IMG/VR virus record: IMGVR_UViG_3300010885_060015
Span: 1 to 51,790 of that record
DNA: 51,790 nt
From: a virus
Reading direction: 5' to 3' (one strand)
A program made the position numbers and the translations under genes. Of the stretch, positions 1 to 51,790 are shown one piece after another (position 1 is the stretch's first letter; every line of letters begins with the position of its first letter). The notes under the pieces are model-generated. The model did not search any database. It worked only from the letters and a program-made list of their open reading frames with translations, and had not been told where the DNA came from.

Positions 1-610
1 GCCGTAGTGCTGGGTGTAGGCGAGGCCGTTGTGCTGGGTGTAGGCGATGCCGTTGTACTTGGTGTAGGCGAGGCCGTTGTGCTAGGTGTCGGAGAGGCCG
101 TTGTACTTGGCGTGGGCGAGGGTGTTGGTGTCGGAGAGGATGTTCTACTTGGTGTCGGAGAGGCCGTTGTACTTGGTGTCGGAGAGGCCGTTGTACTTGG
201 TGTCGGAGAGGCCGTTGTACTTGGCGTGGGTGACGCTGTTGTGCTTGGCGTCGGCGATGCCGTTGTGCTTGGCGTGGGTGACGCTGTTGTGCTTGGTGTA
301 GGTGACGCTGTTGTACTTGGTGTCGGAGAGGCCGTTGTACTTGGCGTGGGTGACGCTGTTGTGCTTGGCGTAGGTGACGCTGTTGTGCTTGGTGTGGGCG
401 AGGGTGTTGGTGTCGGAGAGGATGTTCTACTTGGCGTAGGTGACGCCGTCGTGCTTGGTGTCGGAGAGGCTGTTGTGCTTGGTGTCGGCGATGCCGTTGT
501 GCTTGGCGTAGGTGACGCTGTTGTGCTAGGTGTCGGAGAGGCTGTTTTACTGGGCGTGGGCGATGCCGTTGTGCTGGGCGTAGGCGATGCCGTTGTACTG
601 GGCGTAGGCG
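1..610. repeat. 24-nt tandem coding repeat
   Basis: About 25 imperfect copies of a 24-nt unit, each encoding TTASPTPS on the minus strand. Variation is mostly at third codon positions (GTG/GTA, GGC/GGT, GAG/GAT as read on plus), which suggests selection on the minus-strand protein. There are no unique spacers, so this is not a CRISPR array. Confidence 0.85.
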
Positions 611-1118
611 TAGGCGGCTGAGTGGCTGATCTACTCGGCGTAGGCGGCGGTGGAGTAGGCGATCTGCTCGGCGTAGGCGGCGGTGGAGTAGGCGATCTGC
701 TCGGCGTAGGCGGTATTGGAGTTGCCGATTTGCTCGGCGTAGGAGTTGTGCACGAAGGCCAAACGCCGCTCCCGCCGCTGTTGCTAAGGGTCGAAGAGAC
801 TGTTCCACCGCAAGATACTCCATTGGAATTAAAATCTTGCTCATAATTACCGACGACTCCGCCTATGCACTTAACATTACGAAACTTTATTCGTATGTTT
901 GAAAAATTTGGCGGATCGGCTCCGGGAAACGGGTCTACAAGGTTAACTGTGCGTTGGACTGTACCTACTATTGACGACCCCATACCAGAGTCATAAAGTG
1001 TGTCGCCAAAGTCGCTGGTTATTAAAACATCCGCCGCATACCCAGTGGGCACGGTCAGATTTACTGTGGCGTTACAAGCCAAGGCCGAAATTCTATTCAG
1101 CCAATCGTTTTCGCTCAT
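1..1118 (-). CDS. Pro/Ser/Thr-repeat protein, 3' end beyond left edge
   Basis: The reading frame starts at the ATG at 1118 and runs leftwards off the window with no stop, giving at least 372 residues. The ATG overlaps the stop of the gene before it as ATGA, and AAGGAG sits just upstream, so the two are probably translationally coupled. The first ~120 residues look globular and include a few Cys. They are followed by 11-residue PTPPPPTPSRS units and then about 25 units of eight residues, TTASPTPS, with occasional SRTSSPTP variants. Such linkers are common in extended surface or virion proteins; its role here is inferred. Repeat units of 24 and 33 nt are multiples of three, so the opposite strand is also open (reading LGVGEAVV repeats), but that strand has no Shine-Dalgarno and no globular domain. 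Confidence 0.75.
   Translation of the reverse strand, partial: MSENDWLNRISALACNATVNLTVPTGYAADVLITSDFGDTLYDSGMGSSIVGTVQRTVNLVDPFPGADPPNFSNIRIKFRNVKCIGGVVGNYEQDFNSNGVSCGGTVSSTLSNSGGSGVWPSCTTPTPSKSATPIPPTPSRSPTPPPPTPSRSPTPPPPTPSRSATQPPTPTPSTTASPTPSTTASPTPSKTASPTPSTTASPTPSTTASPTPSTTASPTPSTTASPTPSRTSSPTPTPSPTPSTTASPTPSTTASPTPSTTASPTPSTTASPTPSTTASPTPSTTASPTPSTTASPTPSTTASPTPSTTASPTPSTTASPTPSRTSSPTPTPSPTPSTTASPTPSTTASPTPSTTASPTPSTTASPTPSTT
632..740. repeat. 33-nt tandem coding repeat
   Basis: About three copies of a 33-nt unit encoding the 11-residue PTPPPPTPSRS on the minus strand, between the globular domain and the 24-nt repeats of the same gene. The two central copies are nearly identical. Confidence 0.7.
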
Positions 1119-1399
1119 GGATTTTCTCCTTGGCGAAAGTTAGGGGTGGGCAATGGTGTAGGAGTCGGGACTAGTTTTTTCTTAAATGTGATCCCACTGA
1201 ATCCATATCCATTGAATTTGCAGTCGCAAGTGCATTCCGGGGGCTCCTTGGGGCCGCACTCGAAGTGAATGGTAATACTGTCGCAACAGTTGTCGGGCGG
1301 GCAAGACGTGTCGCAGCAGTCTACGAAGCACTGTTGATTCGGATTGGCAGCCTTACCTGGCTGGCCTCGCTTAAACTGTTGCCCGCAGCAGTCTCCCAT
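1115..1399 (-). CDS. cysteine-rich small protein
   Basis: 94 residues with 12 cysteines, many as CC pairs (DCC, NCC) or CxC, all before residue ~62. A P/T-rich tail (PTPTPLPTP) follows and resembles the linker of the next gene. The start ATG directly follows the TAA of the upstream gene (TAAATG), and the stop overlaps the next ATG, so this is the middle gene of a three-gene minus-strand unit. No signal peptide is visible. The cysteine density suggests metal binding or disulfide cross-linking. I do not recognise the family. Confidence 0.7.
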   Translation of the reverse strand: MGDCCGQQFKRGQPGKAANPNQQCFVDCCDTSCPPDNCCDSITIHFECGPKEPPECTCDCKFNGYGFSGITFKKKLVPTPTPLPTPNFRQGENP

Positions 1400-1648
1400 T
1401 TATCTCCCAAAGAAATCATCTGGATATTCAATTTTAACGACTCCATTTTTATCGGTCTTTTCACCTGTGCTCGGATCCTCCACCCACCACCTCACTTGAT
1501 TGACGGGTATCCCTAACTCATCCATGTGGCACTTGTCTTCCGGGTTCACCGGCATGTGGTATTTTTCTCCATCCATCAAGATCGCCACGTTGCAAGTCTC
1601 GTTTGTCTTATCAAAAAGGAAGCAGTTTCCGCATCTCGGCTCTTTCAT
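1400..1648 (-). CDS. small protein with conserved-looking cysteines
   Basis: 82 residues when started at the ATG at 1648 (a TTG four codons earlier is also possible). A CGNC pair near the N-terminus is followed by a third Cys about 10 residues on and a fourth near residue 36 (DKC), a pattern suited to zinc binding. The C-terminus is acidic and aromatic (RWWVEDP, EYPDDFFGR). It is the first gene of the minus-strand unit leading to the repeat protein. Function unknown. Confidence 0.65.
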   Translation of the reverse strand: MKEPRCGNCFLFDKTNETCNVAILMDGEKYHMPVNPEDKCHMDELGIPVNQVRWWVEDPSTGEKTDKNGVVKIEYPDDFFGR

Positions 1649-1669
1649 ATTTTTTTCCAAATGTATGTA

Positions 1670-1698
1670 TTGAACTCGTCCAATAAAAAGAGTATGCT
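1670..1698 (+). promoter_or_regulatory. sigma70-like promoter upstream of the dNMP kinase-like gene
   Basis: TTGAAC at 1670-1675, a 17-nt spacer, then TATGCT at 1693-1698. The predicted start of transcription leaves a ~16-nt leader containing an AAGAAGGG Shine-Dalgarno before the ATG at 1721. Confidence 0.5.
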
Positions 1699-1720
1699 TT
1701 CTCCTAAGAAGGGTTAAAAA

Positions 1721-2302
1721 ATGAGATTATTGGCGTGTGCGGGCCAACTTCGTCAAGGCAAGGATGTGACTGCGGACTACCTCGCAAAGAGGCTCGGCTG
1801 GGGTCGGGGTTCGTTTGCTAGCAATGTAAAGCGGATTTTTTGTGAGACTTTTGAGGCAGATCTTGATTTTATTGAAAAATGGAAGACTGTTTCCGAGCCG
1901 CCGCCGGGATTCAAGATTCCGGTTCGCCAAGCCCTTCAGTTCATAGGGGACGGATTCAGAAGCATCAAGGATGGTATTTGGATTGAAATGCTGCTACGAG
2001 ACCCAGAAATATCCCTCATAATTAGTGATGTGCGTTATCGGAATGAGTTGTTTGCGGTGAGGGATCGCGGCGGAATTAATATTCTGATTTACAGGCCCGG
2101 GTTTATCAACGACGACCCTAACGACTCTGAGTCACAAATAAGAGGTTTTGTCGAGTATTTCTTGCGAAGGGGCGGCGAGGGGAAAATAGAATCTGCTCCT
2201 GGAGATTTCGGCTTAGTTGACTTTTTTCTTGTTAACGACGGTAGCTTGGATGATCTTTATTCAAAAATAGACCGCTTAATTTTACCGCATCTCAAAGCAT
2301 AA
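1721..2302 (+). CDS. deoxynucleoside monophosphate kinase-like protein
   Basis: 193 residues. The N-terminus carries a P-loop variant, GQLRQGKD, followed by TADYLAK, as in phage dNMP kinases (T4 gp1 type), where GKD replaces the usual GKT/S. The central SDVRYRNE matches the conserved DVR-x-x-NE stretch of that family. Such enzymes phosphorylate dNMPs for phage DNA synthesis, which fits thyX about 6 kb downstream. Its ATG is preceded by AAGAAGGG. The gene converges with the next minus-strand gene, leaving 3 nt between them. Family assignment is by motif only. Confidence 0.7.
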   Translation: MRLLACAGQLRQGKDVTADYLAKRLGWGRGSFASNVKRIFCETFEADLDFIEKWKTVSEPPPGFKIPVRQALQFIGDGFRSIKDGIWIEMLLRDPEISLIISDVRYRNELFAVRDRGGINILIYRPGFINDDPNDSESQIRGFVEYFLRRGGEGKIESAPGDFGLVDFFLVNDGSLDDLYSKIDRLILPHLKA

Positions 2303-2305
2303 TTT

Positions 2306-2719
2306 TTAAGCTATTCCGGCGTTGGGAGGTGGCTCCAAATCTTGTTTGAGAAGCCCCTCTAGGTCTTCTATGTTTACTAAAAAGGTCTCGTTTTCTTTTT
2401 CGCTGGGGATTCGGGTCATATTCCCGTCCTCATCTTTATAGTCTGATCTTCTGATGCGGGGGTCGTTAACCTTCACAACCACGGCATGCGTTATTTGCCC
2501 ATCTTTGTTTCTTTTGAACTTCTTGATTGTGTAGGAACCCACGTTGCTGGTTATTCCCAATTTCTCTGAGGTTTCCGGGCTAAAAGAGAAAAATGTGCCA
2601 ATCTGCGGTTCATTTTCCATGTCCCTTGAGTCGATGCCGAGCACATCCTCTAGGGATGACAAGTAGGACTGTTTCTCCTCTTCTTCTTCTAAGAATGATC
2701 TGAATGATTTTTCGCACAT
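2306..2719 (-). CDS. unknown protein with capsid-targeting-like N-terminus
   Basis: 137 residues from the ATG at 2719. Upstream in-frame ATGs to 2935 would overlap the divergent plus-strand gene and are less likely. It starts MCEKSFRSFLE, with the F-x-x-F-L-E spacing seen in several other proteins of this window and in T4 capsid-targeting sequences; an acidic run follows. The rest is mixed beta/charged sequence (IGTFFSFSP, SYTIKKFKRN, HAVVVKVNDP) with a proline-rich end. It is divergently arranged with the gene at 2754 over a 34-nt gap containing TATATACT. Function unknown. Confidence 0.6.
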   Translation of the reverse strand: MCEKSFRSFLEEEEEKQSYLSSLEDVLGIDSRDMENEPQIGTFFSFSPETSEKLGITSNVGSYTIKKFKRNKDGQITHAVVVKVNDPRIRRSDYKDEDGNMTRIPSEKENETFLVNIEDLEGLLKQDLEPPPNAGIA

Positions 2720-2753
2720 GTTAAGGTATATACTTTGAACCGGGAGAGATTTT

Positions 2754-3146
2754 ATGAAGAGCCCAGCATTTTCTAATTTTCGCGAATTGATGGATAGGTG
2801 GGACGCCGCGTCTCGCATGTTTGTCGAGAACGACCTTTGTCTTTTTTTTAAGAAGGACGGCGTTTTGTATGGAACTACGGAAACCGGCCGCATAACCTTC
2901 GCTCGCATGAAGAATCCGGAGTCGAGGGAAGACAAGGATTGGGCTAAAGACGCTAGTTTTTCGGCCTATGACTTGGAAAAGTCTACTGACGGGGAAAAAT
3001 CCATGTCTGTATTTCACAACGATGATATAGGCGACATGGAAATCTTGACTCACGACAAGGTGGAAAAGCAGTTGGAAAAGAAAGGCAAGAAAATGATAGT
3101 TGTTTCCGACGACGAAGATGGAGACACGAATTACGGGGAGGTTTGA
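2754..3146 (+). CDS. hypothetical protein, acidic C-terminus
   Basis: 130 residues, preceded by GGGAGAG. The N-terminal half is helical and aromatic (NFRELMDRWDAASRMF, LCLFFKKDGVLYGTT); the C-terminus ends with VVSDDEDGD. The stop is followed closely by the next start, and GGGGAGG lies across the junction, so it is the first gene of a plus-strand unit. I do not recognise it. Confidence 0.65.
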   Translation: MKSPAFSNFRELMDRWDAASRMFVENDLCLFFKKDGVLYGTTETGRITFARMKNPESREDKDWAKDASFSAYDLEKSTDGEKSMSVFHNDDIGDMEILTHDKVEKQLEKKGKKMIVVSDDEDGDTNYGEV

Positions 3147-3148
3147 TT

Positions 3149-3328
3149 TTGTCGCATACTAAGTTGGAGAGTTGGGCAAGCAACATAGGCTACGTCGTAG
3201 AGAAGGACGAATTCGGCGAATATCTTTGGAGCAAGGAGGGAGGTTCTCTTAACAAGTGCCGTACTGCCGGAGAGATCGTGGATCGCATCTTGGAGGATAT
3301 AAGGTCGAGTTATCAAGGAGAAAGATGA
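3149..3328 (+). CDS. small hypothetical protein (TTG start)
   Basis: 59 residues. The TTG at 3149 is 7 nt after GGAGG; another TTG at 3143 is too close to that Shine-Dalgarno. The sequence has a short beta-like part (GYVVEKDEFGEYLWSKEGG) and a helical end (TAGEIVDRILEDIR). The stop overlaps the next start as ATGA. Function unknown. Confidence 0.55.
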   Translation: MSHTKLESWASNIGYVVEKDEFGEYLWSKEGGSLNKCRTAGEIVDRILEDIRSSYQGER

Positions 3329-3990
3329 CTCTTCCCTTCGCTGACAGTTCTGGAAAGAAATACGTTTGCTTCTGCTGCGGCGTTCAGTTTGAGGAATACG
3401 AGGAATTTAAAACTCATATTGTAGAAAATCACGAGGAAGGCCGCGAGTTCGTGAGGTGCCCTCTGGATCACTGCGGAGCCCCCGTTCGTGATGTCAAGCT
3501 TCACATGAAGGTGAAGCATCCTAATTTTGATTTTAAGAACTACGCCGGCCAAGCCAGAGCCATCTTATGGCACGATTTTTCCCAGAAAGGCAAAAAGACC
3601 AGAAAGCCGAAATTCAAGCAAGGCAAATATGAGTCCACGAAGACTGGCAGAGTGCTTGGGTACAGGAGTGGTCTGGAGGAGAAAGTCTACAAAATACTGG
3701 ATCAGCATGACGAAGTGATGTCTTTCTATTCCGAGCCTTTTCGGATAGATTACATACATGGTGGACAAGCCCATAAATATACTCCGGATCTAATTGTGAA
3801 TTTCATGGACGGGACGAAGCAACTGTGGGAGATCAAGCCATCCAACCAGACCGACTTGGAGATGAATAAGAACAAGTGGCGTGCGGCCGAGGAGGCTTGC
3901 AAAGTGAGGGGATGGAAATTCGAGGTCTACACAGAGCAGAGAATCAACAAACTCGGACAAGAGGTTCGGAGGCAGTCGATAGATGAATAA
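3325..3990 (+). CDS. zinc-finger PD-(D/E)XK nuclease, T4 gp4/TnsA-like
   Basis: 221 residues from the ATG at 3325, which has GGAG upstream and overlaps the previous stop. Residues ~12-65 hold two C2H2-type fingers (CFCC...H..NH, then C....C...H...H). Residues ~105-200 read as a PD-(D/E)XK nuclease: GYRSGLEEKV, FRIDYIHGG, KYTPDLIV (the PD) and WEIKPSNQ (E-x-K). The order YRS-x-x-E, SEPF, Y-x-PD, EIKP resembles T4 head-completion nuclease gp4 and TnsA-type domains. The fingers may direct it to DNA. Whether it acts in DNA packaging, repair or host DNA attack cannot be told from sequence. It overlaps the next gene by 8 nt. Confidence 0.7.
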   Translation: MTLPFADSSGKKYVCFCCGVQFEEYEEFKTHIVENHEEGREFVRCPLDHCGAPVRDVKLHMKVKHPNFDFKNYAGQARAILWHDFSQKGKKTRKPKFKQGKYESTKTGRVLGYRSGLEEKVYKILDQHDEVMSFYSEPFRIDYIHGGQAHKYTPDLIVNFMDGTKQLWEIKPSNQTDLEMNKNKWRAAEEACKVRGWKFEVYTEQRINKLGQEVRRQSIDE

Positions 3991-4375
3991 TTTCAAGGAT
4001 TTTTTGCTAGAACAGTTCCGCAAACCAGACGGGAGCATCAAGTCCGATCCGGGCTACTTGTACCATGCAACCAATACAGAAAACCTCGATGACATAAGAA
4101 ACTCCGGCAACCTTGATGTATTCGGTCCATCTCACGGGACGGACCAAGAGGTTTGGCCGGACGGCGGCGAAGAGGACAGATCCTATTGGACTGACAAGGC
4201 TGGATCTGCTTGGATGTTTGCTCCCGAGCACGGCACGCCGGTCATACTGCGGACTCGTTTCTCGCCATTGTTCAAGAGGGAGTCTACGGGCGATTACTAC
4301 TCCACGAAGACAATACCCGCTTCGGAATTGGAGGTCATGATGCAAGACGGAACTTGGTCACCTGTTCGGAATTAA
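3983..4375 (+). CDS. putative ADP-ribosyltransferase-like protein with capsid-targeting-like N-terminus
   Basis: 130 residues. It starts MNNFKDFLLE, which matches position by position the form of the T4 capsid-targeting sequence MKTYQEFIAE. The body begins YLYHATNTENLDDIRNSG, the H-x-T/N-L-x-x-I-x-x-G opening seen in KptA/DarT-type ADP-ribosyltransferases. It continues with YWTDKAGSAWMFA (aromatic plus A-x-x-F) and IPASELEV (candidate catalytic Glu). T4 Alt is likewise a capsid-packaged ADP-ribosyltransferase. The catalytic assignment is inferred from this layout and is uncertain. Confidence 0.5.
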   Translation: MNNFKDFLLEQFRKPDGSIKSDPGYLYHATNTENLDDIRNSGNLDVFGPSHGTDQEVWPDGGEEDRSYWTDKAGSAWMFAPEHGTPVILRTRFSPLFKRESTGDYYSTKTIPASELEVMMQDGTWSPVRN

Positions 4376-4377
4376 AA

Positions 4378-4716
4378 ATGCAAATAATACAGAAGGGCTG
4401 GGGCCACGAGAAAATCGTCCACAATTCGGACGGGTACTGCGGTAAAGTTCTTGTTTTCCACAAGGGCAAGAAGTGCTCTTATCATTATCATAAGATTAAG
4501 ACTGAGACGTTCTACTGCTTGGGAAGGATGCTTTTAAGGTACGGCCCCGAAGACGATCTATCGTGCGCTAGCGAGATCATTCTTGAGACTGGAGACGTTT
4601 TTCATGTGCCTACGGGACTTCGCCATCAGATGGAGGCCTTGGAGGATTCTCAATTGTTCGAATTCTCTACGACTGATTACCCCGAGGACTCCATAAGAAT
4701 CATTAATGGTGACTAG
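4378..4716 (+). CDS. single-domain cupin
   Basis: 112 residues from the ATG 2 nt after the previous stop. Both cupin motifs are visible: CSYHYHKIKTETFYCLG (H-x-H, then E and G) and GDVFHVPTGLRHQ (P-x-G-x-x-H), giving a full metal-binding set. It most resembles the C-terminal cupin of mannose-6-phosphate isomerase/GDP-mannose enzymes and small sugar-related cupins. Nearby glycosyltransferases and hldE would suit a sugar-nucleotide role, but the substrate is unknown. Confidence 0.7.
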   Translation: MQIIQKGWGHEKIVHNSDGYCGKVLVFHKGKKCSYHYHKIKTETFYCLGRMLLRYGPEDDLSCASEIILETGDVFHVPTGLRHQMEALEDSQLFEFSTTDYPEDSIRIINGD

Positions 4717-4724
4717 ATAACACC

Positions 4725-5564
4725 ATGCAGTTTAAAGAATGGCTTAAGACTGAAGGTTTCTATCCTTACCGTGACGTGCTCAAGGTCTACCGAGATCTTA
4801 TGCAAGGAACCCCAGAAAACCTCAAACATCACCCTGAAGGCAATTCTTGGGAACATGTCAAACTTGTGTTTAAATCGATTTACGGATCGGCCGAACGAAA
4901 TACTTCTAGAGCTGCAAGGGAACTGGAGAGACTCAAGGCCGATCCTTCAATGTCTGAAATACTGGGCGCTGTGGATTTCTCTGTCAGTCCCGAGGAGCAG
5001 AATGTTCTCAATTTATCAGCATTCTTGCACGATGTGGCCAAGCCCGACACTGTTACCGCTGACGGGCAGAAATTTCTTTTTCCTCCCGGCGAGGTAAAAG
5101 GGCTTATACAAGCCATAGGCCACGACAGCCCCAAATATTATATCCCTAGAATAGAAAAATTGAAGGCTCATGCTCCCGAAGACTTGCTTGAGTTCTACGA
5201 GTCCCACAAAGACTTGATTCATTTTCTGATCGATCGCCATATGGATCATATAAAAAGCAGTTTTCCTAAAGATTTTCTGTCCTCGTATTTCGAGGGAGGG
5301 AAACTAAAAAACGATCAGAAGGTTAAACTTCTACTGATTTTGATGTGGGCAGACATGCTCGGCCGCGCGGGAAGCCCAGATGTACAGCAAGGCATAGATA
5401 TGATAAAATCGTCCGCCGAGAAAAGTTTGAGGAGGGAGAAGAACATCTCTAGTAAGAAGCAACCGTTTGCAGGCGGAGCCGAAGAATTCAGAAGCATGCT
5501 GGCATCCAAGGGTTTGCCTCCGGAAGCGATAGAGTCCGCCGTGAAGTCTAAATTCGGCGGTTAA
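4725..5564 (+). CDS. HD-domain protein with capsid-targeting-like N-terminus
   Basis: 279 residues. It opens MQFKEWLKTE, a form shared with several other proteins here. The HD-type metal site is spread over HHPEGNSWEHV (residues ~36-46), FLHDVAKPDT (~102-111), GHDS (~131) and FLIDRHMDH (~163). This order matches the HD region of CCA-adding enzymes and related phosphohydrolases, without the nucleotidyltransferase head. A Lys/Gly-rich tail follows. Possible substrates are nucleotides or cyclic nucleotides; none can be chosen from sequence. Confidence 0.65.
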   Translation: MQFKEWLKTEGFYPYRDVLKVYRDLMQGTPENLKHHPEGNSWEHVKLVFKSIYGSAERNTSRAARELERLKADPSMSEILGAVDFSVSPEEQNVLNLSAFLHDVAKPDTVTADGQKFLFPPGEVKGLIQAIGHDSPKYYIPRIEKLKAHAPEDLLEFYESHKDLIHFLIDRHMDHIKSSFPKDFLSSYFEGGKLKNDQKVKLLLILMWADMLGRAGSPDVQQGIDMIKSSAEKSLRREKNISSKKQPFAGGAEEFRSMLASKGLPPEAIESAVKSKFGG

Positions 5565-5572
5565 ATATGGTC

Positions 5573-5600
5573 TTGAACTTTTGGTAAAATTGAATAGAAT
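5573..5600 (+). promoter_or_regulatory. promoter-like boxes placed for a leaderless transcript
   Basis: TTGAAC at 5573-5578, a 16-nt spacer, TAGAAT at 5595-5600, then only 6 nt to the ATG at 5607. There is no Shine-Dalgarno. A start of transcription at the usual distance would fall on the ATG itself. The same layout occurs at 26899 and 33887. Confidence 0.4.
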
Positions 5601-5606
5601 AGCAGT

Positions 5607-6644
5607 ATGAAAACTGATCTATATGTCTTTCAGTGGATATCCGACTTGGGCGGATCCGATACACGTCTCAAAGAGCTCTTGATGCTCTTAAAGGACGACT
5701 TTAGGATCACTTGCATACCAAACGATGAATTTAGGTTAGGCGAAAAGCATAACACGGATTTCCTAGATAGTCTGGGCATCAAATACTGTATGCCCTCGGG
5801 ACTCCCCAAAAACCCAGAGGGGTTCGCTTACGCCAACTGCAACTTTCGGCTTTTCAGAGAAGTCGGCAGGATTGATTTTATTCGGTCATTGAATCTTAAA
5901 TTTCTTTGGTCCAACGATATGATGTGGACCACGAGAGAGGAATTGGAAAGTATTGCTAAGGGAAAGGTAGACTGCTGTCTTTTTACCTCGCCATTCCACT
6001 ATGAAATAGTCTCTCCTTCTATACTCGGCATCAAGCCGAACCAGAAGTCCGCGATACTAGATAACTATTTTGATAGTTCCACTTGGCAGTATTGCGAGAG
6101 GCCTTGTCGGCCAACATTGGTCTGCGGCAAGGTGAGTCGCGATGATCTGATGAAGTTTTCCGATGACTTTCCTGTTTTCTACGAGTCAGCCACTCGGCTT
6201 GTCTCTGCTTCTTACAAAGTTATGGGATGGAGTCACGAACTAGCCAAAAAATACGATTGGTTCAAGTTTTCTGACAAGTGGAAATTTTTGGGCACAAATG
6301 CATTGGGCGCGCAAGAATTTTTGGAGTCCATCGACGTATTTCTTTATAACTGCAACTCCGAATTTATAGAGAATCAAAGCCGTGCTGTCATTGAGGCGCA
6401 ATTGACCGGTTGTCCCGTGGTCGCACCCAACAAGTGGAACTTTCCCAACATGATATGGAACCAGCGTACCGGATACTTATGGAACAACTTGGAAGAGCTC
6501 AGAGAAGCCCTGGTTGATCTCGAGAATTATGAATTCAGAACGAAGATGGGCAAGTTCGCCAGTGATTGTTCAAGGGACATATGGTGTGACCCTGTTTCCG
6601 CAAAGAGAAAATGGAATTCCGTCCTAAACTACGTGTCGGGGTAA
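5607..6644 (+). CDS. GT-B glycosyltransferase, GT4-like
   Basis: 345 residues. The C-terminal half has the GT4 nucleotide-sugar site layout: FLGTNALGAQEFLESIDVF, then SRAVIEAQLTGCPVVAP (E-x-A-x-x-x-G-x-P-V-V) and GYLWNNLEELREAL. The N-terminal half has the opening expected of a GT-B fold (FQWISDLGGSDTRLKELL). The ATG lacks a Shine-Dalgarno and lies just behind promoter-like boxes. A second glycosyltransferase follows 2 nt after its stop, so the two probably act on the same glycan. Donor and acceptor are unknown. Confidence 0.75.
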   Translation: MKTDLYVFQWISDLGGSDTRLKELLMLLKDDFRITCIPNDEFRLGEKHNTDFLDSLGIKYCMPSGLPKNPEGFAYANCNFRLFREVGRIDFIRSLNLKFLWSNDMMWTTREELESIAKGKVDCCLFTSPFHYEIVSPSILGIKPNQKSAILDNYFDSSTWQYCERPCRPTLVCGKVSRDDLMKFSDDFPVFYESATRLVSASYKVMGWSHELAKKYDWFKFSDKWKFLGTNALGAQEFLESIDVFLYNCNSEFIENQSRAVIEAQLTGCPVVAPNKWNFPNMIWNQRTGYLWNNLEELREALVDLENYEFRTKMGKFASDCSRDIWCDPVSAKRKWNSVLNYVSG

Positions 6645-6646
6645 AA

Positions 6647-7489
6647 ATGAAAACTTTAATATGGTCGGTGGCTTGGAATGAATACAGATTCATGTTGCAG
6701 AGTCTTGTTTCTTCAATAAGAGAGGCGGGTCTGGAGCACGACATACTCACTTTCTCTGACGAACCAATTCACGGAACGATTTCGTGCGAACTCGATAAAA
6801 AAATAGACTTGGACTTCAAGCAGTATTGGAAGTTCGAGTATCTTTTAAAGGTCTGTGAATTGAACTATGATTTGTTCGTATTCATAGATAGCGATCATTA
6901 TTTTGTTCGCAAGCCTTCCAAAGAATTCTGCGATATAATTGGATCTGACCCGTGGCACTCGTTCTTGGAGTCGCCCTTGAATTCTCCACAGACGAGACGT
7001 CCCGATTGGTGGGGTGTTCCTAACGGGCGGATGGTAAAACTCTATCAAGACTTCGGCGTAACCCAGAAGACTGCGTATAGCACCAACGGCGGTTTTTGGA
7101 TGTGTAAGAAGGGTTTTGCGCGCCACGCAGCCGCCACCGCTACAAGGTTCAAGGACTTTCAGAGGATCAATGGCATGGATCTTCCCGAGGAGGTCTTTGT
7201 AGCCATATTGTCGCATATGTTCAGCACGGAATACCAAGATAGATTCCACTCTAATTATGAGGACATCTGGGCCAGCGAGTGGACGGGGTCATTGAGTGAC
7301 AAGATTCCGGACGGCTCTCCATGGGAGTTCCAAGAGTACATGACCAATGCCAAAAAAGTCGTCAATCCTGCTATAGTTCACGCCATGAGAAGCAAGAATG
7401 CCCTTGTATCTAAAGGAAAGCAAGTTCTGGAACACAACGAGGCAACGTTTGTTTCTTGGGAGGACGTTTTGAAGGAGAAGAAAAATTAA
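6647..7489 (+). CDS. GT-A glycosyltransferase-like protein
   Basis: 280 residues from the ATG at 6647, whose Shine-Dalgarno GGGG runs into the previous stop (GGGGTAAAAATG). FVFIDSDHYF at ~residues 76-85 gives a D-x-D metal site. NSPQTRRPDWWG and STNGGFWMCKKGFAR resemble the acceptor side of GT8-type enzymes. The stop codon overlaps the proposed ATT start of thyX. It is co-oriented and nearly contiguous with the GT4-like gene. Confidence 0.65.
   Translation: MKTLIWSVAWNEYRFMLQSLVSSIREAGLEHDILTFSDEPIHGTISCELDKKIDLDFKQYWKFEYLLKVCELNYDLFVFIDSDHYFVRKPSKEFCDIIGSDPWHSFLESPLNSPQTRRPDWWGVPNGRMVKLYQDFGVTQKTAYSTNGGFWMCKKGFARHAAATATRFKDFQRINGMDLPEEVFVAILSHMFSTEYQDRFHSNYEDIWASEWTGSLSDKIPDGSPWEFQEYMTNAKKVVNPAIVHAMRSKNALVSKGKQVLEHNEATFVSWEDVLKEKKN
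7472..7487 (+). promoter_or_regulatory. Shine-Dalgarno and ATT start of thyX
   Basis: AAGGAG at 7472-7477, 7 nt, then ATT at 7485-7487, which overlaps the preceding gene's TAA (7487-7489). In-frame sequence from here encodes the conserved ThyX N-terminus. No standard start codon exists between the upstream in-frame stop (TGA 7470) and the too-late ATG at 7524. Confidence 0.6.
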
Positions 7490-8129
7490 GGCTGAACTTC
7501 TCAATCATTTCGGTGACGATCTCATGGTTGTGAACGCAGCCAGGGTCAGTTACGGCAAGACGAAGGAATCTTTAGACGACAAGGACTCAAGGCTCATAAA
7601 ATTTCTCGTTGACCACGGCCACACATCCCCGTTCAGGCACCCGCAACTTCAGTTCCGCATTCAGTGCCCGATATTTGTGGAGAGGCAACTTTTTAAGCAT
7701 CAAGTCGGCCTTACGGCGAATAGCATCAGCGGGAGGTATGTGGACTTCTCTGACGAATACTGGACTCCGGGCCAATTGAGGTTGCAATCCAAAGACAGTA
7801 AACAAGGAAGTGCCGGAGATTTGGATGCGGAGAAGAATTCCTACTTTGTAGGAAGGATTAACAATTTAGTATCCATGTGTAAAGAATTGTACGAGGAGAT
7901 GGAGGCCGAAGGCGTAGCGAAGGAGCAATGCCGCGTTGTGCTGCCTCTTTGTCTAGAGACGCAATTCATATGGACCGGATCTTTTGCCGCCTTCGCTCAT
8001 CTGTGGAGGTTGAGGCTTAAGCCGGACACCCAACAAGAGACCCGTGAAATTGCTTTCGCTATGCTGAATCTTGTCAAAATGCTTCCCGGGGAGCCTTTTA
8101 AGTTTACACTGGAGGCGTTTGGTCTGTGA
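7485..8129 (+). CDS. thyX: flavin-dependent thymidylate synthase ThyX, ATT start
   Basis: Converts dUMP to dTMP with methylene-THF, FAD and NADPH. Family features: NAARVSYGK near the N-terminus, HTSPFRHP, RQLFKHQVG then NSISGRYVDF (phage form of the ThyX signature, with KHQ where RHR is usual), and RVVLPLCLETQFIWT. The first ATG (7524) would remove the conserved LLNHFGDDL just before VVNAARVS. The frame is open upstream to 7473 and has no ATG, GTG or TTG there, only an ATT at 7485 exactly 7 nt after AAGGAG. I therefore start it at ATT, giving 214 residues, normal for ThyX. The ATT overlaps the previous stop. It overlaps hldE as GTGA. Confidence 0.85.
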   Translation: MKAELLNHFGDDLMVVNAARVSYGKTKESLDDKDSRLIKFLVDHGHTSPFRHPQLQFRIQCPIFVERQLFKHQVGLTANSISGRYVDFSDEYWTPGQLRLQSKDSKQGSAGDLDAEKNSYFVGRINNLVSMCKELYEEMEAEGVAKEQCRVVLPLCLETQFIWTGSFAAFAHLWRLRLKPDTQQETREIAFAMLNLVKMLPGEPFKFTLEAFGL

Positions 8130-9484
8130 GCATATTGTTGGAGAGAATGTATGATTATAAGCCTAGGATTGCTGTTTTCGGTGACGCAATACTGGATGAA
8201 TACTACGAGGTCTCTGCCAATAGAGTCAGCCCGGAGTTTCCTATACCGGTCATGAAGTCCTCCAAAGACAACCCTAAGATTGTCCTCGGTGGAGCGGCAA
8301 ATGTATGCAAGCAGTTCTCAAATTTTAATTTTGATGTGAGCCTATTTGCACTCACGAACGAGAACATAAAGGTTTTTGCCGGTGATATAAACATGGATGG
8401 GTGCATATTTTCCAAGGGCGTCCCTATCAAAAAGAGGTTCTATAGCGACGGTTTTCCGTTGTGTCGCCTTGACATAGAGGGTGACAACTACAACCTATCC
8501 CCGGGAGCGATGAAAGAACTTCAAGACAAGTTGTTGCAAAACATGCTTGAATCGGAGCCTTTCAGTGTCGTCATATTCTCGGACTATGACAAGGGACTTC
8601 TCAAGGGCCGGGATGATTTGATTAAGAATTTGGATGATAGCATCATTACCATAGTGGATCCTAAGAAGCATCCCGTGGAGCGATGGAGAGGATGCACGAT
8701 TATGAAACCTAACGCCGCTGAGGCTGCCGAGATGAGTGGCCAATCGGACTGGCGCCGCCAATGCGAGTACTTCATGAGAAAGACCGACTGCCAAGCCGTC
8801 GTGATCACTCAAGCAGGCGACGGCGTGGTGGGAAATGTGCAAGGCGGGTGGTTTGAATACAAGCCTGCCGTCAAGAAGACGCCGAGATCTGTTGTAGGCG
8901 CAGGTGACGCTTTCATTGCCTTTTTAAGCATGTGTATGGCTCACTCCATAGACATACGTAAGGCTGTGGAGATATCTTTTGATGCGTGCTCGCTATATGT
9001 AGACAAGGCTTATAACTCCCCTCTCCACCCGCACCAGATAGCCCCCTCGAAGTTCGTAGACCCAAGAATTTTCACCAAAAGGGATTTTACTCTCACGTTC
9101 ACGAACGGATGTTTTGACATTCTCCATCCGGGACATGTGGAACTTCTGAAGTTCGCCAAGTCCAAGGCCGACAAACTGGTAGTTGCTCTTAATTCGGACG
9201 AAAGTGTCAAAAGACAAAACAAACCCCACAAACTGGTTAACAACCTAGAGTACAGAAAAACTATGATTTCCGCTTTGGAATACGTGGACTTTGTTGTTTC
9301 CTTCGACGAAGACACTCCCCGCGAGATAATGAATGTTATGTGTCCGGAAGTTTTGGTTAAAGGATCCGAATATGCCGATCCTGTAGGTTCCGAAATAGTC
9401 GGCGAGGTTTTTTCTTTTCCGATGGTTTCTGGTCATTCGACTACATCCTTAATTAATAAAATCAAGTCGGACATGAATACATAA
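8126..9484 (+). CDS. hldE: bifunctional heptose-phosphate kinase/adenylyltransferase, HldE-like
   Basis: 452 residues in two parts. Residues ~10-305 are a PfkB-type kinase: FGDAILDEYY, VLGGAANVCKQF, IFSDYDKGLL and the active-site VGAGDAFIAF at ~256-265. Residues ~320-452 are a cytidylyltransferase-type domain: FTNGCFDILHPGH at ~325-337 and VKGSEYADP; the usual final S-T-T is present as SGHSTTSLI. This is the full HldE order, making ADP-glycero-manno-heptose precursors. It starts at GTG, overlapping the thyX stop, with GGAGG upstream. In a phage it could supply activated heptose to the glycosyltransferases around it. Confidence 0.85.
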   Translation: MSILLERMYDYKPRIAVFGDAILDEYYEVSANRVSPEFPIPVMKSSKDNPKIVLGGAANVCKQFSNFNFDVSLFALTNENIKVFAGDINMDGCIFSKGVPIKKRFYSDGFPLCRLDIEGDNYNLSPGAMKELQDKLLQNMLESEPFSVVIFSDYDKGLLKGRDDLIKNLDDSIITIVDPKKHPVERWRGCTIMKPNAAEAAEMSGQSDWRRQCEYFMRKTDCQAVVITQAGDGVVGNVQGGWFEYKPAVKKTPRSVVGAGDAFIAFLSMCMAHSIDIRKAVEISFDACSLYVDKAYNSPLHPHQIAPSKFVDPRIFTKRDFTLTFTNGCFDILHPGHVELLKFAKSKADKLVVALNSDESVKRQNKPHKLVNNLEYRKTMISALEYVDFVVSFDEDTPREIMNVMCPEVLVKGSEYADPVGSEIVGEVFSFPMVSGHSTTSLINKIKSDMNT

Positions 9485-9488
9485 TTGC

Positions 9489-9764
9489 ATGAAATTTAGC
9501 GAATGGATGAATATTAGAGAGTTTCAAGCGAATCCGCTTCAATCAATCCTTGGTGCTGGATCTAACGCCGTTAAGCCCCCCATCAAAAAGGATATGACTG
9601 TGGACAATGTTAGATCTATTTTGAAGAAGGCAAAAGACCCCAAAACGGCGATTAGGCAAGTTGGTCAAGTCTATGATGCCCAGATGGACAAGGCCACGGA
9701 CCCCAAAGAGATTGCGGTCGCCTCGCGCACAAAGAGCGACATATTTAGCGCTTTAAGCAAATGA
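9489..9764 (+). CDS. small protein with capsid-targeting-like N-terminus
   Basis: 91 residues beginning MKFSEWMNIRE, where I-R-E fits the [LI]-x-E cleavage form of T4 gp21 protease. The rest is basic and helical with no recognised domain (SILKKAKDPKTAIRQVGQVY). Its stop overlaps the next start as ATGA, and that next protein carries the same kind of N-terminus. Candidate packaged internal protein; function unknown. Confidence 0.65.
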   Translation: MKFSEWMNIREFQANPLQSILGAGSNAVKPPIKKDMTVDNVRSILKKAKDPKTAIRQVGQVYDAQMDKATDPKEIAVASRTKSDIFSALSK

Positions 9765-9937
9765 CGTTCAAACAGTGGCTCGTTACAGAGGGTGGCAATG
9801 GTTCTGGCACCAAGTTCACTGGAACTGGCGCTCTTGGTTCCGGCGGAATGGCCCAGCACGGAAGGGTTTTTAGAGTCGCCAATCCTCATTCAATTAAGAT
9901 AAAAACCAAAATTCGGCGTTTTTCAAGCTATTCTTAA
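9761..9937 (+). CDS. 58-residue protein with capsid-targeting-like N-terminus
   Basis: A short gene overlapping its upstream neighbour as ATGA. It starts MTFKQWLVTE and continues with a Gly/Ser/Thr-rich stretch (GGNGSGTKFTGTGALGSGG) and a basic end (SIKIKTKIRRF). The N-terminal ten residues nearly repeat those of the HD protein at 4725 (MQFKEWLKTE). If cut after Glu10, a small basic peptide would be left, comparable in kind to T4 internal peptides. That role is inferred. Confidence 0.55.
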   Translation: MTFKQWLVTEGGNGSGTKFTGTGALGSGGMAQHGRVFRVANPHSIKIKTKIRRFSSYS

Positions 9938-9941
9938 GTTG

Positions 9942-10409
9942 ATGTCTCATGATAACTTAAAAATAGCAATAAGGTGTGAATGTAAACCTTGCCACGAATG
10001 GATGGCATTCGCCTCTTGGTATTCCCTTAAGAAGCGGGCTCCCGACTGGGAGGTTCTTTTGGAGATGAATCTCACAAAGCCGCTTTTCAGATGGGCGTCA
10101 AGGTTGGGTGTCAAGATAGTTAAGGACTCCTTAGTAAACTTGAAGATAGATCCCACGGTGATCGCTGTGAGAGATTTTCAAGGAAGTCTTGACATAGCTT
10201 CGTCTAAGTCTGTCATGCAGAGCATGTTTGTGGACTACAAGTATGGATGCGGTAATTTTGTCGTCGAGGAATGGATAGATAAAGCCGTAGTCCCTTTCCA
10301 AAAGGCTTTAAAGAGGTTCGGGACAAGCAACTTGACGGTCAACGAGATGGCTGTGTTAGCTGTCTGGGAACAATGCCACAATGTGTATTTGCACGCGGGA
10401 GGCGCATGA
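9942..10409 (+). CDS. hypothetical protein
   Basis: 155 residues from the ATG at 9942; a TTG just before it is also in frame. It contains RCECKPCHEWMAF near the N-terminus, then an alternating hydrophobic/basic pattern (LFRWASRLGVKIVKD) and a helical C-terminus. It lies 4 nt after the small tagged gene and overlaps the next gene as ATGA. I do not recognise it. Confidence 0.6.
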   Translation: MSHDNLKIAIRCECKPCHEWMAFASWYSLKKRAPDWEVLLEMNLTKPLFRWASRLGVKIVKDSLVNLKIDPTVIAVRDFQGSLDIASSKSVMQSMFVDYKYGCGNFVVEEWIDKAVVPFQKALKRFGTSNLTVNEMAVLAVWEQCHNVYLHAGGA

Positions 10410-10678
10410 AAAGGTTTTTTTTCGGCGAAGACGACGAGGATAGCGAGGAAGAAGACGATCTGGACGAGACTAAGTTCATGATGCCCGACGCTGCCGAACT
10501 CATAGCCATGACGCAGTTCGGAGACGCAGACCAGCATGTCCTCAACTGTGCCATTAAAATATGCGAAAAATCTTTTTTATGGAGATTCCGCAGCCTTTCC
10601 TATAAGCTGGACGCTTTCGAAGAGGCATATTCAAGAATTAAAAAACTAACAGAAGGACAAGAAGATGCCGAGATATGA
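10406..10678 (+). CDS. hypothetical acidic protein
   Basis: 90 residues from the ATG at 10406, which overlaps the previous stop and follows GGGAGG. The N-terminus is strikingly acidic (GEDDEDSEEEDDLDE); the rest is helical with two Cys (NCAIKICEKSF). The 3' end overlaps the FmdB-type gene by 14 nt. The acidic head could mimic nucleic acid or bind a basic partner; this is inference. Confidence 0.6.
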   Translation: MKRFFFGEDDEDSEEEDDLDETKFMMPDAAELIAMTQFGDADQHVLNCAIKICEKSFLWRFRSLSYKLDAFEEAYSRIKKLTEGQEDAEI

Positions 10679-11015
10679 AATGCAGTGCGATAAGTGCCAA
10701 GAAGTTTATGATGTTTGGTCAAAGATAGCCGAGAAAGACGATTCGGTTAAGGCCGCCAAGTGCCCCAAGTGCAAATCGTCTAAGAAGTCCGAGATATTTG
10801 GCTGTCCTTCGGTTAGTTTCGCCAACCCCGTAGGCACGGACCGATGGAATAGCGAATCCAAGGGTCACGACTATAGGTTCAAGCACAATATGGACAAGCC
10901 TGGAGGAACACGCGACCAGAGGAAGGCTGCGGAGAGAGCGTCTAGAGTAGGGGCAGAACCCTATCGTAAGATAGACGACATATCCAGTGGCAAGCATTTT
11001 GGTGATGTAAAATAA
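10665..11015 (+). CDS. FmdB-type zinc-ribbon protein
   Basis: 116 residues opening MPRYEMQCDKCQEVYDVW, then AAKCPKCKS, the CxxC...CxxC ribbon of the FmdB family, which is frequent in large phages. After the ribbon come FGCPSVSF and a basic, polar C-terminus. AGAAGGACAAGAAG supplies the ribosome site inside the upstream gene. The family is usually called regulatory, but no mechanism is established. It is the last gene before a strong terminator. Confidence 0.7.
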   Translation: MPRYEMQCDKCQEVYDVWSKIAEKDDSVKAAKCPKCKSSKKSEIFGCPSVSFANPVGTDRWNSESKGHDYRFKHNMDKPGGTRDQRKAAERASRVGAEPYRKIDDISSGKHFGDVK

Positions 11016-11047
11016 CCTACACAAACCTAAGGCTTTATGTTAACCTA

Positions 11048-11080
11048 AAAGACTCGGCAGAGATGTCGGGTCTTTTTATT
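11048..11080 (+). terminator. rho-independent terminator
   Basis: Arms AAAGACTCGGC (11048-11058) and GTCGGGTCTTT (11065-11075) pair over 11 bp with two G-U pairs around the 6-nt loop AGAGAT. TTATTTTATT follows. It ends the 1721-11015 transcription block and insulates prkA. Confidence 0.8.
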
Positions 11081-11129
11081 TTATTCACACTAGATTATTT
11101 GAAGCCCCGCTTTCCACGAAAGGTATCAC

Positions 11130-13208
11130 ATGAGCGAAATTCTTAAAAGGCTTTCTTCCAAGTTCGATAAGGAAAAGTTCAAGAAACTTAACGAGGAAAT
11201 GTCTTTCTCAGAGTACCTTGATCTCGTATACAATCGGCCTCGGCTGGCCAGAACTGCCTATCAATATCTGTACGATATGATTATGAGCAAGGGAACATCC
11301 AAGGTGGAGAGGTATCGTAAGACCTACGTTCACTACAACTTTTTTGACAATTCCGACACTCCGATCTTCGGGCTCTCGGAAACCCTTCATCAACTAGTGC
11401 AGTTCTTTAAGGGTGCGGCCGGTGGGTACGGCCCGGAACGCAGGGTTCTTCTTTTGCACGGTCCCGTAGGCAGTTCCAAGTCCACCATCTTGCGATGCAT
11501 CAAGAAGGGGTTGGAGAAGTACTCGCTCACTGAGGAGGGAGCATGGTACACGTTCAAGTGGGTCAATCTTCCCACCGGAAAGGACGACGGGATATACACG
11601 CAATCCGAGGACGAGTCGCCCATGCACGAGGATCCCCTAAAACTCTTGCCCGCGGACATGCGGAAGGAGGTCGTGGCCGACTTAAATAAGATTCTTTTGG
11701 AAAACACGCCCGATAAGGATCGCAATACTTTGTACCGTCTGAGCGTGGACGGAGAACTTGACCCGAGATCAAAGAAGTTTATGCAAGAACTCCTCGTCAG
11801 AAATGACGGGGATTGGGGAAAGGTAGTAGAGAATCATATTAAGGTGGTACGCAAGACCCACAACGAGGCCGACCGTTGCGGCATTGCCACGTTTCAGCCC
11901 AAGGACGAGAAGAACCAAGACAGCACAGAACTCACGGGCGATATCAATTGGGGCAAGCTGCCCCACTTTGGCACCGACTCGGATCCGAGGGCATTTAATT
12001 TTGACGGTGAGTTCTGCGTCGGCAGCCGTGGAATCGTTGAATTTATAGAAGTCCTTAAGTTGGCCAAGGAGTTCTTATACGACCTCCTTGGGGCCTCCCA
12101 AGAAAAGCAGATAAAGCCCAAGAAGTTCCCGCAAGTCGCGGTAGACACGGTGCTCATAGGCCACACGAACTCCCCAGAATTCCTTAGGCTCAAGAGCGAC
12201 CAGACCATGGAGGCCTTGAGGGACAGGACTGTCAAGATAGACGTTCCCTACTTGCTCAGGTGGAGCGAGGAACTGAAGATCCTTGAGCATCAGTACAATA
12301 AGGACAGAATCAAGCAACACATTGCCCCCCACACTCTCGAGATCGCGGCTCTCTGGTCGGTGCTCACCCGCCTTCAAGAGGACAAGGATGGCAAGATCAC
12401 CCTTGTGGAGAAGGCCAAGTTGTACGACGGCAAGAGCCTCCCTGGATGGACAGAGGACAGCGTCAAGGAACTCAGGGACAAGTATCCCGACGAGGGGATG
12501 ACGGGCATAAGTTGCCGATATACCCAAGACAAGATATCCAACTGCTTGAGTTCGCACTACGACTATATCAATTTTTTCATGGTGCTCAACGAACTCAAGG
12601 CCGGCGTGGATCACCAGTCGCTCTTTGATAACGAGGAGGACAAGTCCAAGTTCGTGGCTTGCATAGATCTAGCCAGAAAAGAACTTGACGAGATATTGAA
12701 AGCAGAGGTGCAGAAGGCTCTCGTTGGCGACGAGCATGCCATAGAAAGGCTTTGTGGGAATTACATAGACAATGTAATGGCCTATATCAACGGTACGAAG
12801 ATAAGAAACCCTTTTACCGAGCAAGACCAAGAGCCGGACGAGAGGCTCATGCGTTCTATAGAAGAGAAGATAGATATCCCCGAGGTCGGAGCAGATGACT
12901 TCAGGAGAATGTTGGCTGGGTTCATAGGACACCTCGCCCACAATGAAAAACGGTTCAAGTGGGATAGCAACCCGCAGTTGAAGAAGGCCTTGGAGGCCAA
13001 ACTATTTGAAGATACTAAGGATCACATTAAGCTCTCCGCTCTTAATATAAAGGGAGCCACTGTTGTGGACAAGGACATCCAAGAGAAGATAGACGCCGTA
13101 AAGAAGAGGCTCATAGACCAGTATGGTTATAACGAGCAGAGTGCGACCGACGTGCTTGAGTACATAAGTTCTATCTTCGCTCGTGGCGATGTGTCGGAAG
13201 ACGACTAA
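11130..13208 (+). CDS. prkA: PrkA family AAA+ serine protein kinase (YeaG-like)
   Basis: 692 residues, slightly longer than bacterial PrkA/YeaG (~640). The P-loop GPVGSSKST is at ~111-119, preceded by the PrkA head ([26 protein letters not shown]). Family stretches follow in order: [10 protein letters not shown], a region naming prior targets ([15 protein letters not shown]), [29 protein letters not shown] and the C-terminal kinase-like part. Family members are described both as Ser/Thr kinases and as AAA+ proteases in stress and sporulation pathways. It heads a prkA-yeaH-spoVR unit as in many bacteria. Shine-Dalgarno GAAAGG. Nothing looks broken. Confidence 0.9.
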
Positions 13209-13212
13209 AAAC

Positions 13213-13225
13213 GAGGTGAACCATT
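13213..13225 (+). promoter_or_regulatory. Shine-Dalgarno and ATT start of yeaH
   Basis: GAGGTGA at 13213-13219 is a 7-nt match to the usual anti-Shine-Dalgarno. ATT at 13223-13225 lies 6 nt past GAGG. No normal start codon is available in this frame before the conserved YeaH head. It is the second ATT-start gene in the window, after thyX. Confidence 0.6.
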
Positions 13226-14422
13226 CCACGCCGTATAGATTCTGACCACAAAGACTTCCAAGATGTCTACGGAGGCATAAGGAGGAAGGAACTTAAAAAG
13301 TATATAAAGAACGGATCCATCTTTCGCAACAGAGGGAAGAATGGCAAGATCGTCGTAACTATACCCAAGATAGACATCCCGCACATCGTCTACGGCGACA
13401 GTGACGGAGGTATTGGTCGCGGCAAGGGAGAGAAGGGCGACGTCATAGGCAAAGACGATCAGAAGGGTGACGGCAAGGGGAACAAAGCAGGACAAGACGC
13501 CGGTGACGGCATGGACATCGCCATAGATATGGATGAGATCCTCAAGTTCATGCAAGACGAACTTGAACTTCCCGACATGAAGCCCAAGCCAAGCGACACC
13601 TACGAGCAGATAATTAAGAAGTACAACAACATATCTCTAGTTGGCCCAGAGTCTCTTAGGCACAACGCTAGGACGCTTAAGCAAGCCCTCAAGAGACAGT
13701 GTGCCGACGGATCAATATACAAACTGCACCAGATCCCAGGCTTTGCGAACCCTATTCGTCTAATCACACCAATCAACAGCGATAAGCGGTACCGTCAGTT
13801 CAATGAGATAAAATTACCGTCTAGCAACGCCGTAATATTTTTTGCTAGGGACGGATCCGCGAGCATGGACCAGTACAAGTGCGACATAGTCAGTGACATG
13901 AGCTGGTGGATAGACACTTGGATCAGAAAGTTCTATGACAAGGTTGAGAGGGTCTACGTCTGGCACGACACCGTGGCTAAAGAGGTAGACGAGAAGAAAT
14001 TCTATAAGTACCGATACGGCGGCGGAACAACGTGCTCTACAGCGTTAAAACTAATATCCAAGATGTTCGAGAATAGGTTTGACCCTATTAAGTGGAACAT
14101 ATACCTCTTCTACTTTACGGACGGCGAGAACTGGGACAATGACAACGACGTCTTTATCAAGACGCTGGAGGACGAGTTCGGCCCTAAGTTCGTGAACATG
14201 GTCGGTATCACTCAAATACTGCCTTGGAGGTACGAAGGCAGCCTCAAGCAAGCAGTAGACGAAAAATGCGAGTCTGGCAACTTTAGGACGACCCAAGTCG
14301 GAAATTCAGGCTCTATCATATCGGAAGACGAGAGAGACAAGGGCATCAAGGATGCGATAACAGACTTATTGGGCAAGGAAAAGAAAAAGAGAGAGAACTA
14401 CTGGGCGAACAGTCTAGGGTAA
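13223..14422 (+). CDS. yeaH: YeaH/DUF444 von Willebrand A-like protein, ATT start
   Basis: 399 residues if started at ATT 13223; E. coli YeaH is about 430. The first ATG (13511) would cut off a clearly homologous head (RRIDSDHKDF, RRKELKKYIKNGSIF, IPKIDIPHI, then a Gly/Lys-rich GRGKGEKGD linker as in YeaH). From the in-frame TGA at 13217 to 13511 there is no ATG, GTG or TTG. ATT 13223 follows GAGGTGA. The VWA MIDAS reads ARDGSASMD (~residues 208-216), followed by GGGTTCSTALKL and FTDGENWDND. It is 14 nt after prkA and 2 nt before spoVR. YeaH partners PrkA in bacteria. Confidence 0.85.
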   Translation: MPRRIDSDHKDFQDVYGGIRRKELKKYIKNGSIFRNRGKNGKIVVTIPKIDIPHIVYGDSDGGIGRGKGEKGDVIGKDDQKGDGKGNKAGQDAGDGMDIAIDMDEILKFMQDELELPDMKPKPSDTYEQIIKKYNNISLVGPESLRHNARTLKQALKRQCADGSIYKLHQIPGFANPIRLITPINSDKRYRQFNEIKLPSSNAVIFFARDGSASMDQYKCDIVSDMSWWIDTWIRKFYDKVERVYVWHDTVAKEVDEKKFYKYRYGGGTTCSTALKLISKMFENRFDPIKWNIYLFYFTDGENWDNDNDVFIKTLEDEFGPKFVNMVGITQILPWRYEGSLKQAVDEKCESGNFRTTQVGNSGSIISEDERDKGIKDAITDLLGKEKKKRENYWANSLG

Positions 14423-14424
14423 AA

Positions 14425-16026
14425 ATGAATAACAGAAAATTCATGATGGGATCCCCCGTTCTTATGGGGAATAGTTCTGTTCCGGGCGTGCCGATGCCCA
14501 AGGAACTTAAGAGACTCCTTCCCGAGATATTCAGAAAGGTGAGCGAGTTCGGCTGCGACTTCCCTCCGACCGTCGTGGAAATGCTCACCTACGACGAGAT
14601 AAGTGAGATCGCAGCCTATGGAGGCTTCCCCGTCAGATACCCGCATTGGAAGTGGGGTATGGAGTACGAGGAACTCCAACGTGGATATCTTCACGGGATG
14701 CACAGAATATATGAAATGGTCACGAATTGTACCCCATGTTACCTTTATTGTTTAGATTCAAACAGCCTTCTTGACAATGTCACCGTCGTTGCACATGCCT
14801 TGGGCCATGCCGACTTCTTTAAGAACAACATTTATTTCGCCCAGACCAGCCAGAACATGATGAACGAGTTGGCGAACCACGGGACTAGGATCAAGAAGTA
14901 CATGAGTCGATGGGGCAAGGAAAGAGTCACAGAGTTCATCGACCATGTGCTCAGAATAGAGACCCTCATAGATCCGTCCAAGGCTTGGCAACCCAAGAAG
15001 TACAAGGACAACATACCCAAAGATAAACGCAAGTATCATCATCCAAGTCGCCTCAAGGTTGAGGATGGCCACGACTACATGGATAATTATTTAAACACAG
15101 AAGAATGGATTAAAAAACAGCACGAGCAGATAGAAAAAATTGAGGCTGCTGAGTATCTTGATCTTTTTGTGGGCTCAACCAAGGACATCATGGGCTTCAT
15201 TAGGGACAACGCCCCTCTCAAGCCGTGGGAGAGCGACATCGTTTCTATGCTCTATGAGGAGAGCATGTACTTCGCCCCTCAGAGGATGACGAAGACAATA
15301 AACGAGGGCCACGCCAGTTGGATTGACTACCACATTATATCAAAACAAGGCTTGAGTGGTCTCGGTCAAGAGCATGAAAGTTCGGGCATCATAGAGTATG
15401 CGAAGCATAAGATGGGCGTGTTGGGCGGCAAGTATTCAATGAATCCCTATAAACTCGGATTTAATCTTCTGTGCGACATAGAGGAGCGATGGGACAAGGG
15501 CAAGTTCGGTACCGAGTGGGAGGAATGCCCCGATATAAAAAAGAAACAAGATTGGGATCTAAAACTCGGATTAGGCCATGACAAGGTTTTTGAGGTGAGG
15601 AAACTCTACAATGATTTGACCCTCATCATGGAATTCTTCACGCCCGAGTTCTGTGAGAAGTACGAGTTCTTCGAGTGGAAGAAGTACCCGAACGGAGAGT
15701 ATAAAATCGAGAGCAAGGATCCCGCCAAGATCAAGGCCAAACTGGTCGCCAGACACATGAACGGGGGGCTGCCCGAGATAAGGCTCATGGATCCGAATCA
15801 CCGAGGCAAGGGGATCATGTTCCTTCAGCACAATTGGCACGGTCGGGGGCTCCACGATTCATATGTTGGGCCTGTTTTGGAGTCCTTGAGGAAGCTTTGG
15901 AAGAACGATGTCTGCTTGGCCACCAAGGACAAGGGGGGCGAGGAGTTTATTTACCGGTGCCGCACGGATGACTGCGTGGTGGATATGGTGTCCCGAGAGG
16001 AGTATGAGGACGGTTTTTATAGTTAA
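14425..16026 (+). CDS. spoVR: SpoVR family protein
   Basis: 533 residues, close to the family's ~510. SpoVR hallmarks include YDEISEIAAYGGFPVRYPHWKWG split over residues ~52-76 with GMEYEELQRGY, VVAHALGHADFFKNN (~119-133), FMGFIRDNAPLKPWE-like sequence at ~250, MTKTINEGHASWID, YSMNPYKLGF, and an LxHxWxG-like stretch (LQHNWHGRGLHDSYV). Its ATG is 2 nt after the yeaH stop, with AGGG upstream, so it is almost certainly co-translated. SpoVR proteins function with PrkA/YeaH in stationary-phase or sporulation physiology; the biochemical activity is unsettled. A terminator follows. Confidence 0.9.
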   Translation: MNNRKFMMGSPVLMGNSSVPGVPMPKELKRLLPEIFRKVSEFGCDFPPTVVEMLTYDEISEIAAYGGFPVRYPHWKWGMEYEELQRGYLHGMHRIYEMVTNCTPCYLYCLDSNSLLDNVTVVAHALGHADFFKNNIYFAQTSQNMMNELANHGTRIKKYMSRWGKERVTEFIDHVLRIETLIDPSKAWQPKKYKDNIPKDKRKYHHPSRLKVEDGHDYMDNYLNTEEWIKKQHEQIEKIEAAEYLDLFVGSTKDIMGFIRDNAPLKPWESDIVSMLYEESMYFAPQRMTKTINEGHASWIDYHIISKQGLSGLGQEHESSGIIEYAKHKMGVLGGKYSMNPYKLGFNLLCDIEERWDKGKFGTEWEECPDIKKKQDWDLKLGLGHDKVFEVRKLYNDLTLIMEFFTPEFCEKYEFFEWKKYPNGEYKIESKDPAKIKAKLVARHMNGGLPEIRLMDPNHRGKGIMFLQHNWHGRGLHDSYVGPVLESLRKLWKNDVCLATKDKGGEEFIYRCRTDDCVVDMVSREEYEDGFYS

Positions 16027-16040
16027 TTTGGGCTGTTTTT

Positions 16041-16070
16041 GGGCTTAAAATAGCCTTATTTTTTGTTTTT
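16041..16070 (+). terminator. short rho-independent terminator after spoVR
   Basis: GGGCT (16041-16045), loop TAAAAT, AGCCT (16052-16056), then TTATTTTTTGTTTTT. The 5-bp stem is short but the T-rich tail is strong. Confidence 0.5.
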
Positions 16071-16122
16071 CCAAACGTCTAGATACCCGTGCTGAGTTTG
16101 ACTAATTTAAGTACGGGGTACC

Positions 16123-16812
16123 ATGAATTCTATCGCCAAGAGAAACGTTTCGGCTGAGCAGCTGATAAGCGAGATTCACGAGCATCACATAAACCATCTT
16201 AATAGAGAGATATATCTCCATGGTTATATGGACGCCCCGGAGGAGCCCGGTGTTGACTACAGAATGGCGACCTCTTTCATAAAGAATATGCACATTTTGG
16301 AGCAACAGAGTTCCCAGAACATCTTGGTTCACATGCACACCATCGGGGGTGTCTGGTCCGACGGCATGGCTATTTTCAACTCTATACGCCTCTCCAAGTC
16401 GCCCGTTACCATAATAGGCTATGCCCAAGCCAGTAGCATGAGCGGAATAGTGTTCCAAGCGGCCGACAAGAGGATTTTGATGCCGGACTGCGAGATGATG
16501 ATACACCATGGTTCGATCGCCTTGGATGACAATACCGTTGCGGTCAAGAGTGCAGTGGACCAGAACGAGAAGTCTTGCAAGAGAATGCTCGAGATATTTG
16601 CTGAAAAGGCCATAATGGGCAAGTACTTTCAAGACAGGAAGTACAGTCTTAGGAAGACCATCACGTTCATAGATTCAAAGATAAAGCAGAATAGTGACTG
16701 GTATTTGATGCCCGACGAGGCTGTTTATTACGGCTTAGCAGATGGCATATTTGGAGAGAAAGGTTTCGAGACTTACGCGAAGATACGGTCAGGAAAGAAA
16801 AAGAAGAGCTAA
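16123..16812 (+). CDS. ClpP-like serine protease
   Basis: 229 residues. It has a ClpP/crotonase-like core: NILVHMHTIGGVWSDGMAIF (the strand and GG turn before the active site), GYAQASSMSGIVFQAAD with the likely nucleophile Ser at ~105, and MMIHHGS with the likely catalytic His at ~127. A third acid could be in MPDEAVYYGLADGI. The C-terminus is Lys-rich. Phages use ClpP-like enzymes as head-maturation proteases. Here it sits directly after prkA-yeaH-spoVR but behind a terminator, so both virion maturation and work with the AAA+ PrkA are possible. GGGG provides the ribosome site. Confidence 0.75.
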   Translation: MNSIAKRNVSAEQLISEIHEHHINHLNREIYLHGYMDAPEEPGVDYRMATSFIKNMHILEQQSSQNILVHMHTIGGVWSDGMAIFNSIRLSKSPVTIIGYAQASSMSGIVFQAADKRILMPDCEMMIHHGSIALDDNTVAVKSAVDQNEKSCKRMLEIFAEKAIMGKYFQDRKYSLRKTITFIDSKIKQNSDWYLMPDEAVYYGLADGIFGEKGFETYAKIRSGKKKKS

Positions 16813-16852
16813 ATTAGGGGGTAGGTTTTTTCCCTAAGAAGAGGAGTTTTTA

Positions 16853-17071
16853 ATGAACGACGCTGATATTTTGCTTTCCGACGAGTTTGTTTCGTTTTCT
16901 AAGGCTATAGCCTTAGTCCACGAGGAAAAGAAAGTTCTCGAGGAAGAGTTCAAGAAGCATTTTGAGGATTATAAGAACAAGAAGAAGGAGTTTGAGGCCA
17001 AGGTCGCCTCCGCTAGCGCCAAGTGGGAGGAGTGGAAATCGACACAGATTTCTACCAAGAAAGAAAAATGA
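16853..17071 (+). CDS. small coiled-coil protein
   Basis: 72 residues, almost entirely a charged helix after a short acidic head: EEKKVLEEEFKKHFEDY and KKKEFEAKVASASAKWEEW give a clear heptad-like pattern. AAGAGGAG precedes the ATG. The 3' end overlaps the next gene as ATGA. It could be a scaffold or chaperone-like partner; unknown. A TTAGGG/CCCTAA inverted pair lies in the gap upstream. Confidence 0.6.
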   Translation: MNDADILLSDEFVSFSKAIALVHEEKKVLEEEFKKHFEDYKNKKKEFEAKVASASAKWEEWKSTQISTKKEK

Positions 17072-19983
17072 ACCGTGACGCAGACAATTCTTTTTCCGGT
17101 CCCTTTTTGACCACGGTTATCCCCGTTTCAAGCATTTCTTCTCATAGGAGAAGGAATCTGGATTTCGTTTGCGCTAGGTTGAACGATGCTTTCGGCAATA
17201 AAAATAGGACCGTGATTGTAGTTAAGGGGGAAATTCGGTACTCCAACGAATTGGCCGAAGTGGTCGATTCTTCCGAAGACTTACAAATATCAAGTCGGTT
17301 CGTGATGTTTCTGGGTCCGGACGTTTTCTTCGACTTCAAAGAAATAAAGAATAAGGTGTTTCCGAGCGACAAGATCGTCATGCCATTTTCAGAACTTTCA
17401 AACTTGGACGAACACCTCACGAGGAATTTGATAGAGAAGAGAAGCGCGTCCATCCATTCCGGGATTAAGGTCACTAATGTTCCGATCGGAAGTGGAGCCC
17501 TTGTGGTCAGATCGGATCTGGTTGTATCCGGAATCATTTCGAACCACATTCGTTTTGGAGAAGACTCCGACGACTGGTGGATGATTCAAGATGGGGGTAT
17601 AAGGTTTAAGACGGGCCATAAAATTTTGGGCTGCAAGGCCGTGCTTCTGCATAGAGACCCGCCGATATCAAGAAAGAAAGCCAGCAGAGGCAAGATCGTT
17701 CATGCGTTCAACTACGCGTGCGTGAACGAATCGAGCCGTCTCCACAAAGAGCAGTCAAGAGCGTTAGATTCATATTTATCCAATGCGAAAGACAAGGGCG
17801 TGGTTCTTGTCAATTTTCACTCGGGGGACTGCCTCAAGCGGGAAGGCGTCGTTTCGGCGGAATTGGGAAGAACGGCTAAATCCATAGGGCACGCTAAGGA
17901 TTTCGCTTTTTTGAACGATATCTTCAACATGGCTATGCCGTACGTGGATGGTGACGGATGGATATTTTATTGTAATTCCGACTGCTTGATAAGCGATAGC
18001 GTCTACGATGACATACTCGGGTTCGAGGGCGACTACATGGAGTTCCAGAGGCAAGAGGTCGACTCGGCCGGCAATCATCTGGGATCGGTTAGGAGAGGAA
18101 TAGACGGAATAGCAATAAGAAAAAGTTTGCTTCAATCGCACAAGATGCCCGAACTCCTTATAGGCGCTCCATATTGGGACGACGCAGTTTCAACTCTCTA
18201 CTCTTCTGTCTGTAAAAGAAGACTCAGAGTGATGAACCAGCTCATTCACACCGAGCATGATCCTACATATGATCTTTCCAATTTGGACGTCGCCGGGGAA
18301 CTCAACTTCAAGGCTTTTTCCAAGGTTTTTTCTGCCGCCATGTGCGACAGTTTTTCTTGGTCCGAGTTACCCGTTAGGTGTCAGATCCTCGTCAAAGTCT
18401 CTACTTTGGGTCGCCCTAAAATGCTTTTTGAGTGCTTGGATTCGTTCGTCGAAAATATGTCTGGTAACAATATAATTTTCTTTTGCATAACTTGTAACCG
18501 AGACGACGAATCGATGACCGAGGAAGTAGTTGGCAAACTCAAGTCTCGATATAAAAATATCAAGGTTTTTTTTGGCGACCACAAGTCCAAGATAGACGCC
18601 TACAACGCCGACTTGGAAAATTTCGACTTCGATGTTTTGGTGGCGGCATCCGATGACATGGTGGCCGTCGAGAAGGATTATGACCAAGTGATCTTGGATT
18701 GCATGAATCAACACTTCCCCGACACGGACGGAGTTATCTGGTTCGAGACTTGTGACGGAAATCAGCGCACTGACACTCTATCGGTGATGGGAAGGAGGTA
18801 CTTCGAAAGGTTCGGCAAAGTTTATAATTCCGAATACCTAGGATATTACTGTGACGACGAGTTTACCCAAGTTGCTTTCAAATTAGGTAAACTCAAAAGG
18901 ATGGATTATTCCATCATATGCCACAACATACCGGATCATCTTAAGATGTCCGACGATAGTACTTATCTCAAGAGTTTGGTCTACGGGATGAGAGATAAGG
19001 CCTTATACAAGATCAGAAAAGGAGTCCAGTTTGACATACCCGGAGCAGACTCCAACATCGATAGTTACTTTTCTGACGTTTTTTTCCAAGACAAGAGGAA
19101 CAAGCATGAAAGGCCGTATTGGTTGACTCCCCACCCGAAGTTCGACGATCCTATAACCCCGATGGAGGTCTACGTTCTAGAGAATATGGATCGCAAGGTG
19201 GCCGAGATGGACATCGAGCGTTTCTTGTCGTTTGCTGGAAACTATTTTAGAGACTTTAGGTGGACAATACCGCCGACAATCCACCAGATATGGTTCGGAG
19301 AAGTTCCTTCTCGGATAAAGGAAATGATGGAGACTTTCTCCGAGGATTATGTCAGCAAGAACCCCGGGGCCAGATATATTTTCTGGAACGAGAAGAGACT
19401 CAGATCGCTTGGCATGATAAACAAGGATATTTTTGAATTAGAGACGAAGCACGACTGTAAGTCCGACATAGCCAGACTTGAAATATTGAATAGGTTCGGT
19501 GGCTTCTACGTGGATTCCGACTGCGTATGGCTTGGCACAAAAACTTTGAATTCTGTCCCAAGTAAGAACGGAATAATGATAGCGTATGAGAAGGCTGGTG
19601 TTTCTATAGGGAAAGGATACTTGGAGAAAGAAACCACCCGTTGCGCCAACGGAGTGTTCGGCTCGACGGTGGCTAACCCCATAATCGCCTTCATGATGGG
19701 TCGTCTCAAGAACGCCTACGCTTCTCAAAGGAGGCACGGCGTTGTAGCCTCTACCGGTCCGGACTTTGTTCAAGGAGTCTTGGATTCCTTGCTTGGGTTG
19801 ACTGAAACGGCGAGCCACAAGTATTTTTATCCCGTCTGGTGGTGCATTAACAAAGACAAGAATCCCGAATGCGAAGAGTTTTTGCGACAAAGGGATCTTT
19901 CCGTTAAGAATCTCGCCCTTCTCCATCCGGAATCGGTCTTGTTTCACAAGGGCTTCACATCCGCAGAGGGGGTGAAGCCTTGA
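17068..19983 (+). CDS. giant glycosyltransferase with four GT-like domains
   Basis: 971 residues from the ATG at 17068. Four nucleotide-sugar-transferase-like segments can be read. Residues ~10-215 are GT2/GT-A-like (TVIPVSSISSHRRRNLDFV, RFVMFLGPDVFFDF). Residues ~244-420 are a second GT-A-like unit (FHSGDCLKREGV, FYCNSDCLISDS). Residues ~436-680 are a third (VSTLGRPKMLFECLDSF, VLVAASDDMV). Residues ~734-971 are GT32/Och1-like (IPPTIHQIWFG, KSDIARLEILNRFGGFY followed by VDSD). Such fusions build oligosaccharides stepwise. It overlaps its neighbours at both ends. Confidence 0.75.
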   Translation: MNRDADNSFSGPFLTTVIPVSSISSHRRRNLDFVCARLNDAFGNKNRTVIVVKGEIRYSNELAEVVDSSEDLQISSRFVMFLGPDVFFDFKEIKNKVFPSDKIVMPFSELSNLDEHLTRNLIEKRSASIHSGIKVTNVPIGSGALVVRSDLVVSGIISNHIRFGEDSDDWWMIQDGGIRFKTGHKILGCKAVLLHRDPPISRKKASRGKIVHAFNYACVNESSRLHKEQSRALDSYLSNAKDKGVVLVNFHSGDCLKREGVVSAELGRTAKSIGHAKDFAFLNDIFNMAMPYVDGDGWIFYCNSDCLISDSVYDDILGFEGDYMEFQRQEVDSAGNHLGSVRRGIDGIAIRKSLLQSHKMPELLIGAPYWDDAVSTLYSSVCKRRLRVMNQLIHTEHDPTYDLSNLDVAGELNFKAFSKVFSAAMCDSFSWSELPVRCQILVKVSTLGRPKMLFECLDSFVENMSGNNIIFFCITCNRDDESMTEEVVGKLKSRYKNIKVFFGDHKSKIDAYNADLENFDFDVLVAASDDMVAVEKDYDQVILDCMNQHFPDTDGVIWFETCDGNQRTDTLSVMGRRYFERFGKVYNSEYLGYYCDDEFTQVAFKLGKLKRMDYSIICHNIPDHLKMSDDSTYLKSLVYGMRDKALYKIRKGVQFDIPGADSNIDSYFSDVFFQDKRNKHERPYWLTPHPKFDDPITPMEVYVLENMDRKVAEMDIERFLSFAGNYFRDFRWTIPPTIHQIWFGEVPSRIKEMMETFSEDYVSKNPGARYIFWNEKRLRSLGMINKDIFELETKHDCKSDIARLEILNRFGGFYVDSDCVWLGTKTLNSVPSKNGIMIAYEKAGVSIGKGYLEKETTRCANGVFGSTVANPIIAFMMGRLKNAYASQRRHGVVASTGPDFVQGVLDSLLGLTETASHKYFYPVWWCINKDKNPECEEFLRQRDLSVKNLALLHPESVLFHKGFTSAEGVKP

Positions 19984-20825
19984 ACATTGTGACAGTGATG
20001 AACTATGATTTGAGTGACAAGAACTACTTAGTCATGTGCTGCAACTGGATTTTGCAAACTGGAAGAAACTTATCCAAAGATGACTCTTGTTTTATCTTTA
20101 CTAGTAGTCGCCCCCACCCGATTTTGTCGTCCCTCGCTGCTCAAGATTCAAGATTTAGATTTTGTATACGAGAAGGAATGAAGGACACCAAGAACGTGTA
20201 TTTTCCTATGTGCTCGACGCACAGCGAAGGCGAAAATTTGACATATAAGTTGTATATCGCTTGTAGTTTGGACTTTCCTTTTATTTTCGTGGATGCCGAC
20301 ACAGTGATATTAGAGCCGCTTAAGGAATTGGAGCCGCTGTTTAACGAGATGCCCGCAATATTTATCGATCACGAACATGTGAAGGGACACACCGACGGCT
20401 TCCCTCCTTTTATAAACTCGGGCGTATTTATAGTGAATGATCCTTCTAAGAGCGTGTTCAACTGGTCTAATTTTTTAAAGCACGCGGAAAAATGCGGATT
20501 CAACTGTAAGTTCAAAGGATCCAATAAACACATATCTGGAACCGACCAGTCCGTGATCAAGTCGTATCTGGACAGCATAGGCTACGCGTACGTTCATGAA
20601 AATTTTGGAATAGAATACAATACCTGCGCAGAAGGCATCGCAATTAAAAAAAACAAAACGGGGCGCTGGACCGCTAAGAATTCCGAAGGGGATTCCGTAA
20701 AGGTTGTCCATTACTGGGGGCCTTTCAAGCCGTGGTCTGTTGATTGTCCGATTTTTAAGGAGCTTTTAGATGACGAAATGTTCGATCGTGATGATGTCTT
20801 GGGTCAGACCCGAAAATTTGAATAA
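19980..20825 (+). CDS. GT8-like glycosyltransferase (TTG start)
   Basis: 281 residues. TTG at 19980 overlaps the preceding TGA and follows GAGGGGG. FIFVDADTVIL at ~residues 98-108 gives the D-x-D site. FINSGVFIVN and GTDQSVIKSYL follow in GT8 order, and VVHYWGPFKPW near the C-terminus matches the GT8/glycogenin H-x-x-G-x-x-K-P-W motif. The last 56 nt overlap the next gene. Confidence 0.75.
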   Translation: MNIVTVMNYDLSDKNYLVMCCNWILQTGRNLSKDDSCFIFTSSRPHPILSSLAAQDSRFRFCIREGMKDTKNVYFPMCSTHSEGENLTYKLYIACSLDFPFIFVDADTVILEPLKELEPLFNEMPAIFIDHEHVKGHTDGFPPFINSGVFIVNDPSKSVFNWSNFLKHAEKCGFNCKFKGSNKHISGTDQSVIKSYLDSIGYAYVHENFGIEYNTCAEGIAIKKNKTGRWTAKNSEGDSVKVVHYWGPFKPWSVDCPIFKELLDDEMFDRDDVLGQTRKFE

Positions 20826-21960
20826 AATAATCGAAACGTATGATGGATACGAAGTTGTTGGCGAAATAATAGTGTGGAACAACAACAAGCATCTGTTCGC
20901 GTCTGATCTTGGACTGAATAAGGTAAAAGTTTTGAATTGCAGCGTCGATTTCGGACTGGACTCCAGGTTCGTAGGGTCCATGCTTGCAAAGAACAGATGC
21001 GTCATAGTTCATGACGACGATTTGATTCTTTCAGAGAGAAACATCAAAAACCTCGTCCGTAATTTTGAGATGGATCATACGAGAATCTACACATACGAAG
21101 GCAGGGTCCCTCAAGGAGGGGAATACACATGTGTTCCTGGTCCGGGAAGGGTGGAAGACGTTGCTGAGCCCACCGAGGTGCCCATATCCCTCACGAGGAG
21201 CGCTTGCTTCGACAGGCTTTATGCCGCCGAGTACGCTAAACTCTGCGACACTATGTTTTATGACGTCTACACCAATTTGAACGGTGAGGACATAGTCTTC
21301 AGCTATCTCACGTCACACCTTTCTGGGAAAATGCCGATGGTTCTACCTGTACCCGACAAGGATGGATATGTCGAACTCCCATCTTCTCAAGAAGAAAAGA
21401 TATCCACTAGGAAGAATTTCACAGAAAGAAGAACTGAACTCGTAAAAAGGTGCGAAATCGTGCTTCCACTCCCAAAGTATCCGCCGCCCAGCCCTAACAA
21501 GTTTGTTTTTTTTGGTGCTGGTAACTATCCTTTTGCTTACTTAGGAGAATCCTTCAACATAAACTCTAGATTCAAGAAAATGCTTGTTAAGGAGTCTAAC
21601 GGGATAAAGTATTTGTCTTTTAACGTGTCCTCTCACATCCATTCTGTATCTACCATCAAGTGTGATTTGAAAATCGGACCCAATGACGTCTTGAACTTGG
21701 GGATGTTTTACAAAGGAGACTCCATATTCACGGAAGTTTCAATATTTGTCGAACTGAATGGCAAGGGAAAGGAATCAAATAGAATATCGGTAGATGTCAA
21801 GGAGAACATTCCAAATAATATCTCTATCCAAGTCTCAGATTTTTTTGACGACATAGATTCCGGGGTGTTGAAGAGAATTGAATTAATATCGCACAATCCC
21901 GAAAAGTCCGAAAAAGAACTTTGCATATCAGAAATTTCGCTCACTAAAGCGGCAAAATAA
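20770..21960 (+). CDS. exostosin-type (GT64-like) glycosyltransferase with C-terminal beta domain
   Basis: 396 residues. The ATG at 20770 lies inside the 3' end of the previous gene, behind AGGAGC. Residues ~1-230 read as GT64-like: SIVMMSWVRPENLNKII, EIIVWNNNK, NRCVIVHDDDLILSE (the D-D-D site) and NGEDIVFSYL. Residues ~240-396 look like a separate beta-sandwich (KFVFFGAGNYPFAYLG, ISIQVSDFFDDID), perhaps a carbohydrate-binding or acceptor domain. It is the last gene before GC content drops in the next block. Confidence 0.65.
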   Translation: MTKCSIVMMSWVRPENLNKIIETYDGYEVVGEIIVWNNNKHLFASDLGLNKVKVLNCSVDFGLDSRFVGSMLAKNRCVIVHDDDLILSERNIKNLVRNFEMDHTRIYTYEGRVPQGGEYTCVPGPGRVEDVAEPTEVPISLTRSACFDRLYAAEYAKLCDTMFYDVYTNLNGEDIVFSYLTSHLSGKMPMVLPVPDKDGYVELPSSQEEKISTRKNFTERRTELVKRCEIVLPLPKYPPPSPNKFVFFGAGNYPFAYLGESFNINSRFKKMLVKESNGIKYLSFNVSSHIHSVSTIKCDLKIGPNDVLNLGMFYKGDSIFTEVSIFVELNGKGKESNRISVDVKENIPNNISIQVSDFFDDIDSGVLKRIELISHNPEKSEKELCISEISLTKAAK

Positions 21961-22023
21961 GAGGATGCGTTGTCGCTATTATAATGGATCGAAGAACGAT
22001 TGCTTTTTGAGGATTTTGAATAA

Positions 22024-22911
22024 ATGATAGATGAATCTAATAACACGCGTCTTGACAAACTTACTCTTGAAACACAAAGGTACAACAGCCCTTTTTATTC
22101 AGAGCGTGAAGGTAACCTTATGATTTCAAAGTTACTTGAAAGAGGCGATCCATTTTTGGTTGCAAGAGCAGGAGGCACTGAATGCGAGGCTGTTGCATCT
22201 ATATTGCTTCATAAAAAAATATGTGAAGAAAAACTTAAAAAAGAGTTGTTTACTAATTCTGGCGTCTCTCCCCCAGATGACGAAAACCTTTTCAAATTTG
22301 CGATTCACTATGCAGAAAGCACAAGAAATATTGATGTTATGGGTGTCTGGGCAGTCCAAGATTACGATTGGTTGGTCAACACTTACTGCCCCAATGCTTT
22401 TCTTACAAGACTTGCTGGGCTGGAGCCTTACTATTTTCCCGATGACCCTTGGAGTTCTAGACTGAGGGGAAAGACCGTTCTTGTCATTCATCCATTTGAG
22501 AAGAGCATATTGAAGAATTATTCCAAAAGAAATCTCTTGTTCGCCGGTACTGACATACTTCCCGAATTTGAATTGAAAACTTTCAAGGCAGAACAGAATA
22601 TGTCCAAGGAAGGAGTGAACTTCTTCGAGTCGCTCAACAGGATGCAAGATCAAATAGTCTCTATTGACTTTGATATTGCAATAATAGGTTGTGGCGGCTA
22701 CGGACTGCCTATTGCCGCATTCATTAAGAATCAAATGAATAAGACCGCTTTGCATTTGGGCGGGGCGGTTCAAATTATGTTCGGCATAATTGGCCACAGA
22801 TGGGAATCATATGCTGGATTGAAGCGATTTTTTAACGATAATTGGACAAGACCTCTTCCAGAGGAGACCCCTCCTAAATATAAGATTGCTGAAAATGGTT
22901 GTTATTGGTGA
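22024..22911 (+). CDS. putative GT-D-like glycosyltransferase
   Basis: 295 residues. FLVARAGGTECEAVASILL (G-x-x-E) near the N-terminus and AIIGCGGYGLPIAAFIK, ALHLGGAVQIMFGIIGHRW near the C-terminus recall DUF1792-type (GT-D fold) transferases: a G-G-x-E entry motif followed by a Rossmann-like end. This match is from memory and tentative. GAGGA precedes the ATG. It opens an AT-rich run of glycan genes (to ~25600). Confidence 0.45.
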   Translation: MIDESNNTRLDKLTLETQRYNSPFYSEREGNLMISKLLERGDPFLVARAGGTECEAVASILLHKKICEEKLKKELFTNSGVSPPDDENLFKFAIHYAESTRNIDVMGVWAVQDYDWLVNTYCPNAFLTRLAGLEPYYFPDDPWSSRLRGKTVLVIHPFEKSILKNYSKRNLLFAGTDILPEFELKTFKAEQNMSKEGVNFFESLNRMQDQIVSIDFDIAIIGCGGYGLPIAAFIKNQMNKTALHLGGAVQIMFGIIGHRWESYAGLKRFFNDNWTRPLPEETPPKYKIAENGCYW

Positions 22912-22932
22912 AAATAAAGGAAAACAAATCAT

Positions 22933-23946
22933 ATGACGGAACTTGATAATCTGATCAAAACCTACCCCAGAGTGGAATGTAGTTCAAAAGCCCCTTTAGT
23001 CAAAGATGTTTGGTTGGCCAATCATAGAGCTGTTTTCAATAGAGATTGGACGCTGAATATCGAAGGAAGTCATCATTTTCTTTACTGGGATTGCAATGTT
23101 AAAGTAAGAGAAAACGCTTTAAAGGGGTTGGATTTCAAACAAAGGTGTGATCAAATTGTAGAAAAGTCAAAGTCAGAAAAAACAATTGAACTTCCCGACG
23201 ACAAAACATACGCCATCTGCACACACTATCACAGAGGGTATCCTTTCGGACATTGGTTTGAGACCCTCGCTTCTTTGAGATTTGTTCCGACAAACGACTA
23301 TAGTGTCATATGCTATAAGACCGGAGGACCAGTCTCCACAAGAAATATCGACCAGCATCTTGAGATAATAGGAATAGACAAGAGCAGGCGTGTGTTCGTG
23401 GAGCCTCAAACCACAATTGGATGTTCATCTCAAGTCTATTGTCCAAGCATTGATTCTGATATTGGTTTTATTTCAAACGAAGCAATATCTTGGCTTAGAC
23501 CCAAATATTTATCTCACAGTGGACTAAAACTGTCTGACTCTCCCACCAAACTATACTTGTCTAGAAATTTCTTCACACACCCAAATCCCGACTGGACTAG
23601 AAGTGTGGAAAACGAAGAAGAGGTTTGGTCTTATTTGCAAGGTCTTGGATATACCTTGCTTAAAGGCACTGAGAGCATTTTGGAACTAATAGATGCTTTT
23701 TATTCTGCTGAAGAAATAGTTTTTCCTCATGGTTCTATGATCTACTACTCAATATTTTGTAATAAGCAACCAAAAATTGTAGAATTTATTTCAGAGCATC
23801 GCTACAAAGAAGACTTTTTGTATTTAGCCACCATAAATAGTCAAACAACAACTCCAGACAAGTACAAATTAATTAAATGTAAAGCGGATCCTAAGACCAA
23901 CAATGTTTTTATTGATATGGATACATTGAAAAAGGAAATAAAATGA
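22933..23946 (+). CDS. GT61-like (DUF563) glycosyltransferase
   Basis: 337 residues. The C-terminal half follows the GT61 template: KLYLSRNFF, then RSVENEEEVWSYLQGLGYTL, ESILELIDAFYSAEEIVFPHGS and a partner-fold end. In GT61 the conserved R, NE and HG residues all appear in this order. The N-terminal part has CTHYHRGYPFGHWFETL, typical of the family's first domain. It is AT-rich like its neighbours. The last 4 nt overlap the truncated methyltransferase. Confidence 0.8.
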   Translation: MTELDNLIKTYPRVECSSKAPLVKDVWLANHRAVFNRDWTLNIEGSHHFLYWDCNVKVRENALKGLDFKQRCDQIVEKSKSEKTIELPDDKTYAICTHYHRGYPFGHWFETLASLRFVPTNDYSVICYKTGGPVSTRNIDQHLEIIGIDKSRRVFVEPQTTIGCSSQVYCPSIDSDIGFISNEAISWLRPKYLSHSGLKLSDSPTKLYLSRNFFTHPNPDWTRSVENEEEVWSYLQGLGYTLLKGTESILELIDAFYSAEEIVFPHGSMIYYSIFCNKQPKIVEFISEHRYKEDFLYLATINSQTTTPDKYKLIKCKADPKTNNVFIDMDTLKKEIK

Positions 23947-24095
23947 AGCAATGGCGTAGGGACAGACCAGAAGTAAGAGTCCATCCGAATCTCCCAAGCC
24001 ATTTGGGTGGGCATTTCTATATGGACAATACAGACACATATGTTTTGAAATATTGCAAGCAAGCTCTTGGCATAAATTCCGTGGTTGAGGTTTAA
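23943..24095 (+). pseudogene. truncated methyltransferase fragment (50 residues)
   Basis: The ATG at 23943 overlaps the previous stop. It encodes HLGGHFYMDNTDTYVLKYC followed by ALGINSVVEV and a stop. This is the usual opening of phage/bacterial SAM-dependent methyltransferases, up to the first strand that normally leads into D/E-x-G-x-G. The SAM loop itself and everything beyond are missing, and no continuation is visible in other frames because the next glycosyltransferase begins at once. It is most likely the 5' remnant left by a recombination that brought in the downstream gene. Confidence 0.5.
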
Positions 24096-24099
24096 TTCA

Positions 24100-24993
24100 G
24101 TGAGAATAGCATGGCACTACTGGTGTGGGACAAAAAATCATCCCATTAGATATGTAAAATACCTATTGATAAGCATTGATTCTTTGATCAATATCGGTAA
24201 CGTAAATCCTAAAGACATATATGTGACTATTGACAACTCATTGTTGAAAAGTAATTATGGCGAAGCAATTGAAAATTTTGGTGTCAACATATTAGAAGCC
24301 CCTGTTTATCCAAACTACAGTAAACAGATAGGATATTACAATCTACTGAATTCTCGTGTAAACGATATCGACAAATTAGTTCAAATAGATTGCGACACAA
24401 TAGTCACTGATGCGAACATATTAGATAAGATATCCAATCTTCAAGGATGTGTAAATATTGATCATTCTGGACACATTGATCTTTATGGAACTATTATCCG
24501 TAGAGATGGACAAAAACAAAGAGGCAATTCAAACTTTTCTATATCTCCTCTCAATCCAAATCCACCCCATTCTGGCGACCCTGTCAGATACGCTTGCTTT
24601 AAAGACTTATTGGACCTAGTATATAACATAGATTTAGATGAGTTATTAGAAAAAAGTAAATCAGAAATGCTTCCCATAGGATTTTGCTATGTTTTTTCAC
24701 CAAAGGAACTGCCCAAAGAATTCTTTAAGTTTCTCGCTTTTTTGAACTTCTTCTTTGAAGACGACGAAGCAGCATTGGCTTTTGCCAAGTTGCATTTTAA
24801 CTTGAAATATTCAGATATGAATTCAGATCATGTAAATAGAAACAGTGATAAGAACGTTATATTTAATGCCGAAAACACAAATTGTTTTAATAGCCTCAAG
24901 GGAGTCGTGCATTTTCCCAACAAAGATGATTTTATAGATAAAGAAATGACCCAAAGAGCAAACTCAATACTTAATAGGGAAGAAAACTCATGA
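24100..24993 (+). CDS. GT8-like glycosyltransferase
   Basis: 297 residues from the GTG at 24100, nine nt after GAGG; a TTG at 24085 is an in-frame alternative. LVQIDCDTIVTD carries the D-x-D site, and the head (WHYWCGTKNHPIRYVKYLL) suits an enzyme of the GT-A type. A proline-rich NPNPPHSGDPVRY lies mid-protein. It is AT-rich and ends as ATGA with the sulfotransferase gene. Confidence 0.6.
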   Translation: MRIAWHYWCGTKNHPIRYVKYLLISIDSLINIGNVNPKDIYVTIDNSLLKSNYGEAIENFGVNILEAPVYPNYSKQIGYYNLLNSRVNDIDKLVQIDCDTIVTDANILDKISNLQGCVNIDHSGHIDLYGTIIRRDGQKQRGNSNFSISPLNPNPPHSGDPVRYACFKDLLDLVYNIDLDELLEKSKSEMLPIGFCYVFSPKELPKEFFKFLAFLNFFFEDDEAALAFAKLHFNLKYSDMNSDHVNRNSDKNVIFNAENTNCFNSLKGVVHFPNKDDFIDKEMTQRANSILNREENS

Positions 24994-25583
24994 TCTGTCA
25001 TGAAAACAAAGTGATATTAATTCATTTTGAAAAATGTGGCGGAACATCAATATCTCGTTTTTTAACCAATAAAGAATGGTGGCATGTTCACAATGAGTAT
25101 TTACTAGGCATTAGGTATGACGACGGTCACGAAAAACACTTGACCTACAATATGGCTAAACAACTATACTCTTCGTATATAGAAAACTATAAATTAGTCA
25201 CAATAACAAGACATCCCTATAGTTTATTTATTTCAAAGTTCTTATTCAATTACAGATCAAATAGTTCCCAAATATGTATTAGTGAAAATGATGTGTCCAA
25301 TATCATTGATGAATACAAAAGAAGATGGAATATAAATAGTCTTTATGATTTTTATTACGATCAAAAAAAATATGACTTTGTAATAAAGTTTGAAAATTAT
25401 CAACAAGATTTTAAAAAAATGTGCAACTTGTTGAATATTGATAGTGATAAAAAAATAATAGAGATTAACAAGCAAAGCGAAGATATTAAAAATAAGATCA
25501 CAATTACAGATGAGGCAAAACAAAACATAAAGGAATACTGTAAAGAATATTGTTTGGCTTTCGGATATAATATGAGTGGATGA
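24990..25583 (+). CDS. sulfotransferase
   Basis: 197 residues. ILIHFEKCGGTSISRFL is the PAPS 5'-phosphosulfate loop (K-x-G-G-T-S) and VTITRHPYSLFISKF is the 3'-phosphate site (R-x-x-x-x-x-x-S). The remainder is helical, Lys/Asn-rich and very AT-rich. It probably moves sulfate from PAPS onto a sugar made by the surrounding glycosyltransferases, or onto a host lipid. The start overlaps the previous stop. Confidence 0.8.
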   Translation: MICHENKVILIHFEKCGGTSISRFLTNKEWWHVHNEYLLGIRYDDGHEKHLTYNMAKQLYSSYIENYKLVTITRHPYSLFISKFLFNYRSNSSQICISENDVSNIIDEYKRRWNINSLYDFYYDQKKYDFVIKFENYQQDFKKMCNLLNIDSDKKIIEINKQSEDIKNKITITDEAKQNIKEYCKEYCLAFGYNMSG

Positions 25584-26895
25584 AAAAATTACAAATATGA
25601 TAAGTAACTCAAAATTATTTTGTCCGATATGCAAAAAAGAAGATCACCAAAAAGTTATTTTTTTAGGCTCAGAGTTCTCTTACAGATGCATCAATTGTTC
25701 TGCGACTCATTGCTTCGTTGAAAATCCGTATTGGGACTTTACCGACAACTTCAAAGAACATGGCTGTGGCGATTATAAATGGAAATTGAGCCGTTATGTC
25801 GGAACAGTGAAAAATTCTGAGTGGTCGTTTGAGGACAAAGATCTATGCCTCAGAACGCCTCAAGATGTTTACAATATGAAAAAACTACGCGTAGCATTTG
25901 AAAAACTAGGCGGGACACATACTGGTGAAGTTGATGTGGATGTTGTTAAAATCTCGGAAAAAAGATCAGACAATCGCCAATTTTTTGTGGCAAATGCCGT
26001 TACCAATCATCACTTTCAAGAGTGTTTCAGGGCTGTAGTGAGGATGAAGGACCACACTTCGACATCGGAATCTAAGTCATCATACAACATACTGATAATA
26101 GACAAAAAAATGGACATATGCCTCAACCCAGTTTCTAAATTGGATGGGGTTGATGAAATATGGAGAGTCAAAAATTGGTCTGAGAATCAATCGGTATGGC
26201 ACGTATCCGAAAGGCCCGAAGAAATTGAAGATTCCCTCGCTCTTGGAAACACGATATCAAAAATGCTGGACGGTCTAGATGGCAAGGCCATGGCCATATC
26301 CAAGGGACTCGGCCCTTGTCGTCTCGGAAAGGCCGCCTTGAAAGAACTCTTGTTTTGTGAAAAATTTGAATTGAGAACTACCAAAGGACATTTAATTGAA
26401 GACAAGCATGTGGGAATCCTTGTCAGAAACGACTCTCTGGATAGGGCTGGTTTTGAGTCCGAAAAACAGATAAGAGAAGTTTGTAAATTTGTGGATAATT
26501 TCGGATTCAAGCCATTGTTGATAGCTTGCACCGAACAAGAAGAGCAGATTTGCAAAAGAACATCCGAGTCAACTCTTTCTGCAAAAAATCTACAAGAGCA
26601 AGTTGTGTTCTATGAACACTTTTGTCTTGGCGTGATTGGAACTAATGGATCCGGGTGCAACATCCCTTGTCTTTTTGATTTGCCTCTTTTGTCTTTTGCA
26701 AAAAGTAGATTCTTTCCCGACGATTTCTATTGCATGGGAAGGCTATCCTCTCCCTATGATTGTTCCAAAGCTTTCGGCGGAGAACTAAGCAAGCCAGAGT
26801 CTGTTGTTGAAATAAGATGCGATCCAAGCAAGCCAACGAGCATAATGGATCATTTGGATCCGGCGACCACATGGATTAAGGGATTGAAAAATTAG
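25576..26895 (+). CDS. zinc-ribbon GT-B-like glycosyltransferase candidate
   Basis: 439 residues from the GTG at 25576; ATG 25597 is equally possible since neither has a clear Shine-Dalgarno. Residues ~15-42 form a CPIC...CINC ribbon. The C-terminal half reads like a GT-B/GT9-type domain: HVGILVRNDSLDRAGFESE, FGFKPLLIACTEQEEQI, LGVIGTNGSGCNIPCLFDLPLLSF. The middle has few clues. It closes the glycan island, and the first 8 nt overlap the sulfotransferase gene. Confidence 0.5.
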   Translation: MDEKITNMISNSKLFCPICKKEDHQKVIFLGSEFSYRCINCSATHCFVENPYWDFTDNFKEHGCGDYKWKLSRYVGTVKNSEWSFEDKDLCLRTPQDVYNMKKLRVAFEKLGGTHTGEVDVDVVKISEKRSDNRQFFVANAVTNHHFQECFRAVVRMKDHTSTSESKSSYNILIIDKKMDICLNPVSKLDGVDEIWRVKNWSENQSVWHVSERPEEIEDSLALGNTISKMLDGLDGKAMAISKGLGPCRLGKAALKELLFCEKFELRTTKGHLIEDKHVGILVRNDSLDRAGFESEKQIREVCKFVDNFGFKPLLIACTEQEEQICKRTSESTLSAKNLQEQVVFYEHFCLGVIGTNGSGCNIPCLFDLPLLSFAKSRFFPDDFYCMGRLSSPYDCSKAFGGELSKPESVVEIRCDPSKPTSIMDHLDPATTWIKGLKN

Positions 26896-26898
26896 CCG

Positions 26899-26927
26899 TT
26901 GATTTTTTTGTTTTTTTGATCTATATT
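26899..26927 (+). promoter_or_regulatory. promoter-like boxes placed for a leaderless transcript
   Basis: TTGATT at 26899-26904, 17-nt T-rich spacer, TATATT at 26922-26927, then 7 nt to the ATG at 26935. No Shine-Dalgarno is present. Transcription would start at about the ATG. Confidence 0.45.
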
Positions 26928-26934
26928 TGATTCC

Positions 26935-27339
26935 ATGAGCCCAGAACTTGAAAAAACTCTGTTCGAGCAGTTTCCCGCCTTATTCAAAGGCCGAGACAGA
27001 TCCTTGCAAGAATCTCTCATGGCTTTCGGCTGCGAGCATTCTGACGGGTGGTTCAACATAATTCGCGCTATGTGTTGGGAAATAGACGCACACCTCAAGA
27101 ATAAGCCGTTCGACTATGAATTCGTCCAGATAAAAGAGAAGTTTGGCACCCTCAGAGTGTACGACAACGGCCACGACGACCACATCGCCGGAATCATAGG
27201 AATGGCCGAGTCCATGAGTTCCATGACTTGCGAGGTTACGGGTAAGCCTGGGCGTCTTTATCGCTCCGGGATGTGGTACAGAACGCTCTGCGACGAAGAG
27301 GCACAGAATCACGGATATGTTCTGGTGACCCCGGAATAA
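26935..27339 (+). CDS. conserved phage protein of unknown function
   Basis: 134 residues. The set FPALFKGRD, MAFGCEHSDGWFNIIRAMCWEI, YEFVQIKEKFGTLRVYDNG and SMTCEVTGKPGRLY is one I associate with a widespread phage/bacterial hypothetical family having a C-x-x-x-GWF core and a C..C pair. No activity is known to me. The ATG lies behind promoter-like boxes without a Shine-Dalgarno. The next gene starts 2 nt after its stop. Confidence 0.6.
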   Translation: MSPELEKTLFEQFPALFKGRDRSLQESLMAFGCEHSDGWFNIIRAMCWEIDAHLKNKPFDYEFVQIKEKFGTLRVYDNGHDDHIAGIIGMAESMSSMTCEVTGKPGRLYRSGMWYRTLCDEEAQNHGYVLVTPE

Positions 27340-27341
27340 AC

Positions 27342-27998
27342 ATGAAAGACTTTTTTAACAAGCCGGTCAAGATAACAGACAAGGAAGACAATGTCTTCTT
27401 TTGGTCCGATATGCACCTTGGCCAAGAGTGCAAGAGCTGGGCCGAGCCCCTTTACGTCAAGAGGGGCTTCAAGTCGCTTGAGGAGCACGATTCCACCCTC
27501 GTAAAGAGGTGGAATCAAAGGATTTCGCACGAGGGCGTCGTCTTCAACCTCGGCGACATGCTGTTCGGCTACGACGGCCAGCGCAAACTCGTCAATTACT
27601 TCGAGATGCTCAACTTTAAGACGATGTACCTTCTCTTCGGAAACCACACCGCTGGAACCAAGCAAGTTTTCGAGAGTCTGGAAGGGAACGTCTACGAGGT
27701 CAACTCCGAAAAGCGGGTCGTGTTCTGTCCCAACTACATAGAAGCCCACATAAATGGCTACATGTGCGTTCTGAGCCATTACGCTATCGCATCCTTTAAC
27801 GGACAAGGCAAGGGCGCTTACATGATCCACGGCCACTCGCACGGCAATCTGTACGGCTCCGACATGGGAGACGTTCTGTACAAGGCTAGGATCGTCGACG
27901 TCGGAGTGGAGCGGTTCCCAAGCCCGCCGTCGTTCGGGGACATCAAAAAATTGTTCAAGGAAAAACCGGTCAGTTTTGACCACCATGGAGCGGAATAA
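27342..27998 (+). CDS. calcineurin-like metallophosphoesterase
   Basis: 218 residues from the ATG at 27342. The metal-binding motifs are all present in order: FFWSDMHLG (D-x-H, ~22-28), VFNLGDMLFG (G-D, ~70), LLFGNHT (G-N-H, ~100), CVLSHYAI and IHGHSHGNLYG (G-H-S-H, ~164). Small phage enzymes of this class hydrolyse phosphodiesters or nucleotides; the substrate is unknown. The stop overlaps the next start (TAATG). Confidence 0.8.
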   Translation: MKDFFNKPVKITDKEDNVFFWSDMHLGQECKSWAEPLYVKRGFKSLEEHDSTLVKRWNQRISHEGVVFNLGDMLFGYDGQRKLVNYFEMLNFKTMYLLFGNHTAGTKQVFESLEGNVYEVNSEKRVVFCPNYIEAHINGYMCVLSHYAIASFNGQGKGAYMIHGHSHGNLYGSDMGDVLYKARIVDVGVERFPSPPSFGDIKKLFKEKPVSFDHHGAE

Positions 27999-28417
27999 TG
28001 AAGAAATTAATAACCATCAAAGACTTCGTCTCCACCGTAAATTACCAAATCGGCGAGGCGTCCGAATATCTTTGGGATTGCTACGGTCCCAACGCTTGCA
28101 ATCTTGAATGGGGCAAGGCCGACTTCTCCGCCAGCGCGGAGATGATCTACGACATCAAAACTTGGGATGTCTACGAGATTAGTGTCTGGGACTGCCGTGA
28201 CGAGCCCACCAAGGTCTACCGCTGGATCAAGCCCGAATATATCAAGAGGCACAAGAAAGAGAGCAAGGAACGGGGTTTAAAATTCAATGTCGCAATCGAC
28301 AAAATCAAGTACGAAGAAACCACGCCGGCCAAGCTCTTGGGGTATCTGAAGAGACTGTGCAAGGAGAAGGCTTCGGACAAAAAATCCAAGAAGCCCAAGA
28401 AGGTTTGGATTAACTGA
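27998..28417 (+). CDS. hypothetical protein
   Basis: 139 residues. The first half is aromatic (SEYLWDCYGPNACNLEWGK, VYEISVWDCRD) and the C-terminus is Lys-rich (KEKASDKKSKKPKKVW), which suggests nucleic-acid contact. It is translationally coupled to the metallophosphoesterase by TAATG. I do not recognise the family. Confidence 0.6.
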   Translation: MKKLITIKDFVSTVNYQIGEASEYLWDCYGPNACNLEWGKADFSASAEMIYDIKTWDVYEISVWDCRDEPTKVYRWIKPEYIKRHKKESKERGLKFNVAIDKIKYEETTPAKLLGYLKRLCKEKASDKKSKKPKKVWIN

Positions 28418-28430
28418 AAGGAAAATATTG

Positions 28431-28985
28431 ATGAACGGACCAGTTGCATACGCCGCTGTGGCCACGGACGGCAGCGAATCCATATATGTGGCCTCTCTCC
28501 GCGAGCAAGCCGAGGCTGCTTGTCGTGAGTACAACTGGATGTTAATTCCACTGTACGCCGGACCACAGACTTGGCCCGATGAAGTCGCCGCAGTTGAGGC
28601 GGCGTTTGAGCGAAGCGGCGTGAAGCCGACATGGCCCGACGACGAGGCCGGAAACATCGGCCCGATGGCTGAGGCGATGGCCGCCGAGATTGAGCGATTG
28701 CAACGTTCCGTTATTGATTGGAAATTAGAGGCAGAGGTGCATCGCAAGCGTGCGCATGCAGCTGTAATCGAGATTGCCATACTCAGCGAGGCTATTCGCC
28801 GCCTTGCGGATCAAGACGCCACGCTATCAGTTCGTGAGGGAAACGTGACGGTGGATATGGATTTCACGCTCACCGACGAGGAGCGGGAGGCTGTTGCATT
28901 TTTTGCTGAGCTACGCGGCGGTGATTTTGACTCTTGCTTGCCGCGCGCCGCCACGCTCCGTAATTTACTTGAAAGGACAAAATGA
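28431..28985 (+). CDS. GC-rich protein with LTDEERE tail (1)
   Basis: 184 residues from the ATG at 28431, behind AAAGGA. The head (AYAAVATDGSESIYVASLREQAEAAC, seen as a continuous stretch, then PLYAGPQ) resembles a small wrapper domain that precedes LTDEEREAI-type tails in environmental bacteria. The tail reads FTLTDEEREAVAFFAELRG then AATLRNLLERTK. Codons are markedly GC-richer than neighbouring genes, pointing to recent transfer. The same tail ends the next protein. I recall such tails mainly from planctomycetes, a memory not a search. Confidence 0.55.
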   Translation: MNGPVAYAAVATDGSESIYVASLREQAEAACREYNWMLIPLYAGPQTWPDEVAAVEAAFERSGVKPTWPDDEAGNIGPMAEAMAAEIERLQRSVIDWKLEAEVHRKRAHAAVIEIAILSEAIRRLADQDATLSVREGNVTVDMDFTLTDEEREAVAFFAELRGGDFDSCLPRAATLRNLLERTK

Positions 28986-29362
28986 CTGACCGTGACTACT
29001 TCGCCGCCGCGTCCCTAATTCGCGGCATGGGCGTTCTCGGCTGTGAGCAGATTGCAAAAGCGTGTTACGAAATGGCCGATGCTATGCTCCGAGAGCGGGA
29101 GCGGCACCATATTCCCGACGCCGGGAAAATGGTTGAAAACACGACGAATCATGACGCCGTGCCAGCGGCGAGAGCCGAAGAGCCTGAGTCCTCAGTACCA
29201 CTGGGGAGCGGTTCGGCACTGGCAAATACACCCATGCTGACCGACGAGGAGCGAGAGGCGATTGAGTGGTTCGCGGAAGTGCGAAAGCCGCTGACCAGAT
29301 TGACTCAGAGCCACAACCGCGAAAGGTACAAAGCCACGCTTCGCGGGTTGCTGGAGAGATAA
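28982..29362 (+). CDS. GC-rich protein with LTDEERE tail (2)
   Basis: 126 residues, overlapping the previous gene as ATGA. An N-terminal helical part (SLIRGMGVLGCEQIAKACY) and a low-complexity middle lead to MLTDEEREAIEWFAEVRKP and ATLRGLLER, the same C-terminal form as its neighbour. It is probably a divergent duplicate sharing that tail. Its GC-rich composition matches gene 1 of the pair. Confidence 0.55.
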   Translation: MTDRDYFAAASLIRGMGVLGCEQIAKACYEMADAMLRERERHHIPDAGKMVENTTNHDAVPAARAEEPESSVPLGSGSALANTPMLTDEEREAIEWFAEVRKPLTRLTQSHNRERYKATLRGLLER

Positions 29363-29437
29363 GGCTCCGACTTTAGGCCAAGTTAGGATATGTTGATATG
29401 TAGTGCACTTCAAGCAAGGCAGAATACTATTTCCCCA

Positions 29438-29466
29438 TTGAAAGCCTTTGTGGACTACGGTATACT
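29438..29466 (+). promoter_or_regulatory. strong sigma70-like promoter upstream of dnaE
   Basis: TTGAAA at 29438-29443, exactly 17 nt, TATACT at 29461-29466. The predicted transcript start at ~29473 gives a ~118-nt leader to the GTG at 29591, holding two perfect hairpins. Confidence 0.65.
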
Positions 29467-29487
29467 TGATGTTCGTATGGCAAACTG

Positions 29488-29511
29488 CTTAGATATGATA
29501 ACATATCTAAG
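29488..29511 (+). promoter_or_regulatory. perfect hairpin in dnaE leader (1)
   Basis: Arms CTTAGATATG and CATATCTAAG (10 bp, no mismatch) around the tetraloop ATAA. No T-run follows, so it is not a standard terminator. It could be a translational operator, an RNA-stability element or, at DNA level, a palindrome for a dimeric protein. Confidence 0.65.
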
Positions 29512-29525
29512 AGCGCCAAGTATGA

Positions 29526-29547
29526 CAAGTCTTCGTTCGAAGACTTG
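29526..29547 (+). promoter_or_regulatory. perfect hairpin in dnaE leader (2)
   Basis: Arms CAAGTCTTC and GAAGACTTG (9 bp) around GTTC, 14 nt after hairpin 1. It has no T-run and ends ~24 nt before the AAGGAG of dnaE. The rest of the 29363-29590 gap shows no gene. Confidence 0.65.
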
Positions 29548-29590
29548 TTGAGACCAAAAGGCGTTAATCTAGGAAGGAGAAAAACACACC

Positions 29591-31009
29591 GTGAAATCAA
29601 AAATTATGGGATTTGAACATCTTCACCTCCACACCGATTTCTCGGTGCTCTAACTTGATGGCTATCAAACTTGTCATGAAGCAGCAGCCCGAGCCAAGGA
29701 AATAAATCAAAATTTCCTGTGCGTCACCGATCATGGATCTATGGGAGCCGTCCCCAGGCAGATACAAGCCTGCGAGGAGTACGGCAGAGAGCCCATATTC
29801 GGTTGCGAACTCTATGTCCAGCCGATGCAACCCGAACTGAAGGAGGGCGAAAAGACGACCGACTTGACAGAGGACATGGATCCCGAGGAGCGGAAGAGGC
29901 TGGGGAAGAGTTATCATCTCCTCGCGCTCGCGACCTCGCAGAAGGGCTACAGCAACCTAGTGAATCTTTCTTCTCTGGCTTGGACCCGTGGCTTCTACCG
30001 GAAGCCCCGGGTCAACCACGAGATGCTCTTGAGGCACAAGGAGGGGATTATATTCACTTCTTGCTGCTACAACTCTGAAATTGGTCAGGCGTTTGAGCAC
30101 GGGGGCGATGACGCCGGCTTTGCAATGGTCGAGAAGTACATCGGCATGTTCGGGAAGGATAACTTCTATCTTGAGATCATGCTTTTGGATTTCAGCAAGC
30201 AGAAGCCCTACAACAAGTTCATCATGAGGGCGCACGACAAGTACGGACTGCCCGTAATTTTGACGCAAGACTGTCATTACTCCCAACGGGAGGACAGCAA
30301 GATGCAGCGGCTTATGCTCATGGTGCAGACCCGCAAGACCCTCCAAGAAATCCAAGAAAAGATGGATCGGGAGGAGACGGCCGACTTGTTCGAACTCCAA
30401 GATACGAATCTCTGGATGAAGAGCGAGGAGGAACTCAACGAGAAGTGGGAGAGCGATTATAAGGACGCTATACCATTGGAGTTCTTTGAAGAGGCAAAAA
30501 GAAACACTGTTAGGGTTGCTGAGAGGGCCAAGGGCGTCAAGTTAGACCGCTCCGTTAAACTTCCCTACATAGAGGACGCCGACCAGAAGCTCCTTGAATA
30601 TATTTCAATAGGTTTCAAGAAGAGACGACTTCCTCGCAATGCGACCTATATGGCTAGAGTTAAGGAGGAGTACGACCTCATTTGCAGCAAGGGTTTTGCT
30701 TCGTACTTCATCATCCAGAAGATGATGACGGACGAGGCCCGCAGAGTATCCAAGGAACTTTTGGGGTATGGAGACGGGTCAGAGGCTGTCGGCCCGGGCA
30801 GGGGTTCAGCTGTGGGCGCCCTCACTTGTTATTGTCTAGGGGTCACCGACGTGGATCCCATTGAGCACGATCTTCTCTTCTCAAGGTTCCTCAGCCCCGC
30901 CCGAGGCGGCAAGCAGATGAAATTAAGATTTTCAATAGATCCCGTGGTGGTCACGGAAGATTTGGCGAAAGACTGCCCGTTCAACATACCTATTGAAAGG
31001 AAGGATTGA
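29591..31009 (+). CDS. dnaE: DNA polymerase III alpha, N-terminal part (PHP to GPGRGS), with in-frame TAA
   Basis: GTG at 29591 follows AAGGAG. Codons 10-15 give HLHLHT, the PHP metal motif, then DFSVL, a TAA at 29651-29653, then LDGYQ. VTDHGSMGA (~45-53) and the polymerase's GPGRGSAVGALTCYCLG (~401-417) follow. DnaE normally has [YF]-S-x-L-D-G here, so CTC-TAA-CTT inserts a stop and one codon into an otherwise intact frame. TAG, TGA and TAA all end other genes, so recoding is unlikely. Readings: ribosomal hop (CTC to CTT), a null mutation with restart at ATG 29741, or sequence error. The catalytic Asp residues lie in the separate gene at 33922. Confidence 0.75.
30934..30969 (+). repeat. 36-bp direct repeat, copy 1 (3' end of dnaE N-part)
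   Basis: Identical to 31261-31296. It encodes IDPVVVTEDLAK within the last 26 residues of the N-terminal DnaE piece. Weaker similarity continues to the next start codon, 79 nt from the repeat start versus 76 nt in copy 2, including GAAAGGAA just before each ATG. Confidence 0.85.
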
Positions 31010-31012
31010 ACC

Positions 31013-31261
31013 ATGGATTTAAAGGAACTTGGTGTCTTTGTTGAAGAAAATAGAGCCAAGATCAAGCGTTTTCAAGATGACGACTCAGAAGAGAATCTGT
31101 ACACGGTTCTTTTGGAAGCCACGGACACAAACTTGAGGATCATCTCAAAGTACAAGGTGGAGTGCGAACAAGCCTCAGGAGAGGACAGAGTTGCGCTTGA
31201 GGAAATGATTGAAACATTGAGAAAATGTGTCGTTGATAGCCTCTCTATTGTTCCTTTTTGA
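31013..31261 (+). CDS. hypothetical protein between direct repeats
   Basis: 82 residues, mostly helical and acidic (VEENRAKIKRFQDDD, LEEMIETLRKCVVD). AAGGA lies ahead of the ATG, 3 nt after the dnaE stop. Its TGA abuts copy 2 of the direct repeat, so gene and repeat copy form one ~327-bp unit (30934-31260). Function unknown. Confidence 0.6.
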   Translation: MDLKELGVFVEENRAKIKRFQDDDSEENLYTVLLEATDTNLRIISKYKVECEQASGEDRVALEEMIETLRKCVVDSLSIVPF

Positions 31262-31296
31262 ATAGATCCCGTGGTGGTCACGGAAGATTTGGCGAA
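31261..31296 (+). repeat. 36-bp direct repeat, copy 2 (leader of Sm-like gene)
   Basis: Second copy of the repeat, here not inside a gene. Its reading continues to a stop after EVFIIFH. GAAAGGAAAGA follows and serves the ATG at 31337. Confidence 0.85.
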
Positions 31297-31336
31297 GGAA
31301 GTCTTTATAATATTCCATTAGAAAGGAAAGACTGAT

Positions 31337-31615
31337 ATGTCTATTAAAATACTTAGGCTGGTTAACGGTGAGGATATTGTGACTCAAGTAGAGAGGAAGG
31401 GTGAGGTTTTCTTGTTGAAGAAGCCACACAGGCTCATAATCTCTAGGGAGGGGCTTGCGTCCATGCCGTTCTGCCCGTTTTCCAAGGAGGAAGACTATGA
31501 GATCTCCGCCCAACACGTCCTCTTTGAGGCCGAGCCTGAGGACGAGATAAGAAACTCCTACGCGAGCCAAGTCGGCGCCATAGTGCTTCCCAACTCCGGC
31601 CTCTTGACGCCTTAG
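31337..31615 (+). CDS. Sm-like fold small protein
   Basis: 92 residues: MSIKILRLVNGEDIVTQVE, FLLKKPHRLIIS and ISAQHVLFEAEP follow the strand pattern (I-x-G-E/D-x-I, then a P-x-x-L strand) of Sm-like proteins known from marine phages. Such proteins may bind RNA; this is inferred. The stop overlaps that of the minus-strand gene (TTAG). Confidence 0.5.
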   Translation: MSIKILRLVNGEDIVTQVERKGEVFLLKKPHRLIISREGLASMPFCPFSKEEDYEISAQHVLFEAEPEDEIRNSYASQVGAIVLPNSGLLTP

Positions 31616-32376
31616 CCGATCAAGGGAGTCCAGAAACTGTTGTAATCGTAGTCCAGCATTTCTCTTACTCCCAGTCTCGGATCTATGTTCTTCCAAAAGT
31701 TTAAGATTGCCTCAGCATTCCCTTTATGGAATGTTTCGATGTGATCTTGATGTATGGATGAATTAAAATCGCATCTATAGATGAATAAAGGTATGGAATA
31801 GGTTTTGCCGGAGTTGTACACAACCTCTTCGGATGCGGCTCTCGGCTTAAACCTTTGATCTAATTTGAACTTACCGTCTTTAAAGTGCATTTTTATTATC
31901 TTTGATGCGTGATGTCTTGTGATCACGTACATGACTGTGCAGTAGTCGTTTATCAGTCTGGGATGGAGATTTACTCTGAGGTTCTTCGTGCAAGTGATTG
32001 AGCACTGCAAGACGTCCCAGTCGTACGGGGCGTTCTTGATGAACTCCTTCCATGTGAAGGGCCAGTGGGGAACCGTGTCGAAGGATATGTCGTCTTCGCA
32101 AATTACGACATGATCGAGGTCTGTTTCCTCGTAAAAGTATTTTATGGCCTTGATGTGCGACATGGTACATCCGAGTTCGGCCTTGGTGACCATTTCCGGG
32201 AATCCGCACATGATGTTGCTTAAATCATCAACGCTTCTCGTGTCCACCGCAGATATTCTTGTGTGGGGTATGCCGTGAGAGTCCAACAAGTCTTCCATGT
32301 ACTTTCGCCTGTTGGACTCTGTGTCTAGATTGATCCAAAGGATCGGTCCGATCCCCTCGAGCTTAGATTTGATCAT
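31612..32376 (-). CDS. GT25-like glycosyltransferase
   Basis: 254 residues. ILWINLDTESNRRKYMEDLL and HTRISAVDTRS at the N-terminus, AELGCTMSHIKAIKYF (E-x-G-C-x-x-S-H) and VVICEDDISF are the GT25/LPS-type beta-glycosyltransferase signature set, and IHQDH sits near the C-terminus. Between the two dnaE pieces on the opposite strand, it breaks any common transcript for them. It has no clear Shine-Dalgarno. Confidence 0.8.
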   Translation of the reverse strand: MIKSKLEGIGPILWINLDTESNRRKYMEDLLDSHGIPHTRISAVDTRSVDDLSNIMCGFPEMVTKAELGCTMSHIKAIKYFYEETDLDHVVICEDDISFDTVPHWPFTWKEFIKNAPYDWDVLQCSITCTKNLRVNLHPRLINDYCTVMYVITRHHASKIIKMHFKDGKFKLDQRFKPRAASEEVVYNSGKTYSIPLFIYRCDFNSSIHQDHIETFHKGNAEAILNFWKNIDPRLGVREMLDYDYNSFWTPLIG

Positions 32377-32411
32377 TCTCCAAGCATATCAAAAATGAGC
32401 GATTTTGAAAA

Positions 32412-33824
32412 CTATTTAATACGGTCGTAGGTTTCTTTGCATTCCGGATTCTTGCATGGCTCGCCGCTCTTCTTGCGCTTCTTGCAGAGCGGACAAGTAC
32501 CAGGCGTTAGATAGAAGAACTTGTCCATTTCGGGGTCGCGTTTCACTTTGCTCAACATTCTTTTGAGTTGGGCCTCTCTGTCTATCCCTTCGGATTTCAT
32601 GGCGCTCATCATGTGTCCATGCTTCCTCATCGCATCTAAAATATGATGGTGCGCGAACTTCTTCTTGAGTTTCTTCTCCGGAGCGGCTTCTGGTTCTGTC
32701 TCGCCGCCTAGATCGTCCTCGAAGTCTTCGCTGTCGTGATCTTCTTCGTCATCAAACTCTGAATCATCGTCTGAACTTTCGTCGTCAAACTCTGAACCAT
32801 CGTCCGAATCTTCGTCGTCAAACTCCGAATCGTCTGAGCCTTCCTCATCCTCATCTTCAAAATCCGACTCATCCTCGTCCGAGCCTTCTTCTCCTTCTTT
32901 ATCCTCGCCTCTTTCCATGTCGTCCATGTCGAAGCCATAAGGAAAACCGACAGCTTCATACATTCCTTCTTGGTCGGATACAAACTTGTTGTAGGAGTTG
33001 CTCATTGATCCGACGAGCGAGTCGCATCTTGACGGGCCATCTTGATCGTCGTTAAGCAAATTTGTCAGTTCTTCGTATGCCTCGGGGTGCTCAAATATAG
33101 CCTTGAGGAGTTTGTTAAGATAACCCATGCTTACCATGGTGGAGACGAGGTTGTTTAATATTCCTTCGTTCTTGTCCGCGAGTGCCGTTACGTAGCGGAT
33201 TACCTCGGGTGGGTGCGGCTGGAACTTTCCTGTAGTGTAAGCTGTTATGAACGGCATTGTTTCATCGTCCACTTGCCCGCAGCCACACTCATCAAGCATG
33301 TATTTGGTGAACTCGGCCAAGGACATGCCTTTGGTCTTATTGACGAATCCTTCCGTCTTCTTCACTTTCGCGGCTGTTTGAGTATCAGGGTTGTACTCAA
33401 GTTCCTTGTGTCCTAGTTCCCCGAGCGCCTTGTCTCCCGGCTTGATAGCCGATCCTATGTAAGGCTTGGCTCCCTTGTCCGGAGGAGATTCGGGAATCTT
33501 TCCGTTGTATTTTGCATTGATGTCTACTTTGACTTTCGTAATTTTTCCATTTTCATCCACATACTCTTTCATAACCTCTTTTTTGACTTCGGGCTTGGCG
33601 TCAACTTTTGGCTCGTACTTGAGCGCCTTATCGCCGAGTTCTGCCAGTCCGCTTTCTCCCTTTTCCGGAGCCTTGTTGGCGACCGGGGTTTTGTAGGGAA
33701 CCTTGCTATTAGGTGGCGTCTTTTCTTCTGGTCCGTGGTAGTCCGGCACGGTCTCTGTGTCCGGCTTATCTACAACCGCGCCTTTGTCGTTCATGTACTC
33801 AAGGAAAGAGGGGAATTTTGACAT
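32412..33824 (-). CDS. long acidic protein with capsid-targeting-like N-terminus and zinc-ribbon end
   Basis: 470 residues. It starts MSKFPSFLE behind GGAG. A proline/lysine-rich low-complexity part (residues ~15-150) contains near-repeats GDKALKYEP, GDKALGELG and GHKELEYNP. A helical domain follows (SLAEFTKYMLDECGCG onwards). Residues ~305-375 are extremely acidic with DDxSEFDDE repeats, and the end carries CPLCKKRKKSGEPCKNPEC, a zinc-ribbon. The make-up (acidic, low complexity, tagged N-terminus) is reminiscent of prohead core or internal virion proteins, but homology is not shown. Confidence 0.65.
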   Translation of the reverse strand: MSKFPSFLEYMNDKGAVVDKPDTETVPDYHGPEEKTPPNSKVPYKTPVANKAPEKGESGLAELGDKALKYEPKVDAKPEVKKEVMKEYVDENGKITKVKVDINAKYNGKIPESPPDKGAKPYIGSAIKPGDKALGELGHKELEYNPDTQTAAKVKKTEGFVNKTKGMSLAEFTKYMLDECGCGQVDDETMPFITAYTTGKFQPHPPEVIRYVTALADKNEGILNNLVSTMVSMGYLNKLLKAIFEHPEAYEELTNLLNDDQDGPSRCDSLVGSMSNSYNKFVSDQEGMYEAVGFPYGFDMDDMERGEDKEGEEGSDEDESDFEDEDEEGSDDSEFDDEDSDDGSEFDDESSDDDSEFDDEEDHDSEDFEDDLGGETEPEAAPEKKLKKKFAHHHILDAMRKHGHMMSAMKSEGIDREAQLKRMLSKVKRDPEMDKFFYLTPGTCPLCKKRKKSGEPCKNPECKETYDRIK

Positions 33825-33886
33825 TTTTAGCTCCGTTTTTGAATCGCTATGTATATATGAGCGATCCGGCTTTTTTCCAATCCGGA

Positions 33887-33915
33887 TTGCATGGCCTCAA
33901 AGTTCCATGTAGAAT
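33887..33915 (+). promoter_or_regulatory. promoter-like boxes for a leaderless dnaE C-part transcript
   Basis: TTGCAT at 33887-33892, 17 nt, TAGAAT at 33910-33915, then 6 nt to the ATG at 33922. No Shine-Dalgarno. It lies in the divergent gap with the minus-strand acidic gene. Confidence 0.5.
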
Positions 33916-33921
33916 CAGAAC

Positions 33922-36492
33922 ATGGACGATTCTAAAGAAAAACTGCTCAATCTCTGTGTTTCGGGCATGGCCGCCAAGGGTTTGTTGGGCCGAGAGTTCA
34001 AAGACCGCTTGAAGGTCGAAATTAAGGAAATAGAAAACCAAGCGGAATACGACTATTTCTTGGAACTCTACGAGAAGCGAGCCAAATTTCAAAAAAACGA
34101 GAATAATCTGCTTGTTCCGTATCTTTTAGGTTTAACGGACGAGTTCGACATATCCTCCGAGCCAGCCCATATACAAGGCGAATTCCCCGACATTGATGTG
34201 GACTACCTTCCCGTCGTTCAAGAGTATTTAAGAAAGGATTGGTGTCCTAGGCGGTTCGGACGCGACAAGGTCGTCAACATAGGAAACTATGGAACCTTCG
34301 GTATAAAGTCGGCCCTTCTTGACATGGCGCGAGTTCACGGAGCGGACTACCAAGAGATTCAGACCATAACCAAGAACCTTCAAGATAAGGACGACGAGGG
34401 CAAACCTCTCACTTGGGATAAGGCTATAGAGGTGGCTCCCGATCTTGCCGCGTACTGTGAGAAGAATCCAGAAATAGCGGATTCCGCGAAGCGATTAATA
34501 GACAGGAACAGAGGTCGAGGCAAGCACGCCGGCGGCACAGTTGTCTCCAATATAAACATATCCGACCTTGTTCCGGTAATGATTGATACGGACGGAAACC
34601 CTGTGTCTGGATGGACCGAGGGACTCCACGACCAAGATCTTCAGCCCGTAGGCTTAATTAAGTTTGATATTCTGGCCGTCAAGGATTTGTTGAGGATCGC
34701 CCACTGCTGCCATTTGGTGAAGCAAAGACATCTTGAGGTCAAGTCAATATCTGCTGTAGAGGGCGGTTCTGATTGGAGCAATACATCTTATTTGAATGAC
34801 CGAAAGGCTTTGGAACTTGCCAACAAATCCGAGACCAGAGGCATATTCCAGTTCGACGGCGAGGGAATGAGAAAACTTATAAAAGCGGGAGGCGTGGATC
34901 GTTTTGAGGATCTCGTCGCATATTCCGCACTTTTCCGGCCAGCTGCAATTGGGTTAAAGATGCACGAGCGTTATGTGGAGAGAAAGAAGGGAAGAGAAGA
35001 GTGGGAAGATCAAGTGCCGGAGTGCATGCGAGAGACATTGTCCAAGACTTACGGAATTATGATCTATCAAGAATCCGTAATGAAGGTTTTAAATGTTGTA
35101 GGAGACATACCTCTTGTTCACTGCGAAAAGATCAGGAAGGCCATTAGTAAAAAGAAAGTCAAGGAGTTCATCAAGTACAAACAGATGTTCCTTGAGAACG
35201 GCAGCAAGAAGACTGGCTGGCCTATTGAATCTGACGATGAAAAAAATATGAATTTCTTGTGGTCCCAGCTTGAAAATTTTTCATCCTATGGTTTCAATTT
35301 GAGCCATGCCGTAGCTTACACCCATACCAGTTCCCGTCTTCTTTATTTAAAGGCTCATTATCCCCTTGAGTTCTTCTGCTCCACTCTTGGCCTTGAAGGC
35401 GACGAGGACAAGGTTAAGATGTATAAGAGGGAAGCGGAACGCAGCGGAATAAAAATAAATAGGTGTGACCTCAACAAGAGCAAGGTCAACTACGAGATTG
35501 TGGGCGAAGAGATCTATGTAGGTTTTTCTAACATCAAAGGCATAGGCAAAGAGGTCGCCGAGAGGATTGTCTCTTTGCAGCCCTTCTCCGGGTTCCCAGA
35601 CTTCCTAGATCGGTTCGGCACCGATAAGAGAATCGTGGAACCGCTGGTTTGCCTCGGCGCATTCAAGGACGCGGCTCCGAACGTGCTTCTTGAATTCTAC
35701 GAAGACTACAAGAAGTGGTCCAAGGGCAACATAGACAAAGAGAAGAGACAGATGAAGCGCAGGGAAGAACTCGCCCAGTCCATAAAATCGATGTTGAAAG
35801 AGGGCTCAGAATCTTGCTTGGAGCATAATTTTTTAATGAATGTCTTTGAGAGCGGCGACGCATCTGCGATGAAGACTTTCATATCCAAGGAATTCAGCGT
35901 TTCTGATGTATTTGGCGTAGTGAAAAAGTACGCGAAGTCGGCTTTAGATTTTGAACACAAGGCCAACTTCAGTAAGGCTAATTCCATATCGTTTGAGAAC
36001 TGGACGCCGCAGAACAGACATCCGTCAGACAAGTGGCCCAACATCTTTGAATTGGAGAGGAAATACTACGGCTTTAGTTGGGAGCATCCAATCCAAAAAA
36101 GTTCTGACTATATCGGTGGCCACTCTTTTGGAATATTCAAGGATAACGACGATGTTGTCAACGCAGGTGTGGAGGTGATGATCACCAAGGGGCCACAAGA
36201 GAAGAAATCTAAGAAGGGCAACAAATATCATTTTATACTTGTAGAGGATGAAGACTGGAATGTGGAAGTGGTCACTTTTTGGTCTGAAGACTACACTAGG
36301 TTCGAAGAGGAACTTAAATATTGGAACGAGGAGCAAAATCGAGGTCATTTTATGAGGCTCAGGCTGACACGCCCAGGATCTGGATTTAAGTCCTACACCT
36401 TTGAATCCCCGTCCAAAGCCGTCAGGTATAAGTTGATACCGGCCGACAAGAAAAATGACCCGAGGCTCCAGATTATGGAGTCACCCATGTGA
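33922..36492 (+). CDS. dnaE: DNA polymerase III alpha, catalytic part
   Basis: 856 residues. FPDIDVDY at ~90 holds two catalytic Asp and LIKFDILAVKDLLRI (~247) the third. RGRGKHAGGTVVS, TRGIFQFDGEGMRKL, YSALFRPAAIG, GIMIYQESVMKV and NLSHAVAYTHTSSRLLYLKAHYP (given as a stretch near residue 465) are standard fingers/active-site sequence. A helix-hairpin-helix-like region and an OB-like end (VMITKGPQEKKSKKG) follow. It lacks PHP and the GPGRGS loop. Residues ~5-70 resemble the region before GPGRGS in the N-part (EKLLNLCVSG vs QKLLEYISIG; PYLLGLTDEFD vs YCLGVTDVDP), so the pieces overlap instead of splitting cleanly. It has its own promoter. Confidence 0.85.
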   Translation: MDDSKEKLLNLCVSGMAAKGLLGREFKDRLKVEIKEIENQAEYDYFLELYEKRAKFQKNENNLLVPYLLGLTDEFDISSEPAHIQGEFPDIDVDYLPVVQEYLRKDWCPRRFGRDKVVNIGNYGTFGIKSALLDMARVHGADYQEIQTITKNLQDKDDEGKPLTWDKAIEVAPDLAAYCEKNPEIADSAKRLIDRNRGRGKHAGGTVVSNINISDLVPVMIDTDGNPVSGWTEGLHDQDLQPVGLIKFDILAVKDLLRIAHCCHLVKQRHLEVKSISAVEGGSDWSNTSYLNDRKALELANKSETRGIFQFDGEGMRKLIKAGGVDRFEDLVAYSALFRPAAIGLKMHERYVERKKGREEWEDQVPECMRETLSKTYGIMIYQESVMKVLNVVGDIPLVHCEKIRKAISKKKVKEFIKYKQMFLENGSKKTGWPIESDDEKNMNFLWSQLENFSSYGFNLSHAVAYTHTSSRLLYLKAHYPLEFFCSTLGLEGDEDKVKMYKREAERSGIKINRCDLNKSKVNYEIVGEEIYVGFSNIKGIGKEVAERIVSLQPFSGFPDFLDRFGTDKRIVEPLVCLGAFKDAAPNVLLEFYEDYKKWSKGNIDKEKRQMKRREELAQSIKSMLKEGSESCLEHNFLMNVFESGDASAMKTFISKEFSVSDVFGVVKKYAKSALDFEHKANFSKANSISFENWTPQNRHPSDKWPNIFELERKYYGFSWEHPIQKSSDYIGGHSFGIFKDNDDVVNAGVEVMITKGPQEKKSKKGNKYHFILVEDEDWNVEVVTFWSEDYTRFEEELKYWNEEQNRGHFMRLRLTRPGSGFKSYTFESPSKAVRYKLIPADKKNDPRLQIMESPM

Positions 36493-36521
36493 ATTTGCGC
36501 CGGGAGCACTATTTTTAAGGC

Positions 36522-37100
36522 ATGGAAACACTAGAAGAGATGGAGATTAACGAGGAGAACTTTTCCTCTTACTTTAAGGACGTCAGGAACAACGTTCCCG
36601 AGAAAGGCGAGATCATAGCCCAATACTCGGCTGCGGCTGAGTTTGTAGAGGGCAACGAGAAGCGGCAGATAATATCCCTCTTAACGGCGACCGAGAACAA
36701 GATGGAGGCGACGGCGCAAGTGATGAGGAAACTCTTGCACGCCTCGGAACTTGATGCATACAGAGTTCCAAGGATGATGGCCGAGGACATTCTTTCCGGG
36801 ATGAGCGTTGACGAGGTTGTCCAAAAACCATACAAGTACACCTTCGAGATGTTCTTTTATACAAAGCCTGAGAATGTACCAAAGAGCGATCCGCACTGGA
36901 GCACGATTTCGGTATTGAATTTGGACGAGTTTCTTGATAAAAAGGACGGCCAGATAGAATCCAAGATTCTTTCCAAGGAAGAGTCTGATCGGTTAAATCT
37001 TGAATTTCGAGAGGTCGGCAATGTCGGTGCTAATTCCGAATCTGGGCAAGATGCGCCAAGTGGAGATGCCGCAAGCGTCCAAGTATCAGAGGTTGAATAA
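36522..37100 (+). CDS. hypothetical protein
   Basis: 192 residues, acidic (METLEEMEINEENF at the start) and largely helical, with a polar, Gly/Ser-rich end (NSESGQDAPSGDAAS). An AAGG lies very close to the ATG. The 3' end overlaps the next gene by 80 nt. It follows the polymerase by 29 nt and might share its expression. Not recognised. Confidence 0.55.
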   Translation: METLEEMEINEENFSSYFKDVRNNVPEKGEIIAQYSAAAEFVEGNEKRQIISLLTATENKMEATAQVMRKLLHASELDAYRVPRMMAEDILSGMSVDEVVQKPYKYTFEMFFYTKPENVPKSDPHWSTISVLNLDEFLDKKDGQIESKILSKEESDRLNLEFREVGNVGANSESGQDAPSGDAASVQVSEVE

Positions 37101-37611
37101 GGGCTCATTCTCTAAGATAGACCACATCAAGGACGACGGCACTCTCGTGGCTATGGAGTGGCTCCGTTGTCGAGAATATTTTCAAGATGAGTCTCAAGGC
37201 ATAAGGCGTTTTCTATTTTGTCATAAGCCCAATAAATCCAAACACATAGCCGCGTTCATGCACTGCGTGGAGGGGCGTCTAGGCCTCTGCACCAGGTCGA
37301 TGATCGGCCCGACTCAGAGAACCAACATATCTTGGATTAAATCTTCTCTTTGGTGGACAAACACATCTATGAAGAGGTCTCTTTTTACAATTCTGCTCAG
37401 ATGCGGGCAGAATTATCACCCAAAAATAGATGATTTTGATGAGGCTCTTTTTAGTGATCTCTATACGAAGCAAACTGAATTCGCCCTAAGACGATTTATG
37501 GATGGTCATACCAAATATACTGGACAGAGACGAGGGTGGTACAACCAGTTCAAGCAAGAAGGCGTCACCACCCACAAGCAAAAAATAGAAAGACTTTTAG
37601 TACTTCCTTGA
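37021..37611 (+). CDS. hypothetical basic protein
   Basis: 196 residues from the ATG at 37021 (GAGAGG upstream); later in-frame ATGs would remove most of the overlap with the previous gene. It is rich in Arg/Lys and Trp (ISWIKSSLWWTNTSMKRS) and contains two Cys in HCVEGRLGLC. The overlap of 80 nt in a different frame is unusual for this window. Function unknown. Confidence 0.55.
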   Translation: MSVLIPNLGKMRQVEMPQASKYQRLNKGSFSKIDHIKDDGTLVAMEWLRCREYFQDESQGIRRFLFCHKPNKSKHIAAFMHCVEGRLGLCTRSMIGPTQRTNISWIKSSLWWTNTSMKRSLFTILLRCGQNYHPKIDDFDEALFSDLYTKQTEFALRRFMDGHTKYTGQRRGWYNQFKQEGVTTHKQKIERLLVLP

Positions 37612-37668
37612 AAAGGTTTTATCAGCCGCGAATCTATATATATCAGACTTTAATCAAGGAAAACCGAA

Positions 37669-38190
37669 ATGAAAGACGCGCTTGAGGCATCAAAAGACGA
37701 TTTTGATAATTGGGTCGACAAATGGGACAAAGCACTCCAGAGCGACATTTTTAAGGACGCTCCGAAGCCCCCTTCTACATCCAAGCACGCCTCGGACGAC
37801 AGTTTCTTCGGACTTCAGCAGTCCAACCAAACTGATTCAATACAGTCTTCCGATTCTGAGTATTGGAGAGCCATAAATGCTGTCGCAGACGGCGGCGTAG
37901 ACATGCAAAGGCTTGATGAGGCCGACATGGGCGTTGCTCCGCTCGCCGGCGCCTCGCCTAACCCCGTGCGACGCGAGACAGAGGGCAAGGATCAGAACTT
38001 AGACCCTAGACCTCTTGGGTCAACCTTCGATGAGGATGACATTAAGAGCCTTGAGGATGCTAAGATGAAACTCTATGATCTCGAGTCCAAGGTTGCCACA
38101 ATGGACGACAAAGATTATTCGCCCCAAATCAAGGCCATGATTGCTAAGATTGACGAGTTGAGCGACAAGATGGGCCAGGTCAAGAAATAG
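37669..38190 (+). CDS. hypothetical protein with coiled-coil end
   Basis: 173 residues with AAGGA ahead of the ATG. The first ~110 residues are polar and disordered-looking (APKPPSTSKHASDDSFF); the C-terminus is a coiled coil (LEDAKMKLYDLESKV, AMIAKIDELSDKM). The 57-nt gap before it contains CTATATATATC, a possible -10 region. Possibly structural; not recognised. Confidence 0.55.
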   Translation: MKDALEASKDDFDNWVDKWDKALQSDIFKDAPKPPSTSKHASDDSFFGLQQSNQTDSIQSSDSEYWRAINAVADGGVDMQRLDEADMGVAPLAGASPNPVRRETEGKDQNLDPRPLGSTFDEDDIKSLEDAKMKLYDLESKVATMDDKDYSPQIKAMIAKIDELSDKMGQVKK

Positions 38191-38196
38191 CCCTTG

Positions 38197-39261
38197 ATGG
38201 AACGAAAAATGGATTTGGTTTGCGAAAGGCTTGATTCCACTCCTATGGACAAGCTAAGGGAATTGATTAAAAATTGTTCCGGTAAGGTGGCAATATTTAC
38301 TCATCCCTATCCTGATCCCGATGCCATCGGATCCATGATGGGTCTCAAGTGGCTACTTGGAAGGTTTGATATTACTGCGGATCTTTTTTATACCGGAACC
38401 ATATCCCATCCGCAAAACAGATCCATGGTCAACCTTCTGGATCCCGATCTTAAACTTTTAGTTGATTATTCTGACGCTCAGTATTGCCTCAGGGTGGCTG
38501 TGGACTGTATTCCCGAGAATGCCGGCATTCCATCCGGCGACTTCAAGTTTGATGTCGTAGTAGATCACCATAAGGAAGTCCCAAGGAATTTCGATGGTGT
38601 TTATATCAATTTAAAGGCTGGTAGTGCTTGCGCCACTATTTACTCAATCATTGAGTATTTTGATTTTGAGTTTGAGGAGAATGACGCTCTTGTTGCCACT
38701 AGCATGATGGTCGGCATTACGACCGACACTGATTTTCTTATGTCGGACGATTGCAGTGAATTTGAATTTAATGCTTGGAGCAAGATGTTCGCTCATAGAG
38801 ATCCGCTTCTCCTCAAACAAATCATAAACTTTGAACGGCCAAAGTTCTGGACAGACTCTAAGGCGCTTGCTTGCTCTGCCGCAACCGTGGAGGACAGCGT
38901 GGGTGTCGTTGGCATGGGAATTATCCCCGCAAAACACAGAGACATGATTGCCGACATGGCCGACGAGATGGTCACTTGGGAGGACGTCAACACCGCAGTT
39001 GTTTTTGCCCTTGTGGACGGCAACAGGATGGAAGGCAGCGTTAGAACCAAGGCTTCCTCGGTATCTGTGCCCTCTCTCTGTCAAGATTTGGCGGGCAAGT
39101 TCGGAAAGGGCGGAGGTAAACTCGGCAAAGGAGCCTACAGATACGACTTAGCCGGCGCATCTGTGGATGAGGATGAGGATGAGGAAATTAAGAAAAAAGC
39201 TTGGGAACTCTTTGAGGACAAAGAAACCAAAAGAGTCTTTAGAATCATAAGGAATAAATAA
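38197..39261 (+). CDS. DHH-family phosphoesterase, NrnA-like
   Basis: 354 residues (ATG 38209 is an alternative start). THPYPDPDAIGSMMGLKWLL carries the D-x-D, VAVDCIP and VVVDHHKEVP the second Asp and DHH, and SACATIYSIIEY the following helix. DHHA1-like sequence near the C-terminus reads GNRMEGSVRT and a Gly-rich GKFGKGGGKLGKGA (substrate-binding). NrnA-type enzymes degrade short oligonucleotides or pAp. It could clear nanoRNA or, if PAPS is used by the two sulfotransferases, the by-product pAp; that link is inference. Confidence 0.75.
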   Translation: MERKMDLVCERLDSTPMDKLRELIKNCSGKVAIFTHPYPDPDAIGSMMGLKWLLGRFDITADLFYTGTISHPQNRSMVNLLDPDLKLLVDYSDAQYCLRVAVDCIPENAGIPSGDFKFDVVVDHHKEVPRNFDGVYINLKAGSACATIYSIIEYFDFEFEENDALVATSMMVGITTDTDFLMSDDCSEFEFNAWSKMFAHRDPLLLKQIINFERPKFWTDSKALACSAATVEDSVGVVGMGIIPAKHRDMIADMADEMVTWEDVNTAVVFALVDGNRMEGSVRTKASSVSVPSLCQDLAGKFGKGGGKLGKGAYRYDLAGASVDEDEDEEIKKKAWELFEDKETKRVFRIIRNK

Positions 39262-39644
39262 TGCCTTTAAAAACATGTCCCAACTGTGGGGAAAAAAATC
39301 CTCCGAGGCGAAGACAATGCAGCAAGTGCGAAACTGCGTTTGCCTTTAAGGTCAAGAAAAAAAAGCCAAAGCAGTCTTCCGTTTGCGACTGGAGGTCGCT
39401 TATTTCCGGTGATTACATAAAGGCTTCGGGAGGCCCAGTCTGGTTGGACAAGGACAGTAATGAGATGCCTATGGGTTATTCCGGAACTTACAGCGTAGTC
39501 GGCTTAGACGAGAATGGAATATTAGCGCTCGGCAAGGACAAAACTTGCGGATTTTGTCATATCTGGATGGGCGACGAGACGGTCAGCGAATCGGGAATTA
39601 TAAAGAGGCCCCACAAGGTTTTTAAACTTCATGTCGCACAGTAA
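39261..39644 (+). CDS. zinc-ribbon protein
   Basis: 127 residues, coupled to the previous gene by TAATG. CPNCGEKNPPRRRQCSKC is a clear ribbon; a Lys-rich linker (KVKKKKPK) and a beta-type domain follow (DWRSLISGDYIKASGGPVW), with a second CGFCHIW pair. Nucleic-acid binding is likely; the exact role is unknown. Confidence 0.6.
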   Translation: MPLKTCPNCGEKNPPRRRQCSKCETAFAFKVKKKKPKQSSVCDWRSLISGDYIKASGGPVWLDKDSNEMPMGYSGTYSVVGLDENGILALGKDKTCGFCHIWMGDETVSESGIIKRPHKVFKLHVAQ

Positions 39645-39816
39645 TTTCATAATAAAATGCGAGTATTGCAAGTGGTTTGAGGAATCCACAGGTTTTTCCA
39701 AAGATCTATCTCATTTAGTTGAGATCAAAAACTCTTGCTCTAACTGCGGTCGGCCTCGACGTTTTAGATGTCCCGCATGCAAGAGGTTTGCCAAGATGAC
39801 AAGGAAAATTTCTTGA
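39631..39816 (+). CDS. small zinc-ribbon protein
   Basis: 61 residues, starting within the end of the previous gene (14-nt overlap). Three CxxC sets: CEYCKWF, CSNCGRP and CPACKRF. The end is basic. The stop overlaps the next start as TTGA. Two adjacent zinc-ribbon genes suggest a shared process. Confidence 0.55.
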   Translation: MSHSNFIIKCEYCKWFEESTGFSKDLSHLVEIKNSCSNCGRPRRFRCPACKRFAKMTRKIS

Positions 39817-40997
39817 AGCTTCTAAAAACTGCAAAGCGGAACCCCGGTGACCAAAAAGATTTTATACCGGAAGAGCGGATGGAGGACATAAAGTTCAACA
39901 TCTTCAAACTTAACAGTAGGCCCCGCCCGGCCGACCCTAGACAAGTTATAGTTGTCAGTTGTTTTTCTGAGTTCGGGTGTGAGACCACTGGAGCCCTCTA
40001 CTGCCTCCCAAGGATAATGAGGGATCATCCTGGAAAGTATAAGATAGTTGTCGGCTGGCATGGACGGGAATACCTCTACAGGCATCTTGTAGACGAGTTT
40101 TGGGAGGTTAAGAAAGAACACATGTGGCTTAGGGAATACGCTCGGGCGTTCCACCACGAATCAGAAAACCTTCATAGGACTGAGAAAGCCCTTGAAGAAT
40201 TCGGTGTGGTAGTCCCCTCATCGTACTTAGGTCATATTTTCATATCTGCCAAATGCTTCAATTGTAAACTTTTTTACAACACTGTTTTTTTGGGTAGTCG
40301 ATACGAGAAAGATACTTGCCCCCAGTGCGGAAGTTCTAATCTCATGCCTTCTATAGCGGGCGCGGTATCCTATTGGAAACAGAGAGCGGTGAGAATTCCT
40401 CCTCCGGAAGAATCTAAACTTGAGAGCGTGAGGAAGTATATCGGCAACAAGCCGGTCGGAATATTTGCTCGAGGAAGGAAGTGCTACGGAAGAAACCTCC
40501 AGCCAGAATTTTATGTCGGACTTATAGGGCTTCTTAGGGATATGGGCTATGACCCAATATGGCTTGGAGAAAAGGTCAGTACTATCCCGTGTCCCGTGTC
40601 TGATGTCGTAGACTTCTCCAGAATGGAAGAATCCAAGGATTTAGAGTCAACTCTAGCTATTGTAAAGCAGTGCTGTTTCACAGTTCAGTTTTGGACAGCA
40701 TCTACTCGTCTCGCAGGTATGATGGGCATTCCTTATCTTCTTTTCGAGAGCCCTGAGCAGATATGGGGTCAAGGGCAAGAGGGCATAAGGAGAAATCTTT
40801 GTGACTTTGGTCCGAGAAAACTTTCCATAAACCACTATCTGAATGTATACCAAGATAACAAAAAAGGACTAGAAATAGTAAAAAATTGTATAGGCGAAAT
40901 GGAGCACGGTAATTTCGAGGATCACATGGGACTCGTGGAAGAAAGTATTGTTTCAAAGATGAGGGAAGAAAATAAGCAAAGGGTTGGCGACATATGA
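39813..40997 (+). CDS. GT9/heptosyltransferase-like GT-B protein
   Basis: 394 residues from the TTG at 39813, which follows AAGGA and overlaps the previous stop; an ATG at 39768 has no Shine-Dalgarno. VIVVSCFSEFGCETTGALYC opens the N-terminal domain. A CFNC...CPQC ribbon is inserted mid-protein. The C-terminal domain VGIFARGRKCYGRNLQPEFY and MGYDPIWLGEKV, then LAGMMGIPYLLFESPEQIWG, follows the GT9-type nucleotide-sugar site. It may use ADP-heptose from hldE, an inference. The next gene is a diverged paralogue. Confidence 0.6.
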   Translation: MKLLKTAKRNPGDQKDFIPEERMEDIKFNIFKLNSRPRPADPRQVIVVSCFSEFGCETTGALYCLPRIMRDHPGKYKIVVGWHGREYLYRHLVDEFWEVKKEHMWLREYARAFHHESENLHRTEKALEEFGVVVPSSYLGHIFISAKCFNCKLFYNTVFLGSRYEKDTCPQCGSSNLMPSIAGAVSYWKQRAVRIPPPEESKLESVRKYIGNKPVGIFARGRKCYGRNLQPEFYVGLIGLLRDMGYDPIWLGEKVSTIPCPVSDVVDFSRMEESKDLESTLAIVKQCCFTVQFWTASTRLAGMMGIPYLLFESPEQIWGQGQEGIRRNLCDFGPRKLSINHYLNVYQDNKKGLEIVKNCIGEMEHGNFEDHMGLVEESIVSKMREENKQRVGDI

Positions 40998-42130
40998 TTG
41001 ATACTCAAAGCATACTTAAGAAGTCAGCCGAAAAGTCAGGTCTTGTAAGGGTTCGCTTCAAGGAGAGGAATTTGCCCACCTCTGTAGAGAACATCGTTGT
41101 GTTTCCTTTTTTTGGCGACCATCGGTCTTCTTTTGTTCTTTCCTCTTTACTTTTGAAGAGGATTAAGGATGAGTTGAGGGCTTCCAAGTATTTTATTTTG
41201 GCTTCGTGGCCAGGCCACGAAGGATTATTTCCGTACGTGGACGAGTACTGGCAAGTGGAAGACGAAACGTCTTTGGACAAATTGCGGACAGAGGCGATTG
41301 GATTTTCTAATTCTTCTTCTATTAACACCTTAATGTCTAGGTCTCTAAATCAATACTTTTACGATGTGATGTCGGACAAAGACCTGACCCAGTTTTATAA
41401 TAACGGTCTCACCAAGGATTTCTTGGAAAGATTCAAGCACGTTAAAGTTTATCTGCCCCCCATTCCGTCCAGCGCCTCGTTGGGTGTGGATGTCGCTCGG
41501 ACTCTCGGACAGCGCGAATCAAAGGTTTTCATATATCCGTCTAAGACCATTTTTTCTTGGAAATTCGGCAGTCTATGTAAACTTTCCGTGCCCAAGGAGT
41601 TCTGGTCGGGTCTCATTGAGCGGCTAACCAACAGCAAGTTCTTCCCAGTTGTTTATAAAGATGCATTTTCGTACGACCTTTCTTCTGATTTCACTAATGA
41701 CTGCCTTCACTTGAAAGATATAGATATCATAAAGTGTATAGGCGCCATGCGGGCGACCGGCTGCGTTTTGGACATGTTCAGCGGCATATCCAGATACGCA
41801 ATAGCGGCCAGAACGCCTTTTGTCTGCTTCGATGAACGGTCAAAGTTCAATGGAATTAAGGATTACGAAATCAACGACTTATGTGGTCAAGGAGTTCCTC
41901 GAGAGTATATTTTTGGATTTGGAGCTATCATAGAGAGCGGCGACAAGGCTTCTTGGAGTTCTAACTTGTTTGATCATTTGATCGTAAAATTAAATAGAAT
42001 GTATGAGAAAATGGATCGCGATTCTTGGCCATCTTCGGCCGAATACGAGGAGATCGTACCGTACGACTCCGTCAGACGGATCAAAAACAAGAAGCTTGGG
42101 TCTAGGTTCGTGAAGATACAAAGAGACTAA
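40994..42130 (+). CDS. GT-B-like glycosyltransferase, paralogue of preceding gene
   Basis: 378 residues; ATGA overlap with the preceding gene. NIVVFPFFGDHRSSFVLSSL matches the opening of its neighbour, and the pattern WPGHEGLFPYVDEYWQV parallels WHGREYLYRHLVDEFWEV there. The C-terminal site is degenerate (GAMRATGCVLDMFSGISRYAI). There is no zinc-ribbon. It is followed by hairpins and a terminator. Confidence 0.55.
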   Translation: MIDTQSILKKSAEKSGLVRVRFKERNLPTSVENIVVFPFFGDHRSSFVLSSLLLKRIKDELRASKYFILASWPGHEGLFPYVDEYWQVEDETSLDKLRTEAIGFSNSSSINTLMSRSLNQYFYDVMSDKDLTQFYNNGLTKDFLERFKHVKVYLPPIPSSASLGVDVARTLGQRESKVFIYPSKTIFSWKFGSLCKLSVPKEFWSGLIERLTNSKFFPVVYKDAFSYDLSSDFTNDCLHLKDIDIIKCIGAMRATGCVLDMFSGISRYAIAARTPFVCFDERSKFNGIKDYEINDLCGQGVPREYIFGFGAIIESGDKASWSSNLFDHLIVKLNRMYEKMDRDSWPSSAEYEEIVPYDSVRRIKNKKLGSRFVKIQRD

Positions 42131-42144
42131 GTTTTTGAACCCCC

Positions 42145-42161
42145 CAGCACTTGTTGTGCTG
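42145..42161 (+). other. small perfect hairpin
   Basis: CAGCAC, loop TTGTT, GTGCTG, immediately downstream of the GT-B-like gene and just before a terminator-like hairpin. Confidence 0.45.
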
Positions 42162-42171
42162 AGAATGGGTC

Positions 42172-42191
42172 CGGAACGCTTCCGTTTTTAT
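42172..42191 (+). terminator. terminator ahead of the bS21-like gene
   Basis: CGGAA (42172-42176), loop CGC, TTCCG (42180-42184), then TTTTTATT. The stem is short at 5 bp; the T-run is good. It probably closes the 37669-42130 unit. Confidence 0.5.
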
Positions 42192-42207
42192 TATATGGGT
42201 TTTTAAC

Positions 42208-42450
42208 ATGGCCAAGAAAGCTTTGGTTAGGGTAGAGCTGAAGGATTTGCCTCCGAATGCCTCTTATTACGAAAGAGAGAGAGCATTCAAGACTATGCTG
42301 TCTATATTCAAGAGGCAAGTGAATGAGTTGGGAATACTTTCGGAATACAAAGAGAGGCAGTATTACGAGAGTCCGAGCGCTAAAAGAAAGCGTAAGCGAA
42401 AAGAAGCCGAGATAGAGCGCAGAAAAGAAAAAATCAGGTCGCATTTTTAA
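42208..42450 (+). CDS. rpsU: ribosomal protein bS21-like
   Basis: 80 residues. ALVRVELKD, RAFKTMLSIFKRQVNELG and YKERQYYESPSAKRKRKRKEAEIE (read as a continuous stretch) follow bS21 order: start strand, R/K-F-K-R helix, R-x-x-Y-x-x-P-S then K-R-K-R-K. Length and charge fit. Phage-encoded bS21 is known from huge phages and may replace host bS21 in the 30S subunit to favour phage initiation. The window's odd start codons make this relevant. Confidence 0.75.
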   Translation: MAKKALVRVELKDLPPNASYYERERAFKTMLSIFKRQVNELGILSEYKERQYYESPSAKRKRKRKEAEIERRKEKIRSHF

Positions 42451-42465
42451 AGGATAAAGGATCCC

Positions 42466-42732
42466 ATGAGCAAAGAAAAAATAAAGATTGTGAGTCTTTC
42501 TCTCGATCCTGAGATGCACGAGAAGATAAAGAGTTCGGCAAGGAAGCTCGGACACAAGAATGTTTCTCAAGTCATAAGAGACTTGGTTTCTAAGTATTTG
42601 GGCCTTTTGGTCAATGACTCGGATGACGTTCCCGTTATCATTAAGATTCCCGCGGAGTTAAAAGACAATCCAGATAAATTGAAGGCTTGGCTATACCAGA
42701 AATCAGAAGCAATAACCAAGGCGTTAACTTGA
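42466..42732 (+). CDS. ribbon-helix-helix (CopG-like) protein
   Basis: 88 residues, AAAGGATAAAGGA ahead of the ATG. KIVSLSLDPEMHEKIKSSA, then GHKNVSQVIRDLVSKYL is a classic ribbon-helix-helix: short strand, helix, turn, helix. DNA-binding regulator or antitoxin-like; no toxin partner is visible beside it. The next gene starts one nt after its stop. Confidence 0.65.
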   Translation: MSKEKIKIVSLSLDPEMHEKIKSSARKLGHKNVSQVIRDLVSKYLGLLVNDSDDVPVIIKIPAELKDNPDKLKAWLYQKSEAITKALT

Positions 42733-42733
42733 T

Positions 42734-43219
42734 ATGGAAATTGTTCCTTTAGAGGAAATACCTCAGCCCGAATATAAAACTCCGCTTGAAAACTTGACTG
42801 AATTGTATGTGAATGCGCAGCGGATGGAGTCGCTGTGTAAAAGTCTAGATGGACTGGGATTGTCTGCCTCCCAAGTTGGTATTCCTTGGAATTTTTTCAT
42901 ATATTGGTCCAATTATCCCGAGGAGCCAAGTAAATTTGAATATTTGGCCGATTGTGATTATTTTGGTTTGGGGGAAAAGTCGGACTCGGTGGAGGGTTGT
43001 CTTTCCTTGAAAGGAATGCATTTTCGCCTTGAACGATACGGCAAGGTAGTCGTAAAGGGCAAGCGACTCGTATGCGACGAGGATTCTTTAAGGCTGGAGG
43101 ATTTCGAGCGCGAATTCTCCGGGATACCCGCCGCTATTCTTCAGCACGAGATAGACCACAATTTTGGCCGCGAAAGAATGATAGACACTATAGGAAGGCG
43201 GATTTTTCTTTCATGTTGA
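42734..43219 (+). CDS. def: peptide deformylase
   Basis: 161 residues. All three motifs: GLGLSASQVGIP (~41-52; G-x-S-A-x-Q), VEGCLSL (~86-92) and LQHEIDHNFG (~135-144), where the family usually has H-E-x-D-H. The metal ligands (Cys, two His) and Glu are present, so it should remove N-formyl groups from nascent peptides. Phage deformylases are known. With a bS21-like protein 0.3 kb upstream, this marks a small translation module. Confidence 0.85.
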   Translation: MEIVPLEEIPQPEYKTPLENLTELYVNAQRMESLCKSLDGLGLSASQVGIPWNFFIYWSNYPEEPSKFEYLADCDYFGLGEKSDSVEGCLSLKGMHFRLERYGKVVVKGKRLVCDEDSLRLEDFEREFSGIPAAILQHEIDHNFGRERMIDTIGRRIFLSC

Positions 43220-43461
43220 GCCATAAGCACCTTTTCGATGTCTGTCTCTTAGACAGTTTCAATAAGACCAAGACTTGCCGCTATCTTAGAAACGATGAAC
43301 TGGACGAAAACAAGTGGTACTGTCAAAAGCTTCAGCCTAATTTAAAATCTAAGATAGACAAAAAAGTGAATTGTGATTCTAGGTTAGAAACACCTTGTGG
43401 TGACAACTGCCCGGGCTATCCTCTGCTGAAACACATAACCCAAGGTTATGATGTAGACTAG
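43213..43461 (+). CDS. small Cys-containing protein
   Basis: 82 residues from the ATG inside the end of def (7-nt overlap). Six to seven cysteines (DVCLLD, KTCRYL, WYCQKL, NCDSR, PCGDNCPGY) with no clear ribbon spacing. It converges, with overlapping ends, on the minus-strand lipoprotein gene. Unknown. Confidence 0.55.
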   Translation: MLSHKHLFDVCLLDSFNKTKTCRYLRNDELDENKWYCQKLQPNLKSKIDKKVNCDSRLETPCGDNCPGYPLLKHITQGYDVD

Positions 43462-43937
43462 GAGTTCTTTAGGATCCTATATACATCTTTTTCTACCTTG
43501 TTGGCGAGGGCTGCCTTGAAGACCATGTCCTCTATGTTTGGATCTTTCAAGTCTCTTATTTGTTTTCCAAAAAGTTCGGCGGTCTTTTTATATTTGTCGT
43601 ATTTTAACTTGTAGTTAGCCGCAATCAGCGACAGTATGACCAAGAGGGAGAGTCCAACCGCAAGTCCTCCATCTCCTTGGAATATCTGCACTCCGAAATT
43701 TTTGTTGTTGCTGTTGATGAATCCATTTTGGAGGTTCTCCACATCCCTGGCCACGAGGTCTAGCCTGTTCTTCAAGCTCATTATTTCGGCCATGATTCCG
43801 TTCTGATTGTTTTTGATGTCTCCTATCTCTCCGCTATTTTTTATTCTTGGCTTGTTCGATGGACTCAACGGCGAGACGTTGCATCCCGAAATTGAAGCGG
43901 CAACTAGGACCAGCGCAATCAAGATGGCATTTTTCAT
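43458..43937 (-). CDS. lipoprotein with coiled coil and transmembrane helix, u-spanin-like layout
   Basis: 159 residues with GGAG before the ATG. The N-terminal signal MKNAILIALVLVAASISGC ends in a lipobox (I-S-G-C at ~16-19). A coiled coil follows (EIMSLKNRLDLVARDVENL), then a transmembrane segment LAVGLSLLVILSLIAANY at ~92-109 and a 45-residue charged tail. Outer-membrane lipid anchor plus inner-membrane helix is the design of unimolecular spanins, which fuse membranes in lysis. The long tail after the helix is not typical, and no lysin gene is adjacent, so this is a suggestion only. Confidence 0.5.
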   Translation of the reverse strand: MKNAILIALVLVAASISGCNVSPLSPSNKPRIKNSGEIGDIKNNQNGIMAEIMSLKNRLDLVARDVENLQNGFINSNNKNFGVQIFQGDGGLAVGLSLLVILSLIAANYKLKYDKYKKTAELFGKQIRDLKDPNIEDMVFKAALANKVEKDVYRILKNS

Positions 43938-43965
43938 TTTTTCTCCATATTTCTACATGTATCTA

Positions 43966-43994
43966 TTGACCGGGCTCCTCTTTTTGGGTATCCT
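43966..43994 (+). promoter_or_regulatory. sigma70-like promoter for the 44020 gene
   Basis: TTGACC at 43966-43971, 17 nt, TATCCT at 43989-43994; AAAAGGAGAG then precedes the ATG at 44020. Confidence 0.5.
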
Positions 43995-44019
43995 TGGCGA
44001 ACCAAAAGGAGAGATTTCA

Positions 44020-44412
44020 ATGATTTCTTGTCAAGATGTTTATGATATTGTTGATGATGACGTTGTTGAAGATTGCGAAAAGGGCTTGGATAAGGAAGAG
44101 ATAGAAAATATCGCTCGCCTTCACATAAAGAATTACTTTGAGGGCAAGGCAATTCCAGACGTTGACATTTTTTCTCCAAAATACATCGACATTTGCGTCA
44201 CCATGGACATATGTCGGGCCGTGGACAAAGCCTATGCGGCCATGGAAAAATGCGGAAAGTTTGACACCTCATCTAGCGAACATCTTATAGCCCAAGATAT
44301 TAGATACGTGATAAAGACTCTTGGTGAAATAAGAAAAAAAGTGCCGCAAGATTTTGCGGCTGGAATCCTTCTTATGCATTTGGAATTAGTCGAAGGCATT
44401 AATTTAGGTTGA
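44020..44412 (+). CDS. hypothetical protein
   Basis: 130 residues. ATG 44020 is 5-6 nt after AAGGAGAG; in-frame starts upstream would overlap the divergent lipoprotein. The first 45 residues are acidic (DIVDDDVVEDCEKG) and the rest helical with four Cys. No family recognised. Confidence 0.55.
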   Translation: MISCQDVYDIVDDDVVEDCEKGLDKEEIENIARLHIKNYFEGKAIPDVDIFSPKYIDICVTMDICRAVDKAYAAMEKCGKFDTSSSEHLIAQDIRYVIKTLGEIRKKVPQDFAAGILLMHLELVEGINLG

Positions 44413-44439
44413 TTTTTTGAAGTCTGACTATTTTAAGTC

Positions 44440-45417
44440 ATGACTTTATCTAGACAGTGCTTGGAATTAGGCGGCTTTTTGAAGCCTTTGCTCGTTCCTT
44501 CCGACTCCATGGTCGGTCCCTCCTTGAGCAATCCGACGATATTGGTTTCCTCTGGGGAAGTCCTAGTCAACCTTAGGAATCTCAACTACGTCCTCTACCA
44601 CAGCGAAGGAGGAGTGTTTGAGCACGCTTGGGGACCTTTGTGCTACTTGCACCAAGAGAACGACCAGAGGCTGGTGACCAACAACATATTGTGCGGTCTG
44701 GATTCCGGTTTCGACGTGATCTCGCACGACTTGGTGGACACCTCCTTGCTGGACGAGAAGCCGCTTTGGGAATTCGTTGGGCTGGAGGACGGTCGGCTCG
44801 TAGGGTGGGACGGGAAGTTGTTCTTAAGCGGAGTGAGGAGGGATACCACCACGAACGGGGTGGGAAGGATGGAATTGTCCGAGCTCGTTCGGAAGAACGG
44901 GAAGGTGATTGAGAAGAGCAGAATGAGGATCCCAGCGCCCGGAGCTGACAACAGCTACTGCGAGAAAAACTGGATGCCCGTCCTCGACAAGGAGTACACC
45001 TACGTCAAATGGACGAATTCCACCGAGGTGGTCGAATTCGATCCCGTATCTGGCTCTTGCAAGACAGTGATCCTCAATGATCGGAAACCATTCGATACGG
45101 GCGATTTAAGGGGCGGTTCCCAAGTTGTGCCGCTGGGGAACCGCTATCTGGCCGTGGTTCACGAGGTCTGCTTGTACAAATCCGAGGCGGGGAGGAAGAA
45201 CGCCGACTACAGCCACAGGTTCGTCTTGTGGGACCGAGACTTTGAATTGTTGGAGGTTTCCGATCCGTTCAAGTTCATGGGGGCGAAGATCGAGTTCTGC
45301 TGCGGCATGGCGTCGCTCGGAAATGATTTGCTGATCACGTTCGGATTCCAAGACAATGCGGCGTACCTTCTTGGAATGCCCAAGGATATGCTGGGGAGGT
45401 TTTTGAAAAATGCATGA
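44440..45417 (+). CDS. five-bladed beta-propeller (GH43/GH130-like) protein
   Basis: 325 residues. GLEDGRLVGWDGKLFLSG, CEKNWMPVLDKEYTYVKW, LRGGSQVVPLGNRYLAVVH and YSHRFVLWDRDF give the repeated blades of GH43/GH130-type propellers, with E-D-G-R and a K-N-W-x-P pair near the expected site. In phages such domains often go with glycan-modifying genes. The ATG lacks a Shine-Dalgarno; TATTTT lies just upstream. It is GC-richer than the flanking genes and ends inside the next gene's start. Confidence 0.6.
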   Translation: MTLSRQCLELGGFLKPLLVPSDSMVGPSLSNPTILVSSGEVLVNLRNLNYVLYHSEGGVFEHAWGPLCYLHQENDQRLVTNNILCGLDSGFDVISHDLVDTSLLDEKPLWEFVGLEDGRLVGWDGKLFLSGVRRDTTTNGVGRMELSELVRKNGKVIEKSRMRIPAPGADNSYCEKNWMPVLDKEYTYVKWTNSTEVVEFDPVSGSCKTVILNDRKPFDTGDLRGGSQVVPLGNRYLAVVHEVCLYKSEAGRKNADYSHRFVLWDRDFELLEVSDPFKFMGAKIEFCCGMASLGNDLLITFGFQDNAAYLLGMPKDMLGRFLKNA

Positions 45418-46663
45418 GGAACTTTTAGGATTCGTTAAGGAACCGGAAAATGCGGTCGTTAATTTTGAACTGGCTGCATGGTACGAGGGTCGGGGTCACT
45501 TGTCCCCCGCGTGCAGTTATTACTTGAGGTGTGCGGAACTTTCCTCGGACGAGGGTATGATCTACGAATCCTTGCTTCGCTTGTACGTCTGTTACAGACG
45601 TTTGTCCAACAGGGACTACACTTGCGAGAGCCTCTTAAAAGGGGCTTTGAATATTTGCCCGAGGCAACCCGAGGCCTACTTTTTGTTGAGTCAGTTTTAT
45701 GAGGGAAAGGCCAACTGGATGGATTCGTACCTCTACGCGTCGCTCGGGCTGGGCTTGTCGGACACGAAGCCTTCGGGATTGAGACATGATTTTGGCTACG
45801 AATCCGAGTACATGCTTCTATTCCAGAAGGCGGTGGCTGCTTGGTGGTGCGGTAAACCGAAGGAATCTAGGATGCTCTTCCGAAGGCTGAAGGACGAGTA
45901 CGAATTAAACGAACATTATTTCAAACTCGTAGAAAAAAATATCACCTCCTTGGGCTCCGGCCCGGACTGGCAGAGTTCCGTCAAGTACGAGAAGTCGAAG
46001 TCGAAGTCGCGCTTGAGGTTCCCTTTCGAAGGCTCCGAGGGCGTGGAAAGGAATTTCTCTCAAGTGTGCCAAGATCTTTTCGTCTTGGCCGTTTTGGATG
46101 GGAAGAGGGATGGGACATACTTGGAGATAGGGGCGGCGCATTCGTTCCACAACAGCAACACGGCCCTTCTGGAGCAGTTCGGATGGAAGGGTGTCGGATT
46201 GGAGATGAACCCCGAATTGGCGGGCATGCACGAGCGGGAGAGGAAGAACAAGGTTTTGTGTAAGGACGCCTTGAAGGTGGATTACGAACGGCTTTTGGAC
46301 GAGGAGTTCGGCGGCGGCGTAGTGGACTACCTCCAACTCGACATAGAGCCTTCAAGCAATACTTTTGAAGCATTATTGTTGATTCCTTTCGACAAGTACA
46401 AATTCAGAGTAATAACGTACGAGCACGACCATTACGTAGACATGACCAGGACCTACAGGGACAAGAGCAGAAGGTACCTCAGGAGCCTCGGCTACACGCT
46501 CGTATTCAACGACGTGGCGCCCATTGAGGGATGTAGTTTTGAGGATTGGTGGGTAAGGGGGGAGTTAATAGACGATTCCATCCTCCAGAATCTGCTTTCC
46601 GCCCCCAAGGGGCAGGTGAACTTGGCACGGGACATCATGCTTGAAAAATCCTTGCGCGAATAG
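45410..46663 (+). CDS. TPR-like plus FkbM-type methyltransferase
   Basis: 417 residues. Residues ~1-190 form helical repeats of TPR kind (FELAAWYEGRGHLSPACSYY, PEAYFLLSQFYEGKANWMD). Residues ~220-400 are a FkbM-type SAM methyltransferase: SQVCQDLFVLAVLDG, GTYLEIGAAHSFHNSNTALL, GWKGVGLEMNPELA, YLQLDIEPS and TYEHDHYVD. It likely O-methylates a sugar. It overlaps the propeller gene by 8 nt, so the two may act on the same glycan. Confidence 0.75.
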   Translation: MHEELLGFVKEPENAVVNFELAAWYEGRGHLSPACSYYLRCAELSSDEGMIYESLLRLYVCYRRLSNRDYTCESLLKGALNICPRQPEAYFLLSQFYEGKANWMDSYLYASLGLGLSDTKPSGLRHDFGYESEYMLLFQKAVAAWWCGKPKESRMLFRRLKDEYELNEHYFKLVEKNITSLGSGPDWQSSVKYEKSKSKSRLRFPFEGSEGVERNFSQVCQDLFVLAVLDGKRDGTYLEIGAAHSFHNSNTALLEQFGWKGVGLEMNPELAGMHERERKNKVLCKDALKVDYERLLDEEFGGGVVDYLQLDIEPSSNTFEALLLIPFDKYKFRVITYEHDHYVDMTRTYRDKSRRYLRSLGYTLVFNDVAPIEGCSFEDWWVRGELIDDSILQNLLSAPKGQVNLARDIMLEKSLRE

Positions 46664-46708
46664 TGGACGACAAGCATACATAATCGTACCTAATTATCGG
46701 CGGTTCAT

Positions 46709-47131
46709 ATGGGATTTTTCATAAACAACAAGAGCAGCAAAAGGGTCGTCAGAAGGACCGAAGGTAAGAATTATGTAAAGTATAAGGGCACATCCACAGC
46801 AACAGGCCCAACCATTTCCGGTGCGCCAACAGGGTTGTCGATTAGCGGAAGAAGTTGCGGACAAGGAGGAGTCTCTTGGTCGGCTCCTGCTTCTAATGGC
46901 GGAAGCACTATAACTGGCTATAGAATAAGAATAAGCACGGATAACTACGCAAATTACAGGTTAGTTTCCGGTACATCTTATTATGGGGATTATAAGTTGG
47001 TGCCCGGTGCCCCAGATGTTCCTAGCGGCAGTTTTACTGTTCGCGTCTCGGCGGTGAATGTTGCCGGAGAAGGTGCTTATGTAGCTGCTTCAGCCACTGG
47101 CGATAGCACATACTTTAATAACTGCGGATAA
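46709..47131 (+). CDS. fibronectin type III domain protein
   Basis: 140 residues. After a basic head (NNKSSKRVVRRTEGKNYVKY) comes one FN3 domain: GAPTGLSISG, GGVSWSAPASNGGSTITGY, and a C-terminal strand GSFTVRVSAVNVAGEGAY. Such domains sit in phage tail and baseplate proteins as adhesion modules. There is no clear Shine-Dalgarno. The next genes, all on the minus strand, include a fibre with another FN3 domain. Confidence 0.65.
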   Translation: MGFFINNKSSKRVVRRTEGKNYVKYKGTSTATGPTISGAPTGLSISGRSCGQGGVSWSAPASNGGSTITGYRIRISTDNYANYRLVSGTSYYGDYKLVPGAPDVPSGSFTVRVSAVNVAGEGAYVAASATGDSTYFNNCG

Positions 47132-47205
47132 AGATTTGATTCTTAGTTATTAAGCTCGTGAAATAGAGATGACATTGCCCTTTGTAAAAATCTGCAATAA
47201 TTTGA

Positions 47206-47787
47206 TTATAGGCTTGATTTCCAACTGTTCTCATCCACAACGAATCCAAACATAAACAGCGTTCTAGGATTATTTCCATGACAAACTTCGACGCTATGAT
47301 AAAGTTCTGTGACCAGATAGCACATCATATCGCCTTCATTTAAATCATATGTTTTGTCTTCAACATGAATTGTTCCACCGCTCTCTGCCTTACTGGCGAG
47401 GATATTGCATCTCAAACCCACCACTCCCTCGCCCACACTTGGATCCTTGTGCTTGTAAACGTCACCATCGTTATATGTAATGCTAACAACCACTCCATCT
47501 TTACCGTGACCAGTAATTACTGGGGCTTCTGATAGGATTGGAAATGTTTGACGAATCTTGTCTTGTAAAGTCTTTACCAATTCCGGGTAGTTGATATTAT
47601 GACTCATGCGATTGGTGAGTCGCTTTTTTGTCCTGTCGAATTCCTTGGTGTCCCAGTTTCCAGTAATTCCATCGACAAACTGCCCATCAGTTACGGCTTG
47701 ATTGGCCCAATCCTTAAGAACTTGAACCTCTTCTGGTGTTGCAAAATTAGGAACCAATAAAACTTGACCATCAAAATTATTTGCCAT
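47206..47787 (-). CDS. 2-oxoglutarate/Fe(II) dioxygenase
   Basis: 193 residues with AAGGAG before the ATG. DVYKHKDPS supplies H-x-D, LYHSVEVCHG the distal His, and NPRTLFMFGF the 2OG-binding Arg. GLRCNILASKAESGGTIHV is the usual beta strand between. It resembles prolyl-hydroxylase-like phage enzymes. It may hydroxylate a virion protein such as the adjacent fibre; this is inferred. The start overlaps the upstream gene by 11 nt. Confidence 0.75.
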   Translation of the reverse strand: MANNFDGQVLLVPNFATPEEVQVLKDWANQAVTDGQFVDGITGNWDTKEFDRTKKRLTNRMSHNINYPELVKTLQDKIRQTFPILSEAPVITGHGKDGVVVSITYNDGDVYKHKDPSVGEGVVGLRCNILASKAESGGTIHVEDKTYDLNEGDMMCYLVTELYHSVEVCHGNNPRTLFMFGFVVDENSWKSSL

Positions 47788-48310
47788 CGTAATTCTCCTT
47801 TAATTTTTTGTATAACTCATTATCATTATAGTACTGTTTGGTTACTAATTCAAGTTGTTCTTCAGTTAAAACTGGTTTTTTTTCATCTTTTTCTTCATTT
47901 ACTCTTGGTACTGGAGTTGGTAATCCTAGCCAATCTGCACATTCATCTATTTGTTCTGGAAATAAGAAGTATTTAATACTATCATTTATAAGTCCCATAT
48001 TTTCTATGCTCCAAAAGTGAACCTCGTCTTCTAACAATCCTTCTTCCACAGTCTTATTTCTTCTTGCACAAGCACTTTTAAATCTTTCAATCGGATCTCG
48101 AACCATGCAATAAACCTCGCATTCTGGCAAACCTTGTCTTAAATCATATCCTTGCAAATTCATTATAGGATGCCATCTTTCATCCTTAAGATTATCTGGA
48201 ATAATTTTTACATGATCTTGTGGAAGCATAAGATTCATAAGAGCATGACTGCCGCTTCTTGTGACTAATGCTAAAGCTTTATTATTATATATTGCACAAA
48301 CACCCTTCAT
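47777..48310 (-). CDS. putative sulfotransferase
   Basis: 177 residues, AAAGGAG upstream. VTRSGSHALMNLM fits a PAPS 5'-loop (R-S-G-S/T-x-x-L), and YCMVRDPIERFKSACAR fits the 3'-site (R-D-P-x-x-R-x-x-S). The C-terminus is acidic then basic. It sits between fibre and dioxygenase genes, so protein or glycan sulfation of the fibre is possible. Weaker match than the gene at 24990. Confidence 0.6.
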   Translation of the reverse strand: MKGVCAIYNNKALALVTRSGSHALMNLMLPQDHVKIIPDNLKDERWHPIMNLQGYDLRQGLPECEVYCMVRDPIERFKSACARRNKTVEEGLLEDEVHFWSIENMGLINDSIKYFLFPEQIDECADWLGLPTPVPRVNEEKDEKKPVLTEEQLELVTKQYYNDNELYKKLKENYDGK

Positions 48311-48322
48311 ATTTTTCTCCTT

Positions 48323-51300
48323 TTATGACCATTGTAGAACTATGAAACCTATTCCTAAAGTAGAACCCGAACCACTACCAGCTCCACCAAGACCAGGATT
48401 AATATAATAGCTTTTCCCACCATTATCTCCGCCAGATCCAACTTTGTCAAAATAAATTCTATTAATACCAAGAGTAGAACCATTTATTGGTTGCCAATTG
48501 GATGTGGTTGTTGATGGATTGTAATTAAACACATATGTTCCGTCTGTAAGTTTATCGGTTGTTCCATTTGATGCTACAGATAAAGCCGTTGCCAATCCAG
48601 AAACCTTTGAAGGATCCATCAAATATCTATTGTAGTTTTTATATGCTGCTGTATTGCCTCCCACGGCTCCACCATAACCTTTTGCGCCGTTCGCCCCACC
48701 GTCCCCACCGGAATACGTTCCTCCGCCGCTTTGCGAACAATATTTTAAAGAATCAGGACCATTTGAACCAGGTTTACCTGATATAGTTAAACCGTTATAT
48801 GTAACTCTACTTTCACCACCAGATTGATTGCAATTATTGTAACCCAACTGAATATTCACAGATGTGTTTTGAGATACATTCCATGTTTTCCAAGCCAAAC
48901 CTCCAGCACCATCGTTTGAAAAATAGGTACTACGACCATCTCCGCAAGCCCAAGCCTTCAATGTAGTGGCGCCATTTGGAACTACAATAGTTCTAGAAGT
49001 AACTGTCGAGTTTTGATCAAAAGGAGTACCATATACTGGCACATAAATCTTAGCAAAAGAACTAAAATTTGGTATTGATATATTCACCGATGTTTCTGGT
49101 CCGACTCCAAATTTATTTACTGCTGATACGCTAACTTTGTAGGTTTTGCCAGCTAATAGAATACTAGTAAAAGAATATAAAGTATTTGATGTTGATGTGT
49201 TTATTGTTTTAGATGCTCCATCAGTTGCACAATAAGTTATATTATAGGACAATACAGGAGAATATCCTGTGAGTACAGGTTTTGACCAAGTAAGATTCAC
49301 AGTAGAATTTCCATCATCAAAAGAATAAGATAAATTATTTGGAGCATCAGGAATTGTATTAATTGTTGTATTATCTGGTATTACGTCTATATAACTTAAC
49401 ACAACACTCATACTATTTGAAGTATCATAATATCCTGATTTATTGAGAGCAATGGGGGGTTGAAATTTTTCCCATCTCCAGCGATACATTCTATAATTAA
49501 CAGAACTGCTTAAATAAAAATTCTTTGGTGCGCTATAATCGCTATTGAATACTTTATTTCCGCTTTTATCATACCCAGTGAATATGGGTCCTTTCCAATA
49601 ATTTGCTGTATTATTGATTCCATTAGTTAAAGTTGCTACTGTTCTAGTTTCTATTTTTGTCCAATTAGTACCATCGTCGCTACCATAAAAAGACCACTGA
49701 ACAGGCTGATTTGTTGAAAAAGATGTTATCCAAGGAATAGTACTAGCGGGCTGGATCGAATATCCTTTAATTAAAGTTTTTTTACCAAAATCATACTGTA
49801 AATAATATCTATCTATATTTGAATAACTAACAGAATTTATCTGAGAACTATTCCAAACAGCAACAGCTTTTCTATCAACATCGCTTAAAAAATTATTATA
49901 ATCCCAATTCCTATAATTACTGGAATTCATTCCATAACCAGTGTTATTATTAATACCATAGCCCCTACCATCAACTGAGCTCGAAGGAGCAAAAGCATTA
50001 TATGGAGAAAATAAAATTCTTCCTCCTCCAACATAACCACCTATATCAAATCTGGATATAAGATCAGCAGCAGAAGCAACCCCGCACGGGTCAGTATTAG
50101 ATGTCATATCCGGAATTCCAACTTGAGCTGGTTTGCCAATTATTTGAATATCATTAACAGTAACTTGTGGACAGCCTCCTTTATCACAATATCCAGCACT
50201 ATATAAATTCCACTTATAATACCTAAAAGGATAGCTATTAGAAAAATTAAAAGACGCATAATTAGATGAACTAAGGGTGAATTTATTTGTATCATTTAAT
50301 TGTACCCAATTTGAATTATCTATTGATCCATAAAAAACCAATCTAGCAACAGATCCAGAGGACGAACCCTTAATTCTATATCCTGATATGGTATATCCAA
50401 TTTTAGTGTCTATTATTCCAGAAGAGGCGACAACAGATTGAGAAGTTCCAGAGTTGAATGGTCCCCAAGATGTTCTAGTTGGTTTTGTTGTACCGTTTAC
50501 AAAAACATCACTTTTCTTAAAATCATGACCACTATATGGAGATCCCAAGCCAAAAACATTTTTTATGTTGGTATTGCCAGAATAAGACACGCCATTAAAT
50601 AATTTATCAAATCCATGTATTGAACAACTTGTTGAAGGATCTTCATATCCCAATAGTTGAATTTCTCCCAATTGAAAGAATGGATAATTATAGTACTGAC
50701 ACCCGCCCTTATTACAATTTACTCCTATTCCCAAATTTGTACTTCCTTTTGTTACTGCGAGCCTATAAGCTTTGTAGCCAGCAGGAGAGCCTATTGAGTA
50801 TTCATTGTAGGGGCTTGATGAACATAATCGGCTGGTTGCATAACTAAAAGCTTGAGAACTTCTGCTATCCACTACCGTCCAATTAATATAATCATTGGTT
50901 CCATAAAGAATCCAATCTCTAGGATAATCAGATCCTATATTGCTACTTAGTGGAGACTGTTTTCTTTGAGCGTATTTAATATACGCACCGGGATTGATGT
51001 TTCCTATTCCATTAACAAATCCGTTCCACATTCTGTATTTAGTCAAAACAACAGGTAAGTTGAAGTCAAAATAAATGTATGTGAGTGGATTTGTTCCGCT
51101 CCAATAATATACGCTGTTGCAGTAGTAATTGTTGTCGTAAGTATTTTGGTACGGCAGAATTCCTGTGAAAAGATTATTTATAGCGATATTATAGCTATAA
51201 TTAGCGTACATTCCATTATCAATATCACCAGAATAAGGAGAAAGTAAATATCCATTTCCCAGTCTTGTGCCGGTTGATGCATATTTGTAGAAATCATAGC

Positions 51301-51388
51301 AACTGAATTTGTAGTAGTTGCTTGATTGATATCCTGCTGTAGGATCGTATATTGTTCCTCCTCCTACTAATACTCTTTCACTTGGCAT
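48323..51388 (-). CDS. tail-fibre-like adhesin with discoidin and FN3 domains
   Basis: 1021 residues, AAGGTG before the ATG. At least three F5/8-type (discoidin-like) segments can be read from YFDFNLPVVLTKYRMW, DWILYGTNDYINWTVVDS, VFYGSIDNSNWVQLND and WSFYGSDDGTNWTKIETR. An FN3 domain follows (PDAPNNLSYSFDDG, TYKVSVSAVNKFGVGPE). The end is a Gly-rich lattice (GGDGGANGAKGYGGAVGG, GSGSGSTLGIGFIVLQW), as in adhesin tips of phage fibres. Discoidin modules suggest glycan binding. It is Tyr/Ser/Asn-rich and AT-rich. Confidence 0.8.
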   Translation of the reverse strand: MPSERVLVGGGTIYDPTAGYQSSNYYKFSCYDFYKYASTGTRLGNGYLLSPYSGDIDNGMYANYSYNIAINNLFTGILPYQNTYDNNYYCNSVYYWSGTNPLTYIYFDFNLPVVLTKYRMWNGFVNGIGNINPGAYIKYAQRKQSPLSSNIGSDYPRDWILYGTNDYINWTVVDSRSSQAFSYATSRLCSSSPYNEYSIGSPAGYKAYRLAVTKGSTNLGIGVNCNKGGCQYYNYPFFQLGEIQLLGYEDPSTSCSIHGFDKLFNGVSYSGNTNIKNVFGLGSPYSGHDFKKSDVFVNGTTKPTRTSWGPFNSGTSQSVVASSGIIDTKIGYTISGYRIKGSSSGSVARLVFYGSIDNSNWVQLNDTNKFTLSSSNYASFNFSNSYPFRYYKWNLYSAGYCDKGGCPQVTVNDIQIIGKPAQVGIPDMTSNTDPCGVASAADLISRFDIGGYVGGGRILFSPYNAFAPSSSVDGRGYGINNNTGYGMNSSNYRNWDYNNFLSDVDRKAVAVWNSSQINSVSYSNIDRYYLQYDFGKKTLIKGYSIQPASTIPWITSFSTNQPVQWSFYGSDDGTNWTKIETRTVATLTNGINNTANYWKGPIFTGYDKSGNKVFNSDYSAPKNFYLSSSVNYRMYRWRWEKFQPPIALNKSGYYDTSNSMSVVLSYIDVIPDNTTINTIPDAPNNLSYSFDDGNSTVNLTWSKPVLTGYSPVLSYNITYCATDGASKTINTSTSNTLYSFTSILLAGKTYKVSVSAVNKFGVGPETSVNISIPNFSSFAKIYVPVYGTPFDQNSTVTSRTIVVPNGATTLKAWACGDGRSTYFSNDGAGGLAWKTWNVSQNTSVNIQLGYNNCNQSGGESRVTYNGLTISGKPGSNGPDSLKYCSQSGGGTYSGGDGGANGAKGYGGAVGGNTAAYKNYNRYLMDPSKVSGLATALSVASNGTTDKLTDGTYVFNYNPSTTTSNWQPINGSTLGINRIYFDKVGSGGDNGGKSYYINPGLGGAGSGSGSTLGIGFIVLQWS

Positions 51389-51397
51389 AATTCACCT

Positions 51398-51790
51398 TTA
51401 TATTAATGTTCCTCGCAAAATGATGTCGGCTATATTTGCTGTCCAAGAGCATCCATTCTTTCCACAATTTTGAGTTCCATCTTTGAAAACAAACTTAAAG
51501 TATTTATAGCCAGTATAATTGCTAAAACTGAATGTCGTTGATATAGAACTAGTATCTTGTCCAGTTCTGCTATCCAGCAGTGTGTATGAACTCAAATCAT
51601 TGCTTCCATAAATATCCCAACTTGTTACCATTTCCATATAAGGAGAACCAACACAACGAATGTTGTACCCACTCAGTACTATTGGAAAATCAAATCCAAT
51701 GTATTCTGTTTTGTATTGTCCGACTGGTGTTGAATTAATTCTGTAATAATGGTCCCAAGTCCTACTTGTTCTGCTGTCGTGACCAAGGAA
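51398..51790 (-). CDS. discoidin-domain protein, 5' end beyond right edge
   Basis: The frame is open from its stop at 51398 to the end of the window, so the gene continues outside; the internal ATG at 51637 is not its start. EYIGFDFPIVLSGYNIRC, SWDIYGSNDLSSYTLLDS and YTGYKYFKFVFKDG show one F5/8-type domain like those in the neighbouring fibre. It lies 9 nt from the fibre gene. It is probably another part of the same fibre locus. Confidence 0.7.
   Translation of the reverse strand, partial: FLGHDSRTSRTWDHYYRINSTPVGQYKTEYIGFDFPIVLSGYNIRCVGSPYMEMVTSWDIYGSNDLSSYTLLDSRTGQDTSSISTTFSFSNYTGYKYFKFVFKDGTQNCGKNGCSWTANIADIILRGTLI

Follow-up and report, generated by a model that had tools for sequence, protein, structure and literature searches.

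Short N-termini resembling the T4 capsid-targeting sequence on unrelated proteins of a huge phage and its relatives

The closest described counterparts of the N-termini considered here are those of the T4 internal proteins IPI, IPII and IPIII, in which unrelated cargo bodies follow an N-terminal tag of about 10 residues, with two aromatics three residues apart and then a hydrophobic residue and a Glu at a gp21-type site. Mutations in the T4 CTS assigned residues 4 and 7 to targeting, and residues 8 and 10 to processing (PMC9026906). T4 Alt, a packaged ADP-ribosyltransferase, also has an N-terminal propeptide, which is short (MELITE) and devoid of the aromatic pair. In the giant phages phiKZ and SPN3US, head proteins are cut after Glu by a prohead protease (gp175 and gp245, respectively); the phiKZ sites read S/A-x-E, and several of the propeptides in SPN3US are longer than 100 residues. 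Phages and plasmids also have polyvalent proteins, single long fusions whose counter-defence domains, such as ArdC, are delivered with the DNA. To our knowledge, few of the proteins that large phages carry in their heads and inject have been identified, and direct measurement of head cargo is not feasible in huge phages that are uncultured; an N-terminal address that can be read off, combined with a promoter-like element, would make probable injected proteins listable from sequence alone. No report of such a tag in huge phages was found in the largely open-access literature searched.

The window, the 51,790-nucleotide stretch of IMG/VR record IMGVR_UViG_3300010885_060015 analysed here, represents part of the genome of a huge uncultured bacterial virus, a relative of LR756511.1 (595 kb). 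A first-pass annotation had described T4-like N-termini on six of its proteins, and this observation is confirmed: all six are encoded at the positions and on the strands given there, and each has two aromatics three residues apart, a feature kept in orthologs. Orthologs of five of the six keep the tag, the sixth being the ART-like protein. Across the clade the tag core reads F-x-[ED]-[WFY]-[LMI] and maps onto both the targeting (4, 7) and the processing (8, 10) residues of T4. Compared with the T4 internal proteins, the second aromatic is often Trp and the distance to the cut Glu varies. We consider it very probable, judging from sequence, that these N-termini act as T4-type propeptides, short and modular, that target the capsid, and that they are borne by late proteins that are packaged into the prohead, mostly cut by a gp21-type protease, and ejected.

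The modular character is seen in the ART-like protein (3983..4375, plus strand, 130 aa), whose N-terminus MNNFKDFLLE (3983..4012) has the spacing of T4 MKTYQEFIAE, with aromatics at 4 and 7, Leu 8 and Glu 10. For its body (aa 16-129), relatives are the domain at the C-terminal end of phrog_3147, a family of 575-aa mycobacteriophage proteins, and a domain within a Nudix-like protein of locus L019; alignments with these tagless relatives begin at about aa 16-18, or loosely at aa 7, and tag and body are therefore separable modules. Pfam and NCBIfam gave no match for this protein, an RNA 2'-phosphotransferase match was weak (E 0.05), the structure model was poor (pLDDT 53), and an automatic scan of bacterial genomes returned no relatives. 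As in Alt, an ART-like enzyme carries an N-terminal propeptide and is probably packaged in the head, but the tag is of the internal-protein type and the body is different and smaller.

The second protein on the plus strand (4725..5564, 279 aa) is a putative HD-domain protein, with H102-D103 and D210 invariant among five sequences, a weak Pfam HD match (E 0.06), and a model (pLDDT 79) whose matches in the PDB were all weak, including 3wfo (a tRNA processing enzyme) and SAMHD1. In its N-terminus MQFKEWLKTE (4725..4754), F3 and E10 are invariant in the five aligned sequences. An automatic scan of viral contigs confirmed no relatives of this protein; they were located via the PrkA neighbourhood instead. 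Two small proteins follow on the same strand, one of 91 aa (9489..9764; tag MKFSEWMNIRE, 9489..9521), with 59% identical orthologs starting MKFSEWIVIRE, and one of 58 aa, basic in its C-terminal half (9761..9937; tag MTFKQWLVTE, 9761..9790), whose orthologs include MSFKEWLVSEGGKGSG. On the minus strand, a 137-aa protein (2306..2719) starting MCEKSFRSFLEEEEE has a body without assigned function and the N-terminus MCEKSFRSFLE (2687..2719), in which M1, S5, F6, F9, E11 and E14 are invariant among six orthologs, down to 26% identity; the LR756511 ortholog starts MTLGFRQFVELEKKSG. The start at 2719 is backed by orthologs aligning from residue 1, and it was kept because homology extending upstream past that residue was judged to be an antisense signal from the gene at 2754 (plus strand), which is divergent and overlaps.

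The sixth protein, acidic and 470 aa long, lies between two DnaE halves (32412..33824, minus strand) and has homologs in about 19 loci, most with N-termini of the F-x-x-[FY]-[LMV] type; one of them, LR_341701, starts MDLKSFSEFLRKQRNEAAA. Here the first-pass annotation had chosen the wrong register. Where it read F4 and F7-L-E, the family alignment places the targeting core of MSKFPSFLEYM (33792..33824) at F7-L-E-Y10-M11, that is F-x-E-Y-[LM], and the Glu it had taken for the cut site is likewise mistaken, no cut-site Glu being conserved across the family. For the other five, the fit of the Glu at residues 9-11 to a processing site varies: it is clear in the ART-like protein and in the 91-aa protein, whose I-R-E is kept in orthologs, and the candidate site reads V-T-E in the 58-aa protein, but the exact cut residue is uncertain in the HD-domain protein, with Lys at P3 of the candidate site, and in the 137-aa protein, whose conserved Glu is preceded by Phe at P3. 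Predicted peptides following the Glu in window proteins include GFYPYR, GGNGSGTK and FQANPLQSILGAGSNAVKPPIK.

The pattern M.{1,5}[FYW]..[FYW][LMIV].{0,3}E matches 6 of the 63 curated window genes, against a mean of 0.21 and a maximum of 3, never 6, in 5000 trials in which residues 2-25 of each protein were permuted. Since the pattern was derived from these six N-termini, the fair test lies in other genomes, for which gene starts came from a simple caller and some p-values are inflated by related sequences: 24 of 1118 gene starts match in LR756511 against 17 of 2941 internal Met codons (p = 3e-5; shuffles 3.0, maximum 8), 18 of 485 in G003 (320 kb) against 2.0 after shuffling (p = 3e-7), and 102 of 1489 genes in 80 clade IMG/VR loci against 30 of 6390 internal Met codons (0.5%; odds ratio 15.6). 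When each body family is counted once, about 105 unrelated families bear the tag, against 6.6 after shuffling and an expectation of 15 from internal Met. In T4, used as positive control, the pattern recovers ipI, ipII and ipIII. The motif is not enriched in LR756508 or in XacN1, two jumbo phages that possess S77 and gp23, and the combination of protease and capsid type thus does not predict heavy tagging. Two virion proteins checked in XacN1, a cultured phage for which virion proteomics is published, namely the lipase ORF279 and the chitinase ORF272, are without the tag, which is therefore not the sole route into the head. That the six likenesses reflect chance, or an ordinary N-terminal composition of Met-Lys followed by an amphipathic helix, might be argued from a pattern drawn up after the sequences had been seen and from the fact that some matches are hydrophobic membrane N-termini; the shuffles, the internal Met codons, the two negative-control genomes and the family-level counts contradict it, and the strong enrichment in relatives, the outcome of a check proposed with the first-pass reading, has already refuted it, leaving it a negligible probability.

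As to processing, Glu frequency peaks at +1 (25%) and +4 (31%) behind the core, against a background of 7%, and P3 is Leu or Ile in 41% of clade tags against 17% (p = 7e-15). The resulting [LI]-x-E differs from the phiKZ sites, and the predicted clade propeptides, at 10-20 residues, are far shorter than the long ones of SPN3US. With a capsid-protein profile built from three sequences, the tag Glu aligns with the inferred cut Glu of the phage's own capsid protein (LIKE/VGTSTGDVA versus LNE/VATDTGDIA, the slash marking the cut), and one tagged family bears a copy of the capsid-protein N-arm. A gp21-like prohead protease, which the first-pass annotation had named as a thing to look for, adjoins gp23 in LR756511 (Pfam S77, E = 7e-28) and likewise in G003 and G005. 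The window itself, a fragment that holds no head genes, gave no S77 match, which was to be expected, and its protease and gp23 are accordingly deduced from relatives. In LR756511 tagged genes adjoin the capsid gene (516905-520135, 521964-522461).

A promoter-like TATATA element lies before 51% of the tagged genes in leading position, against 9.7% of other leading genes, and also precedes the head-operon leader in three genomes; in the window it lies 7 nt before the start of the 137-aa protein (2727..2732) and 27 nt before that of the acidic protein (33852..33857). Its occurrence with both tagged genes and the head operon suggests late expression. The T4 late promoter TATAAATA was also considered and is not enriched upstream of tagged genes (2/187 versus 26/2407).

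An amphipathic helix that is short and exposes aromatics could also serve as an address to a phage replication compartment, the membrane or a chaperonin, and the T4 gp23 N-terminus is reported to direct proteins to GroEL (Snyder and Tarkowski 2005, as cited in PMC10052503). We regard such another destination as improbable, given that the motif coincides with the mapped T4 capsid-targeting residues, that the enriched [LI]xE aligns with the inferred capsid-protein cut site, that the promoter-like element is common to tagged genes and head operon, and that tagged genes adjoin the capsid gene in LR756511. The shared capsid-packaging address proposed in the first-pass annotation is instead supported by motif enrichment, the T4 residue match, conservation in orthologs, modularity, S77 and gp23 in relatives, and the shared promoter-like element; packaging, cleavage, ejection and a counter-defence function of tagged proteins we infer. 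Tagged proteins would be made late in infection, alongside head proteins, and the two aromatics, three apart on a short N-terminal helix, would bind the prohead core, so that the protein is enclosed during formation of the gp23 shell. Most tagged proteins would then be cut by a gp21-type S77 protease after the Glu of [LI]-x-E, which frees the mature body within the head. On ejection the bodies would accompany the DNA into the next host and act there before phage gene expression, several of them probably countering host defences.

Among the tagged bodies of relatives are Acb1-like, ArdC-like, NADAR, Nudix, tRNA nucleotidyltransferase and HAD enzymes, which together probably form a counter-defence kit loaded in advance. 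Whether targeting delivers mostly structural cargo, that is small DNA-condensing or core proteins rather than injected effectors, bears on this point: many tagged proteins are small and basic behind the tag, as in the family of the 58-aa protein, and one family carries the capsid N-arm copy mentioned above, but many bodies are enzymes with Pfam matches, several in known counter-defence families, and we hold a mainly structural cargo to be less likely than not. T4 has three internal proteins plus Alt, while the clade has tens of unrelated tagged families, with many enzymes among the cargo; and in contrast to polyvalent proteins, the clade has each domain on a small protein by itself, provided with an address of its own. 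We lean slightly towards the view that the clade has extended what T4 does with its internal proteins to a loading system of general use, in which one short address on tens of unrelated late proteins fills the head with an exchangeable set of counter-defence enzymes (anti-CBASS, anti-restriction, NAD/ADP-ribose and tRNA-repair) that would work before any phage gene is expressed. The tag also suggests a general address by which proteins of choice could be loaded into heads of very large size. The cargo so far points to counter-defence enzymes, and since a large number of tagged bodies fall into no known family, further ones could be sought through the tag.

A seventh window protein, overlooked in the first-pass annotation, probably belongs to the tagged set. 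It comprises 173 aa (37669..38190, plus strand), starts MKDALEASKDDFDNWVDKW, contains an internal F..WV core, and is preceded by TATATA within the promoter-like element TATATATA (37635..37642), 26-28 nt before its start. By eye, G003 gene 17595, with the start MSEEIFQTWLNQW, looks to be its counterpart.

The six N-termini that the first-pass annotation had likened to the T4 capsid-targeting sequence are all encoded where it placed them, and its pattern, formalised as M.{1,5}[FYW]..[FYW][LMIV].{0,3}E, matches 6 of 63 curated genes in the window versus a mean of 0.21 in N-terminus shuffles (maximum 3, 5000 trials). As the pattern had been derived from these very proteins, the test was moved to other genomes, with gene starts taken from a simple caller. 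The closest named relative is LR756511.1 (595,163 bp), an uncultured huge phage whose PrkA-like protein is 68% identical and whose 331-371 kb region is syntenic with a large part of the window; 24 of its 1118 gene starts match (3.0 shuffled; internal methionines 0.6%). Matches amounted to 18/485 in the 320-kb relative G003 (2.0 shuffled) and to 102/1489 in 80 IMG/VR loci surrounding a PrkA-like gene (4.4 shuffled; internal methionines 0.5%), with a weaker excess in the 533-kb G005 (11/903, 1.7 shuffled). Because kinship among the sequences weakens the independence of some tests, family-level counts are also given: with one protein per body family (the body being the part after the tag), pooled over LR756511, G003, the 80 loci and G005, ≈ 105 families match versus 6.6 shuffled, and the enrichment is thus not owed to a few expanded families. 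In T4, the positive control, the pattern recovers ipI, ipII and ipIII. LR756508 and XacN1, two jumbo phages that encode gp23 and a protease of the gp21 type, were scanned as well, and neither shows a tag excess. T4 gp61.1 (NC_000866, gene 61.1, 18966-19130, minus strand) starts with MKTFKEFIKED, a near-perfect capsid-targeting sequence.

The tag core, F-x-[ED]-[WFY]-[LMI], lies close to the protein start and is followed by Glu maxima at +1 and +4; two residues before these, Leu/Ile accounts for 41% versus 17% in protein bodies (p = 7e-15). Mutation of T4 MKTYQEFIAE assigned residues 4 and 7 to targeting, 8 and 10 to processing (PMC9026906). The spacing is identical in MNNFKDFLLE of the window's ART-like protein (3983, plus strand), whereas the other five window tags have a shifted core and a variable distance to the Glu. 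The tag is kept in orthologs of five window proteins, including 9489(+) and 9761(+). In the HD protein (4725, plus strand; five sequences aligned) F3 and E10 are invariant and residues 8-9 variable; the 2719(-) family (six sequences, the furthest with 26% identity) has M1, S5, F6, F9, E11 and E14 invariant. For 33824(-) the targeting core is conserved, as F-x-E-Y-[LM], but its register is shifted from that first proposed and the cut-site Glu lacks conservation. The ART-like body occurs tagless in mycobacteriophage proteins and another viral protein, a pattern that modular joining of tag and body would predict; the names ART and HD are tentative.

A search for a gp21-like protease, suggested by the first-pass annotation, found the corresponding Pfam family, S77, in LR756511, G003 and G005, which share the gene order S77-scaffold-gp23; head genes were not found within the 51,790-base window. 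The LR756511 protease (E = 7e-28) adjoins scaffold-like and gp23 genes, and a second, diverged S77 prohead-protease paralog (242240-243133, minus strand) lies distant from them. In one small tagged family, the sequence directly after the tag Glu duplicates the mature N-arm of the capsid protein that the phage itself encodes. This tag Glu aligns with the Glu of the putative capsid-protein cut site, predicted from sequence (LIKE|VGTSTGDVA versus LNE|VATDTGDIA), an alignment that connects it with the head protease. In LR756508.1 (156507-158102) the S77 match is split, its halves ≈ 1 kb apart in a single 576-aa open frame, an intein-like arrangement. Separate small genes, spread across hundreds of kb, encode fragments of the phage's own major capsid protein, each a different short stretch of it (HMM E-values from 1e-26 to 1e-7). 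They lie in G005 near 58177 (L257), 453543 (L258), 517826 (L259) and 351378 (L260), in LR756511 at 125926, 195953, 306665, 430481 and 588014, and elsewhere at L116:2570 and L110:2976. Several such G005 proteins have the C-terminal tail KKKYRSIDDPWE in common, present too on adjacent small ORFs.

Cargo was assigned by comparing tagged bodies from relatives with Pfam; the families matched comprise 2H phosphoesterase (Acb1 kind), GNAT, tRNA nucleotidyltransferase (again in a further set), NADAR, the HAD of RNA-repair proteins, the ArdC N-terminal domain, alpha/beta hydrolase and Nudix. Isochorismatase, low-molecular-weight phosphatase and some of the Nudix matches come from contigs taken by motif search, for which clade membership is established for part at most. 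Since T4 internal proteins inhibit type IV restriction enzymes (PMC12373910), several tagged enzymes likely serve, by analogy, in counter-defence.

Of the tagged genes that lead a transcription unit, 51% have TATATA in the 80 nt upstream, versus 9.7% of other leading genes (28% versus 6% when each body family is represented by a single gene); between the two groups, other AT-rich hexamers show little difference. TATATA also precedes the head operon's first gene in LR756511, G003 and G005, and all three start-proximal sites of the window stand before genes with a tag or a probable tag, namely 2719(-), 33824(-) and 37669(+). The natural reading would be that tagged genes are expressed late, together with the head genes.

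The window's PrkA-like kinase (11130, Pfam PrkA match) opens a stretch, 11130-16812, containing a ClpP-like protease (16123); two conserved genes, 13511 and 14425, are by likeness candidates for the PrkA partners YeaH and SpoVR. The left end (7-846) consists of tandemly repeated units that read VVLGVG(E/D)A. DNA polymerase III alpha forms two ORFs, 29741-31009(+) and 33922-36492(+), separated by four genes, among them the tagged 32412-33824(-); in LR756511 it is a single intact ORF.
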